From Pseudomonadota bacterium (GTDB taxonomy: Bacteria > Pseudomonadota > Gammaproteobacteria > Burkholderiales > Ferrovaceae): a stretch of 51,062 nt of DNA. A model generated the notes under the pieces. It did no database searches. It saw nothing but the letters and a program-made list of their open reading frames with translations, and was not told where the DNA came from. The DNA lies in assembly GCA_021850135.1 (NCBI GenBank), contig JAJZRV010000006.1, positions 1 to 51,062 of the forward strand, read 5' to 3'. The translations under genes and the position numbers were made by a program. Shown piece after piece: positions 1 to 51,062 of this stretch (the first letter of the stretch is position 1; the number at the start of each line of letters is the position of its first letter).

Positions 1-928
1 TCCGATCTCTTCTTACTTTGCTGCGGAATAATCCCTCGGGCCGCATCATCAGGATGGTGATGATGGTCATCAGGGTGACCACCTTGCCCATGGCATTGGT
101 CAGGAAGAAAGTCAGGATCGACTGGGCCTGGGCAATGGAGAAGGCAGACGCCACCGTGCCGAAGAGACTCGCCGAACCGCCGAATACCACCACCAGGAAG
201 GTATCCACGATATACAGGGATCCGCTGGTGGGTCCCGTAGAAGCGATGGTGGTGAAACAGGCTCCGGCGACGCCTGCAATGCCGCATCCAATGGCGAAGG
301 TCACGCGGTCGATCTTTCGCGTATTGATACCCACCGCTCCCGCCATGACCCGGTTCTGCGTGGTGGCACGCACTTTCAGGCCCCAGTTGGAGCGGAACAG
401 GAAGAGAACGACCGCACCCGTCACGAGAATTGACATGACCATCACAAAGATGCCGTTGAGAGGAATATCAATATCCGGCGTAGGCTTCCATGAGCCCATC
501 AGCCAGTCAGGCAGGGTCGCGCTCACCTCGCGCGCACCAAAGGCCGAGCGAAACAGTTGCTGCATGATGAGGCTCAGCCCCCAAGTGGCCAGCAAGGTAT
601 CCAGAGGGCGCTTATAGAGATGGCGGATCAGCGTGAACTCCACCAGATAGCCCACCAGAAAGGCGATCAGGAAAGCGCCCAGTATGGCCACGATGAAGTA
701 GTAGGGCATGAGGGACGGGAAGTAAGTTTCCGTCAACTTTGAAAACGAATAGATGGTGTAGGCGCCAATGGTCATGAACTCACCATGGGCCATGTTGATG
801 ACGCCCATCTGTCCAAAAATAATGGCAAGCCCCAGGGCCATCAGCAGCAACACGCTGAACAGGCTCAAGCCGGAAAACCCCTGCATAACCAGAATCGACC
901 ATAAATCAGATAGTGAGTAAGCATCCAT
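1..928 (-). CDS. urtB: Urea ABC transporter permease UrtB, partial (runs off left edge)
   Basis: Reverse-strand frame from ATG at 928 reads MDAYSLSDLWSILVMQGFSGLSLFSVLLLMALGLAIIFGQMGVINMAHGEFMTIGAYT..., ending ...MMRPEGLFRSKVRRDR at the edge; adjacent to urtA. Confidence 0.85.
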   Translation of the reverse strand, partial: MDAYSLSDLWSILVMQGFSGLSLFSVLLLMALGLAIIFGQMGVINMAHGEFMTIGAYTIYSFSKLTETYFPSLMPYYFIVAILGAFLIAFLVGYLVEFTLIRHLYKRPLDTLLATWGLSLIMQQLFRSAFGAREVSATLPDWLMGSWKPTPDIDIPLNGIFVMVMSILVTGAVVLFLFRSNWGLKVRATTQNRVMAGAVGINTRKIDRVTFAIGCGIAGVAGACFTTIASTGPTSGSLYIVDTFLVVVFGGSASLFGTVASAFSIAQAQSILTFFLTNAMGKVVTLMTIITILMMRPEGLFRSKVRRDR

Positions 929-1010
929 TGCGCTAGCACTCCAAAAGCATTTTTGAGGCACGAACCACCCGGTGACGCCTGCCCCGGAAGGGCAGGCGTC
1001 CGGCGCTCGA

Positions 1011-2264
1011 TCAATAGCCCTTGGGGAAGGGATTGGGATCGATGTAGTCCGAGGTGAACACGATGTCTGCCTGACCATCGGCACGCCATTCACCGATGCG
1101 CAGGCGGGTCTTCAGGTGATGGTTGGGCTCGAGGTACACCATGCCCTCAGGTGCATCAAAGGTGATGGTGCCGCTTTCCTCGGCTTTCACCACCTTGTCC
1201 GTTTCAAAGCTGCCAGCTTTTTCCACGGCAGCCTTCCACAACCACGGTCCTTCGTAGGCGGCCTGAGTCACGTCGCCGATGGGTGCCGTGGGGCCCCACT
1301 TGGCCTTGAACTGGCTCACGAACTCCTTGTTCTTGGGGGTGTTGAGGGACTGGAAATATTTCATCGCCGAGTAGAAACCCAACAGGTTCTCGCCGCCGAT
1401 GCCCTTGGCTTCGTCTTCGGTCACGGACAGGGTCAACAGGGTCTGGCTCTTGCCGGTAATCCCTGCGGCTTTCAACTGTTTGAACCAGGAGACGTTCGAC
1501 CCCCCCACTACTGCGGCGTAGATGACGTCAGGTTTTTTCAGTCGGATCTTGTTGATGGTGGAACCGAATTCCGTGCTGCCCAAGGCCGCATATTCCTCAC
1601 CCACCACCGTTCCGTGGAGCACGGTCTCGATGTATTTGCGCGCGAGTTTCATGGTGGTGCGCGGCCAGATGTAGTCAGAGCCGATCAGGTAGAAGGTTTT
1701 GGCGTTCTTGGTCTTGGCAACCCAGTCCAGACCTGCAAATACCTGCTGGGTGGCTTCCTGGCCCGTATAGACCACGTTCTTGGATTGTTCCAGGCCTTCA
1801 TAGAACGTGGGGTAGTAGAGCAGGCCATTGTCGCGCTCCAGCACGGGCAGCACGGCCTTGCGGGAAGCCGAGGTCCAGCAGCCAAAAATTGCGGCCACAT
1901 GATCCGATTCCAGAAGCTTCTTGGCCTTCTCGGCAAAGGTCGGCCAGTCCGATGCGCCGTCTTCCTGAATCAGCTTGATTTTGCGCCCCAGCACGCCGCC
2001 CATGGCGTTGATCTGGCTGATGGCCAGCTGCTCGGCTTCGATGGCACCGGTTTCCGAAATCGCCATGGTGCCCGTGGACGAATGCAACTGACCGACGGTG
2101 ACTTCCTTGTCGGTGACAGCAAGTGCCGAAGCACCGAATGCCGTGCCGGCAACCCCAAGAATCAAGGCGCTTGCCAGTGCAGCCACAAGTCCCTTGCGTG
2201 GATATTGCGGGACCTCCTGACTGGCTCGATGGTCTGCAGAAGGTTGATGCGTTTTGCGTGACAT
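1011..2264 (-). CDS. urtA: Urea ABC transporter substrate-binding protein UrtA
   Basis: ORF 1011..2330 with more likely start MSRKTHQPS at 2264 preceded by AAGGAGT; VTVGQLHSSTGTMAISE...YYPTFYEGLEQSKNVVYTGQEATQ is typical of UrtA. Confidence 0.9.
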   Translation of the reverse strand: MSRKTHQPSADHRASQEVPQYPRKGLVAALASALILGVAGTAFGASALAVTDKEVTVGQLHSSTGTMAISETGAIEAEQLAISQINAMGGVLGRKIKLIQEDGASDWPTFAEKAKKLLESDHVAAIFGCWTSASRKAVLPVLERDNGLLYYPTFYEGLEQSKNVVYTGQEATQQVFAGLDWVAKTKNAKTFYLIGSDYIWPRTTMKLARKYIETVLHGTVVGEEYAALGSTEFGSTINKIRLKKPDVIYAAVVGGSNVSWFKQLKAAGITGKSQTLLTLSVTEDEAKGIGGENLLGFYSAMKYFQSLNTPKNKEFVSQFKAKWGPTAPIGDVTQAAYEGPWLWKAAVEKAGSFETDKVVKAEESGTITFDAPEGMVYLEPNHHLKTRLRIGEWRADGQADIVFTSDYIDPNPFPKGY

Positions 2265-2637
2265 GAGTATGACTCCTTGGTTGGTGTGTATCGATCGTAA
2301 GCAGCGCCGGGTTTCTGAATCCCCCATCACGATTCCACGATATGAGTTTCAACAGAGGTCATGAATACGTCTTCTTACTTACGTATACGCATAGGATCCA
2401 GCGGGGTCAGAGGATGGCTGTCGCGCAGGTTAAGCGCGCATGGGCAGGACATGAAAAGCCAGGTGCTGTCGTATTCGGGATGCACTAAGCAATTTTGCGT
2501 ACGCCTTTTTCCGAGGAGCAGGACAAATTCGTAATTGTGCGTATTTCAACGCCAGCTGCCTTGCACATAACCTGATTTCAACGCGAATGGTTGAGCAGGA
2601 TTTGAGTAGCCATCAATTTTTTAATAAGGAGCCTGGC

Positions 2638-3822
2638 ATGAAACAGAGAAACTTTTCCCGACTATTAACTCGCAGCACCCTGGTCATGGCGTGCATGAGC
2701 GCACTCGCCGCCCATGCAGGAGCAACCATCAATTTTGGCGATGATCAGTCTGCAACTATCGGCCTGGGATTGAGAACTTCCTACGACAGCAACAGCGGCA
2801 ATAACCAACCCAACGGCCAGGCATTCAATGTGGACAACCTGCGTCTCTACACCAACTTCAGTTTTTCGAAGGAGCTCAAGGCAACGTTCAACACGGAATA
2901 CAACAGCAGCCTGAATACCGTCAGCCTGCTGGACGCCTATGCCCAGTTCGAGCCCACCCAAAGCTTCAATGTGTGGGTGGGTCGCCTCCTGCCTGGCGCA
3001 GATCGTTCCGATATGGAAGGTCCGTTCTATATCACTTCATGGAGCTATCCTGGCGTAGCCTCCGTGTACAAAGAACAATACCTCGACGGCCGCGACCAGG
3101 GTGCCACCTTTTGGGGCGTGGTGGCCAACGACCGCCTGACCTATGCCGTAGGCGCCTACCAGGGGCGTGGGCATAATTCCGGGGTCAGCAATCAGTACCA
3201 GGGGGGTGGGGGCAGTTCCGACCTCATGTACACCGGCCGCCTCAACTACAACTTCTGGGATACCAAGGTGGATCCTGCCTACTTCGCAAGCAGCAGCTAT
3301 TACGGTACGAAGGACGTGCTGGCACTCGGTCTGGCCGGAATGACTCAGAAGAATGGCGTGACCTCGGCAAGCGGTGTGACCGCCGACTACAAGGCATGGA
3401 ACGTCGACTTCCTGATGGAAAAGAAAGTTCTGGATGGCGGCGCCTTTACGCTCAGCGGCGCGTATTACAAGGTGGACACCCAGGGCGTTCTGGACAGCTA
3501 CTGCCAGGCAGGCTCAGCGGGTTGCTGGGGCGGACCCGCCTATCAGGGCACAGCCTATCTGGGCACGGTGGCCTTCCTTTTTCCCCAGAAGCTGGGCTAC
3601 GGCAAAATCCAGCCCTACTATCAGCACCAGAATTTCCGTCCGGACAGCGTGGATACCGGCACCCTGGCCGGTCAGACCGTGGAAACCAAGAAGGATGATT
3701 TTGGCGTGAACTATATCGTCAAGGGTTACGACGCCAAGTTCACCGCCGCCTACGAACGCACCAGCATCGAAAATGCACCTTCGGCCAATGCCTTCATCGT
3801 GGGCGCACAGTTGCAGTTCTAG
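2638..3822 (+). CDS. Outer-membrane porin (possibly amide/urea-uptake associated)
   Basis: Signal peptide MKQRNFSRLLTRSTLVMACMSALAAHA; alternating beta-barrel sequence ending ...AFIVGAQLQF (terminal F); SD AAGGAG. Confidence 0.75.
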   Translation: MKQRNFSRLLTRSTLVMACMSALAAHAGATINFGDDQSATIGLGLRTSYDSNSGNNQPNGQAFNVDNLRLYTNFSFSKELKATFNTEYNSSLNTVSLLDAYAQFEPTQSFNVWVGRLLPGADRSDMEGPFYITSWSYPGVASVYKEQYLDGRDQGATFWGVVANDRLTYAVGAYQGRGHNSGVSNQYQGGGGSSDLMYTGRLNYNFWDTKVDPAYFASSSYYGTKDVLALGLAGMTQKNGVTSASGVTADYKAWNVDFLMEKKVLDGGAFTLSGAYYKVDTQGVLDSYCQAGSAGCWGGPAYQGTAYLGTVAFLFPQKLGYGKIQPYYQHQNFRPDSVDTGTLAGQTVETKKDDFGVNYIVKGYDAKFTAAYERTSIENAPSANAFIVGAQLQF

Positions 3823-3839
3823 TCTTAACTGACGCTGTT

Positions 3840-3885
3840 ATCCGGTGGGTGGTCCATGACTCTCCCTCACGACCATCCGCCGGAT
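3840..3885. terminator. Candidate bidirectional terminator hairpin between convergent porin and ilvD
   Basis: Imperfect inverted repeat atccggtgggtggtc ... gaccatccgccggat (two mismatches) in the convergent gap. Confidence 0.45.
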
Positions 3886-3910
3886 GTCAGTTTCCCCGCC
3901 CCGCAATACC

Positions 3911-5587
3911 CTACTCGTCCGTAACGGCACCCCGGCTGGCGGTGCCCACCAGTCTCAAATACTTGGCCAGAACGCCGCGTGTCACGCGAGGCGCAGGCTG
4001 CTTCCATGTTGCACGTCGATGAGCCAATTCCTCATCAGTCACGTTGAGCTGCAGGAGGCGTAGAGGAGCGTCGATGGTGATGGAATCGCCTTCGTGCACC
4101 AGGGCGATGGTTCCGCCCACGTAGGCTTCCGGTGCCACGTGGCCCACCACCATCCCATAAGTACCGCCGGAGAACCGCCCATCGGTGATCAACCCTACGG
4201 AATCGCCCAGGCCGGCACCAATGATGGCCGAGGTGGGAGAAAGCATTTCGCGCATGCCGGGGCCGCCCTTGGGTCCCTCAAAACGAATGACCAGGATATC
4301 GCCAGCGTGGATACGGCCCTTGAGGATCGCATCCATGGCTGCCTCCTCGGATTCAAATACGCGCGCCGGTCCGGTAATTTGCGGGTTCTTGACGCCGGTG
4401 ATCTTGGCCACGGCGCCCTCAGTGGCGAGATTGCCCTTGAGAATGGCCAGGTGTCCCTGCGCATAGACGGGATTGTCCCACTGGCGGATGACGTCCTGAT
4501 CCTTAGGCGGGTCCGCAGGAACACCCTTCAGGTTCTCGGCGACGGTCTTGCCGGTGATGGTCAGGCAATCGCCATGCAGCAAGCCGCGCGCCAGCAACAT
4601 TTTCATGACCTGCGGAATGCCGCCGACACGGTGCAGGTCGGTGGCCACATAACGGCCCGATGGCTTGAGGTCACACAGCACCGGGATTTTTCCTCGAATC
4701 TCTTCAAAATCTTCCAGGCGCAACGGCACTTCGGCGGCATGGGCCATGGCCAGCAAATGCAGCACGGCGTTGGTGGATCCGCCCACGGCCATGGTTACGG
4801 CAATGGCATTCTCAAAAGCTTTACGGGTCATGATCTGACGCGGCAACAACTGGTTGTGAATGGCCTGCACCAAGGTACGCGCACTCTCTTCCGCGCTCAC
4901 TGCCTTTTCTTCGTCTTCTGCGGCCTGTGTGGACGAATAGGGCAATGCCATCCCCATGACTTCTATGGCAGAAGACATGGTATTGGCGGTATACATGCCG
5001 CCGCAGGAGCCCTTGCCTGGACAGGCACGCTTTTCGATCTCGATGAAATCCGTTTCCGACATCTTGCCGGCCGTAAACTGCCCCACGGCCTCGAACGGAC
5101 TGACCACCGTCAGGTCCTTGCCATGGTAGTGACCGGGCTTGATGGTGCCGCCATAGACGTAAATGGCGGGGATGTTCATGCGCGCGATGGCAATCATCCC
5201 CCCTGGCATGTTCTTGTCGCAACCGCCCACCACCAGCACGCCATCCATGCTTTGGGCACTGGTGGCCGTCTCGATCGCGTCCGCAATCACTTCGCGCGAC
5301 ACCAGGGAATACTTCATGCCTTGGGTCCCCATGGAAATGCCGTCGGACACGGTAATGGTGCCAAAGGTTTGCGGCATCGCGCCGGCATCGTGCAGCGCCA
5401 GTTCAGCCCGCGCAGCAAGCTCCCCCAGCCCGGCATTGCAAGGTGTGATGGTGCTGTGGCCGTTCGCAATGCCCACGATAGGCTTGTTGAAGTCGTCATC
5501 TCCAAAGCCCACGGCACGCAGCATGGCGCGATTGGGCGAGCGTTGGACGCCTTCAGTGATGGTCCGGCTGCGGCGGTTGTCTGCCAT
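3911..5587 (-). CDS. ilvD: Dihydroxy-acid dehydratase
   Basis: [28 protein letters not shown]...[10 protein letters not shown]...[14 protein letters not shown]...; start ATG at 5587. Confidence 0.95.
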
Positions 5588-5649
5588 GGAAGGTCTCCTG
5601 CAACATGAGGTCGGTATAATCTTTGATTTTATCCCAAGGCGACGTTCCC

Positions 5650-6474
5650 ATGCTGATCCATCCCGACTTTGATCCTGTGGCCATCCACCTGGGCCCACTC
5701 GCCGTACGCTGGTACGGACTTATGTACCTCGTCGGGTTTCTTGCCGGTGCCTGGGCGGCACGCTGGCGCATCCGGACGCAGCCATGGTTGCACTGGACCG
5801 TGGAAGAAGCCGACAACTTCCTGACTTACGTGGTACTGGGCGTCATCCTGGGGGGGCGCCTGGGATACGTGCTGTTCTACAAACCGGACTATTACCTCGC
5901 GCACCCCTTCGACATCTTCGCCGTATGGCAAGGCGGCATGTCCTTTCATGGCGGGTTTCTGGGCGTAATCCTGGGGGGATGGCTGTTTGCCCGGCGCCAT
6001 GGCCGGCGCTGGCTGGACGTCACCGACTTCGTGGCGCCTCTTGTCACCTTCGGCCTGGGGTTTGGACGTATCGGCAACTTCATCAATGGCGAACTCCCCG
6101 GACGCGTGACCGACGTGCCATGGGGCATGGTCTTCCCGCACGTGGACGCCCTCCCGCGCCACCCCTCGCAACTGTACGAAGCCGTGCTCGAAGGATTGGT
6201 CTTGGGAGCCCTGCTGTTGGTGTTCAGCCGACGCCGGCGTCCGACCGGACAGATTTCGTCGCTCTTCCTGATGGGCTATGGCAGCTTTCGCTTCCTCGTG
6301 GAGTTCACCCGCGAACCCGACGACTTCCTCGGCCTGCTGACCTTCGGTCTCAGCATGGGGCAATGGCTCAGTCTGCCCATGATTCTGCTTGGGGCGTACT
6401 TATGGAGGTGGTCTAAGAAATCGGCTATCATGTCGCGTGAAAACCAAGAGGGCGTAGCCCCAAAGCGAAGATAA
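5650..6474 (+). CDS. lgt: Prolipoprotein diacylglyceryl transferase
   Basis: [33 protein letters not shown]...[14 protein letters not shown] motif. Confidence 0.95.
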
Positions 6475-6543
6475 GGGACAGACCTTGTTTTCGGATTCAG
6501 GAGACAGCGGCAACAAATGTATGGAAACGATGGGGTCTGTCCC
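6475..6543. repeat. REP/REPIN-like inverted repeat
   Basis: gggacagacc (6475-6484) and ggtctgtccc (6534-6543) form a perfect 10-bp inverted repeat directly after the lgt stop. Confidence 0.5.
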
Positions 6544-6580
6544 CCATGACTTGTCATCCCCTACTTTGGAGAAATTGCAC

Positions 6581-6895
6581 ATGAAATCCCTGAAAATCGT
6601 TTTGATCGCTGCCGGCTTGTTGACCGTAGGCACCGTACTGGCAGAAGACGCCGGTCTCGCGTTAGCCAAGAAGAGCGGCTGCCTCGCCTGTCACGCCGAG
6701 GACAAGAAAGTGCTCGGCCCATCCTATAAGGATGTCGCAGCCAAGTACAAAGGCCAGGCTGACGCTGAAACCAAGCTCGTAGCCAAGGTCAAGAATGGCG
6801 GTGGCGGCGTTTGGGGACCCATGCCCATGCCCGCCAATGCCAAGGTTTCTGATGCCGACCTGCACACCCTGGTCAAGTGGATTTTGTCCCACTAA
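6581..6895 (+). CDS. Small class I c-type cytochrome (c551/c552-like)
   Basis: Signal peptide plus CLACH haem site and late GPMPMPANAKVSDADLHTLVKWILSH. Confidence 0.9.
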   Translation: MKSLKIVLIAAGLLTVGTVLAEDAGLALAKKSGCLACHAEDKKVLGPSYKDVAAKYKGQADAETKLVAKVKNGGGGVWGPMPMPANAKVSDADLHTLVKWILSH

Positions 6896-6901
6896 GCCGC
6901 C

Positions 6902-8056
6902 ATGCGCCTCTCTATGACTCTGAAAGGGGCGCATGCCCCACTGCTGGTCGCAGCGCTGGTTGTGGCAGGATGCGGCAAGGCGCCGTCTCCTGCCGCCAGC
7001 AGTGACACCCTTGTCATCCGGATCGGGTCGGTCGCGCCACTGACCGGGCCGCAGTCCCATTTGGGCCATGACAACGAAAATGGCGCCCGGCTTGCCATTG
7101 CCGATGCCAACGCCCAGAACATCGTCATCGGCGGTAAAAAGGCCCGCTTCGAACTGGTAGGCGAAGACGATGCGGCAGACCCCAAAACCGGCACGATCGT
7201 CGCCCAGAAGCTGGCAGATGCCAAAGTCAACGGCGTGGTGGGGCACCTTAATTCCGGCACCACCATTCCTGCATCCAAAGTTTATTCCGATGCCGGCATC
7301 GTGCAGATCTCTCCTTCGGCCACCAACCCCAAATACACCCACCAGGGCTTCAAGACGGCGTTTCGCGTCATGGCCAACGATGAGCAGCAAGGCCACGTCC
7401 TGGGACAATTTGTCACGAGTCAGCTCAAAGCCAGGACCGTGGCCGTGATCGACGACGCCACCGCCTACGGCCAGGGGCTTGCCGACGAATTTGAAAAATC
7501 AGTCATCGCCGCCGGCGGCAAAGTGGTCGCGCGCGAGCACACGGATGACCACAGCACGGATTTTTCATCCATTCTCACCCGCATCAAATCCAAGGCGCCC
7601 GATCTGATTTTTTATGGTGGGATGGATGCCCAAAGCGGCCCCATGGCCAAACAGCTCAAAACGCTCAAAATCTCCTCGGCTTTCCTCACGGGGGATGGCG
7701 GCTGCTCGCATGAGTTCGCCCAGTTGGCCGGCGATGCCGCAGAGGGCGTGTACTGCAGCCTGCCTGGCGTGCCTCTGGAAAAAATGCCGAAGGGTGCTGA
7801 TTTCAAGCAGCGCTTTAACGCCCAGTATGGCGAAATCCAGGACTATGCGCCCTACAGCTACGACGCTGTCGGCATCATGATCGCGGCGATGAAGGCGGCC
7901 GACTCTGCCGACCCCGCGAAATACCAGGCTGCGTTGAGCACCATCAACTACCCAGGCGTCACCGCCAACATCCAGTTCGATGGAAATGGTGACCTCAAGG
8001 GTGGAGAAGTCACGCTGTACCAATGGAGAAAAGGCGTCAAGACGCCCGTGCAGTAA
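6902..8056 (+). CDS. livK: Branched-chain amino acid ABC transporter substrate-binding protein, likely lipoprotein
   Basis: Lipobox-like VVAGC; IRIGSVAPLTGPQSHLGHDNENGARLAI...GVVGHLNSGTTIPASKVY. Confidence 0.85.
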   Translation: MRLSMTLKGAHAPLLVAALVVAGCGKAPSPAASSDTLVIRIGSVAPLTGPQSHLGHDNENGARLAIADANAQNIVIGGKKARFELVGEDDAADPKTGTIVAQKLADAKVNGVVGHLNSGTTIPASKVYSDAGIVQISPSATNPKYTHQGFKTAFRVMANDEQQGHVLGQFVTSQLKARTVAVIDDATAYGQGLADEFEKSVIAAGGKVVAREHTDDHSTDFSSILTRIKSKAPDLIFYGGMDAQSGPMAKQLKTLKISSAFLTGDGGCSHEFAQLAGDAAEGVYCSLPGVPLEKMPKGADFKQRFNAQYGEIQDYAPYSYDAVGIMIAAMKAADSADPAKYQAALSTINYPGVTANIQFDGNGDLKGGEVTLYQWRKGVKTPVQ

Positions 8057-8058
8057 AG

Positions 8059-8772
8059 CTAATCGCCCAGGTAGGCTGCGCGCACCAACGGGTTGTCGAG
8101 GCATCGCGCAGCGCTGTCTGTCAGCACGATGCGCCCCGATTCCATGACGTAGGCACGATCGCTGATTTCCAGCGCAAGGCGGGCATTCTGCTCCACCAGC
8201 AAGATCGTCACGCCTTCTGCGGCAATATTGCGGATCACTTCAAAAATCTTTTCCACCATCAGCGGCGCCAGCCCCATGCTGGGTTCATCCAGCATCAACA
8301 GACGCGGCCTTGCCATCAGCGCCCGCCCAATCGCCAGCATCTGCTGCTCGCCCCCGGAGAGTGTTCCAGCGGCCTGATGACGCCGTTCATGCAAACGCGG
8401 CAACAACCCGTAGATGCGATCCAGCTCTTTGGAAAGATGTGGCACGTTGCCACGATGGTAGGCGCCCATCAGCAGGTTTTCTTCGATGGTAAGGCGACTG
8501 AACACGCCCCGTCCTTCGGGTACGAGGCATAACCCACGCCCGACCCGCTGCCAGGCAGGCAACGCGCCCAAATCAGCGCCGTCGTACCGTATCGACCCGG
8601 CACCGGGCGGCACGAGACCGGCCAGAGCCTTGAGTGTGCTGCTCTTGCCTGCGCCGTTGGCGCCGATGAGCGTGACCCGTTCACCCAGGTGCACCTCCAG
8701 GTCGAGGTCCACCACGGCTTCGATGCCACCGTAATGTACGCCAAGCCCCCTCACCCGCAGCAACTCGTTCAT
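8059..8772 (-). CDS. livF: Branched-chain amino acid ABC transporter ATP-binding protein LivF
   Basis: Walker A GANGAGKSS, signature LSGGEQQML, Walker B LLMLDEPSMGLAP. Confidence 0.92.
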   Translation of the reverse strand: MNELLRVRGLGVHYGGIEAVVDLDLEVHLGERVTLIGANGAGKSSTLKALAGLVPPGAGSIRYDGADLGALPAWQRVGRGLCLVPEGRGVFSRLTIEENLLMGAYHRGNVPHLSKELDRIYGLLPRLHERRHQAAGTLSGGEQQMLAIGRALMARPRLLMLDEPSMGLAPLMVEKIFEVIRNIAAEGVTILLVEQNARLALEISDRAYVMESGRIVLTDSAARCLDNPLVRAAYLGD

Positions 8773-9569
8773 GCCCCCCCCATGCCGAGGTACGCCTCAA
8801 TCACCTTGGGGTCGCTTTGCACGGCCTGCGGCGTACCTTCGGCAATGCATTCGCCATAATCCAGCACCAAAACCCGGTCGCACAACTGCATAACCCATTT
8901 GACGTCATGTTCTATCAGCAGCACGGCCGTACCATCCTCACGAATACGCCGAATGAGCTCACCCAGGCGGGCGCGCTCGGTGGCATTCATGCCGGCCGCA
9001 GGTTCGTCCAGCGCAAGCAGGCGTGGGTCGGTCGCCAGGGCGCGGGCGATTTCCAGGCGCCGCTGATCCCCGTAGGACAGGGTACTGGCGACGCGCGCGG
9101 CTTGCGCACCGATGCCCACGTAATCCAGCAGTTCAAGGGCGCGTGCCGTGATGGCTTCTTCCTCGCGACGCGTGGCAGCAGTGCGGAACAGGGCCCCCAG
9201 GACGCCGGCGCGCGTACGCACATGACGTCCCACCATGACGTTTTCCAGCACGCTCATGTTGGCAAACAATCGAATATTCTGGAATGTCCTCGCGATACCG
9301 CACGCAGCCACGGCATGCGGCTGCCCCGCAGGCAAAGGCTGGCCGGCAAATTGCAGCGTGCCTTCGTCTGGCTTGTAGATACCGGTCAGGACATTGAAAA
9401 AGGTCGTCTTTCCCGCCCCATTGGGACCAATCAGCCCGGTGATGGAGCCGGACGCAAGGCGCAGCGACACCCCGCTCAGCGCACGCAGGCCGCCGAAGCG
9501 CTTGCTGATGCCCACTGCCTCAAGCAGTGGCGACATCGCGCCGTGTGCTTCACTGACCATGCAACTCAC
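8769..9569 (-). CDS. livG: Branched-chain amino acid ABC transporter ATP-binding protein LivG (start could be 9536)
   Basis: GPNGAGKTTFFNVLTGIYKP, ARTFQNIRLF, DEPAAGMNATE. Confidence 0.92.
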   Translation of the reverse strand: MSCMVSEAHGAMSPLLEAVGISKRFGGLRALSGVSLRLASGSITGLIGPNGAGKTTFFNVLTGIYKPDEGTLQFAGQPLPAGQPHAVAACGIARTFQNIRLFANMSVLENVMVGRHVRTRAGVLGALFRTAATRREEEAITARALELLDYVGIGAQAARVASTLSYGDQRRLEIARALATDPRLLALDEPAAGMNATERARLGELIRRIREDGTAVLLIEHDVKWVMQLCDRVLVLDYGECIAEGTPQAVQSDPKVIEAYLGMGGA

Positions 9570-10596
9570 GCTGTCGCGCCCTGGCGGGCAGCAACCCTTC
9601 CGGACGCAATAGCATCATCAGCACCAGCGCGAGGCCAAACAACAGCATGCGCAGGTTGGACGGATCCACCCACACCCGTCCCAGAAGGTCTTGCTGTAAC
9701 CCCCCTGCAGCACGCAGGGCTTCTGGTAACACGGACAGGAGCACCGCGCCCAACACCACGCCTGCAATGTTGCCCATCCCCCCCAAAACCACCATGCACA
9801 GAATCATGACCGACTCCTGCAGGGTAAAGCTCTCCGGGCTGACAAACCCCTGAAACCCTGCGAAAAGCCCTCCTGACAGTCCGCCAAAACTTGCACCCAT
9901 GGCAAAGGCCAGCAACTTGAGGTTGCGCGTGTACAGCCCCATACTGGCCGCAGCAATCTCGTCCTCCCTGATCGCTGCCCAGGCCCGGCCGATGCGCGAA
10001 TGCTCAAGACGGCGCGAAAGACCGATGGCCCCCAGCACACCCAGCAGAAACAGAAAATAGACGTTCACGACCACGGGGATGTCGAACCCCGCAAGATGAT
10101 GCACCTGCCCGAGCGACCAGGGGCCGATGCGCAGCGGATCGATCAGGCTGACGCCCTGGGGGCCATTGGTGATATTGACCGGGGTATTGAGGTTGTTGAG
10201 AAAAATGCGGATGATCTCGCCGAATCCCAACGTGACGATGGCCAGATAATCTCCGCGTAGGCCGAGCGTGGGGGTTCCCAGCAGCACGCCGAAGCTTGCA
10301 GCCAGCAAGGCCCCCATGGGCAGCAGGACCCACAGGGGCCAATGCAGGTCGAAATGCGGCGAAGCAAGCAAACCGTAGCAGTAAGCCCCCACCGCAAAGA
10401 ATGCCACGTACCCCAGGTCCAACAGCCCGGCATAGCCCACCACGATATTGAGCCCCAAAGCCAGCAGGACATAGAGCAGCGCAAAATCGAGAATACGCAC
10501 CCAGCCATGCCCCAACGCCGCGTCTGTGGCAAACGGCAAGGCCAGCAATAGCAACGCCAGACCCCCCTGCCACAGAGGCTGCAGACGCCCCTTCAC
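9550..10596 (-). CDS. livM: Branched-chain amino acid ABC transporter permease LivM
   Basis: LNIVVGYAGLLDLGYVAFFAVGAYCYGLL; GMGNIAGVVLGAVLLSVLPEALR; gene order. Confidence 0.9.
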   Translation of the reverse strand: MKGRLQPLWQGGLALLLLALPFATDAALGHGWVRILDFALLYVLLALGLNIVVGYAGLLDLGYVAFFAVGAYCYGLLASPHFDLHWPLWVLLPMGALLAASFGVLLGTPTLGLRGDYLAIVTLGFGEIIRIFLNNLNTPVNITNGPQGVSLIDPLRIGPWSLGQVHHLAGFDIPVVVNVYFLFLLGVLGAIGLSRRLEHSRIGRAWAAIREDEIAAASMGLYTRNLKLLAFAMGASFGGLSGGLFAGFQGFVSPESFTLQESVMILCMVVLGGMGNIAGVVLGAVLLSVLPEALRAAGGLQQDLLGRVWVDPSNLRMLLFGLALVLMMLLRPEGLLPARARQRELHGQ

Positions 10597-11516
10597 ACTT
10601 TCTCCCGTGCGCGAGTGCCGAGCAACCCATTGGGGTGGAACACCAGCACCCCGATCAGCACCATGAAGGCAAACACGTCCTTGTAATTGCTGCCGAAGAA
10701 GTTGCCGGTCAAGTCCCCAATGTAACCTGCACCCAGCGCTTCCACGACACCCAGCAGCAACCCCCCGAGCATGGCACCGGGCAAATTGCCGATGCCCCCC
10801 AACACGGCTGCCGTGAAGGCCTTGAGACCCAGCATGAACCCCATGGTGTAGTTGCCCACGTTGTAGTAGGCCACGACCATGACGCCAGCCACCGCGGCGA
10901 GCGCCGACCCCATCACGAAAGTGAGCGCGATGATGCGGTCGGTGTCCACGCCCATCAGTTGCGCCACCGCCGGGTTCTGCGCCGTCGCACGCATGGCGCG
11001 CCCCAGGGCCGTTTTCTGCACCAGGATCAACAGTCCCGCCATGATCAGCCCTGCCAGCACCACGATAACCCCCTGGATGGCCGTGATGATGACGCCGCCC
11101 CAGGCAAGGCTGACCGGCGGCAGCACCGCGGGGAAGGAGAGGTAGCCGCGACCCCAGATCAATGCGGCTACCTGTTGCAGCACGATGGACAGGCCGATGG
11201 CCGTGATCAGCGGCGCAAGCTTGGGGGCACGACGCAGGGGGCGATAAGCCACACGTTCAATGACCAGCCCCAGCACCATACAGACGAACATGGCCGCCAG
11301 AACGCCCAACAGCACTGCAAGCGGCACCGGCCACCCCCACCCGCTCAGCAGCTGGATGACCGTCAGCGCCACCAAAGCGCCAACCATGACCACCTCGCCA
11401 TGGGCAAAATTGATGAGCTCCATGATGCCGTACACCATGGTGTAGCCCAGGGCCACCAATGCATAGATGCTGCCCAGGGTCAGGCCGTTGACCAACTGCT
11501 GCAGGAACGTGTCCAT
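10593..11516 (-). CDS. livH: Branched-chain amino acid ABC transporter permease LivH
   Basis: [41 protein letters not shown]. Confidence 0.92.
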   Translation of the reverse strand: MDTFLQQLVNGLTLGSIYALVALGYTMVYGIMELINFAHGEVVMVGALVALTVIQLLSGWGWPVPLAVLLGVLAAMFVCMVLGLVIERVAYRPLRRAPKLAPLITAIGLSIVLQQVAALIWGRGYLSFPAVLPPVSLAWGGVIITAIQGVIVVLAGLIMAGLLILVQKTALGRAMRATAQNPAVAQLMGVDTDRIIALTFVMGSALAAVAGVMVVAYYNVGNYTMGFMLGLKAFTAAVLGGIGNLPGAMLGGLLLGVVEALGAGYIGDLTGNFFGSNYKDVFAFMVLIGVLVFHPNGLLGTRAREKV

Positions 11517-12412
11517 CACACCCAATCGCGACCGTTGATGAACTCCTTGAGCAGGCCGTCCTCCCTGCTGCCGGGTTCGGGGTGCCAGTCGTAACGCCAG
11601 CGCACGATGGGCGGCATGGACATCAGGATGGATTCGGTGCGCCCGCCCGACTGCAGCCCGAAGAGGGTGCCCCGGTCATACACCAGATTGAATTCTACGT
11701 AGCGCCCGCGCCGATATGCCTGAAAGTCCCGCTCACGTTCGCCATAGGGCATGCCGCGACGACGCTCCATCAACGGCAGGTAAGCTGGGAGAAAATGGTC
11801 GCCCACGCTTTGCCACAAGGCCTGGGCTTCGGGCAGGGGCAACGCGTTGAAGTCGTCGAAGAAAATTCCGCCGACGCCTCGGGGTTCCTGACGATGCTTG
11901 AGGTAGAAATACTCGTCGCACCATTTTTTGAACCGCGGATAGTATTCGACGCCGAAAGGATCGAGCGCGTTCTTGCATGCGCGATGAAAATGTTCCGCGT
12001 CCTCCTTAAAACCGTAATAGGGCGTGAGGTCCATGCCACCGCCAAACCACCAGATGGGCGCGTTGCGCTCGCCGAATGCCGCAAAGAACCGTACATTCAT
12101 GTGAACCGTAGGTGCGTAGGGATTGCGCGGATGCAGGACGAGAGACACACCGAGGGCTTCAAAGTGGCGACCCGCCAATTCAGGGCGATGCGCAGTGGCC
12201 GAAGGCGGCAGGCCCTTGCCCATCACATGCGAAAAATTGACGCCACCACGTTCAAAGAGGTTCCCTTCTTCCACCAGGGCGCTGATGCCACCCCCTCCGC
12301 CCGGGCGCTCCCAGGTGTCGCGGCGGAACGTCTTGCCATCCAGCGTTTCGAGCGCCGTGACGATCCGGTTTTGCAGGTCGAGCAAATAGGTTTTGATATC
12401 GGACGTGTCCAT
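11516..12412 (-). CDS. hemF: Oxygen-dependent coproporphyrinogen III oxidase
   Basis: [57 protein letters not shown] at 12412. Confidence 0.95.
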
Positions 12413-12426
12413 GAATAACCCTAAAC

Positions 12427-12882
12427 TCAGGCTTTTTGAGCTGCGTGGTGAATTGCCGCACGGATGCGGTTGTAGGTGCCGCACCGGCACAAGTTGCCGC
12501 TCATCGCCGCATCGATGTCGGCGTCGGTGGGATGCGGATTGCGCGCCAGCAGGGCTGCGGCGCTCATGATCTGGCCGGATTGGCAGTAGCCGCACTGGGC
12601 AACTTCCAGGGTGACCCAGGCCTGCTGTACGGGATGCTCGCCATGCAGCGACAAGCCCTCGATGGTCGTCACTTTCCTGCCCGCAGCGCTGGAGAGGGGC
12701 GTGATGCAGGAGCGCACCGGTTCGCCATCCAGATGCACCGTACAGGCGCCGCACAGGCCGGCACCACAGGAAAACTTGGTGCCGGTCAAACCCACTTCGT
12801 CGCGGATCACCCAGAGCAGCGGCGTGTCCGGGTCGGCCTTGAGCTCAAGCTTTTTACCATTAAGGCTGAGGGTGGTGGTCAT
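12427..12882 (-). CDS. (2Fe-2S)-binding protein, isoquinoline 1-oxidoreductase alpha-subunit-like
   Basis: [15 protein letters not shown] and [16 protein letters not shown]...[15 protein letters not shown] motifs. Confidence 0.88.
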
Positions 12883-12924
12883 GATGGTTCGGTAGTTTCC
12901 TCAAGTTCTGCCATAATTGCGTGC

Positions 12925-15648
12925 ATGACTGATCGTTCGCAAAAATTGCTGCTGTTGGTGGACGGTTCGTCCTACCTGTATCGGGCTTTCCATGCCCTAC
13001 CCGACTTGCGCAACCGCCTGGGAGAACCCACCGGTGCCATTTTCGGGGTACTCAACATGCTTCGCAGGCTGATGGCGGATTATAAGCCGGATTATGCAGC
13101 CTGCGTGTTCGATGCCAAGGGCCCCACTTTCAGGGAGGACTGGTATCCGGAATACAAGGCGCACCGTTCCCCCATGCCACCGGACCTCGTCGCGCAAGTC
13201 GAGCCGCTGCAGCAGGCCGTACGCGCCCTGGGGTGGCCGCTCCTGATCATAGACGGCGTTGAGGCGGACGATGTCATCGGCACGCTGGCGCGCCAGGCGC
13301 ACCAGGCCGACATCCGCACGGTCATTTCCACCGGCGACAAGGACATGGTGCAATTGCTCGATGACCAGGTCAGCCTGATCAATACGTTGAGCAACGAGCG
13401 CCTGGACGCTGCCTCGGCAACCGAAAAATACGGCATTCGCCCGGAACAGTTCATCGATTATCTGACCCTCATCGGCGATGCGGTGGACAATGTGCCCGGC
13501 GTGGCTAAAGTGGGGCCCAAGACGGCCGTCAAATGGCTGCAGCAATACACCACGCTCGATGCGCTCCTCGCGCACGCAGACGAGGTCCCCGGGGTGGTGG
13601 GCAACAACCTTCGAGCGGTGCGGGACTGGCTGCCCCAGGCGCGTCGTCTTCTGACCATCCGCTGCGACGTGCCGCTGCCTCAGCGCCCGGAACAGCTCAT
13701 CGCTACGCCGCCCGACCAGGCAACCTTGCAGACGCTCGCAGAACGCTACGATTTGCGCAGTTGGATGACGCCGCGGACCGAGTCATCGTCACCTGCTTCC
13801 GGGACGACGGCTGCAACGCGCCCCGTCCTGGCGCCCTGCCTGGTCACGCACTACGAAACCGTGTTGACCACGACACAACTGGAGGCGTGGCTCATCAAAA
13901 TTGAAGCCGCAGGACTGACCGCCCTGGACACGGAAACCACTTCGCTCGATCCGCTCGAGGCCCGCCTGGTCGGCCTGTCCCTCTGCGTCACCGCCGGAGA
14001 AGCCGCCTATATTCCGCTGGGCCATCGCGGCCCGGACAGCGGGGCACAACTCGATTTCGCGCAAACCCTGGCGCGCCTCAAGCCGTGGCTGGAAAATCCC
14101 GATGCCCGCAAGGTGGGACAACATCTCAAATACGACCAGCACGTTCTGGCCAACGAGGGGATTGTTCTGCGCGGCATCGCAGATGACACGCTGCTCCAGT
14201 CCTATGTGCTGGAGGCACACCAACCACACAATCTGGAAAGCCTGGCACGTCGACATCTGCAGCGCGACACGCTGTCCTATGAAGCCGTTACTGGCAAGGG
14301 CGTGCATGCGATCGGTTTTGAACAGGTGGCGCTGGATCGAGCCACCGAATACGCCGCCGAGGATGCCGACATCACCCTCCAGGTCCATCAGGCGCTCTAT
14401 CCACAAATCGCCCAAAGCGATGCGCTCCTGTCCATCTATCGTGACCTCGAGTTGCCGTTGCAACAGGTATTGTGGCGCATGGAACGCAACGGCGTACTGC
14501 TCGACGTAAGAGACCTGGAACGCCAAAGCGCCGAACTGGGCAGTCAGTTGCTGTCCCTGGAGGCCCGTGCCCACGCCGCCGCTGGACACCCTTTCAACCT
14601 CAATTCGCCCAAGCAGATTCAGGCCGTGCTGTTTGACGAACAGGGGCTGCCGGTGCGCAAGAAAACCCCCGGCGGCGTGCCTTCCACGGATGAAGACGTG
14701 CTGCAACAGCTGGCGCTGGACTATCCCATCCCAAAACTCATCCTGGAATACCGGGGACTCGCCAAACTCAAATCCACCTATACCGACGCGCTCCCTCGCA
14801 GGGTCAATACCCGCACGGGGCGGGTCCATACCCATTATGCCCAGGCCGTTGCCGTCACCGGCCGCCTCTCCAGCAGCGACCCCAATCTGCAGAACATCCC
14901 CGTACGCACTCCCGAAGGCCGGCGCATCCGCGCCGCATTCATCGCCCCCCCGGACCGCGTACTGATCTCTGCAGACTATTCCCAGATCGAGTTGCGCATC
15001 ATGGCCCACCTGTCTCAGGATGCCGGTCTGTTGGCAGCGTTCGGCGCGGGGCAGGACGTACACCGCGCCACCGCTGCAGAAATTTTTGGCGTGATACCTG
15101 AGGAGGTGAGCCCGGACCAGCGGCGTGCCGCCAAGACCATCAACTTCGGGCTGATCTACGGCATGTCGGCGTTCGGGCTCGCTTCCCAGCTCGGAATCGA
15201 GCGTGCGGCTGCGCAGGCCTACATGGAACGCTACTTCCATCGCTATCCCGGTGTCGCCGCCTACATGGAGCGCACCCGCGAAGCTGCTCATAGACAGGGC
15301 TACGTGGAAACCTTGTTCGGCCGCCGCCTGTGGCTGCCTGAACTGCGTCATGGCGGCGCCGGAAGGCGCCAGGGGGCGGAACGGGCAGCCATCAATGCCC
15401 CGCTCCAGGGCACGGCCGCCGACCTCATCAAACGCGCCATGATTACAGTACAGGACTGGCTGGATCGGGCGCAGATGCAATCGCTTCTGATCCTGCAGGT
15501 TCACGACGAACTCGTGCTGGAGAGCCCGGAGAGCGAGCGTGCGGTGGTGCTGCAAACCCTTCCGGAATTGATGGGCGGAGTGGCCCATCTGGCCGTCCCG
15601 CTCCTGGTGGAAGTGGGCAGCGGTCCCCACTGGGATGCGGCGCACTAG
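12925..15648 (+). CDS. polA: DNA polymerase I
   Basis: MTDRSQKLLLLVDGSSYLYRAFHAL (5'-3' exo), LDTETTSLDP (3'-5' exo), SADYSQIELRIMAHLSQD and QVHDELVLE (Pol). Confidence 0.97.
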   Translation: MTDRSQKLLLLVDGSSYLYRAFHALPDLRNRLGEPTGAIFGVLNMLRRLMADYKPDYAACVFDAKGPTFREDWYPEYKAHRSPMPPDLVAQVEPLQQAVRALGWPLLIIDGVEADDVIGTLARQAHQADIRTVISTGDKDMVQLLDDQVSLINTLSNERLDAASATEKYGIRPEQFIDYLTLIGDAVDNVPGVAKVGPKTAVKWLQQYTTLDALLAHADEVPGVVGNNLRAVRDWLPQARRLLTIRCDVPLPQRPEQLIATPPDQATLQTLAERYDLRSWMTPRTESSSPASGTTAATRPVLAPCLVTHYETVLTTTQLEAWLIKIEAAGLTALDTETTSLDPLEARLVGLSLCVTAGEAAYIPLGHRGPDSGAQLDFAQTLARLKPWLENPDARKVGQHLKYDQHVLANEGIVLRGIADDTLLQSYVLEAHQPHNLESLARRHLQRDTLSYEAVTGKGVHAIGFEQVALDRATEYAAEDADITLQVHQALYPQIAQSDALLSIYRDLELPLQQVLWRMERNGVLLDVRDLERQSAELGSQLLSLEARAHAAAGHPFNLNSPKQIQAVLFDEQGLPVRKKTPGGVPSTDEDVLQQLALDYPIPKLILEYRGLAKLKSTYTDALPRRVNTRTGRVHTHYAQAVAVTGRLSSSDPNLQNIPVRTPEGRRIRAAFIAPPDRVLISADYSQIELRIMAHLSQDAGLLAAFGAGQDVHRATAAEIFGVIPEEVSPDQRRAAKTINFGLIYGMSAFGLASQLGIERAAAQAYMERYFHRYPGVAAYMERTREAAHRQGYVETLFGRRLWLPELRHGGAGRRQGAERAAINAPLQGTAADLIKRAMITVQDWLDRAQMQSLLILQVHDELVLESPESERAVVLQTLPELMGGVAHLAVPLLVEVGSGPHWDAAH

Positions 15649-15714
15649 GACTTCAGCGCCTTCACATTCGGCGGTATAATCCCCCCCTTATCGTTTCTGC
15701 CCGCGGCTTGCACC

Positions 15715-16737
15715 ATGCAGATTGGCCCTTATCGTCTCAAAAACAACCTGTTGGTGGCCCCCATGGCGGGTGTCACCGACCGTCCCTTTCGCCAACTGTG
15801 CAAGACCATGGGTGCGGGCATGGCCGTGTCCGAGATGGTCTCTTCCAACTCGCTGCTGTGGGGCTCCGAAAAAACCCGGCGCCGCGCCAACCACGAAGGC
15901 GAGGTCGAACCCAAATCCGTCCAGATTGCCGGAGCCGATCCGGCCATGATGGCCGAGGCCGCCCGTTACAACGTGGATCAGGGCGCACAGATCATCGACA
16001 TCAACATGGGTTGCCCCGCCAAGAAGGTGTGCAATGTGATGGCCGGCTCCGCCCTGTTGCAGAACGAGGCCCTGGTCCAACGCATCGTCGAAGCTGTGGT
16101 GGCTGCCGTCGATGTTCCTGTCACACTCAAGATTCGCACCGGATGGGATCGTTCGCATCGTAACGCCCTGAGCGTGGCCCATATCGCCGAAAATGCCGGC
16201 ATCCAGTCACTGGCCATCCATGGCCGGACCCGCGCCTGCGGTTATACGGGCGACGCCGAATACGACACGATTGCCGCAGTCAAGGCTGCGGTCCGCATTC
16301 CCGTGGTGGCCAACGGCGACATCACGTCGCCGCAAAAGGCCCGGCTCGTCCTCGATCTTACCGGTGCCGATGGCCTCATGATCGGCCGCGCAGCGCAGGG
16401 GCGTCCCTGGATCTTTCGTGAAATCGATCATTTCCTCGCAACCGGAACCCTGCTACCGCCCCCTGAGGTCAGCGAAATCCACATGGTGCTCAAACATCAC
16501 CTGGAAGATCTCTACACGTTCTACGGGCTCGAAACCGGTGTCCGGGTCGCCCGCAAGCACATCAGCTGGTACACCCGCGGCCTCAAAGGGTCTGCAGCTT
16601 TCCGTCACGCCATGAACCAGCTTCAGACGGTGGCAGAACAACGCGAAGCAGTGGAGGCATTTTTCGGCCTGCTGCACAGCCAGGGGCAACGCCTGGAATA
16701 CGACACCGAACCACCCAACGAGGCGCTGGCCGCATGA
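15715..16737 (+). CDS. dusB: tRNA-dihydrouridine synthase DusB
   Basis: VAPMAGVTDRPFRQLC, INMGCPAKKVCN, IHGRTR; linked to fis. Confidence 0.95.
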   Translation: MQIGPYRLKNNLLVAPMAGVTDRPFRQLCKTMGAGMAVSEMVSSNSLLWGSEKTRRRANHEGEVEPKSVQIAGADPAMMAEAARYNVDQGAQIIDINMGCPAKKVCNVMAGSALLQNEALVQRIVEAVVAAVDVPVTLKIRTGWDRSHRNALSVAHIAENAGIQSLAIHGRTRACGYTGDAEYDTIAAVKAAVRIPVVANGDITSPQKARLVLDLTGADGLMIGRAAQGRPWIFREIDHFLATGTLLPPPEVSEIHMVLKHHLEDLYTFYGLETGVRVARKHISWYTRGLKGSAAFRHAMNQLQTVAEQREAVEAFFGLLHSQGQRLEYDTEPPNEALAA

Positions 16738-16973
16738 GCAAGTCTGAATCTGAGCTGTCTGCCTGCGTGCGGCGTCTTGTCACCGATTATTTCAGCCACC
16801 TGGACGGGGAAAAGTGCAGCGGCGTCCATGACATGGTCATCAGCAGCGTGGAAAAACCGCTGCTCGAAGTGGTCCTGAACCACACCGAGGGCAACCAGAC
16901 CCGGGCTTCAGAAATCCTGGGCATCAACCGCAATACATTGCGCAAAAAAATGCAGCACTACGGTGTGAAATGA
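16734..16973 (+). CDS. fis: Fis family DNA-binding protein
   Basis: [39 protein letters not shown]-terminal HTH; downstream of dusB. Confidence 0.93.
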
Positions 16974-18529
16974 CCATACAGCGAGCACTCATTAGCGTTT
17001 CCAACAAGCAAGGCGCCGTCGACCTGGCGCGCGCACTGCGCGCCCTGAAAATAGAGATCCTTTCCACCGGAGGCACCGCGCTCCTGTTGCGCGATGCCGG
17101 CATTCCGGTCATTGAGGTTGCCAACTTCACCGGTTTTCCCGAAATGCTCGACGGCCGGGTCAAGACATTACACCCCAAAATTCACGGCGGCATTCTGGCG
17201 CGGCGCGATCTGCGCAGCCATACTGACGCCATGGCCATGCACGGCATCTCGCCCATTGACCTCGTGGTGGTCAACCTGTATCCGTTTCGCGAAACCATTG
17301 CCAACCCGGAATGCACCCTGGAAGACGCCATCGAAAACATCGATATCGGCGGTCCGGCCATGGTACGTTCGGCAGCCAAAAACCATCGCCATGTAGCTGT
17401 CCTGACCGATCCGGCCGACTATAAGCCGGTGCTGTCGGAATTGAAAAAAGGCAAGGGAAACCTGTCCGATGCCACCCGATTCCGGTTGGCTGTGAAAGCG
17501 TTCTCCCATACGGCGGAGTATGACGGCGCCATCGCCAACTACCTGTCGGGCATCGAAGCGGGCCCAGGGTTTGACGGCTATCCGCAACGCCTGCATCTTG
17601 CCTTCACCAAGCATCAGGGGCTGCGCTACGGTGAAAACCCCCACCAGTCCGGGGCTTTTTACCGCGAATTGCGCATGGCCGAGGGCGTGCTGTCGCAGTA
17701 CCGGCAACTGCAGGGCAAGGAACTGTCGTACAACAACATTGCTGACAGCGATGCCGCCTGGGATTGTGTGCGCGGCCTCGCAGATGGCGCCTGTGTCATC
17801 GTCAAACATGCCAACCCCTGCGGCGTCGCCCTCGGTGCCCGCCCCCTGGAAGCCTACCAGGCTGCATTTGCCACCGACCCCACCTCGGCTTTTGGCGGCA
17901 TCATCGCCTTCAATCGCACCGTGGACGATGCCACGGTCGCCGCACTGCTTGGCCAGTTCGTTGAAGTACTGATCGCCCCGGAGTACACACCCGCCGCACT
18001 GGAAGCTTTGGCGACCAAAGGCAACATTCGCGTGCTGCAGGTACCGCTGGGCCAAGGCCATAACGGTTGGGACATGAAGCGGGTGGGCGGCGGGTTGCTG
18101 GTGCAGACGCCCGACACGCTATCCCTGAATGAAGGGGCATTGCGCGTGGTCACTCGCACCCAGCCCACCCCGCAACAAATGACCGACCTGCGCCTCGCCT
18201 TTCATGTGGCCCATTACGTCAAGTCCAATGCCATCGTCTTCTGTAGCCAGGGGCGGACCCTGGGCATCGGCGCAGGGCAAATGAGCCGAGTGGACAGCAC
18301 ACGCATTGCCCGCCGCAAAGCGGAAGATGCGGGTCTATCCCTGAAAGGGAGTGTCGCTGCATCGGACGCTTTTTTTCCGTTTCGCGACGGACTCGATGTC
18401 ATCGCGGAAGCTGGAATCAGTGCAATCATTCAACCCGGCGGAAGCCTGAAGGATAACGAGGTCATCGCGGCAGCCGACGAACACGGCCTGGCCATGGTAT
18501 TTACCGGTATCCGTCATTTCCGTCATTGA
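16970..18529 (+). CDS. purH: Bifunctional AICAR formyltransferase/IMP cyclohydrolase
   Basis: [33 protein letters not shown]...; [11 protein letters not shown]. Confidence 0.96.
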
Positions 18530-18536
18530 GTCTCTT

Positions 18537-19802
18537 ATGAAAGTTCTGGTCATCGGTTCGGGTGGACGAGAGCACGCTCTGGCTTGGCGTCTTGCCCAAT
18601 CACCCAAGGTCTCCCGCGTCTACGTTGCTCCAGGCAATGCGGGCACCGCGCAGGAAGAAGGGGTCTACAACGTCCCGTTGCAAGGCGTTGCGGCCTGGCT
18701 GGATTTTGCCCGGCGCGAGGCCATCGGCTTTACGGTCGTGGGTCCCGAGGCACCGCTTTCCGAGGGCGTCGTGGATGCTTTTCGGGCCGCAGGACTGCCC
18801 ATTTTCGGCCCCACCCAGGCTGCCGCGCAGCTCGAGGGCTCCAAGGATTTTGCCAAACGCTTCATGGTGCGCCACGGCATCCCCACCGCGTCCTACCAGA
18901 CCTTTGATGACACCCCGTCAGCCCATGCCTACCTGAACCGGGTGGGCGCGCCCATCGTCATCAAGGCAGATGGCCTGGCTGCGGGCAAGGGGGTCGTCGT
19001 CGCACAAACCCTCGATGAAGCCCATCGCGCCGTGGATGACATCATGGGGGGCGCCCTGGGCGGGGCGGGGCACCGTGTGGTCATCGAGGAATGCCTGCAG
19101 GGCGAAGAGGCGAGCTTCATCGTTCTGGTGGATGGTGAGCACGTACTTGCCCTGGCCACTAGCCAGGATCACAAGCGTCTTCTGGATGGGGATGCCGGCC
19201 CCAATACCGGCGGCATGGGAGCCTATTCCCCTGCACCGCTGGTCACGCCCGCCATTCACGGCCGCGTGATGCGTGAAATCATCCTGCCCACGGTGCAGGG
19301 CATGAAACAGGACGGCACTCCCTATACCGGATTTCTTTACGCGGGATTGATGATTGATGCCTCTGGCGCCGTCAAAACGCTGGAATTCAACTGCCGCATG
19401 GGAGACCCCGAGACCCAGCCGATCCTGATGCGCCTGAAAAGCGACCTCCTGGCCCTGCTGGAGCACGGTGTCGCGGGCACCCTGGATCAGGTGGAGGCCG
19501 AATGGGATCGACGCCCCGCCATCGGGGTAGTGTTGGCAGCCGAAGGCTACCCCGCACTGCCACGCCGCGGCGATCCCATTACCGATCTGGGGACGGATGA
19601 TGCCGAGTGCCATGTGTTTCATGCTGGCACTGCACGCCAGGGCGACGCGCTCGTCACGGCGGGAGGCCGCGTGCTGTGCGTGACTGCATTGGGCGACACC
19701 CTGCGCATGGCGCGCCAGAAGGCCTATGCCCGGGCAAAAAGCATCAGTTTTCCCGGAATGCAGCTCCGCACGGATATTGCGTGGCGCGCGCTCAAGTCCT
19801 GA
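18537..19802 (+). CDS. purD: Phosphoribosylamine-glycine ligase
   Basis: MKVLVIGSGGREHALAWRLAQSPKV; ATP-grasp motifs. Confidence 0.96.
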   Translation: MKVLVIGSGGREHALAWRLAQSPKVSRVYVAPGNAGTAQEEGVYNVPLQGVAAWLDFARREAIGFTVVGPEAPLSEGVVDAFRAAGLPIFGPTQAAAQLEGSKDFAKRFMVRHGIPTASYQTFDDTPSAHAYLNRVGAPIVIKADGLAAGKGVVVAQTLDEAHRAVDDIMGGALGGAGHRVVIEECLQGEEASFIVLVDGEHVLALATSQDHKRLLDGDAGPNTGGMGAYSPAPLVTPAIHGRVMREIILPTVQGMKQDGTPYTGFLYAGLMIDASGAVKTLEFNCRMGDPETQPILMRLKSDLLALLEHGVAGTLDQVEAEWDRRPAIGVVLAAEGYPALPRRGDPITDLGTDDAECHVFHAGTARQGDALVTAGGRVLCVTALGDTLRMARQKAYARAKSISFPGMQLRTDIAWRALKS

Positions 19803-19903
19803 AGACCTGATCGCTCAGCAGGCGCGCAACGCTCGGGAGGCGTCATGGGGCCTGTGCATGGTTCTAGTGTACCGAATACGTGCCGGACTGTTAGAATCGG
19901 GTC

Positions 19904-20248
19904 ATGAGATTCTACATGCGCCCTCTGTTCTTGCTGCTCACCGCCCTGCCGCTCCTGGCACTGGCGGCGCGCCCCAGCAATCTTGAGCCCCTGCCCGATG
20001 ACACCCCGCCGCCGCCTGCGGCTGGCACAAACGTCCCGACTACCGAGCCGGAAGTGACCATCGTGGAACACGACAACACCACTTTCGAGGAATACCGCAT
20101 CAACGGGCGCCTGTACAAGATCAAAGTGATTCCAAAAGTCGGGGCACCCTACTACCTGATCGACGAACAGGGGGCCAACGTCTGGCGCCGCTACGACGGC
20201 CTGGACACCGGGCTGCAGGTCCCCCGTTGGGTGATCATGGAGTTTTGA
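19904..20248 (+). CDS. DUF2782-like periplasmic protein
   Basis: Signal peptide; EYRINGRLYKIKVIPKVGAPYYLIDEQG. Confidence 0.75.
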   Translation: MRFYMRPLFLLLTALPLLALAARPSNLEPLPDDTPPPPAAGTNVPTTEPEVTIVEHDNTTFEEYRINGRLYKIKVIPKVGAPYYLIDEQGANVWRRYDGLDTGLQVPRWVIMEF

Positions 20249-20260
20249 CGTCCCCGATCC

Positions 20261-21202
20261 ATGGCTGTATTTACTCCCGTATCCCACGAAGCCCTGACCG
20301 AGTGGCTCACCCAGTACGCCGTCGGCGCGCTGCAGGACCAGTCCGCCATTGCAGCAGGCATCGAAAATACCAACTACTTCGTGACGACGGACCAGGGCCG
20401 TTTTGTCCTCACCCTGTTTGAAAAATTACAACCCGCGGAACTGCCCTATTATCTCCACCTGATGGATCATCTGGCGCAACGCGGTGTGCCTTGCCCGCGT
20501 CCGATTCCGGACCGGGAGGGGCAGTTTTTTCGCATGCTGTGCGGCAAGCCTGCAAGCCTGGTCACGCGTCTGTCGGGTCAATCGCAAATGACTCCTACCC
20601 TTGCCCATTGCAGCCTCTTTGGGGACCAGGTTGCCCGCCTGCACCTGGCTGCGGCGGATTACCCGGGCAACGTGCCCAACCCGCGCGGACCCTCATGGTG
20701 GCTGGCCACGGCAGCCAAGGTCAGGCCCTTTCTCGATGCAGCCCAAAACAGCCTGCTGGACCGGGAACTGGCATTCCAGACGGCCCACCGGTTCGATGCT
20801 CTGCCACGTGGAGCCATTCACGCCGATTTGTTCCGGGACAACGTGCTGTTCGACGGGGACCGCGTGGGCGGCGTCATCGATTTTTATTTTGCCGGTACAG
20901 ACGCCTGGCTGTATGACCTTGCCATCGTGGTCAACGATTGGTGCATGACCCCACAAGCCGTGTTGGATACGCAGCGCGTGCACGCGCTCGTCGGTGCCTA
21001 TCAGGCCCGCCGCGCCGTATCCACGGTGGAAAAGGCTGCCTGGCCGGTCATGTTGCGCGCGGGAGCGCTGCGTTTCTGGCTTTCCCGACTGTTTGACCTG
21101 CACCTGCCCAGACCCGGTGAAATCATTCACCCTCATGACCCCTCCTGGTTTGAGCGCATCCTGTATCATCATGTCGAGAACCCCAGCCCCTGGCCCCTAT
21201 GA
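20261..21202 (+). CDS. thrB: Homoserine kinase (APH-fold type)
   Basis: MAVFTPVSHEALTEWLTQYAVG...GIENTNYFVTT; GAIHADLFRDNVLFDGDRVGGVIDFYFA. Confidence 0.93.
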   Translation: MAVFTPVSHEALTEWLTQYAVGALQDQSAIAAGIENTNYFVTTDQGRFVLTLFEKLQPAELPYYLHLMDHLAQRGVPCPRPIPDREGQFFRMLCGKPASLVTRLSGQSQMTPTLAHCSLFGDQVARLHLAAADYPGNVPNPRGPSWWLATAAKVRPFLDAAQNSLLDRELAFQTAHRFDALPRGAIHADLFRDNVLFDGDRVGGVIDFYFAGTDAWLYDLAIVVNDWCMTPQAVLDTQRVHALVGAYQARRAVSTVEKAAWPVMLRAGALRFWLSRLFDLHLPRPGEIIHPHDPSWFERILYHHVENPSPWPL

Positions 21203-21975
21203 CCTCACCTCGCCGCGTCCCCTTCGTTCGTGGTTTCTACTGGATCTCTGAAGGGTTCCAGCTCGTCTTTCAAAGCCCCTTCGGCTGGATGAAGGTCATC
21301 ACCTTATGGTTTGGCTTTACCCTTCTGTGCGGCATGATCGTGGCAATCGGCCCTATCCTGTTTTCGCTGATGCTCCCCATCCTGTTTGCCGGATTGATGG
21401 TGGGCTGCAGGGCCATCGAGAGTGGCAAGTCCATGACTGCGGGGCACCTATTTGCCGGGTTTCGCAACAAACCGGCACGACTCATCACTCTAGGCGGCAT
21501 CAACGTGGTGGGTGAGCTCATCCTGACTTCAATCCTGTTGCTTTGGGGGGGCCAGCGCATGATCGAACTGCAAACCCTGTCCATGGATGGCACGGGCAAC
21601 CTGGAGCAGTTGCAGGTCCTGGTCTCCGACCTCACGCCCATTTTCATCACGCTGGCGCTGATCCAGGTCGTTTTGCTGATGCTGGGCTGGTTTGCACCCG
21701 CCCTCCTGGTTTTCAGTGACATGTCCACAGGCCAGGCACTGTCCTTGAGCGGCAAAGCCTGTCTCATCAACGCCCTGCCTTTTCTGGCCTATAGCCTGGG
21801 CATGGGCGCCCTGCTGATGGCCCTCATCACCGCCTCCTTTGCCGTACCGATTCTGGGGGTGTTGCTGTTGATGATGGGCATCCCGACGCTGATCGCTGCA
21901 GTTTACGCATCCTACCGGGACATCTTCAGCGAGGTCATCGATCTATCCGATGCCCGCTGGACGCGGGTGGAGTGA
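21199..21975 (+). CDS. BPSS1780-like integral membrane protein
   Basis: Multiple TM helices; GFYWISEGFQLVFQSPFGWMKV; overlaps thrB stop. Confidence 0.7.
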   Translation: MTSPRRVPFVRGFYWISEGFQLVFQSPFGWMKVITLWFGFTLLCGMIVAIGPILFSLMLPILFAGLMVGCRAIESGKSMTAGHLFAGFRNKPARLITLGGINVVGELILTSILLLWGGQRMIELQTLSMDGTGNLEQLQVLVSDLTPIFITLALIQVVLLMLGWFAPALLVFSDMSTGQALSLSGKACLINALPFLAYSLGMGALLMALITASFAVPILGVLLLMMGIPTLIAAVYASYRDIFSEVIDLSDARWTRVE

Positions 21976-21981
21976 GATCGC

Positions 21982-22602
21982 CTAACGCGACAGGATCGCC
22001 GCAGTATCACGCGCCATCTGTCGGGCTTCCAAGGGCTGCTGAAATACGGCGCGCAGACTGCCGTCGGGAGCAATCAGAAAAATCGAGCTGGTGTGGTCCA
22101 CACTGTAACTGTTGCTGCCTGCCGCTTCACCCGCATTTCGCACGTAATAGACCCCAAGATCCTTCGTCAACGCCTTGAGTGCGGCATCGCTTCCCGTCGC
22201 CCCGATGAAAGCAGGATTGAAGGCGGGAACGTAACGTTGCAGAAGCTCCAGGCTATCGCGCGGGGCATCCACCGAGACGAAGACAACTTGCGGCGGAGTG
22301 GCCCTTTCCCCCAGTTGACGCGTCACGTCCGCAAGCAAAGCAAGGCTGGTGGGGCAGACATCAGGGCAATGCGTATAGCCAAATAACACGAACGTCCAGT
22401 GCCCCTGCAGCGTGGCGTTGGAAAATTCTCCCCGGGTGGCAGGCAGATGAAACTCGGGCAGCGGACGTCCGTCATCCAGCAAATGAACCGTTGGACCGAG
22501 GACCAGGCCTGGCCCCCGTGTTCCGTGAGAAAGCCAGAGCGCTCCCGCCAGCACCAGCAGCACGGCCCCGGCGGTCAACACCAGGAGGGAGCGTCCTTTC
22601 AC
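21982..22602 (-). CDS. SCO1/SenC family copper metallochaperone
   Basis: FVLFGYTHCPDVCPTSLALLADV; FVSVDAPRDS; VDHTSSIFLIAPDG. Confidence 0.92.
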   Translation of the reverse strand: MKGRSLLVLTAGAVLLVLAGALWLSHGTRGPGLVLGPTVHLLDDGRPLPEFHLPATRGEFSNATLQGHWTFVLFGYTHCPDVCPTSLALLADVTRQLGERATPPQVVFVSVDAPRDSLELLQRYVPAFNPAFIGATGSDAALKALTKDLGVYYVRNAGEAAGSNSYSVDHTSSIFLIAPDGSLRAVFQQPLEARQMARDTAAILSR

Positions 22603-23354
22603 AAGCTGCGGGCGAGGCGGAAGCCGATGCTATGGACGCGAACGGAGGGGTCTTCCGCACTGCGGCGAGTCGCCACAAGGTCCTGGGCTGAGTTATGCCA
22701 CGACCCACCCCGCAATACGCGCGAGGGACAGTTTTCGCCAAGCTGCGGGGCGGTATTCTGGCTTCGCGCTCCACCGTTGACGGGGGCGGCATCCTGCAGG
22801 TCGTCGCGATAACAATCTTCCACCCACTCCCACAGATTGCCGCTCATGTCATAGAGACCCCAGGCATTGGGTTTTTTTTCAGCAACCGGGTGCGTGCTGT
22901 TGTCGCTGTTGCCCTCAAACCAAGCTACTTCCTCGAGGGTGTTGCCGCCACAGTAAGTGCTTGCCGTGCCCGCCCTGCAGGCATATTCCCATTCAGCCTC
23001 GGTCGGCAGCCGATAATGCTTGCCCGTCTTGGCATTGAGACGCAGAATGAAAATCTGGATGTCGTCCCAGCTCACGTTTTCCACAGGGCATTTACTGCCA
23101 CAGTTGACGAATTCGCTAGGGTTCTTGCCCATGACGGCCTGCCACTGGGCCTGGGTCACGGGCGTCACGCTCATGGCAAAAGGTTTGGCAAAAGTCACCT
23201 TATGATCGCCCTTGGCCCCCATCATGAAACTTCCTGCAGGCACCGAGACCATTTCAGGACAATCGGGACAATCACGCCCCGGGCCCGCAGCATGTGCCCC
23301 CCCGGAAATCAACCCGACCCCCAACCCCGCCAGCATTGCCAACACTCTTAGCAT
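22599..23354 (-). CDS. Secreted SUMF1/FGE-fold protein lacking FGE catalytic cysteines
   Basis: Signal peptide; VPAGSFMMGAKGDHKVTFAKPFAMSVTPVTQAQWQAVMG; RLPTEAEWEYACRAGT; VLRGGSWHNSAQD. Confidence 0.88.
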   Translation of the reverse strand: MLRVLAMLAGLGVGLISGGAHAAGPGRDCPDCPEMVSVPAGSFMMGAKGDHKVTFAKPFAMSVTPVTQAQWQAVMGKNPSEFVNCGSKCPVENVSWDDIQIFILRLNAKTGKHYRLPTEAEWEYACRAGTASTYCGGNTLEEVAWFEGNSDNSTHPVAEKKPNAWGLYDMSGNLWEWVEDCYRDDLQDAAPVNGGARSQNTAPQLGENCPSRVLRGGSWHNSAQDLVATRRSAEDPSVRVHSIGFRLARSL

Positions 23355-23512
23355 GTTCTCCTCCCCTTTTGTAATGTGATTTTCGTGGGTGGCCCAGTGT
23401 AGCCCAGCGTCGAGGTTTGCTCAATCTCTGTGCTTTTGGTACCATGGCTTGCCCACATACGGGGGGTCGGTGGGCGTGACTTTGAAAAACACTACAAATC
23501 GAGGGGGTTGTA

Positions 23513-23644
23513 ATGGAAATTAAAGACATTATGGATCAGGGCTACATGATCATCCCGATCATCCTGTTCGTGGGCGGCATTCTGGTGTCTTGGAATTTGG
23601 GTAGCCTGGCCATTGGTCTCGTCGAGAAAAACGGCAAGCAGTAA
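23513..23644 (+). CDS. 43-aa single-TM membrane protein (unlisted small ORF)
   Basis: MEIKDIMDQGYMIIPIILFVGGILVSWNLGSLAIGLVEKNGKQ*; upstream GAGGGGG; followed by a perfect hairpin. Confidence 0.7.
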   Translation: MEIKDIMDQGYMIIPIILFVGGILVSWNLGSLAIGLVEKNGKQ

Positions 23645-23652
23645 TCATTCCC

Positions 23653-23691
23653 AAACCCACCAGACCTTCGCACCGATCGTCTGGTGGGTTT
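23653..23691 (+). terminator. Hairpin after the 43-aa ORF (terminator or attenuator)
   Basis: Perfect 13-bp stem aaacccaccagac / gtctggtgggttt, 13-nt loop, no strong T tract. Confidence 0.6.
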
Positions 23692-23791
23692 CTCAAAAAA
23701 ACCTTCATCGGGGCGGAACGGCCCACGCTGCGTCGTGGTCTGGTGAAACGGGTTTCCTGAAAATCGCTGAGTCTCTTTTGATCTGACCGCC

Positions 23792-24319
23792 ATGCCCACC
23801 TCCGACAATCGCTCCCTGGTCAAATTCCTGCTGGTCTCTGCGCTTTCCCTGTTCATTGGTGCGATGCACGGCATGTTGCAGGTGTTCCCCCCCATCCGCG
23901 CCTGGCTGGACTCCATCGGCAGCCCCTACGGCGGGCCGGGGCACATGATCGATCCCCTGGCACATGCGCACATGAACCTGGTGGGAGGCGTCGTGATGCT
24001 CGCGATGGGAGTGACTTACTATCTCATGCCCATCCTGAGTGGCAAACCCATCTATTCACAGCGCCTGGTGCAGCACTCTTTCTGGTGGATGGCCATCGGG
24101 GTCTACAGCTTTTATACGACCCAAATGGTATTTGGCTCATGGGAGGGCTATCTGATGCTCCATGACCGGGTGGCGATGACGGCGGCGCACCGCTGGTACG
24201 GTCCGATCGTCGCCATGGCAGGCACCTGCATGGCAGTCGGCTTCATGGTGTATTTTTCGAACGTGGTGCTGACGCTTCTGTCAGCTCTTCCGAAGGATCT
24301 CAACGCCCATCGAGATTGA
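23792..24319 (+). CDS. Short (175 aa) haem-copper oxidase subunit I-like (CcoN/NorB-like) membrane protein
   Basis: DPLAHAHMNLVGGVVMLAMGVTYYLMPILSGKPIYSQRLVQHSFWWM; five or so TM segments; paralogous to 46158..46676. Confidence 0.7.
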   Translation: MPTSDNRSLVKFLLVSALSLFIGAMHGMLQVFPPIRAWLDSIGSPYGGPGHMIDPLAHAHMNLVGGVVMLAMGVTYYLMPILSGKPIYSQRLVQHSFWWMAIGVYSFYTTQMVFGSWEGYLMLHDRVAMTAAHRWYGPIVAMAGTCMAVGFMVYFSNVVLTLLSALPKDLNAHRD

Positions 24320-24707
24320 GTGGAAAACGCAATACCGTTTCCTGGTCGTTGCGCCGAACCTGTACCTGCAGCACGGAACGTTCCCCCGGCCCCACCAGCG
24401 CCGCCCTGCGATAAACACCCACCCTGCCGTCCTGGATCGCCTGCTTCCACGGGTCTGCCCCGGCGGTACGCACGTCCACCAGGCAATCCCATGCGGGCTG
24501 TCCTCGCCCATCGGTCACGATGACCAGAAACTCGTTCATGCCCTTCACAGGCGGACTGGGCCTGCTTTCCACGCGAACATCCAGGCCCTGCCACTGCTGC
24601 GGCACGCTGTCTGCCACGCGATCGCCCCCACTACAGCCAAACAACAGCACTGCCACGCCAATCAGCGTCTGGGCATTCCAGCGGCGCGCACCTCGGGTCT
24701 GCGTCAT
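24300..24707 (-). CDS. Lipoprotein with FixH/YtkA-like domain
   Basis: MTQTRGARRWNAQTLIGVAVLLFGCSGG lipobox; VKGMNEFLVIVTDGRGQPAWDCLVDVRT...; downstream of ccoG. Confidence 0.55.
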   Translation of the reverse strand: MTQTRGARRWNAQTLIGVAVLLFGCSGGDRVADSVPQQWQGLDVRVESRPSPPVKGMNEFLVIVTDGRGQPAWDCLVDVRTAGADPWKQAIQDGRVGVYRRAALVGPGERSVLQVQVRRNDQETVLRFPLNLDGR

Positions 24708-24709
24708 AT

Positions 24710-25138
24710 TTAGCGAGACTCCGGCGGCCGTTCCGACGGGGGAGCGGGCTTGGACTCCGGGTCGGAGTCCAGCCGGCCTGCGGCAGCCGAGCCATACAGG
24801 CGCACCATGAAATAAACGAAGGAGCCCGCCCCCGCAATATAGACCAGTGCCACCGCAAATCCCCAATCCACCCAACTACGCTCCTGGCCTGGACGCGATC
24901 CCCAGAAGGGAAAGGCCAGGCCGATCCCGATCAGCAACACCACCACGACCACTGCAAAAAACCAGTAAGGCACCGGCTTTTGCGACTCCGGAATCTTCTC
25001 CACCAACTCCCAGTCTTCCAGGCCGCGTTTGGCCTTGCGCTCCTCGTCCGAAGCGTAGCCGAAATGGTCTGCCGCCTGCGCACCCCATTCTGAATGAACC
25101 GTGCCCAACGCTTTGGAAGGCTCTTGCTGTTCTGACAT
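24710..25138 (-). CDS. Membrane protein with CcoP N-domain-like segment
   Basis: WELVEKIPESQKPVPYWFFAVVVVVLLIGIGLAFPFWGSRP; no CxxCH. Confidence 0.55.
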   Translation of the reverse strand: MSEQQEPSKALGTVHSEWGAQAADHFGYASDEERKAKRGLEDWELVEKIPESQKPVPYWFFAVVVVVLLIGIGLAFPFWGSRPGQERSWVDWGFAVALVYIAGAGSFVYFMVRLYGSAAAGRLDSDPESKPAPPSERPPESR

Positions 25139-25141
25139 GAT

Positions 25142-26428
25142 CTATCTCTCCTGATGCTGTTCGGAAAAATGCTGGATCGGAAAACGGCTTTGCCAGCCCT
25201 CGGGCGATGTGGCCAACACCGTAAAGGCATGCAGCCCGTGCGGCAACTGGTCTGATAACGACAGGATGGCTGAGGCTCGCCCTGCAGCCGCCAGCGCCAG
25301 CGTGGAGTCCGAAAGATGGTAGTCGCCCGGCGCCAACCCTTCCACCGACAAATGAATCGTTCCAGGTTGATAGCGCTTATTGGTCACGGCGATCCGGTAA
25401 TCCAGGTTGGTATGGGTAGCCTGGACTTCGGCCCGATAAGCCGCCAGATGAAACGGCTCCCAAGTCCACAAGCCCCATAAAAACAGGCTGGCGCCCAGTA
25501 CGCCAATCACCGCCATCCAGCTGCCACGTGAATTCAGCGACACCATGTTATTGCGGAAATGGATGCGGGACTCTTTCTGCTCCCGGCGCTCCCCCACTTC
25601 AAAACGCAGCAGGCCTGGAACCTGCTTCTTGGCGTGCAACCGGTTGCAGGCATCGATGCACTCGCCGCAGTTGATGCAGCTGTCGTAAATCGCCGTTTTG
25701 CGCGGATCAATGTCGATGAAACAGGAAGTGACGCAGTAGTTGCACTTCTCGCATTCGCCCGAGCGACTGGCATCATAGCTGACGTGAAGGGTTTCCCGGG
25801 TCCTGAAACTATGCTGCCAGACCCGATAAACGCAAGCAAAACGGCACCAGAAATGCCGGATCACGGCGACGTCAATAAAAATGATCAGCACGAACACGGC
25901 ATAGATCCAGTGCAGTGAGCCTGCCAGCTTTGGATCGGCGCGCCAGGTCACAAAAGACCAAACCGTTGCCGGAGGATAGAAATAGAAAAGGGGGATCAGT
26001 CCGAACAACAGGGAGGCACCAAGAAACGCAAGGGCCAGCAGGGTCCAGTTCAGTGCCCTGTTTTTGGCTGCCGCCACAATGGGGGCATTCCCTTCCAGGC
26101 TCACTTCGGCGCGTTTCCCCAGCAGTCTGTGCGTCATGTGATTTGCCCATTCCGCCAGGATATTCTGGGGGCAGACCCAGCCGCAGAACACCGTTCCTGC
26201 CGTGGAATAAAGCATGACCAGAGCGCTAAGCAGCATGATCCAGAGCCCGGCGATCAGGAAAAAATCTGCAAACCAGACCTGTCGGTCCAGCACGACCAGG
26301 GCTCCGGCGCTCGGATCAATGCGGAACAGGCCGATCGCCGGCACCAGGACCGCAAGGAGGATCGAGATCGCCTGGGCCAATCGGCGGCGTTGGTGGTAAT
26401 GCGTGGGTGAAACCAGCGTTGAACTCAT
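25142..26428 (-). CDS. ccoG: Cytochrome c oxidase accessory protein CcoG (FixG/RdxA)
   Basis: FCGWVCPQNILAEW; GECEKCNYCVTSCFIDIDPR; DSCINCGECIDACNR; TM helices. Confidence 0.92.
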   Translation of the reverse strand: MSSTLVSPTHYHQRRRLAQAISILLAVLVPAIGLFRIDPSAGALVVLDRQVWFADFFLIAGLWIMLLSALVMLYSTAGTVFCGWVCPQNILAEWANHMTHRLLGKRAEVSLEGNAPIVAAAKNRALNWTLLALAFLGASLLFGLIPLFYFYPPATVWSFVTWRADPKLAGSLHWIYAVFVLIIFIDVAVIRHFWCRFACVYRVWQHSFRTRETLHVSYDASRSGECEKCNYCVTSCFIDIDPRKTAIYDSCINCGECIDACNRLHAKKQVPGLLRFEVGERREQKESRIHFRNNMVSLNSRGSWMAVIGVLGASLFLWGLWTWEPFHLAAYRAEVQATHTNLDYRIAVTNKRYQPGTIHLSVEGLAPGDYHLSDSTLALAAAGRASAILSLSDQLPHGLHAFTVLATSPEGWQSRFPIQHFSEQHQER

Positions 26429-26467
26429 GATTGTCTTATCGCAGCGCCTGAGGATCGGTATAGCCCG

Positions 26468-29074
26468 TTAATTCTTCGCCGACCGGGCTTCCCGGTCAAG
26501 TGGACTGATCTGCAGCAAGCGCAGCCGTGTGGCTTCAGCCTCGGGGTCCCCCCGACCGACCTGATCATGCCACAATGCCCGCAGCACATCTGTCTGCCAC
26601 GGGTTGATCTGCAACAACCTCAGCAGCGCCTGCCGGCGATCCAGACCACGCGCCACCGCGCCATCCAGCCGGGCCAGCATCAGATCGGACAAGGCGTAGG
26701 CAGTCCACCGATCATGCGGGTTGGCATCAAATGCCATGCCGATCAGGCGGTCTGCCTGGGTGGCCTGACCGCGCATGGATGCGACCCAACTGCGCACCAG
26801 CAGCTCCGTGCCGATGTAGGCGCGTTGAAACTCGGGTTGCGATGTCGGGGGCACCTGCAGCATGCTCTGCGCCTGTTCCACGCGAGGCCGAATTTCCAGC
26901 AGTTGCTCCAAGAGTGTCGCAACGTCCGCGACGGCCCCGTAACGCACTCGCGGCAGACGAAACTCGATCACAGGCGCCCATTCATCCTGCACTGGACCGC
27001 TACCATAGGGAATGGGGCCCCAATAGCGCCCCAGCCATGTCATCGCCCCCTCTCCAGCTGTCACCTCCTGCCGCTGCAGTGAGCTCAACCGCTGCAGGTT
27101 GGCCAGTGCTGCTGGCGCTCCCAACCAGGTCGAGCGCGGCCCCACCAGTGCCAGATGCATCCCGTCCAGGAACATTTGGGCTTGGGGAAATACGGTACGA
27201 AAGCTGTGCAGGACCACCTTCAGGGATTCCGGATCGAACTGGTTGAGTGCAAGCCATTGCACGAACAGCCCTTGTTCCGACAGATGCCCGCGTGCCCGCT
27301 CAAATTGCTGCACCGAAAGCAGGGAACTCACGCCGGCAAGGTCGGGATGGAACAGGTCACCGATAATCACATCGTAGCGCGCCGTGCTGGCACTCAGAAA
27401 ATGGCGCGCATCGTCCTGATGAATCGTGGTTTTTTCCAGTACGTCCTGATTGAGGGGCGCAAACCAGCGCTGTGCCGCCAGGATGGCTCCACGGGACAAC
27501 TCGACTGCACTGCGTTGCAACCCGGGATAGGGGGCAGACCCGGTATCGGATATCCCGGTGCCCAGTCCAAGAAACAATACCGAGTGTGGTGCTGGATGCA
27601 GCAACAGGGGAAGGCGCGCCTGATTGGCCTGCACGAAAACTGCCGTGGGTTCGGTGGAGGCGTCGCGGCGCTGCAGGTCGGTGAGCAGCACACGCTGGCC
27701 GTCCGCCTGTTCCACAACCTGGGTGATGGCAATTGCATCCTCATACCGATACAGGTCATGACTGCCGGAAAATGCCTGTGGCAGCAGTGTACTGACCGGA
27801 GGAAGCGCCACAAGGCCGTAACCCGCGGCGCAGAAAACCAGAAACCCGGGTGCCATCCAGGACTTGAAAGGTCGATGCCACGTCAGTCCCAGCAACAGCA
27901 CGACAAGCGCCGCCATCACCAATGTCGCTGCCGTGCCCATCCAGGGAATCAGCACTGCCCCGGCCAGGATGGCACCCAATGCCGCTCCGAGTGCGTTGGC
28001 GCCGTAGAGTTCCAAACCGCTGCTTTGCGATTGTCGTGCCAGGATGGGCAACCAGGCCCCAAGAACCAGAGTGACTGGAAGTGTGAGCGCCAGCAGCAGC
28101 ATCCCCTCCATGAAAAGCGCCATACCCAGGGAATGCCAGTGCGCCTGTTCCACCCAGGCTGATACCCAGGGCAGCGCCCACAGGCCCAGCAAGGCAAATC
28201 CCGCGCCGCACCAGGGCAACCCTGCCGACCAGCGCAACGAATGTCGGCGGGAAGCCAGCAGGCTTCCCAATCCAATCCCTGCCAGAAATACAGCCAGAAT
28301 CAACGCCAGCACGTATTCGGTACGCAACATGACCAGGCTGAACAGGCGGGTCCAGGCAACCTCCAGCACCAAGCTGGCCGCTCCCAGGGTGCCATAGGCC
28401 AGCAACAGTCCTGTGGCGGGGCGACGCGGGGCATCATGTTCAGCCGGGGCAAGGCTCCCGGCCTGTGACAGAAGTCCGAATCCAAGGGCGACAGCCAAAC
28501 CGAGCAATGCCACACCGCGCAAAGCCGGTCCCCAACCCAACCAGGGCAGCAGGACCAGCGGCAACAGGGCGCCCAACACTGCGCCCAGTGTGTTGATGCC
28601 GTACAGGCGCCCCAGCATCTGCCGGGTTTGCGCAAATGATTGCAGCAGTAAGGTAAAGCCAGCACCCATGGCGCAGGCAGGCAGGGTCAACAACAAAAAG
28701 CTCGCCCCAGCCATCAGTGCGTGCCAGGCTGCGGGGGTGAGCCGGGCTGCTGCCGCATCGATGCCCTGGCCCGCCCATTGGACAGCCCAAGGCAGGAGCA
28801 GGGCAAATACTGCAACCCCACCTTCCAGAAACGCCAGGAGACGCAGCGGATGTTTCGCGCGTGCCGCGCGCGAGGCCAGTGCGAGGCTTCCCAAGCCCAA
28901 ACCGGTCATGAATGCCGCCACGGTGACCACCACCCCGAATACGCTGACGCCAAACTGGAGCGAGAGCATGCGTGCCCACAAAACCTCGTAGGCTACGCTG
29001 ACGAGGCCGGAGCCTCCATAGAGCAGGGTGATCCAGCCCACCCGTTTATCCGAGAGGGCGTGCGTCATCTTCAC
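26468..29074 (-). CDS. Polytopic membrane protein fused to spermidine synthase-like domain
   Basis: Long N-terminal TM region GGSGLVSVAYEVLWARMLSLQFG; C-terminal SVLFLGLGTGISDTG...VELSRG...YDVIIGDLFHPDLAGVSSLLSVQQFERARGHLSEQGLFVQWL. Confidence 0.82.
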   Translation of the reverse strand: MKMTHALSDKRVGWITLLYGGSGLVSVAYEVLWARMLSLQFGVSVFGVVVTVAAFMTGLGLGSLALASRAARAKHPLRLLAFLEGGVAVFALLLPWAVQWAGQGIDAAAARLTPAAWHALMAGASFLLLTLPACAMGAGFTLLLQSFAQTRQMLGRLYGINTLGAVLGALLPLVLLPWLGWGPALRGVALLGLAVALGFGLLSQAGSLAPAEHDAPRRPATGLLLAYGTLGAASLVLEVAWTRLFSLVMLRTEYVLALILAVFLAGIGLGSLLASRRHSLRWSAGLPWCGAGFALLGLWALPWVSAWVEQAHWHSLGMALFMEGMLLLALTLPVTLVLGAWLPILARQSQSSGLELYGANALGAALGAILAGAVLIPWMGTAATLVMAALVVLLLGLTWHRPFKSWMAPGFLVFCAAGYGLVALPPVSTLLPQAFSGSHDLYRYEDAIAITQVVEQADGQRVLLTDLQRRDASTEPTAVFVQANQARLPLLLHPAPHSVLFLGLGTGISDTGSAPYPGLQRSAVELSRGAILAAQRWFAPLNQDVLEKTTIHQDDARHFLSASTARYDVIIGDLFHPDLAGVSSLLSVQQFERARGHLSEQGLFVQWLALNQFDPESLKVVLHSFRTVFPQAQMFLDGMHLALVGPRSTWLGAPAALANLQRLSSLQRQEVTAGEGAMTWLGRYWGPIPYGSGPVQDEWAPVIEFRLPRVRYGAVADVATLLEQLLEIRPRVEQAQSMLQVPPTSQPEFQRAYIGTELLVRSWVASMRGQATQADRLIGMAFDANPHDRWTAYALSDLMLARLDGAVARGLDRRQALLRLLQINPWQTDVLRALWHDQVGRGDPEAEATRLRLLQISPLDREARSAKN

Positions 29075-29075
29075 T

Positions 29076-29450
29076 TCAGAAGGGGTAGAACCAGACGAGC
29101 CCCACGATCACGTGCACCAGGGCAAGCGTCATGGTCAGCCCTGCCAGAATCATATGGAGCAGGAACAGCGGCTTACCGAAGATCCCCATGGCAATACCCA
29201 CGGCGCCGGTGGTCAGCAGCAATATCAGCAGGGGGATGCCCAGAAGAAACATGATGAGGTGTTTTTTCCGGTCACCGATGGCTGCAGCCGAGTCCACACG
29301 CTGCGCCTGTTGGCGATCAAAAGCCTCGAGAACCTGCACCCCGTTCACGTCGTGCGGTGCTTCGGCTGCCGCCGCCAACGGCGCCAGATTAAACGACAAC
29401 AACAGCAGAAATACGATGTTCTGCAACCAGCGACGGAAATGGAGGTTCAT
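29076..29450 (-). CDS. Small membrane protein, unknown
   Basis: Signal peptide plus 2-3 TM helices; in tight operon. Confidence 0.65.
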   Translation of the reverse strand: MNLHFRRWLQNIVFLLLLSFNLAPLAAAAEAPHDVNGVQVLEAFDRQQAQRVDSAAAIGDRKKHLIMFLLGIPLLILLLTTGAVGIAMGIFGKPLFLLHMILAGLTMTLALVHVIVGLVWFYPF

Positions 29451-29695
29451 GGTTCGGGCTGCTCGGGAGGTTTGGCTTCAGAGGATTCAGGCGTTTTGCG
29501 TCCGGAATACCGCCAAACCAAAACGGCCATCAGGATAAAAGGCGCGAAGATACCCACCAACAGGAACAGAAAAATGCTCCACGGCGTGTCAATGGTGACG
29601 TGCAGGTAGCGGTAGCTGTCAAGCGCCTCGCTGCTGTCGGACAGCAGCAACAACACGGGCAGGACTGCCAGCGGCAATGCGGTTGGTTTCATCAT
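29447..29695 (-). CDS. Small single-TM secreted/membrane protein, unknown
   Basis: MMKPTALPLAVLPVLLLLSDSSEALDSYRYLHVTIDTPWSIFLFLLVGIFAPFILMAVLVWRYSG. Confidence 0.6.
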   Translation of the reverse strand: MMKPTALPLAVLPVLLLLSDSSEALDSYRYLHVTIDTPWSIFLFLLVGIFAPFILMAVLVWRYSGRKTPESSEAKPPEQPEP

Positions 29696-30762
29696 GGTTT
29701 TGAGTTAGGCTCCTTCACATCGCTCGCGCAACGGAACCCATAGAAGTCGGAAGCATAATTGGCGAATGCAAAATTACGATGGAAGAGCGATGTGGAAAAC
29801 GGATCCCCTTTCCACGAACCGCCACGCAGGACCTTGTAGTGGCGATCGACGGTTTTTTGCTCGGAAATCTTGAGCGCCCGATCCTCCGCCGTTGCCACGA
29901 CCGAAACCTTTCCCTGGAACAGCCCATAAGGCGCCTTCGATCCTTCGTAGGGCAAAAAGTCATCGGCCATCCATTCATCCACGTTGCCCGCCAGATCCAT
30001 GACGCCATAGGGGCTCGCTCCCCGGGGTAGCGCATTCACATTGCTGGCCGAACCGACGTTGTAGTAGGTATTGACCCGGTCAGGCTCCATCTTGTCTCCC
30101 CAAGGCCAGCGTCGCCCGTCCGTGCCGCGCCCTGCTTTCTCAAATTCCGCTTCAGTAGGCAATCGCTTGTGTGCCCACTCCGCATAGGCTTTGGCATCGT
30201 ACCAAGTCACCATGGTAACGGGGTACAGCAACTCCCCCTGGGGGATGCGTCCATTTTTCCAGCTGAGCGGGGGACGGCGTTTGGTAGCCGCAACAAACCG
30301 CGCATATTGCGCGTTGGTGACCAGGTATTTGTCGATCGAGTAGGTGGGCAGCGTGACGGTATGCTGCGGCTTGTCCTGGATGTCGGCCCGATCCAGGTTG
30401 GTCCCCATGGTGAAGGGCCCCGCGGGTATCGTGACCATCGTATCCAGTTCCTGCCACTGTTCCCGTGTCAGCAGCCTTTCAGCTTCCACAATGGTGTATC
30501 CACGGTTGCTGGCGCGTCCAGCTTCATGATTTTCCTGCAGGGTAATATCTTCACCTGCTGCGCGCACGCGGGTTTTTTCTTCCTTGAGATCGTATGTGGC
30601 AAGCCTGCGCATGTCTTCCATGCGCCCTGCACCCAGCTTGATCACATGCAGTGTGCTGCCAATCATCACCAGGACGACGCAGGTCACCAATGTGGCGGTG
30701 AGGTAGCGCTTGCGACGCTGCCGCTCCTCTGGCGTGAGCGGCCTTGCATTTCTGGAAAACAC
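29692..30762 (-). CDS. Membrane-anchored SUMF1/FGE-fold protein lacking FGE catalytic cysteines
   Basis: N-terminal TM; TIPAGPFTMGTNLDRADIQDKPQHTVTLPTYSIDKYLVTNAQYARFV; KRLPTEAEFEKAGRG; VLRGGSWKGDPF. Confidence 0.9.
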   Translation of the reverse strand: MFSRNARPLTPEERQRRKRYLTATLVTCVVLVMIGSTLHVIKLGAGRMEDMRRLATYDLKEEKTRVRAAGEDITLQENHEAGRASNRGYTIVEAERLLTREQWQELDTMVTIPAGPFTMGTNLDRADIQDKPQHTVTLPTYSIDKYLVTNAQYARFVAATKRRPPLSWKNGRIPQGELLYPVTMVTWYDAKAYAEWAHKRLPTEAEFEKAGRGTDGRRWPWGDKMEPDRVNTYYNVGSASNVNALPRGASPYGVMDLAGNVDEWMADDFLPYEGSKAPYGLFQGKVSVVATAEDRALKISEQKTVDRHYKVLRGGSWKGDPFSTSLFHRNFAFANYASDFYGFRCASDVKEPNSKP

Positions 30763-30766
30763 GGTG

Positions 30767-31243
30767 TCAGGCCCCTGGTTGCTGCCGGTCTGGAGGAGAA
30801 CGGTCCTTGTAAACGAGGTGCCTGGCCCGGCGTCCGTAGGTTCGTTTCATGATGACTTCACCCAACACACCACCAATGACCGCCGCTTCCACCACCAGAA
30901 TCACGAAAAAGCCCCACCACCCAAGCGGCATCAAGGCGGCGCCCTGGGGGACGCCGGTAATGTTGGCCACTTCGTAGTAGCTGATGGCACGCACGATCAT
31001 GGGCGGAAAGTAGCACAGCCATTTACCACCCATCCCGTAGATGGCAGAGACCAGCACCCCGCAAATCAGGGGTACCAGAAAAACATCTACGATCCAGAGC
31101 GGGCTGAAATACTCTATTCCGGTAAAGATTTCGATTTTGACGCCAAGCAGGCGGTCACCCAGATGGTTGAGCGCCATCGCCATGAGCACGGCGGCTGCAC
31201 CACGCGTGATGCGGCTGTTGTCACGTGTGGATGCAGCCTTCAT
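30767..31243 (-). CDS. Polytopic membrane protein, unknown
   Basis: MKAASTRDNSRITRGAAAVLMAMALNHLGDRLLGVKIEIFTGIEYFSPLWIVDVFLVPLICGVLVSAIYGMGGKW...; 4-nt overlap with upstream gene. Confidence 0.65.
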   Translation of the reverse strand: MKAASTRDNSRITRGAAAVLMAMALNHLGDRLLGVKIEIFTGIEYFSPLWIVDVFLVPLICGVLVSAIYGMGGKWLCYFPPMIVRAISYYEVANITGVPQGAALMPLGWWGFFVILVVEAAVIGGVLGEVIMKRTYGRRARHLVYKDRSPPDRQQPGA

Positions 31244-31728
31244 GGACGGTACTCTTTTCCGGTAAGCTTTTCGTATTCTGCCTTGCGGGTTTCCATCAGG
31301 TACCAGTCCTGGACCTTGAGACTTGCCATGTACCGCGCCAGGGTGCGGCGTTCGTCGTCCGAAAGCCCCGCATAGGAGGGCATGCGGTACTCGGCTTTGA
31401 GGCGGCTGGGCAGGATGCCCTGTGGGTTGGGTGAAGAGAAGTACTGATAAAACCACTCTTCGCTTCGCAATGAACCGATCCCATCCAGTGCAGGTGCTGG
31501 CACCGCTTCCATCATGTTGCGCACCGACCAGAGGGAATGGCATTGACGGCACTGTTGCTGCCGGTAAAGTTCTGAGGCCTGCCTGGTCAACTCAGGCGTT
31601 GCGGTGGTGTAAAACGGAATGCCACGATCCTTGTCGGTTTCGTGGTCACTGACCCACCAGTTCCGAAGCATGACACCCACCACCATCAGTGCCATCAGCA
31701 CCAGAACAACCTTCTCGCCACGTTTCAT
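31240..31728 (-). CDS. Membrane-anchored monohaem cytochrome c
   Basis: N-terminal TM; CRQCH; LDGIGSLRSEEWFYQYFSSPNPQ; MPSYAGLSDDER. Confidence 0.85.
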   Translation of the reverse strand: MKRGEKVVLVLMALMVVGVMLRNWWVSDHETDKDRGIPFYTTATPELTRQASELYRQQQCRQCHSLWSVRNMMEAVPAPALDGIGSLRSEEWFYQYFSSPNPQGILPSRLKAEYRMPSYAGLSDDERRTLARYMASLKVQDWYLMETRKAEYEKLTGKEYRP

Positions 31729-32000
31729 GCTGCCCGATTGCGCTCCTCGTTCTGCTGCTTCAGCATGCGTTCGCGACTTGCTTCCTGTTCTGACAGCACC
31801 TGACGGCTTTTGGCGTACTCTTCTGGTGACATTTTGTCCTTATCAGTCTCGGTGAAAACCAGGTACTTGATGTCTTCATCGAACTGTTCGTTGCGAGAAG
31901 CCCAACGAATGCCGTAAATGCTGGCCGCAATGATCAGCGCACCCACGACCAACCAGAGATAGATTGTCCACCCATCCCCCAGCGAATCCAGATAATTCAT
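31725..32000 (-). CDS. CcoS-like oxidase assembly protein with C-terminal extension
   Basis: TM followed by WASRNEQFDEDIKYLVFTETDKD, resembling the CcoS GQFDD motif. Confidence 0.5.
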   Translation of the reverse strand: MNYLDSLGDGWTIYLWLVVGALIIAASIYGIRWASRNEQFDEDIKYLVFTETDKDKMSPEEYAKSRQVLSEQEASRERMLKQQNEERNRAA

Positions 32001-32063
32001 AGCGCAGCTCCCCTTTCCATAGACGATTTAGAGTGACCAGGAACCTTATGGTTCAGTCCGGAT

Positions 32064-32327
32064 TTAAAACAAGACTCCTGACAGCATCTGTGTGGCACCA
32101 AAAATCACTGCCACCACCACCCCCATGATGATGGCTCCGAACATGATTTTTTCTCCGGTTTTCATGCGCTCCGGTGCATGCTTGCCGCGCGCGACGGCAT
32201 AGATGATTCCGGAAAAGACCAGTATACCGATCATCAGGAAAATAAACACACCCACCCCAAATCGCTGGCTGCGCATGCCCTCGATGCTCAGATCGACCCT
32301 TGCTGCCGTTTCAGTGCTAGCCAGCAA
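32064..32327 (-). CDS. Small membrane protein, two TM helices (start uncertain, possibly 32276)
   Basis: RFGVGVFIFLMIGILVFSGIIYAVARGKHAPERMKTGEKIMFGAIIMGVVVAVIFGATQ. Confidence 0.55.
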   Translation of the reverse strand: MLASTETAARVDLSIEGMRSQRFGVGVFIFLMIGILVFSGIIYAVARGKHAPERMKTGEKIMFGAIIMGVVVAVIFGATQMLSGVLF

Positions 32328-32404
32328 GCCGGTGACCGGGTGATTTATGACAAGAGTGATCAGTGCGTTGATGGTGTCTGCTTCCGATGATTCGCTTCAT
32401 GCTC

Positions 32405-32439
32405 AAAAAACACATGCCACACCGTGGGGTGTGGCATGT
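32405..32439 (-). terminator. Rho-independent terminator (minus strand)
   Basis: Perfect 12-bp stem acatgccacacc/ggtgtggcatgt, 4-nt loop; minus-strand tail GTTTTTTG. Confidence 0.78.
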
Positions 32440-32464
32440 TATCTCTGCTGTAACGCCCTGGCGC

Positions 32465-32569
32465 CTACTTGTCAGTGTGGTCGACAAAGAAGCTGTAAAT
32501 AAAAGGGGCGATAAAGACGATGCCTATGGGCAACAGCATGGCCAGGGGGCCGTAATCCAGTTCGATCAT
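32465..32569 (-). CDS. 34-aa single-TM peptide (unlisted small ORF), CcoQ-like size and position
   Basis: MIELDYGPLAMLLPIGIVFIAPFIYSFFVDHTDK*; SD TTGAGGAG; between CcoP-like ORF and terminator. Confidence 0.7.
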   Translation of the reverse strand: MIELDYGPLAMLLPIGIVFIAPFIYSFFVDHTDK

Positions 32570-32614
32570 GTCGTACTCCTCAATGTCTAATGTGCCTGTA
32601 GCGTCAAGCGATTA

Positions 32615-33241
32615 TCAGTGGCTTCCATGACCATGGCGCGGTTGCCATGTGGTCGGAGGCAGTCGTTTGACGATCAGGAAAACCGCCAGAAAGAAGTAGG
32701 ACAGGTAAAAAAGATCGATCGTATAACCCTTGTCCCACCAGGGTTGCTGGCGAATACGGGTGCCATCAGGGCGATAATTCCCTTCGAAGTTGGCAACGAC
32801 AACCTGGTTACCCACGACAGTGTAATCGCGCATGTCCACGCCCTTGGCTTCCAGTGCCTTGACCTGGTCCTTGATCATGCGCAGATCATCCATGGTCACC
32901 GGATGGCGTTCGAGCAACGCATCATTGCTGGTTCCCTTGTTCATTGCCACGATTCTCTGCATGGCCTCAACATCATCCTTTGCAGAGAGCACTTCTGGCT
33001 TGTCCATGGAGTTTATATAGGCGGAATACAACGCGGCGGTGGGACGTTGTCCCCAAAGCGGGGCCGTTACCAGAAATGCCGTAATCACGGTCAAGACCAC
33101 CAGCCAAACCACCGGAAGCGGAATGGGATTATTGTCCTCGGTCAGTCCGCCGAGGTCTTCCTTTTCCCACAGCGCTTCATTTTTTTGTGTGGTGGCGTCG
33201 TCGCTCAACGTCACCAAGGGTGCATCCAATTTCCATGTCAT
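32615..33241 (-). CDS. Haem-less CcoP-like membrane subunit
   Basis: EDLGGLTEDNNPIPLPVVWLVVLTVITAFLVTAPLWGQRP resembles CcoP N-terminal domain; no CxxCH; second TM near C-terminus. Confidence 0.6.
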   Translation of the reverse strand: MTWKLDAPLVTLSDDATTQKNEALWEKEDLGGLTEDNNPIPLPVVWLVVLTVITAFLVTAPLWGQRPTAALYSAYINSMDKPEVLSAKDDVEAMQRIVAMNKGTSNDALLERHPVTMDDLRMIKDQVKALEAKGVDMRDYTVVGNQVVVANFEGNYRPDGTRIRQQPWWDKGYTIDLFYLSYFFLAVFLIVKRLPPTTWQPRHGHGSH

Positions 33242-33323
33242 TTTCGTTTTCCCCTCATTTGGTTGGCCGGCCGGATCGCCATCATGCTCGTTCCGGCCGT
33301 TCCTGTTTCTTCAACCTACCCGA

Positions 33324-34265
33324 TTACTTCAGGTTCATGACAAAGTCGATCAGGTTGCGGATTTCGCTGTTGCTGGCGTACATCGGCACTTCGGGAGGCG
33401 TAATGCGCTTGCCATCGCGGTATTCGTTGTACTCCGCACGCCACTTGGCAAAGTCGATCTTCTTGCCGTTGGCATCCACCGGGCCCCACAGATAGTCAAA
33501 GCGGGGCATGATGGAATGCGGCTGCACCAGACGAGGATTGAAGAAGTGCAACATCATCCATTCCTTGGACGCGTTGCGCGAAGCCACGTGAAGGATATCC
33601 GGCGCCTTGCGGTCAGAACCGAAGGCTGTCGGCGACTCACCATTGAAGTCACCCAACATGGGAGGCGCACCAAAGACCTGCCAGTCCTGCGTCTGTTCTG
33701 GCAACAGGGTATGGCACCACCAGCAGCCTTCACGCACGAAAAGCGATTTGCCTGCAGCGGCATGGGCGATATTCTCGTCTCCCGCCGTTTTCAGCACACC
33801 CTCCGGCGTCCAGCCCATGGTGGCAGAAGCATTTTCGATGTAGTACTGCTTCTGTCCGTCAGACTTGACCATGAATACAGCGCCCACGTTCTTGTTGGCC
33901 TCAAGAATATGCCCCTTCTCGATGCTCAGCTTCTTGGCGGCCGCCCCCAGATTGTCCGGGTGCAGAATACCGCCCGGGAACGGGGTTCCCTTCTCGTAAA
34001 CATAGGCGTAGGTGGGCTCCATGGGTTGCCCGGTCTTTGGATCGGCCTTGAGCAAGACCTTGTATGGCTTGTGCCAGCCCAAAAGCAAGGGGTCCTCGAG
34101 ACTGAACCCGCTTTCATGGCCCGCCCACAACTGCTTGTCCATGGCGATGTCTGTTGCGCTCACGGAGCCGATGTCCAGGCTCGGCATGAACAGCGTGATG
34201 GTCATGGAGCCGCCCAGCGCGAGGGCAAAAAAGCGGCTACCAATTTTATATTCTCTGAAATTCAT
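33324..34265 (-). CDS. ccoO: Cbb3-type oxidase CcoO-like monohaem cytochrome subunit
   Basis: FVREGCWWCHTLLPE...GSDRKAPDILHVASRNASKEWMMLHFFNPRLVQPHSIMPRFDYL. Confidence 0.85.
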   Translation of the reverse strand: MNFREYKIGSRFFALALGGSMTITLFMPSLDIGSVSATDIAMDKQLWAGHESGFSLEDPLLLGWHKPYKVLLKADPKTGQPMEPTYAYVYEKGTPFPGGILHPDNLGAAAKKLSIEKGHILEANKNVGAVFMVKSDGQKQYYIENASATMGWTPEGVLKTAGDENIAHAAAGKSLFVREGCWWCHTLLPEQTQDWQVFGAPPMLGDFNGESPTAFGSDRKAPDILHVASRNASKEWMMLHFFNPRLVQPHSIMPRFDYLWGPVDANGKKIDFAKWRAEYNEYRDGKRITPPEVPMYASNSEIRNLIDFVMNLK

Positions 34266-34290
34266 TCTGGTCTCCTGTTATGCCTTCGGC

Positions 34291-35697
34291 TTATCGTTCG
34301 TAGGCCAATTCATGGGGCATGCGTCCTTGCGGAATCACCGTTCCGGCACGCGCAGTCATCCACATATTGAACAGCCAGAAGCAGTTGCCAGTGAATACCA
34401 GGGAACCGCCCAACCAACGGGCGATCATGTAGGGATGCTCAGCGATCACCACATCAATATAGGGAACTTCGTAGATTTTGCCGGCACCTTGAATAAGGCC
34501 CGCAATGGTCATGGAAACCCAGTAGGTAGTGAAACCGATAAGCAGGAACCAGAAATGGATGTTACCCAGCGTCAGGGACCACAGCTTGCGCTTCATGATG
34601 GTCTGCAGACCCAGATAAACCGCTGCTGCTTCAAGGAAGGTGGAGAACCCCAGAAGCGCCAGATGCGCGTGCGCCACAATCCAGCCCGTGCCATGGATAT
34701 ACCAGTTGATGGCGCGGGTTTGCTGGAAGCCCCCTTGCATGTTCAAGGGGATCGCCATCAAGCAGCCGGTGACCGTGAAGCGGATTTCGAGGTTTTCCAC
34801 GAACATGTTCCACTTACCCTGCATGGTCATCAGGATATTGGACACGAATGCAATGGCGGGCACCAGGATCAGCACACCCTCCACCGAAGCGAAGGACTTG
34901 AGCCATTCCGGCAGGGGGGCGGACATCAGGTGATGCGCAGCTGGTGTGGAATAGAACACCACCACGGACCAGAAGTGCAAGTGGCCGATCCGGTGCGAGT
35001 AAAGCGGATTGCCGGTCACTTTGGGGATGGTGTAGTACGCAATGGCTGCGGCCACAGGCGTAATCCACAAGCCCAGGATGTTATGGGCGTTCCACCACGT
35101 CAGGTAGGCTTCGGTCAGCCCCGTCAGGTGGAAATACTCCGGCAGGTTGCCCACGATCAGCACGATGGAGATCATGAAGGTACCGGCGGCGAAGAACCAG
35201 TTGGTGGTGTAGATCCCTTGGGTTTTGCGGTGAATGATGGTCATCCACACGTTGATGCCCAATGGAATGCACATGAAGCACAGGATATAGAGGTCAATGA
35301 ACCAGGGAAAGTCTGAATATTCCCGTCCGGAGTTCATCCCCCACCACAGCACGGTCAGACCCAGAGACAGGCCGACGTTCCACAGGAAGGCGTTCCAGAT
35401 CCCCAGCTTTTCAGACCAGAGCTTGGTGTTTCCCAGCGCAGGCGTGATGTACATCATGGCCATACCAAAAGCCATGGAAATCCAGCCGAAAATCACAGCC
35501 ATCACGTGGACTTGGCGCATATGGCCAAATGACAAAAACTCCAGGCCGGTTACGAAGTCGGGAAACGCCAGTTTGGCTGCGTTGAACGCACCCAATCCGG
35601 TACCGATGACAAACCAGACAATGGAAGAAAAACCCCAGTACACCGCCGACGACCCTGGCGGGATGTCCTCGTTCCTGGCCATCAAATATTTGAGCAT
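34291..35697 (-). CDS. ccoN: Cbb3-type (type C) haem-copper oxidase catalytic subunit CcoN-like
   Basis: WWNAHNILGLW, GHLHFWSVVVFYSTPAAHHLMSAPLPEW, GWIVAHAHLALLGF His motifs. Confidence 0.88.
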   Translation of the reverse strand: MLKYLMARNEDIPPGSSAVYWGFSSIVWFVIGTGLGAFNAAKLAFPDFVTGLEFLSFGHMRQVHVMAVIFGWISMAFGMAMMYITPALGNTKLWSEKLGIWNAFLWNVGLSLGLTVLWWGMNSGREYSDFPWFIDLYILCFMCIPLGINVWMTIIHRKTQGIYTTNWFFAAGTFMISIVLIVGNLPEYFHLTGLTEAYLTWWNAHNILGLWITPVAAAIAYYTIPKVTGNPLYSHRIGHLHFWSVVVFYSTPAAHHLMSAPLPEWLKSFASVEGVLILVPAIAFVSNILMTMQGKWNMFVENLEIRFTVTGCLMAIPLNMQGGFQQTRAINWYIHGTGWIVAHAHLALLGFSTFLEAAAVYLGLQTIMKRKLWSLTLGNIHFWFLLIGFTTYWVSMTIAGLIQGAGKIYEVPYIDVVIAEHPYMIARWLGGSLVFTGNCFWLFNMWMTARAGTVIPQGRMPHELAYER

Positions 35698-35792
35698 TTT
35701 GGATCCCCCTCAACTCGCTCTAAAAACACCACTATTCAAGACAAATTTGGAATTATTGGCCTGCGCCAGACCTCTGGATTCGCAGACTGCGC

Positions 35793-35891
35793 TTACTTTT
35801 TCCTTTTCTGCGGCATGAGGATGTACCAGGACAGGTACATGCTCGAGAATGCCAAGGCGATCCCAAAAGCTCCAGCAATCATATTCAGCAT
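35793..35891 (-). CDS. 32-aa single-TM peptide (unlisted small ORF)
   Basis: MLNMIAGAFGIALAFSSMYLSWYILMPQKRKK*; upstream CAGGAGCGG; directly upstream of ccoN. Confidence 0.65.
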   Translation of the reverse strand: MLNMIAGAFGIALAFSSMYLSWYILMPQKRKK

Positions 35892-35945
35892 GGTGACTTC
35901 CGCTCCTGTATTTGTTGTAGTTTGAAATCGATGGGCAATCTGCAA

Positions 35946-36221
35946 TCAGGCCGCGTTTTCAAGGGCATCGTGCCGCTTGAAGGCGATGGCCAGAATACCC
36001 ACGTAGGCAAAGCCGAACACGAGCATGCACCAGTCAATGAATCCTGTGAATGTCATGGGGTTGTAAGCCAGACCCATCCAGCCACCCCAGTCCGAGAATT
36101 TTCCACGCCCCAGGAAACACATCAGCGTTGCGCCGAATACACTGCCATTTCCCATGCCAGTCAACATGCCGCCGACGATCATCAGCCAGAAGCCACGAGT
36201 CGCGATCGATTTTTTCTGCAT
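35946..36221 (-). CDS. 91-aa polytopic membrane protein, first gene of the oxidase operon
   Basis: MQKKSIATRGFWLMIVGGMLTGMGNGSVFGATLMCFLGRGKFSDW...; G9 tract immediately upstream. Confidence 0.7.
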   Translation of the reverse strand: MQKKSIATRGFWLMIVGGMLTGMGNGSVFGATLMCFLGRGKFSDWGGWMGLAYNPMTFTGFIDWCMLVFGFAYVGILAIAFKRHDALENAA

Positions 36222-36429
36222 TCCCCCCCCCTATTTGGTGACGCCCTTTACATATTGCAAATAACAAAAATCCACGGCGTTCACTGAAATCACAGTGAAC
36301 TTGCAGGACAGCCGTGCACGTTTAGATTGGTTCCAGAGGTACCCCCCTCTGTCTGGGGGTTATTTACCCCCATGTTTTTCCCCTTTATACCAGCATCAAT
36401 CCCGCATTTCAACCGGGGGGACCTCACAA

Positions 36430-37434
36430 TCACCGGATGATCTGGCCCCGGCGCAGGCTGGATCGCAAAATTGCAACAGCAGCGCCGAATACCAGCACCG
36501 TGACGCCAATGTCAAAGAGACCTGTCATCGGCATATGTGGCGTGGGATACGTCCCGGAAATCCAGGTGTAGCGTTCAATCCAGCTCCCAAGGACCATGGA
36601 GCCTGCCACTGTAATGATGATCCCCGGATTGTGGCGGCTGAAGGGAAAGACCAGGGTCGCAAACGGCACCACGAATTTCAACACGAAGAACGTCCAGAAC
36701 AGGACGCTGTAGTCCCCGTTCTGCATGCGCCAGATCCGTTCGGTCTCTTCGGGCATGTTGCCATACCAGATAATGAGGTACTGGGCGAAAAAGGTGTACA
36801 CCCAAAGAATCGTGAACGCCAGCATCATCTGGGCGATGTAGTTGTACAGATACTCTCCTGGCGGATTGACGAACGCACCAGACTTGTCCAGGAAAAACAG
36901 AGTCAGCACCAGCACGGCCAGGAACATGCCGAAGGCGCTGACAAAATGGTACATGGCGTAGATCGAGCTTTCCCAATCAGGCAGCAGGGTCATCTCAAAG
37001 TCCCAGGCCACCATGGTACAAAACAGCACGTGCGCAAATGGAATCAGGAGCGCCACCGTCCGGAAATTGTGCATATCCGTGGGGGACTGCTCCGATTTGG
37101 CCTGGTACCTGATAAAAAGCGTGTAGAGGGCACCGACCGCGAGGAAACCCAGCACTTCCCGGGCAGCAAGAAACCCAAGATTATTCCAGCGCGGCAACGT
37201 TTCGAAGGAGCCCACCCAGGGAAAGGTCATGCTCCCGCCGAACAGCAATACCAGCAGCAGCAGAAATGCCAGCGGGAACAATGAGAAGAAAGCGACGGAC
37301 AGGAGGCGGATATCGAAGCGCCATTTGGCATTCACCAGATGCAGCAATGCCGCCAGCGTCACGCCAGCGAGCGACAGGTGCAACACCACCAGAAAATCCA
37401 CGGTCAGAACCGACCAGCTTGCAAACGAAATCAC
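36430..37434 (-). CDS. actF: Alternative Complex III subunit ActF (NrfD-like)
   Basis: Polytopic; AREVLGFLAVGALYTLFIRYQ...; last gene of ACIII operon. Confidence 0.82.
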   Translation of the reverse strand: MISFASWSVLTVDFLVVLHLSLAGVTLAALLHLVNAKWRFDIRLLSVAFFSLFPLAFLLLLVLLFGGSMTFPWVGSFETLPRWNNLGFLAAREVLGFLAVGALYTLFIRYQAKSEQSPTDMHNFRTVALLIPFAHVLFCTMVAWDFEMTLLPDWESSIYAMYHFVSAFGMFLAVLVLTLFFLDKSGAFVNPPGEYLYNYIAQMMLAFTILWVYTFFAQYLIIWYGNMPEETERIWRMQNGDYSVLFWTFFVLKFVVPFATLVFPFSRHNPGIIITVAGSMVLGSWIERYTWISGTYPTPHMPMTGLFDIGVTVLVFGAAVAILRSSLRRGQIIR

Positions 37435-37447
37435 GATTGACTCCTTA

Positions 37448-37975
37448 TCATTTGGCGCCGACTGCTGCGGACTGTTCGGCCTTCAGGCCATGCCGGACAT
37501 AGTTCACCAGATCCCAACGCTCACTGGGATACATGTCATTGCCGTAGGAGGGCATGAGTGGCCCGCCAAAAGTGACATGGGCAAAGATATAGCCTTCAGG
37601 CATTTCCTTCTGCACGCGGTCCGCCGTCAGGTCGAAGGGCCGTACGATCAACTTGGCACCCACCAATCCGTCACCCGTTCCCGAGTCGCCATGACAGGGC
37701 ACGCAGTAGATCTTGAACATGGATTTGCCGCGCGCAATGGATTCAGGCGTTGCGGGGTTGGGATTGGGCAGCTTCATCGCCGCGTCGTGGTCATGCACAT
37801 AAGGCGTCGTTTTCGTTCCCTCCATGGGCACGGAGCGTTGCGGGAACGGGCGCGTCGCATCGGGCCCCTCCTGAGGCTTGATGCTGATCTGGTTGGCCAT
37901 GTCCTTGCTCCAGGGCCAAGCCATGGCCAGAGAGGGAATCAGTGCCAGCAAAGCAATCCAGCGATAAGGTTTCAT
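37448..37975 (-). CDS. actE: Alternative Complex III monohaem cytochrome subunit ActE
   Basis: Signal peptide; IYCVPCHGDSGTGDGLVG; MPEGYIFAHVTFGGPLMPSYG. Confidence 0.88.
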   Translation of the reverse strand: MKPYRWIALLALIPSLAMAWPWSKDMANQISIKPQEGPDATRPFPQRSVPMEGTKTTPYVHDHDAAMKLPNPNPATPESIARGKSMFKIYCVPCHGDSGTGDGLVGAKLIVRPFDLTADRVQKEMPEGYIFAHVTFGGPLMPSYGNDMYPSERWDLVNYVRHGLKAEQSAAVGAK

Positions 37976-38502
37976 CGTCCTTGCTCTCCCATGATTTCCA
38001 GTGGCTGATGGCGGGAAAAGATCTCGTTGATCTTGGGAATAACCAGCGGATCCGCCTTGACCAATATCCCGATCTTGTCTTCGGAGATGCTCGTGTTGTA
38101 GAGGGTGCTGCGATTGCCTGGAAGCTTCCAGGCAATGAAACATCCCACCACCGTCATCAAAACCCCGATCAGGATGAACAGCTCGTAGGTCAGCACCATG
38201 TCCGGCGGAATGGGCACGACAGGCCTGCCGCCGCGAATCTGCAGCAGGAAGTTGGCCTGTGCGGAAGCAATCAGGGTAAAACCCACGGTGCTTCCCAGCA
38301 CGGCGCCCGCCAGGGTGTACAACTGCACGTAAACCGGGCGCTTTCCCAGCATCTCGGACAACTCAGGATGCTCGATGGGGGATTTGATGGCTACATCGTC
38401 CATCCTGAATCCGGGCAAGTTGGCTGCCTTGAGCTCCTGGAGGGTGCGCCCCGCTTCCTCAAAGTCGTTGTATAACGCCAAGGTATGTACTTTGCTCATC
38501 AT
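37972..38502 (-). CDS. actD: Alternative Complex III membrane subunit ActD (DUF3341-like)
   Basis: ALYNDFEEAGRTLQELKAANLPGFRMDDVAIKSPIEHPEL...; two TM; synteny. Confidence 0.88.
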   Translation of the reverse strand: MMSKVHTLALYNDFEEAGRTLQELKAANLPGFRMDDVAIKSPIEHPELSEMLGKRPVYVQLYTLAGAVLGSTVGFTLIASAQANFLLQIRGGRPVVPIPPDMVLTYELFILIGVLMTVVGCFIAWKLPGNRSTLYNTSISEDKIGILVKADPLVIPKINEIFSRHQPLEIMGEQGR

Positions 38503-39896
38503 GCCCTCGCCTTGCGCGCCATGAACCGGTGGTAAACCATTTCTTTCACCTCGTACATGGAAACCGTTGGGAAGATCTTGCAGAACAGCATGAACAGCAT
38601 GCTGAACCAACCGAAACTGCCAGCCACGATGCCCCACTGCACCCAACTGGGCCACCAGTCGCCAGTCCAGGTCCAGGGATAGTATCCATGGGCAAAAGTG
38701 GGCGTCACGATCATGAAGCGCTCCAACCACATCCCCAGATTGAGCAGTAGGGACACCACCATCATGGTGGGCAGATGGTTGCGCAGCGACTTGAACGCCA
38801 GGGCAAAGGGAACGATGGAGCCCAGGAAATTCATGGCCCACCAGTAAGGCGCATAGGTCCCTGTCGCACGGAAAATCAGCGTCTGTTTGGCGTATTCGTC
38901 GTTGCCATACCATACCGAGGCGTACTCGATCAGGTTGAGATACGTCCATACCATGGCGATGGCAAAGGTCAGCCGGCAGGTCTTGTCCAGAATCGGCATG
39001 GTCATGTAGGCCTCAAAACGGAATACATATCGCAACACGATGAACAGGGTGATAATCGCAGCGCAACCGGAATACAGCGCCCCCGCCACAAAGTAAGGGG
39101 GGAAGGAAGTGATGTGCCAGCCTGGCTGCTGCGACACGGCGAAGTCGGTGGCCACGATGGAGTGCACGGACACTGCGAGCGGAATCAGAAAGCAGGCAAT
39201 CGTGAGATAGGCCACGCGAAAATTGGCCCACTGCCGGTCCGTTCCCTGCCATCCCAGCGACAGAAACCAATAGAATTTCTTGCGAAACCCCTTGGCATTA
39301 TCGCGACAGATCGCAAGATCAGGAATCATTCCGAAGTACAGGAATACGATCGACGATGTCAAATAGGTCCCGATGGCGGTGGCATCCCAGACCAGAGGAG
39401 AATTGAAGTTAGGCCATACCCAGCGCTCATTTGGGTAGGCCACCACGTAATAGAACTCCCAGACCCGCCCCAGATGCACCAGCACAAACAGGCCTGCGGT
39501 CATCAGGGAAAAAGTGGTCATCGCCTCGGCAAAACGGTAGATGGGCTTGCGCCAGTCCGCATGCATGATGTGGAGGATGGCTGACAAAAGTGTCCCCGAA
39601 TGGCTCATCCCGATCCAGAAAATGAAGGTGGCGATGTACAGCCCCCACACCTGCGGGTTCTCGAGATCTGCAACGCCGAGCCCCGTCTGGTATTGATAGA
39701 CTTCGCAATACACGCCAAAGGAAAACAGCGCGAGGGATGCAAGAAAAATGACCCAGTACATCAGCCTCGGACGTTCCATACTGCGCAACACGTCCTTGTT
39801 GATCTGTGCCCAGGCAATGTCCTCGCTGATATCTTTCGCCTTGGGGACAAATCTCCGCTCGATCTGGATATCGCTTTCGTCGGTAGTATGAATCAT
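38499..39896 (-). CDS. actC: Alternative Complex III NrfD-like subunit ActC (ORF opens at 39923)
   Basis: YWVIFLASLALFSFGVYCEVYQYQTGLGVADLENPQVWGLYIATFIFWIGMSHSGTLLSAIL. Confidence 0.9.
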   Translation of the reverse strand: MIHTTDESDIQIERRFVPKAKDISEDIAWAQINKDVLRSMERPRLMYWVIFLASLALFSFGVYCEVYQYQTGLGVADLENPQVWGLYIATFIFWIGMSHSGTLLSAILHIMHADWRKPIYRFAEAMTTFSLMTAGLFVLVHLGRVWEFYYVVAYPNERWVWPNFNSPLVWDATAIGTYLTSSIVFLYFGMIPDLAICRDNAKGFRKKFYWFLSLGWQGTDRQWANFRVAYLTIACFLIPLAVSVHSIVATDFAVSQQPGWHITSFPPYFVAGALYSGCAAIITLFIVLRYVFRFEAYMTMPILDKTCRLTFAIAMVWTYLNLIEYASVWYGNDEYAKQTLIFRATGTYAPYWWAMNFLGSIVPFALAFKSLRNHLPTMMVVSLLLNLGMWLERFMIVTPTFAHGYYPWTWTGDWWPSWVQWGIVAGSFGWFSMLFMLFCKIFPTVSMYEVKEMVYHRFMARKARA

Positions 39897-39949
39897 GCTT
39901 GAGGTTCCAATAATAGAATCCAAAATGTCATGGTCGAACAGGCGCGCGA

Positions 39950-40810
39950 TCAGGCTTCAGAGTCCCGTACCCGCTCCAGGTACACCACGGAGGGATAGGT
40001 TCTGAGCTCCTCGAAAATGCGATAACCGCGCAGATTTTCGTCCTTTTCCTGCTTGTCACTGGCCAGTTTGATCTGCTGTCGCTCCCAGATCCGGGCGACC
40101 TGCGACTTGTCGTCAGCCAGATTGCCAAAAGTGATGGCCGATGTCGGACAAGCTTGCGCACAAGCGGTGGTCACTTCGCCATCGGCAACGCGACGACCCT
40201 CGGTTCGGGCCCGATTCTTGGCCTCAGTCAGACGCTGGACGCAGAAGGTGCACTTCTCCATCACGCCCTTGCTGCGCACCGTGACATCGGGGTTCAACTG
40301 CTGTTCCAGAGGGTTGGGCCAAGCGCGCTCGGGATACTGCCACCAGTTGAAATAACGCACTTTGTACGGACAATTGGCCGAGCAATAGCGCGAACCAATA
40401 CAGCGGTTATAGACCTGCGAATTGAGGCCGTCAGGGGTATGGTGCGTGGCGCCGACGGGACAGACGACCTCGCACGGTGCCGATTCGCACTGCTGGCACA
40501 TCATGGGCAGAAACTGGGCACCATGGTCTGGAAACTTGTCCATGTGTTCCCCTTCGCCCCAGTAGCGTTCGATGCGCAACCAATGCATCGCCTGCCCTTT
40601 GGAGAAGGCTTCCCGACCCACGACCGGCAAGTTGTTTTCGGCATAACAGGCCGTCGTGCAGGCATTGCAACCCGTACAGGCGTCGAGGTCGATGACCATG
40701 GCCCACTTGTAGTCCTTGTCCTTGTACTGATCTTCGTAGGGGCGCTTGACCCGGAGGGAGGACCAGTTCTTGATCAGATTACTGAGTGACACGAGAAATC
40801 TCCTTCGCAA
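39950..40810 (-). CDS. actB2: Alternative Complex III iron-sulfur subunit ActB2 (start uncertain)
   Basis: DLDACTGCNACTTACYAENNLPVVG; CQQCESAPCEVVCPVGAT; CIGSRYCSANCPYKVR; CTFCVQR; CAQACP. Confidence 0.9.
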   Translation of the reverse strand: MRRRFLVSLSNLIKNWSSLRVKRPYEDQYKDKDYKWAMVIDLDACTGCNACTTACYAENNLPVVGREAFSKGQAMHWLRIERYWGEGEHMDKFPDHGAQFLPMMCQQCESAPCEVVCPVGATHHTPDGLNSQVYNRCIGSRYCSANCPYKVRYFNWWQYPERAWPNPLEQQLNPDVTVRSKGVMEKCTFCVQRLTEAKNRARTEGRRVADGEVTTACAQACPTSAITFGNLADDKSQVARIWERQQIKLASDKQEKDENLRGYRIFEELRTYPSVVYLERVRDSEA

Positions 40811-43007
40811 GTTCAGCTTGATCGGCGGCCATGGTTGCTACCAGCTTGCGCCCCTGCTGCAGATTGGTGGCTCCCTCATCCTTGACGACCCTGGCATGCT
40901 CACCGGTCTTCTTGATGATGACGCGCGTTGCGTACAAGGCCAGCTCTCCGGTACGTTCGTCGTACATGGGGTCGAAAATCTTGAAGGGATTGACCCCCAT
41001 GCCGTCAGCGTAGCGGCCATAACCCGTGTGCCCCTGCCCCAACGGCATGGACACCGTGTCGGGTTGAATCCCCGGGAAGAGGTAGGCTTTGGCTCGTACC
41101 GACCCGGTGGCAGACTGCACCTCAAGAATGTCGCCTTCACGAATCTGCATCTGCGCCGCCGTGGTGGGGTGAATCTCCACCCAGGAGTCCCACACGACAG
41201 TGGTCAGCGGATCGGGGGATTCCTGCAGCCAGGGCAGGTTGGCGTGGCGGCCATCGCGCAGATCGGCGCGCACCGACGGAACAAAAAAGAACGGGAAATT
41301 GACGTCCGTTTCCAATGCCTGGGGTTTGCCCACCTTGACCGTCGCCGCATGGGCTTCAAGCGCAGCAGGTGGCGCCTCGAGGCGCAATACGCCATTTCGA
41401 AGCGCGTCTTCCCAGAAATCGTCGTCGCTGGACTTCGACTTGAAGACGGGTTTTGCCTTGGTGACCGCGGTCTTGATATACGCGTAGTAATCCGGAAAAG
41501 CCTTATAGGCCTCCGGCTGACGTTGCTTGAGCAGATCCAGCAGGATATCGCCCAGGCCGCGCGTCTCGGGATACAGTCGCTCCATGAGCGGCTGCTGAAT
41601 TGCGAGCTCAACACCCGAAGGCTGGTATCCGGCCACATGGGTTCCAAAATCTTCCATGGGAGACAGGAGCGGCAAAACAAGATCGCACTGATGCGCCGTC
41701 TCGTCCAGTTGCGTCGCAAATGCCACCTTGAACGGCACCTTGGCAAGATTGCTGGCAAAGGGCACGAAGGTAGGTGCAGTGAACACTGGATTGGCCCCCA
41801 TCACCAGCAAGGCTTGGCATTGCCCGGCCGACATCGCCTGGTTGAGCTTCGCCAGCGCGGTTGTGCTGCCGCTGGCAGGCGTCAGTTGGGGAAACGGATG
41901 GCTGGCCTGGCCTTGCAGGGTTTTGCCACGATTCTCAAGGACCAGATTGAGCAGCAAAATGGCCGCAGCATTGTTGAAGCCGTGCACATGCCCCTCTGCC
42001 GAAGGGCCGGAGAGCACCAAGCTGGGGGATTTTTCCCACAGCATGCCAGCGATATGGGAAATGGCGTCTGCATGGATCCCGGTTACTTCGCTGACCGTAT
42101 CCTTGTCGTATTGTTTTAGCGCTTCGGCGATCTCGGCGGGTACGGCATGGGCATATTCCTGATGCTGCAACAGGCTATGTGCGATCCCCAATGCAAAGAC
42201 CCCCTCGGTCCCAGGTTTGATGGCATACCAGCGGTCCGCATTAGCGCCCGTCAGGGTCATGCGCGGTTCGATCTGGATCAGCGTGCCTCTCGGCGCCTTT
42301 CTGAAACGCGCATACTGCGCCGCCATATGCACCGGAGAAGGACCCGTTCCCAGAAAATCGTTGCCAAAGGAAAGGATCAGGCGTGCCTTGTCGATTTGCA
42401 AGACGGGCTGTTCCACGCCCAGCACAGCTTTATTGGCAGCCTGACCGATGGCCGGTGAGAGCGCGTCGTACACGATGTGGTTAGCGGACTTGAAACTCTC
42501 CAGGAAATGGCCCAGCAATACCTTCTGGTGCCCACTGATTTCCCCTGTCAGGACGGCAATTTGGTCCCCGCTGAGCGTGCTGGAAGAACCCAGCCTCGCC
42601 GTCAGCGTGGCCATGGCCTTGTCCCAGGAGACGGGTTTGAAAGCCCCGGCTTCGCGAATCATGGGCGTTGTCAATCGATCGGGGTTGTAATGCACTTGAA
42701 CCCCAGCCTGACCCAATCCGCATATTTTTCCGCCGCTGATGAGCGATTGCGGATTGCCTTCCAGCTTGAGGATTCGCCCTTCGCGAACCCGCCCCATGAT
42801 GCCGCAGCCCGAGCCGCATTGCGTACAGGTGGAGGCGTAATAGACCCCCACACCAGGAACCACGAAATCCTCGGGCTGGACATAGGACTCCACCAGTTCA
42901 GCACCCGACTCGATAGAGGTATTTCCACATCCCGCCAGAGTTGCCGCTGCACCGCTGATGCCCAGCACGCGCAGGAAGTCCCGACGATCGATATTGCTAC
43001 TGCTCAT
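40779..43007 (-). CDS. actB1: Alternative Complex III molybdopterin oxidoreductase-like subunit ActB1, Tat-type lipoprotein signal
   Basis: RRDFLRVLGISGAAATLAGC; YYASTCTQCGSGCGIMGRVREGRILKLEGNPQS...GGKICGLGQA. Confidence 0.9.
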   Translation of the reverse strand: MSSSNIDRRDFLRVLGISGAAATLAGCGNTSIESGAELVESYVQPEDFVVPGVGVYYASTCTQCGSGCGIMGRVREGRILKLEGNPQSLISGGKICGLGQAGVQVHYNPDRLTTPMIREAGAFKPVSWDKAMATLTARLGSSSTLSGDQIAVLTGEISGHQKVLLGHFLESFKSANHIVYDALSPAIGQAANKAVLGVEQPVLQIDKARLILSFGNDFLGTGPSPVHMAAQYARFRKAPRGTLIQIEPRMTLTGANADRWYAIKPGTEGVFALGIAHSLLQHQEYAHAVPAEIAEALKQYDKDTVSEVTGIHADAISHIAGMLWEKSPSLVLSGPSAEGHVHGFNNAAAILLLNLVLENRGKTLQGQASHPFPQLTPASGSTTALAKLNQAMSAGQCQALLVMGANPVFTAPTFVPFASNLAKVPFKVAFATQLDETAHQCDLVLPLLSPMEDFGTHVAGYQPSGVELAIQQPLMERLYPETRGLGDILLDLLKQRQPEAYKAFPDYYAYIKTAVTKAKPVFKSKSSDDDFWEDALRNGVLRLEAPPAALEAHAATVKVGKPQALETDVNFPFFFVPSVRADLRDGRHANLPWLQESPDPLTTVVWDSWVEIHPTTAAQMQIREGDILEVQSATGSVRAKAYLFPGIQPDTVSMPLGQGHTGYGRYADGMGVNPFKIFDPMYDERTGELALYATRVIIKKTGEHARVVKDEGATNLQQGRKLVATMAADQAELAKEISRVTQ

Positions 43008-43034
43008 ACACTCCCCCTTATTTCCATCGGTGGA

Positions 43035-43649
43035 TTACTTGTGGCATTGCCAGCAATCATTCGGCCCGTTGCTCGTTTTGGTGGTGGCGGCATTTTCCAG
43101 ATGGTCTTTCTGGTGACAACTGACGCACCACCCCATAGAGAGCGCCTTGACCCTGCGAGCAGTCGTCATGGACGCAACATCGCCATGGCAGTAACCACAA
43201 ACCTCACGCACCGGACGGTCTTCCCTGAAATAAAAACGCTGAATGTGGCGCTCATGATTGAAACGGACAAAGTCCGGCAGATCATGCACCTTCTTCCAGG
43301 GAATCGGTTCCTTCTTTTCCCAGTATTCAAACAGCTTCTTGATCCTGGGCTTGTCCTTGACCGACTCGATCAGCTTGTGACACCCCATACACTTGTCCAG
43401 CCTCGGAATGCCGGAAACTGCGCTACGTCGTGCGTAGGTATGACAGTACATACAGTTGATGCCCATCTGCCCCGCATGCGTGTTATGCGGAAACTCGATC
43501 GGCTGCTCGACGACCGGGCCCAACGCGTTGTAGCCATCGTCAGTCTGGGAACCAATGGCCCCCCCCTGAACAAACGGCTCGCCAGTTGCCGTACCACAAA
43601 GCACGAGCAGCGACAGCCAAACTAAAATGTTTTTCATGCGAACTTTCAT
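43035..43649 (-). CDS. actA: Alternative Complex III pentahaem cytochrome ActA
   Basis: Five CxxCH sites: CMYCH, CMGCH, CGYCH, CVSCH, CWQCH; signal peptide. Confidence 0.92.
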   Translation of the reverse strand: MKVRMKNILVWLSLLVLCGTATGEPFVQGGAIGSQTDDGYNALGPVVEQPIEFPHNTHAGQMGINCMYCHTYARRSAVSGIPRLDKCMGCHKLIESVKDKPRIKKLFEYWEKKEPIPWKKVHDLPDFVRFNHERHIQRFYFREDRPVREVCGYCHGDVASMTTARRVKALSMGWCVSCHQKDHLENAATTKTSNGPNDCWQCHK

Positions 43650-43659
43650 CCCAGGCACC

Positions 43660-43945
43660 TGTCCACTAAAAAAGTCGACTACAGACCGGAGCGCGATCCG
43701 TAGCCGGAGGACGCACCAGTCACAATGCAGAGCGCTCTCGCGAACGCATTCCCAAGTCAATACCCCAGCACCTCCGGTGCGCGTTGCGCGCACGAAGCAC
43801 GCAACCGGCAAGCGAAGGACGAGAGAAAGGACGGAAGCGAGGCCGTCAATGAAGAGCAGTAGGCGTGGCCAGCGGGGCGTACCCTTCCCGTGGAGAAGAG
43901 CCAACCCGGACATTCACTTCTGGGTAAAGCCCAACGCCAGACACG
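43660..43945. repeat. Candidate interspersed repetitive/decayed element
   Basis: ~285 bp without a plausible gene between actA start and HiPIP terminator; purine-rich internal motifs; spurious reading frames on both strands. Confidence 0.3.
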
Positions 43946-43948
43946 CGA

Positions 43949-43970
43949 AAAGGTGCCCGAAGGCACCTTT
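43949..43970 (-). terminator. Rho-independent terminator downstream of HiPIP
   Basis: aaaggtgcc / ggcaccttt stem, UUCG tetraloop on minus strand, T-rich tail. Confidence 0.72.
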
Positions 43971-43993
43971 GCACAAACTACTACAGCTTGAAA

Positions 43994-44299
43994 TTACGCA
44001 GGTTTGGCAACAAAGCCCATGCAGTAGCCGTTCGGGACGATTTCATCGTCTCCGGGGTACAGCTTGCAGCCGTGAATTGCGGCTGTAGACGTGGGCTTGT
44101 CTTTATTGGGGAGAAAGTTCATGCATTTGCTGCACTGCTTGTCCCCATTGGGGTGATTTTGGAACTTCAGTGCGGTGCGCACGGAAGTGTTTTGCTTTGC
44201 AAATGCAGTGGTGTTGAATCCGACCATCGGTGCTGCAACCAGAGCGATGCTGCCCATCTTCAGCAATTGACGGCGCGATTTTTTGACGTTGTCTTCCAT
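43994..44299 (-). CDS. High-potential iron-sulfur protein (HiPIP)
   Basis: Tat-like SRRQLLKMGSIALVAAPMVG; four Cys in CSKCMNFLP...GCKLYPGDDEIVPNGYCMGF. Confidence 0.9.
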   Translation of the reverse strand: MEDNVKKSRRQLLKMGSIALVAAPMVGFNTTAFAKQNTSVRTALKFQNHPNGDKQCSKCMNFLPNKDKPTSTAAIHGCKLYPGDDEIVPNGYCMGFVAKPA

Positions 44300-44708
44300 G
44301 TTGTAACCCCCTCCAGATCGATATATGTTTTTACAGTGAACGAACGAGCTCGCTGCACATTTTTTTGTATTGCCAGCCGCCTTGACTGCGACTGACCTGA
44401 TCATCAAAGCATTGCTCGACCGACCATAAGCAAAAGCGTACCACCACGAAATTACGATTGTCAAACATTGCGGTGTAACACCCTGTAATGATTGAGTCGA
44501 AGCGGATTTGCCGTCTTCGAAAAGCCCATGATAGACTGCGCTACCACGCAAGATTGCTGCCTGGGAAAGGTTCGCGTGACCTCAGGGAAAGCAGCTGCGT
44601 TAATAGGGGGGCATTCCCGGTCAAGATCTCAAGACCAAAACCAGGAATCGCACAAGTTTGTCTGGCACAGCTTATTTTATCTACAAGCCATTCTGGAGGG
44701 GGGGGTAA

Positions 44709-45455
44709 ATGCGTAAGTCAATGATCAAGTTTTCATCGGGGTTGGCACTGGCTGCCGCTCTGGTCAGCGTTTCCGCGCTGGCCAGTGAAGAAGGTGCCAT
44801 GAATGGCGACATTGCCAATGGCAAAAAAATCTTCACCGAAGGCAAGGGCGCCGCTGTAGCCTGCATGACCTGCCATGGTCCGACCGGCTGGGGTACTGAA
44901 GCCATGGGTGCGCCGCGCCTGGCCAATCTGGGCTACCCCTACATCGTCAAGCAGCTCACCGATCTCGCCGAAGGTCGCCGTACTCCGGCAGGTGCTGGTG
45001 CCGTGATGCCGCTTTTTGCGCAGCAGCTCTCTGAACAGGACCGTCGTGACGTTGCAGCTTACGTCAATTCTCTCGATGGCCCTGCCGAGCTGTCGGATCT
45101 CAAGGCGCTGAAAGAAAGCGGCCAGCCCGTCGGTGAAAAGTACCTCGGACAGGTCATCGTCAAATACGGCGTGTTGGGTAAGGTTTCTGCCTGCCAATCC
45201 TGCCATGGCTATAACGGCCGCGGGGCTGCGCCCATTTTCCCGGTCATCGGACAGCAGAAGTACACCTATCTCGTCAATCAGCTTCACAACTGGCGCGACG
45301 CCAGCCGTGCCAACGACCCCTATGGCATGATGCGCGCAATCGCCAAGAACCTGACCGACGACGACATCAACAATGTTGCTGCTTACCTGGCTACGGCGCC
45401 TCGTACCACTGGTGCCACGTTTGACAACACCAGCAAGACCAGCAAGGCCCAGTGA
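44709..45455 (+). CDS. Dihaem cytochrome c (c4-like)
   Basis: Signal peptide; CMTCH and CQSCH; duplicated domains. Confidence 0.92.
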   Translation: MRKSMIKFSSGLALAAALVSVSALASEEGAMNGDIANGKKIFTEGKGAAVACMTCHGPTGWGTEAMGAPRLANLGYPYIVKQLTDLAEGRRTPAGAGAVMPLFAQQLSEQDRRDVAAYVNSLDGPAELSDLKALKESGQPVGEKYLGQVIVKYGVLGKVSACQSCHGYNGRGAAPIFPVIGQQKYTYLVNQLHNWRDASRANDPYGMMRAIAKNLTDDDINNVAAYLATAPRTTGATFDNTSKTSKAQ

Positions 45456-45508
45456 TCGCAGGCTCGTTTTTACGGTTGACGGGTTCGCCGATTTAGAGAA
45501 GCATTACG

Positions 45509-45546
45509 AACCCGCGCGCAGACCAGCGCGCGGGTTTTGTTTTTTT
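45509..45546 (+). terminator. Rho-independent terminator
   Basis: aacccgcgcgc / gcgcgcgggtt stem followed by TTGTTTTTTT. Confidence 0.88.
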
Positions 45547-45577
45547 GGATGACAGGCACTGCAGGAGGCCCTACCTC

Positions 45578-46156
45578 ATGAAACTCAGCCAGTTAAAACT
45601 GGGCGAAAAAATCCTGTTTGGCATCGTAGGCCTGATTTTTGTATTCGCCGTACTCAGCTTCATCATGCTGGAAATTTACCGATCACGTCTTGATCACCCC
45701 ATGTACCCCTCCACGACCAGTTTCGATTTCACGCAGGAAGGCCAGAAGGGCTCCGTCCTGTTTCGGGAACGTGGCTGTCCCGATTGCCATCGCGCCCTTC
45801 GTAATGGGACCAACCAGGGGGTCAGCCTTGACGGGATCGGCTCCAAGCGCAGCCTGGACTATCTCTTGCGCTTTCTCAAGAAGCCCGAGGCGACTTACGA
45901 AACCAAAACCATGGACCACGGTCTGACCAAGGGCGCTGCCTATGTAGCAGGGTTGCCCGACGCCGAGCAACACGCCATTGCCGTATTTCTGTCAGAATTG
46001 AAAGCGACGCAAGGTTCGGCTGATGCGCGCCTACCCATGCCAGAACGTTCCGGATTCGTGGACGAGATGGTCAAGATCTGGGCCCCAGACACCTGGAAGA
46101 GCGAACGGCGCGATTTGCGTGAAGAAGCCGCTTCGCCCAATAACGAGAGGCATTAG
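45578..46156 (+). CDS. Membrane-anchored monohaem cytochrome c, related to 31240..31728
   Basis: LGEKILFGIVGLIFVFAV; RGCPDCH; LDGIGSKRSLDYLLRFLKKPEA. Confidence 0.85.
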   Translation: MKLSQLKLGEKILFGIVGLIFVFAVLSFIMLEIYRSRLDHPMYPSTTSFDFTQEGQKGSVLFRERGCPDCHRALRNGTNQGVSLDGIGSKRSLDYLLRFLKKPEATYETKTMDHGLTKGAAYVAGLPDAEQHAIAVFLSELKATQGSADARLPMPERSGFVDEMVKIWAPDTWKSERRDLREEAASPNNERH

Positions 46157-46157
46157 C

Positions 46158-46676
46158 ATGACTCCACAGCACTCACTTCACCCGGCCATCAACGACCGCG
46201 AGTACACCACCTTTACGCTGCTGTTCGTATACGCGTGCATCACCTATGCCATCATCGGCTTTTCCTGGGGCGCCCTGATGGGAGGCATCCCCGCCTTTCG
46301 TATGTTCGTCGACACCGCACCCCATGGACGGCTGATCCTGCTGGCCCACGGACACATCAATCTGCTGGGATGGGTCGAAATGGCCATTTTCGGATCCATC
46401 TACTATTTCATTCCGCGCCTCGTCAATCGTCCCATCTACAGCATGTCTCTTGTCAAAGTGCATTTCTGGATGCACAACGTCGGCCTGATGGGCATGGTCG
46501 TCCTCTTCACCACTGCTGGCTTCATCGGCGGATATGACCCGGGCCCCGAGGTGGAAGCTACCGTCACGCATCTGATGGCGGGTGTGGGCTTGTTTGGCAC
46601 GCTGGTGTTGCTGGCCAACATCATCTGGGGCTATAACATTTTCAAAACCGGCAAGCGCGGGGCGGATATGTCATGA
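46158..46676 (+). CDS. Short (172 aa) haem-copper oxidase subunit I-like (CcoN/NorB-like) membrane protein
   Basis: LILLAHGHINLLGWVEMAIFGSIYYFIPRLVNRPIYSMSLVKVHFWMHNVGLMGM...VTHLMAGVGLFG. Confidence 0.78.
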   Translation: MTPQHSLHPAINDREYTTFTLLFVYACITYAIIGFSWGALMGGIPAFRMFVDTAPHGRLILLAHGHINLLGWVEMAIFGSIYYFIPRLVNRPIYSMSLVKVHFWMHNVGLMGMVVLFTTAGFIGGYDPGPEVEATVTHLMAGVGLFGTLVLLANIIWGYNIFKTGKRGADMS

Positions 46677-47191
46677 CGCACCTCGTTCGCACCCTCCTCC
46701 TCGCCAGCCTTGTCCTGGGCCTGTTGGCAGGATGCCATCGCCAGGGCAACTCCGGTTTGGAGCGCGGCGAGGCGGCCCCTCGGCTGACCACCAAAACGCT
46801 GGCCGATGTGGGCGGCGACCTCAGTCGGATCACTACGTACCGCCAGCCGGATGAGCGCATGTACCAGTACTCCCTGGACCAGGCGCTCAGCATGGGCAAG
46901 CCGATCCTGCTTGAGTTCGCCACACCTGGTCACTGCTCTGTTTGCGACCGCCAGTTGCAGATCACCAAGGCCATGCTGGACAAGTATCAGACGCAGGTCC
47001 TGTTTCTGCACATGGATCAGTACGAAAACCCGGAAGCCTTCAAGGCATACCGCGTATTCGGTGACCCCTGGACCTTTGTCATCGACAGCAGGGGTATCGT
47101 GCGCTTCCAGCAACCGGGATCCATGCTTTACGGTGAAATGGATGCGGCCATCCAAAGCGTCCTCCCCCGCACCGCCCAAGCTACAAACTGA
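46673..47191 (+). CDS. Thioredoxin-fold lipoprotein
   Basis: Lipobox LLAGC; KPILLEFATPGHCSVCDRQLQITKAML; DPWTFVIDSRGIVRFQQPG. Confidence 0.75.
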   Translation: MTHLVRTLLLASLVLGLLAGCHRQGNSGLERGEAAPRLTTKTLADVGGDLSRITTYRQPDERMYQYSLDQALSMGKPILLEFATPGHCSVCDRQLQITKAMLDKYQTQVLFLHMDQYENPEAFKAYRVFGDPWTFVIDSRGIVRFQQPGSMLYGEMDAAIQSVLPRTAQATN

Positions 47192-47209
47192 ACACGGGAA
47201 TCCCACGCC

Positions 47210-47662
47210 ATGGCCCAAGGCAACCGCTATACGCTCAGACAGGATCGCAACGGCATGGTCTGGGACTTGTTGTTGTACGTCCCCACGGTGACCGCCCTCG
47301 TTGCCATCGCCGCAAACGCCTGGTTTCAGGAAAACCAGTACCTGGCCTACCTGCTGGTTTTTTTGGCCAGTTTCTTCCTGATTGCCGGGGCCAACCGGAT
47401 ACTCAAGACGCGCCTGATGCTGTTACCCACATCGCCGGTGACCATCGAAGTCGACCGTCAACATGTCACGCTGCTCCTTCGCAACGGCCAACGCCTGGAG
47501 CTTTTGAAAGACGTCAAACTGTATAGGGATTTTTCAGGACGTTCTTTTGGACTGACGGGGCTTGACCCACAGGGACGGCGTTTGCAATTCGTTTTTCACA
47601 AGGGTCAATTCGCGCTCGAACGCGATTACCAGGCGTTGCAGAACACCCTCAAGCCATCGTAA
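47210..47662 (+). CDS. Two-TM membrane protein, unknown
   Basis: VPTVTALVAIAANAWFQENQYLAYLLVFLASFFLIAG then soluble C-terminus. Confidence 0.65.
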   Translation: MAQGNRYTLRQDRNGMVWDLLLYVPTVTALVAIAANAWFQENQYLAYLLVFLASFFLIAGANRILKTRLMLLPTSPVTIEVDRQHVTLLLRNGQRLELLKDVKLYRDFSGRSFGLTGLDPQGRRLQFVFHKGQFALERDYQALQNTLKPS

Positions 47663-47664
47663 GT

Positions 47665-47871
47665 TCAGCGCCCGCGGCGGTGGCGGACCACATCCCAGGC
47701 CATGAAAGCAATGGCCGCTGCGACCACCAGGCACGCCATACCCATGAGTGCGTATTCGGTTTCCGGATTGACGAGTCCGCCTACCAGCATGTGGACAGCG
47801 TATGCCGTCAAAAACAGGGAGCTGAGGGCTACCACGAAATAGACGAGAATTTCCCGGATCGGGGCATTCAT
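47665..47871 (-). CDS. Small two-TM membrane protein, unknown
   Basis: MNAPIREILVYFVVALSSLFLTAYAVHMLVGGLVNPETEYALMGMACLVVAAAIAFMAWDVVRHRRGR. Confidence 0.6.
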   Translation of the reverse strand: MNAPIREILVYFVVALSSLFLTAYAVHMLVGGLVNPETEYALMGMACLVVAAAIAFMAWDVVRHRRGR

Positions 47872-47884
47872 GACGTGATCCGCT

Positions 47885-49357
47885 TCAGGGAGCGCTGCCA
47901 GGGGTGGGCGCACCGGATGCCGGGGCCATGGCCGGGACCTTGACTTTCAAGATCACGCCGCCGGGCTGAAGCGACACCGTCTCCACCTCCGTTCCGAGCA
48001 GCGCCAGGTTTTCGGAAAGTCCCAGGTTTTTGCTGGCACTGGGTGCCAGCATCAAATGTGACAGGCCGCGCAACATCGCCAGCTGGGTTTGGGGATCCTT
48101 GGCCGCAGGCGGCAGAGGGAGCGCATCGCACCGGCAGGCGATCATGGTCCGGGCAGGCCACTGGCTCGCAACCCTGATGCGCGGCAGCGGTTGATTTTTT
48201 TCCTCCATGAGCTTGCGCCCCTGCTCCACATCGTCTGCAAAGGTTCTAATCAGTTGATCCTGATCAGAGAGCATCTCGTTGCGGGCCTCCTGATACCAAG
48301 TGCGATCAGCGCGCATGGCTATCGTGGAAAAAACCAGCAATAGCACCCACACCCACCCTCGCTGAACCAGAAAACCTTGCCGCATCAATAGGGCGCGCGG
48401 TTTGAGCAGCCAGGGAAGTCCTCCGTAGAGCAGCAAGGCCAAGCCGAGAAAACCCCAAGTGGCGTCACAAAGCCCTCCACCGAAAATGACGCCCAACAGC
48501 AGGTTGCGCCCCATGAGATCGCCCCAGAGCGCTCGTCGTTCGTGTGCAATGACCGCAAGCAGGAGTCCCAGAAGCAGCAGTCCGCTGACCCACTCGTAAA
48601 GCGCAGGGTCTCCGCCCTGCAGGTTTGGGCCCCACAGCATGGCGGCAGCGGAGGCGACCGGATTTTGCCAAGTGCCAAGATCATGCCAACCCATGCGCAA
48701 CAGCAGGGTCAGCAGTGTGACGAAGGCGACGCCGATGTAAAAGGCGCGTTGCTGATGGCGATCCAACGGCTGCGTTCGCCAGGTCCACACCAGAGCGAGA
48801 GGATAGGCCAAACCCGCAGGATGTACGCTGACACTGAAGGCGCAAACGGCCAATTGTGCAAAAAACAAGCCCCCATATGTGCGCGGTGTCTGCCGATAGG
48901 CACGATCCAGCCATGCCCCGGCCACGAACGATGCGAGCAACACAACTCCCGGCGAAAGCATATCCACCTGCTGCAACGTGAGGGGCGCAACCAGCAACAG
49001 CCCCGTCGCCAAGAGCGCCTCTTCTTCCGTACCCTGGCTCCGACGCCAAAGAAACAGGCCGGCAGCAGTCGCCACCAGGATAAGCACCGTCACCACCTTG
49101 GCTGCAAAAACCTGACCCGGCCATAAAAAACCGAGCGGCAGCCACAACAGGGCGCGCATGTCCGGCGTCCCCAGTGTTACGGCCGAGTTGGCAACCTGAT
49201 CGCCTATGGACCAGTCCAGGAGTAACGCCTTGGCAGCGCCTTCGTCGAGTGCATAAGGTCCCTGCCGCAGCAAAAACAATGCGATGGCGCCCCAGAGCAG
49301 GAGCGCCAGATAGCCCCAATAACGCTTGGGGATGAATTCGGGTTTTGGATCAGTCAA
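47885..49357 (-). CDS. Polytopic membrane protein, GT-C glycosyltransferase-like topology, function unknown
   Basis: Many TM helices, short luminal motif LRQGPYALDEGAAKALLLDW, soluble C-terminal domain. Confidence 0.6.
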   Translation of the reverse strand: MTDPKPEFIPKRYWGYLALLLWGAIALFLLRQGPYALDEGAAKALLLDWSIGDQVANSAVTLGTPDMRALLWLPLGFLWPGQVFAAKVVTVLILVATAAGLFLWRRSQGTEEEALLATGLLLVAPLTLQQVDMLSPGVVLLASFVAGAWLDRAYRQTPRTYGGLFFAQLAVCAFSVSVHPAGLAYPLALVWTWRTQPLDRHQQRAFYIGVAFVTLLTLLLRMGWHDLGTWQNPVASAAAMLWGPNLQGGDPALYEWVSGLLLLGLLLAVIAHERRALWGDLMGRNLLLGVIFGGGLCDATWGFLGLALLLYGGLPWLLKPRALLMRQGFLVQRGWVWVLLLVFSTIAMRADRTWYQEARNEMLSDQDQLIRTFADDVEQGRKLMEEKNQPLPRIRVASQWPARTMIACRCDALPLPPAAKDPQTQLAMLRGLSHLMLAPSASKNLGLSENLALLGTEVETVSLQPGGVILKVKVPAMAPASGAPTPGSAP

Positions 49358-49360
49358 GGC

Positions 49361-49981
49361 TCAGTGCAGCCCTGCGGTGAAATCCGCCAGCGCCTTGATT
49401 TCCTCGTTGCTCAGGCGATGCGCAATACTGCGCATGATGGCTGATGGGTCGTTGCTGCGGGTGCCGTTCTTGAAATGCTGCAGCTGGATTTCGGTGTATT
49501 CCTGGTACTGCCCCGACAGACGCGGGTACAACGCCGGAATGCCGCTGCCAGTGGGTCCGTGGCAGGCGGCACAGGCTGGAACGCCCCGGTCGATGTCGCC
49601 GGCGCGCCAGAGTTTTTCTCCCATGGCAACCAGTTTGCTGTGCGTGGCCTGGGAACGTTTTGGGGGCTGCGCTGCGTACCAGGCGGCCACATTGCGAATG
49701 TCATCGTCGGACAGCATGCCCACCACCCCGGACATGATCGGGTTATCGCGCAGCGGCGGGGCGCCATTGACGGACTTCATGTTGTTGAGCTGCTTGACGA
49801 TATAGTCCGGCTGCTGGGCCGCCAGATGCGGCTGCGTGGGAATGGGGCTGACGCCATCGGCGCCATGGCAGGCAAAACATACTGAAGTTGCAATGACCTT
49901 ACCCTTCTGGGGATCCCCCTGCACGGCCCAAGTCGCGGGAGACAGTGCCACCAACAGCACCAGAATCATCGTTCTATTCAT
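49361..49981 (-). CDS. Dihaem cytochrome c (c4/c553-like)
   Basis: Signal peptide; CFACH and CAACH. Confidence 0.92.
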   Translation of the reverse strand: MNRTMILVLLVALSPATWAVQGDPQKGKVIATSVCFACHGADGVSPIPTQPHLAAQQPDYIVKQLNNMKSVNGAPPLRDNPIMSGVVGMLSDDDIRNVAAWYAAQPPKRSQATHSKLVAMGEKLWRAGDIDRGVPACAACHGPTGSGIPALYPRLSGQYQEYTEIQLQHFKNGTRSNDPSAIMRSIAHRLSNEEIKALADFTAGLH

Positions 49982-50057
49982 ATCTATTCCTCACGCCCCT
50001 TAAGTATGACGCCCGCAGACCAAAGACGCCTCCGCGACCCCAGCATTCTACCAGAAG

Positions 50058-51062
50058 TCAGCAGGGCGTCAGACGCGCAAAACCCAGCGCCAGCCATTTC
50101 ACGCCGGCATCCCTGAAATTGACCTGAACCCGGGCATCGCTGCCGCTCCCTTCGCATTTCAGGACGACGCCGGTGCCAAATTTGGCGTGGCTGACGGACT
50201 GCCCGATGAAAAAAGGCTGGGATGCGGACGGGCGATCCGTCGCCCGCGATACCGTCGCCTCCCGCGGCGGCGCAGTCACGAAACGGCTGGGCGCCTGCCA
50301 GGCAGCGGACGATGCCGTAGACAGCCACCGGCACAACGCCTCGGGAATTTCGTCAATGAATCGCGAACGCAGCCCATAACGCACCTGTCCGTGCAACATC
50401 CGGCTTTCCGCGCGGGTCAGGTACAGACGCTGCCTCGCCCGCGTGATAGCCACATACATGAGGCGCCGCTCCTCCTCCAGACCATCTGCCTCGGACAGCG
50501 CGTTCTCGTGAGGGAATAGACCCTCTTCCAGGCCACAGACGAACACCGCCTGAAACTCCAGCCCTTTGGCAGCATGAACCGTCATCAACTGCAATGCATC
50601 GGCCCCGGGAGCAGCCTCGTGCTCGCCAGCCTCGAGGCTGGCGTGGGATAAAAACGCCGTCAGGTCGCTCAGTTCGCTGTCATGCTCAAAACCCGCAGCG
50701 GCAGATACCAGTTCCTCCAGGTTTTCCACGCGGTCCGCACCCTCCCGCTCTTGGCGATAGTGCTGAACGAGCCCGCTTTCTTGCAGCATCGCCGATACCA
50801 GCTCTTCCAACGGCACGGCATCCGCAGCCGCACGCAGCCGGTCCACGCACAGCAGAAAGGCATTAAGCCCGGTTGCCGCCTTCCCACTCAGGGCCACATG
50901 GCGGGCAGCTTCGTGCAGGCTCTGGCCTGCAGCCGCAGCGTGTGACTGGAGGGTTTCGAGCGAACGCGCACCCAGGCCGCGTGGCGGAAAATTGACCACC
51001 CGCAAAAACGCGCCGTCGTCATCAGGATTAGCGGCAAGCCGCAGGTAAGCGAACGCGTGCTT
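50058..51062 (-). CDS. uvrD: UvrD/Rep-type DNA helicase, C-terminal part (runs off right edge)
   Basis: LQLMTVHAAKGLEFQAVFVCGLEEGLFPHENAL...EEERRLMYVAITRARQRLYL; frame open to window end. Confidence 0.9.
   Translation of the reverse strand, partial: KHAFAYLRLAANPDDDGAFLRVVNFPPRGLGARSLETLQSHAAAAGQSLHEAARHVALSGKAATGLNAFLLCVDRLRAAADAVPLEELVSAMLQESGLVQHYRQEREGADRVENLEELVSAAAGFEHDSELSDLTAFLSHASLEAGEHEAAPGADALQLMTVHAAKGLEFQAVFVCGLEEGLFPHENALSEADGLEEERRLMYVAITRARQRLYLTRAESRMLHGQVRYGLRSRFIDEIPEALCRWLSTASSAAWQAPSRFVTAPPREATVSRATDRPSASQPFFIGQSVSHAKFGTGVVLKCEGSGSDARVQVNFRDAGVKWLALGFARLTPC

Follow-up and report, generated by a model that had tools for sequence, protein, structure and literature searches.

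A divergent cbb3-like oxidase with a conserved set of partner genes, and its pairing with ACIII, in Ferrovaceae and other bacteria

We analyzed a 51,062-nucleotide stretch of a Ferrovaceae MAG contig (the window), in which the locus of interest lies at positions 21982-49981. On balance, we think it likely that a lithotrophic electron-transport chain, probably one for Fe(II), has its two inner-membrane branches encoded in this block. This reading is built on gene content, gene order, conserved residues and co-occurrence, from which we infer the subunit roles, the electron path and the direction of ACIII. The split-ActB ACIII, HiPIP, divergent cbb3-like oxidase and accessory genes listed in a preliminary description of the block are all present (Table 1), and the block further includes SCO1, CcoG, a FixH-like lipoprotein, a FixS-like protein and a Cyc1/c4-type dihaem cytochrome. 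The conserved set, with about ten uncharacterized partner proteins, points to a known respiratory enzyme in a form that has been little described.

Table 1. Features of the block, with positions in the window
Feature	Position	Strand	Basis or conservation
SCO1/SenC copper chaperone, oxidase assembly	21982..22602	-	Pfam SCO1-SenC E=4.5e-36
SUMF_a, secreted, FGE/SUMF1-fold	22599..23354	-	Pfam FGE-sulfatase E=1.5e-45
halfN_a, four-TM, CcoN helices IX-XII, HxH haem-ligand motif	23792..24319	+	COX1 E=1.7e-10
FixH/CcoH-like lipoprotein (weak assignment)	24300..24707	-	position and size; no Pfam match
mem142, two-TM, possible distant P208 paralogue	24710..25138	-	conserved in 55 loci
CcoG/RdxA-like membrane ferredoxin, divergent	25142..26428	-	127 bits vs 317 cut-off
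MFS/SpeE, MFS-like membrane domain fused to spermidine-synthase-like domain	26468..29074	-	
mem124, small membrane protein, conserved HM...H...WF.PF	29076..29450	-	conserved in 66 loci
mem82, small membrane protein	29447..29695	-	conserved in 66 loci
SUMF_b, one TM anchor and FGE/SUMF1-fold domain	29692..30762	-	Pfam E=2e-51
mem150, membrane protein	30767..31243	-	matches no known family
cytc162, membrane-anchored monohaem cytochrome c, candidate third haem-c subunit	31240..31728	-	Cytochrom_C E=2.5e-6
FixS91, FixS/CcoS-like small membrane protein	31725..32000	-	FixS E=0.0036, below cut-off
mem87, two-TM	32064..32327	-	conserved in 75 loci
P208, haem-less CcoP-like subunit: FixP_N-like entry and TM, periplasmic part, C-terminal TM	32615..33241	-	
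CcoO, monohaem, long insertion N-terminal of cytochrome domain	33324..34265	-	FixO E=1.5e-15
CcoN, divergent-clade catalytic subunit, Gln at E323 position	34291..35697	-	COX1 E=5e-74
32-aa single-TM peptide, possible tiny subunit	35793..35891	-	
actF	36430..37434	-	position and size; 8 hydrophobic segments; no Pfam match
actE, monohaem cytochrome c	37448..37975	-	Cytochrome_CBB3 E=6.8e-11
actD	37972..38502	-	position; two to three TM
actC, NrfD-type	38499..39923	-	NrfD E=3e-28
actB2, iron-sulfur	39950..40810	-	Fer4 domains
actB1, molybdopterin-fold	40779..43007	-	PDB relatives incl. ACIII subunit B 6lod, 8k9e, 6f0k, 6btm
actA, pentahaem cytochrome	43035..43649	-	five CxxCH; class III cytochrome domains
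HiPIP, Tat-type signal	43994..44299	-	PDB 1isu E=1.9e-11; HiPIP 3h31 3e-5
Dihaem cytochrome c, Cyc1/c4-like	44709..45455	+	upstream of oxidase in 29/51 loci
cytc203, membrane-anchored monohaem cytochrome c	45545..46156	+	upstream of oxidase in 30/51 loci
halfN_b, second half-CcoN	46158..46676	+	COX1 E=9.9e-13
Thioredoxin-fold lipoprotein	46673..47191	+	AhpC-TSA E=3e-5; conserved in 36 loci
Two-TM protein, function unknown	47210..47662	+	in 38/80 loci
Polytopic membrane protein, function unknown	47885..49357	-	in 36/80 loci; no Pfam match
Dihaem cytochrome, c4-type	49361..49981	-	

The oxidase core and the place of CcoP

The catalytic subunit CcoN scored well below the ccoN family cut-off (211 compared with 583 bits), unlike a canonical cbb3 subunit. 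In an alignment of 74 sequences, the six histidine ligands of haem b, haem b3 and CuB and the tyrosine of helix VII were invariant; the sole exceptions were two gaps and a residue left unresolved at the H60 position. These residues, together with a monohaem CcoO that has a FixO domain and conserves CWWCH and IMPR, place the enzyme among the C-family haem-copper oxidases. Glu-323 of P. stutzeri CcoN is a hallmark of cbb3 oxidases (3mk7 structure), and the position aligned to it is Gln in all 74 sequences. Within Ferrovaceae, members of the clade share at least 89% identity; among the other genomes sampled, the next level of identity was 32%, with none between. Further, a complete canonical ccoNOQP-GHS operon is found on another contig of the same genome, which indicates that the divergent oxidase is a second, different oxidase. 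The divergence of CcoN and the uniform replacement of Glu by Gln could also be taken to mean that the main role of this member of the haem-copper family is not O2 reduction with proton pumping but the reduction of NO or another small molecule. However, the histidines of CuB and the tyrosine of helix VII, a mark of oxygen reductases, are invariant and the PDB relatives of CcoN were all cbb3 CcoN-type oxidases, and we consider such a function very improbable.

A dihaem CcoP is absent from the divergent operon, because P208 (208 amino acids; found in 83 genomes) contains no CxxCH and cytc162, with one TM segment, contains a single one. The sole Pfam match of P208 was to FixP_N and was sub-threshold (E=0.1), and hhalign paired its LTEDNNPIP with LEEYNNPLP of CcoP in a short, 31-residue match that was below threshold; the glutamate of this motif is invariant in 27 sequences. 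A PDB fold search with the predicted structure of P208 returned no match, and searches of the PDB with the P208 and mem150 sequences returned nothing relevant. Judging from these sequence features, CcoP is probably replaced by P208 and the monohaem cytc162 together, the latter being put forward on its gene position only. CcoN and CcoO would perform the chemistry, P208 would substitute for the anchor and proton-entry segment of CcoP without haem, and the missing haem-c entry would probably be provided by the anchored cytc162.

Gene order and the pairing with ACIII

The genes for the 32-aa peptide, CcoN, CcoO, P208, mem87, the FixS-like protein, cytc162, mem150, SUMF_b, mem82, mem124, MFS/SpeE, CcoG and mem142 (14 genes) are collinear in 38 of the 43 loci of at least 19 kb, which is far beyond chance and bears out the earlier claim that the accessory genes and the oxidase form one conserved unit. 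Pairwise adjacency is near-complete for most neighboring genes, and the 32-aa peptide immediately precedes ccoN in 66 of 67 loci. The collinear loci come from Ferrovaceae, Gallionellaceae, Nitrotoga and other gammaproteobacteria, and Mariprofundaceae retain the readable portion of the order; many of the bacteria with this gene order live on iron, nitrite or electrodes.

The ACIII genes encode a pentahaem ActA, an ActB with an FeS part, an NrfD-type ActC and a monohaem ActE, with ActD and ActF assigned by order and topology only. The HiPIP matched Pfam HIPIP only at E=0.03 and is assigned by its similarity to 1isu and its exported form. The proposed partnership between ACIII and the oxidase holds at the level of the genome: among 369 genomes of the class, P208 and ActB1 occur together in 30, P208 alone in 3 and ActB1 alone in 6, and ActB1 is present in 23 of the 24 genomes picked for the divergent oxidase, although the Fisher value overstates independence, because related lineages share ancestry. 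Of 18 Ferrovaceae genomes that are at least 90% complete, 12 carry P208, the divergent CcoN, MFS/SpeE and full-length ActB1, always together, and all four are missing from genus g7. This genome-wide co-occurrence leads us to infer two branches of one chain that share periplasmic carriers.

Only 13 of 51 loci have ACIII next to the oxidase, and all but one of these belong to Ferrovaceae. HiPIP is next to ACIII in Ferrovaceae only, where it directly precedes actA in all eight readable loci, and it is present in only 6 of the 24 cluster-bearing genomes. On these counts, we reject the claim that ACIII, HiPIP and the oxidase make up a conserved unit. The same counts weigh against the putative supercomplex of the preliminary description, in which the three would associate physically, bridged by the accessory proteins. 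The strong co-occurrence of ACIII and oxidase and the conservation of the whole block in Ferrovaceae, with HiPIP beside actA, would suit such a complex, but the co-occurrence is equally expected of two branches with common soluble carriers, and we regard the supercomplex as improbable. Further, the accessory proteins are conserved without an adjacent ACIII and without HiPIP, which indicates that they need neither HiPIP nor joint expression. In the complete genomes sampled, the most distinctive accessory genes did not turn up apart from the oxidase, and they usually lie at a distance from ACIII; the expectation that they would not occur independently of the ACIII/oxidase pair thus stands for the oxidase but not for ACIII.

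Accessory proteins and the proposed electron path

The half-CcoN protein halfN_a is predicted to fold like the C-terminal four helices of CcoN (IX-XII): the top PDB matches of its AF2 model (pLDDT 84) were the CcoN chains of 8smr and 3mk7 (TM 0.72-0.75), with a probability of 1.00, though with E about 1e-3. His-58 and His-60 of halfN_a are invariant. A third half-CcoN (contig C83) was rejected as a real paralogue, the contig being likely a contaminating syntenic one. In FGE, the catalytic Cys pair comes after the GGS motif; SUMF_b conserves RGGSWK.DPFS in 69 sequences without this pair, and we therefore reject the SUMF1 proteins as active formylglycine-generating enzymes. A literature search on cbb3 together with formylglycine found no paper. 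Close orthologues of SUMF_a (at least 50% identity) are restricted to a few Ferrovaceae loci, six besides the window. MFS/SpeE has about 12 hydrophobic segments and matches Spermine_synth over residues 487-635 (E=6e-5). The P208 profile gives a second weak match in other genomes, hence the suggested paralogy of mem142.

The presence of SCO1, CcoG and FixS/FixH-like genes within the same block, and half-CcoN proteins that retain the haem-side HxH motif only and miss the CuB half, would agree with accessory proteins that act mainly in oxidase biogenesis (haem and copper insertion) and are not stable subunits, the half-CcoN proteins being haem-b chaperones. However, in almost every locus the genes for P208 and the 32-aa peptide lie between the structural genes or right next to them, as those of subunits would, and we consider this explanation rather unlikely.

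In the two-branch chain that we favor, the oxidase half would be a discrete C-family (cbb3-like) clade that has subunits and assembly factors of its own; structural or assembly roles would fall to SUMF_b and the small TM proteins, and maturation of the enzyme to SCO1, CcoG and the FixS/FixH-like proteins. Electrons would pass from an outer-membrane oxidase (Cyc2-like, encoded elsewhere in the genome by a frame that carries the published AXPXFARQT-CXXCH signature) to the periplasmic dihaem cytochromes and HiPIP and, from these carriers, downhill through the divergent oxidase to O2 or uphill through ACIII, probably running in reverse, to quinone for NADH. In Ferrovaceae, the genes of both branches and of their shared carriers lie together, and in other lineages ACIII is at a separate locus.

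We tentatively propose, with slightly less than even confidence, that the oxidase is a distinct C-family subtype in which a haem-less protein substitutes for CcoP, Gln replaces the conserved proximal Glu, and a SUMF1-fold protein without catalytic activity and several new small proteins serve as subunits. Such an enzyme would be tuned to take electrons from high-potential donors and would almost always be accompanied by an ACIII that runs in reverse. If so, its presence would be a sign of iron, nitrite and cathode oxidation chains in Proteobacteria, and the operon is a candidate genomic marker for lithotrophs on high-potential donors. The studies of Fe(II) and nitrite oxidizers consulted label the divergent enzyme plainly "cbb3"; if its subunits truly differ, as the sequences indicate, figures for O2 affinity and proton pumping taken over from canonical cbb3 may be invalid for it. 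The pairing with ACIII offers a testable account of how electrons are split between O2 and NADH.

Comparison with known systems

The divergent oxidase has in common with canonical cbb3 (CcoNOQP; PDB 3mk7) the CcoN fold, metal ligands, cross-link Tyr, monohaem CcoO and CcoG/CcoS-type assembly genes, but differs in its CcoN (about 30% identity, with Gln at E323), in having no dihaem CcoP and in about ten extra conserved genes. The cbb3 oxidase of Ferrovum JA12, likened here by description, is of the same family and also misses subunit III; the available part of that account (PMC4725956) gives subunits I and II only, proposes co-localized c-type cytochromes as substitutes and contains no analysis of accessory genes.

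Proximal and distal cbb3 forms are reported in FeOB (Ducluzeau 2008, as cited in PMC8788666, PMC7029218 and PMC10734462): Fe(II) oxidizers and their relatives have two cbb3 clusters of unlike subunit composition, and the divergent clade is probably one of these forms. Likewise, as far as the available sections report, Sideroxydans ES-1 and Mariprofundus PV-1 share a conserved gene block, with homologues suggested in Leptospirillum (PMC3770913), and Ca. Tenderia electrophaga shows cyc1 synteny (PMC5371394). Likened by description, these blocks are also long collinear sets, made up largely of hypothetical and haem proteins, with Cyc1 and a polyferredoxin among them, but those sections do not present them as one oxidase with these subunits. 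The organisms concerned are Fe oxidizers and a cathode oxidizer. Going by these portions of the literature, the proximal/distal forms and a shared syntenic block were known before in these organisms, and the novelty first claimed for the neighborhood was partly foreshadowed (PMC4643136, PMC3770913, PMC5371394).

The ACIII has the actA-B1-B2-C-D-E-F order and split ActB of the FeOB enzyme (PMC4643136) but, in Ferrovaceae, is joined to HiPIP and the oxidase cluster. In Sideroxydans ES-1, ACIII is up on Fe(II), which was interpreted as reverse transport (PMC8788666), and in Ca. Tenderia, expression of a non-canonical complex IV clusters with that of ACIII and complex I (PMC5371394).

The divergent oxidase and its conserved operon

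Using P208, the 208-aa haem-less CcoP-like protein of the window, as the query against 84,980 species genomes, we found 83 stretches with a relative and retained 80 loci; the operon was then defined by tblastn of every window protein against these loci and by adjacency counting. It consists, in order, of a 32-aa peptide, CcoN, CcoO, P208, mem87, a FixS-like protein, the membrane-anchored monohaem cytochrome cytc162, mem150, SUMF_b, mem82, mem124, MFS/SpeE, CcoG, and mem142 (mem denotes membrane proteins). Among the 43 loci spanning 19 kb or more, 38 carried all 14 genes collinearly and the remaining five were short of one or two; in most loci the half-CcoN gene halfN_a comes next on the opposite strand. 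The hosts are Ferrovaceae (including Ferrovum myxofaciens P3G, L036), Gallionella, Ca. Nitrotoga, and gammaproteobacteria annotated as Chromatiaceae or left unclassified; for Mariprofundaceae (L101 and L103), the readable part covers only the stretch from the monohaem cytochrome cytc203 to P208. The nearest named relative at the oxidase locus is a Ferrovaceae MAG (P208 identity, 90%). The 490-aa polytopic membrane protein of the window, which had no Pfam match, lies near the oxidase cluster in 36/80 loci.

The MAG to which the window (contig C113) belongs comprises 118 contigs (1.78 Mb) and carries a full canonical cbb3 operon as well (ccoN-O-Q-P, then CcoG and CcoH, plus a CcoS-like frame). 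This indicates that the window oxidase is an additional, divergent one and that the organism has two C-family oxidases. Another subunit I of a haem-copper oxidase, the third in this MAG, scores higher against COX1 (505 bits). Contig C83 (3002 bases) is a syntenic copy of mem258-SCO1-SUMF_a-halfN_a at 70-78% identity; its halfN_a start resembles that of genus g8, and the contig is probably contamination by a related species.

Coordinates of features in the window (C113) and elsewhere in the same MAG (G000)
Feature	Contig	Positions	Locus
mem258-SCO1-SUMF_a-halfN_a	C113	21192-24204	
halfN_a	C113	23792-24319	
mem142	C113	24710-25138	
mem124	C113	29076-29450	
P208	C113	32615-33241	
490-aa polytopic membrane protein	C113	47885-49357	
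Cyc2-like cytochrome-porin	C14	3901-3939	L133
Third subunit I	C68	2907-4253	
Copy of mem258-SCO1-SUMF_a-halfN_a	C83		L118
Canonical cbb3 operon	C85	1737-6814	L116

Core and candidate subunits of the oxidase

Ferrovaceae copies of the divergent CcoN share at least 89% identity and are ~30% identical to canonical CcoN of the same and related genomes. Compared with Pseudomonas stutzeri CcoN (3mk7), it retains the haem, CuB, and tyrosine residues, which do not vary across the 74 sequences except for two gaps and an unresolved residue at the H60 position, whereas the residue aligned with E323 is Gln in 74/74. CcoO keeps CxxCH and carries a long insertion. The operon contains no dihaem CcoP. In P208, which has two transmembrane segments, the entry motif LTEDNNPIP pairs with CcoP LEEYNNPLP in the alignment; FixP_N was the sole Pfam match of P208, below threshold, and its middling AF2 model (pLDDT 74) had no structural match in the PDB. 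We infer that P208 is either a remnant or an analogue of CcoP, retaining the anchor while cytc162 supplies the haem. mem142 resembles a distant paralogue of P208; in a small number of other genomes, the P208 profile gave an additional weak hit.

halfN_a is predicted to form four transmembrane helices (pLDDT 84). The top six PDB hits of the model are cbb3 CcoN chains without exception, and the alignment places halfN_a on the C-terminal CcoN helices bearing the HxH motif. Because it is without the CuB half, it cannot reduce O2 by itself; it may be a haem-b chaperone or an extra haem-b subunit. SUMF_b combines an FGE-type domain with a transmembrane anchor, and its sequence is without the FGE cysteine pair, which points to a structural role. 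In mem124, two conserved histidines in the last helix region (HM...H...WF.PF) are possibly haem-b ligands.

Association with ACIII and HiPIP

The preliminary description proposed a supercomplex of alternative complex III (ACIII), the iron-sulfur carrier HiPIP, and the oxidase. All its listed components are encoded in the window, and the oxidase with its accessory genes holds as a unit across loci; the position of the other two partners is narrower. Of the 51 loci with enough upstream sequence, 13 have ACIII immediately upstream of the peptide-ccoN pair; these are apparently all Ferrovaceae except L040 (family not stated). The upstream neighbour is instead cytc203 in 30/51, usually with a Cyc1-like dihaem cytochrome and a thioredoxin-fold protein, which in the window sit beyond HiPIP. 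All eight readable Ferrovaceae loci preserve the full arrangement of the window, in which HiPIP is the direct neighbour ahead of actA; HiPIP relatives were found in only 6/24 genomes bearing the oxidase cluster.

ActB1, the molybdopterin-fold subunit of ACIII, was present in 23 of the 24 genomes picked for the cluster, mostly at a separate locus, indicating that ACIII and the oxidase are paired even where their genes lie apart. Among 18 Ferrovaceae genomes (completeness of at least 90%), P208, divergent CcoN, MFS/SpeE, and full- or near-full-length ActB1 occurred in the same 12; all four were absent from the five genomes of genus g7, and in one genome ActB1 and halfN_a were fragmentary, lying at the ends of contigs. 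Across the class (369 genomes; ActB1 at E ≤ 1e-60), P208 was found in 33, ActB1 in 36, and both in 30 (Fisher p ~9e-35, inflated by shared ancestry); by family, the counts were 14, 16, and 12.

Relation to known systems

Split-actB ACIII of iron oxidisers (PMC4643136), two cbb3 forms, proximal and distal, of iron-oxidising organisms (PMC8788666, PMC7029218, PMC10734462), a 20-gene set conserved between ES-1 and PV-1 (PMC3770913), and the absence of subunit III from Ferrovum (PMC4725956) are already published. In the passages of this literature covered here, neither the block as a single oxidase with these subunits, nor the Glu-to-Gln replacement, nor the pairing with ACIII across the class is described, though earlier descriptions may exist.

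Fe(II) oxidation is known for Ferrovum (PMC4725956), and the genome encodes a Cyc2-like fused cytochrome-porin (494-aa frame, one CxxCH, published AXPXFARQT motif). The most likely path, which we propose from this analysis, is that dihaem cytochromes, and in Ferrovaceae also HiPIP, would carry electrons over the periplasm; the downhill share would pass to the divergent oxidase, and ACIII, possibly reversed, would feed quinone for NADH. Such reverse feeding has been proposed from transcript data for Sideroxydans ES-1 (PMC8788666). In Ca. Tenderia, a non-canonical complex IV shares expression patterns with ACIII and complex I (PMC5371394), which fits the proposed two-way path.
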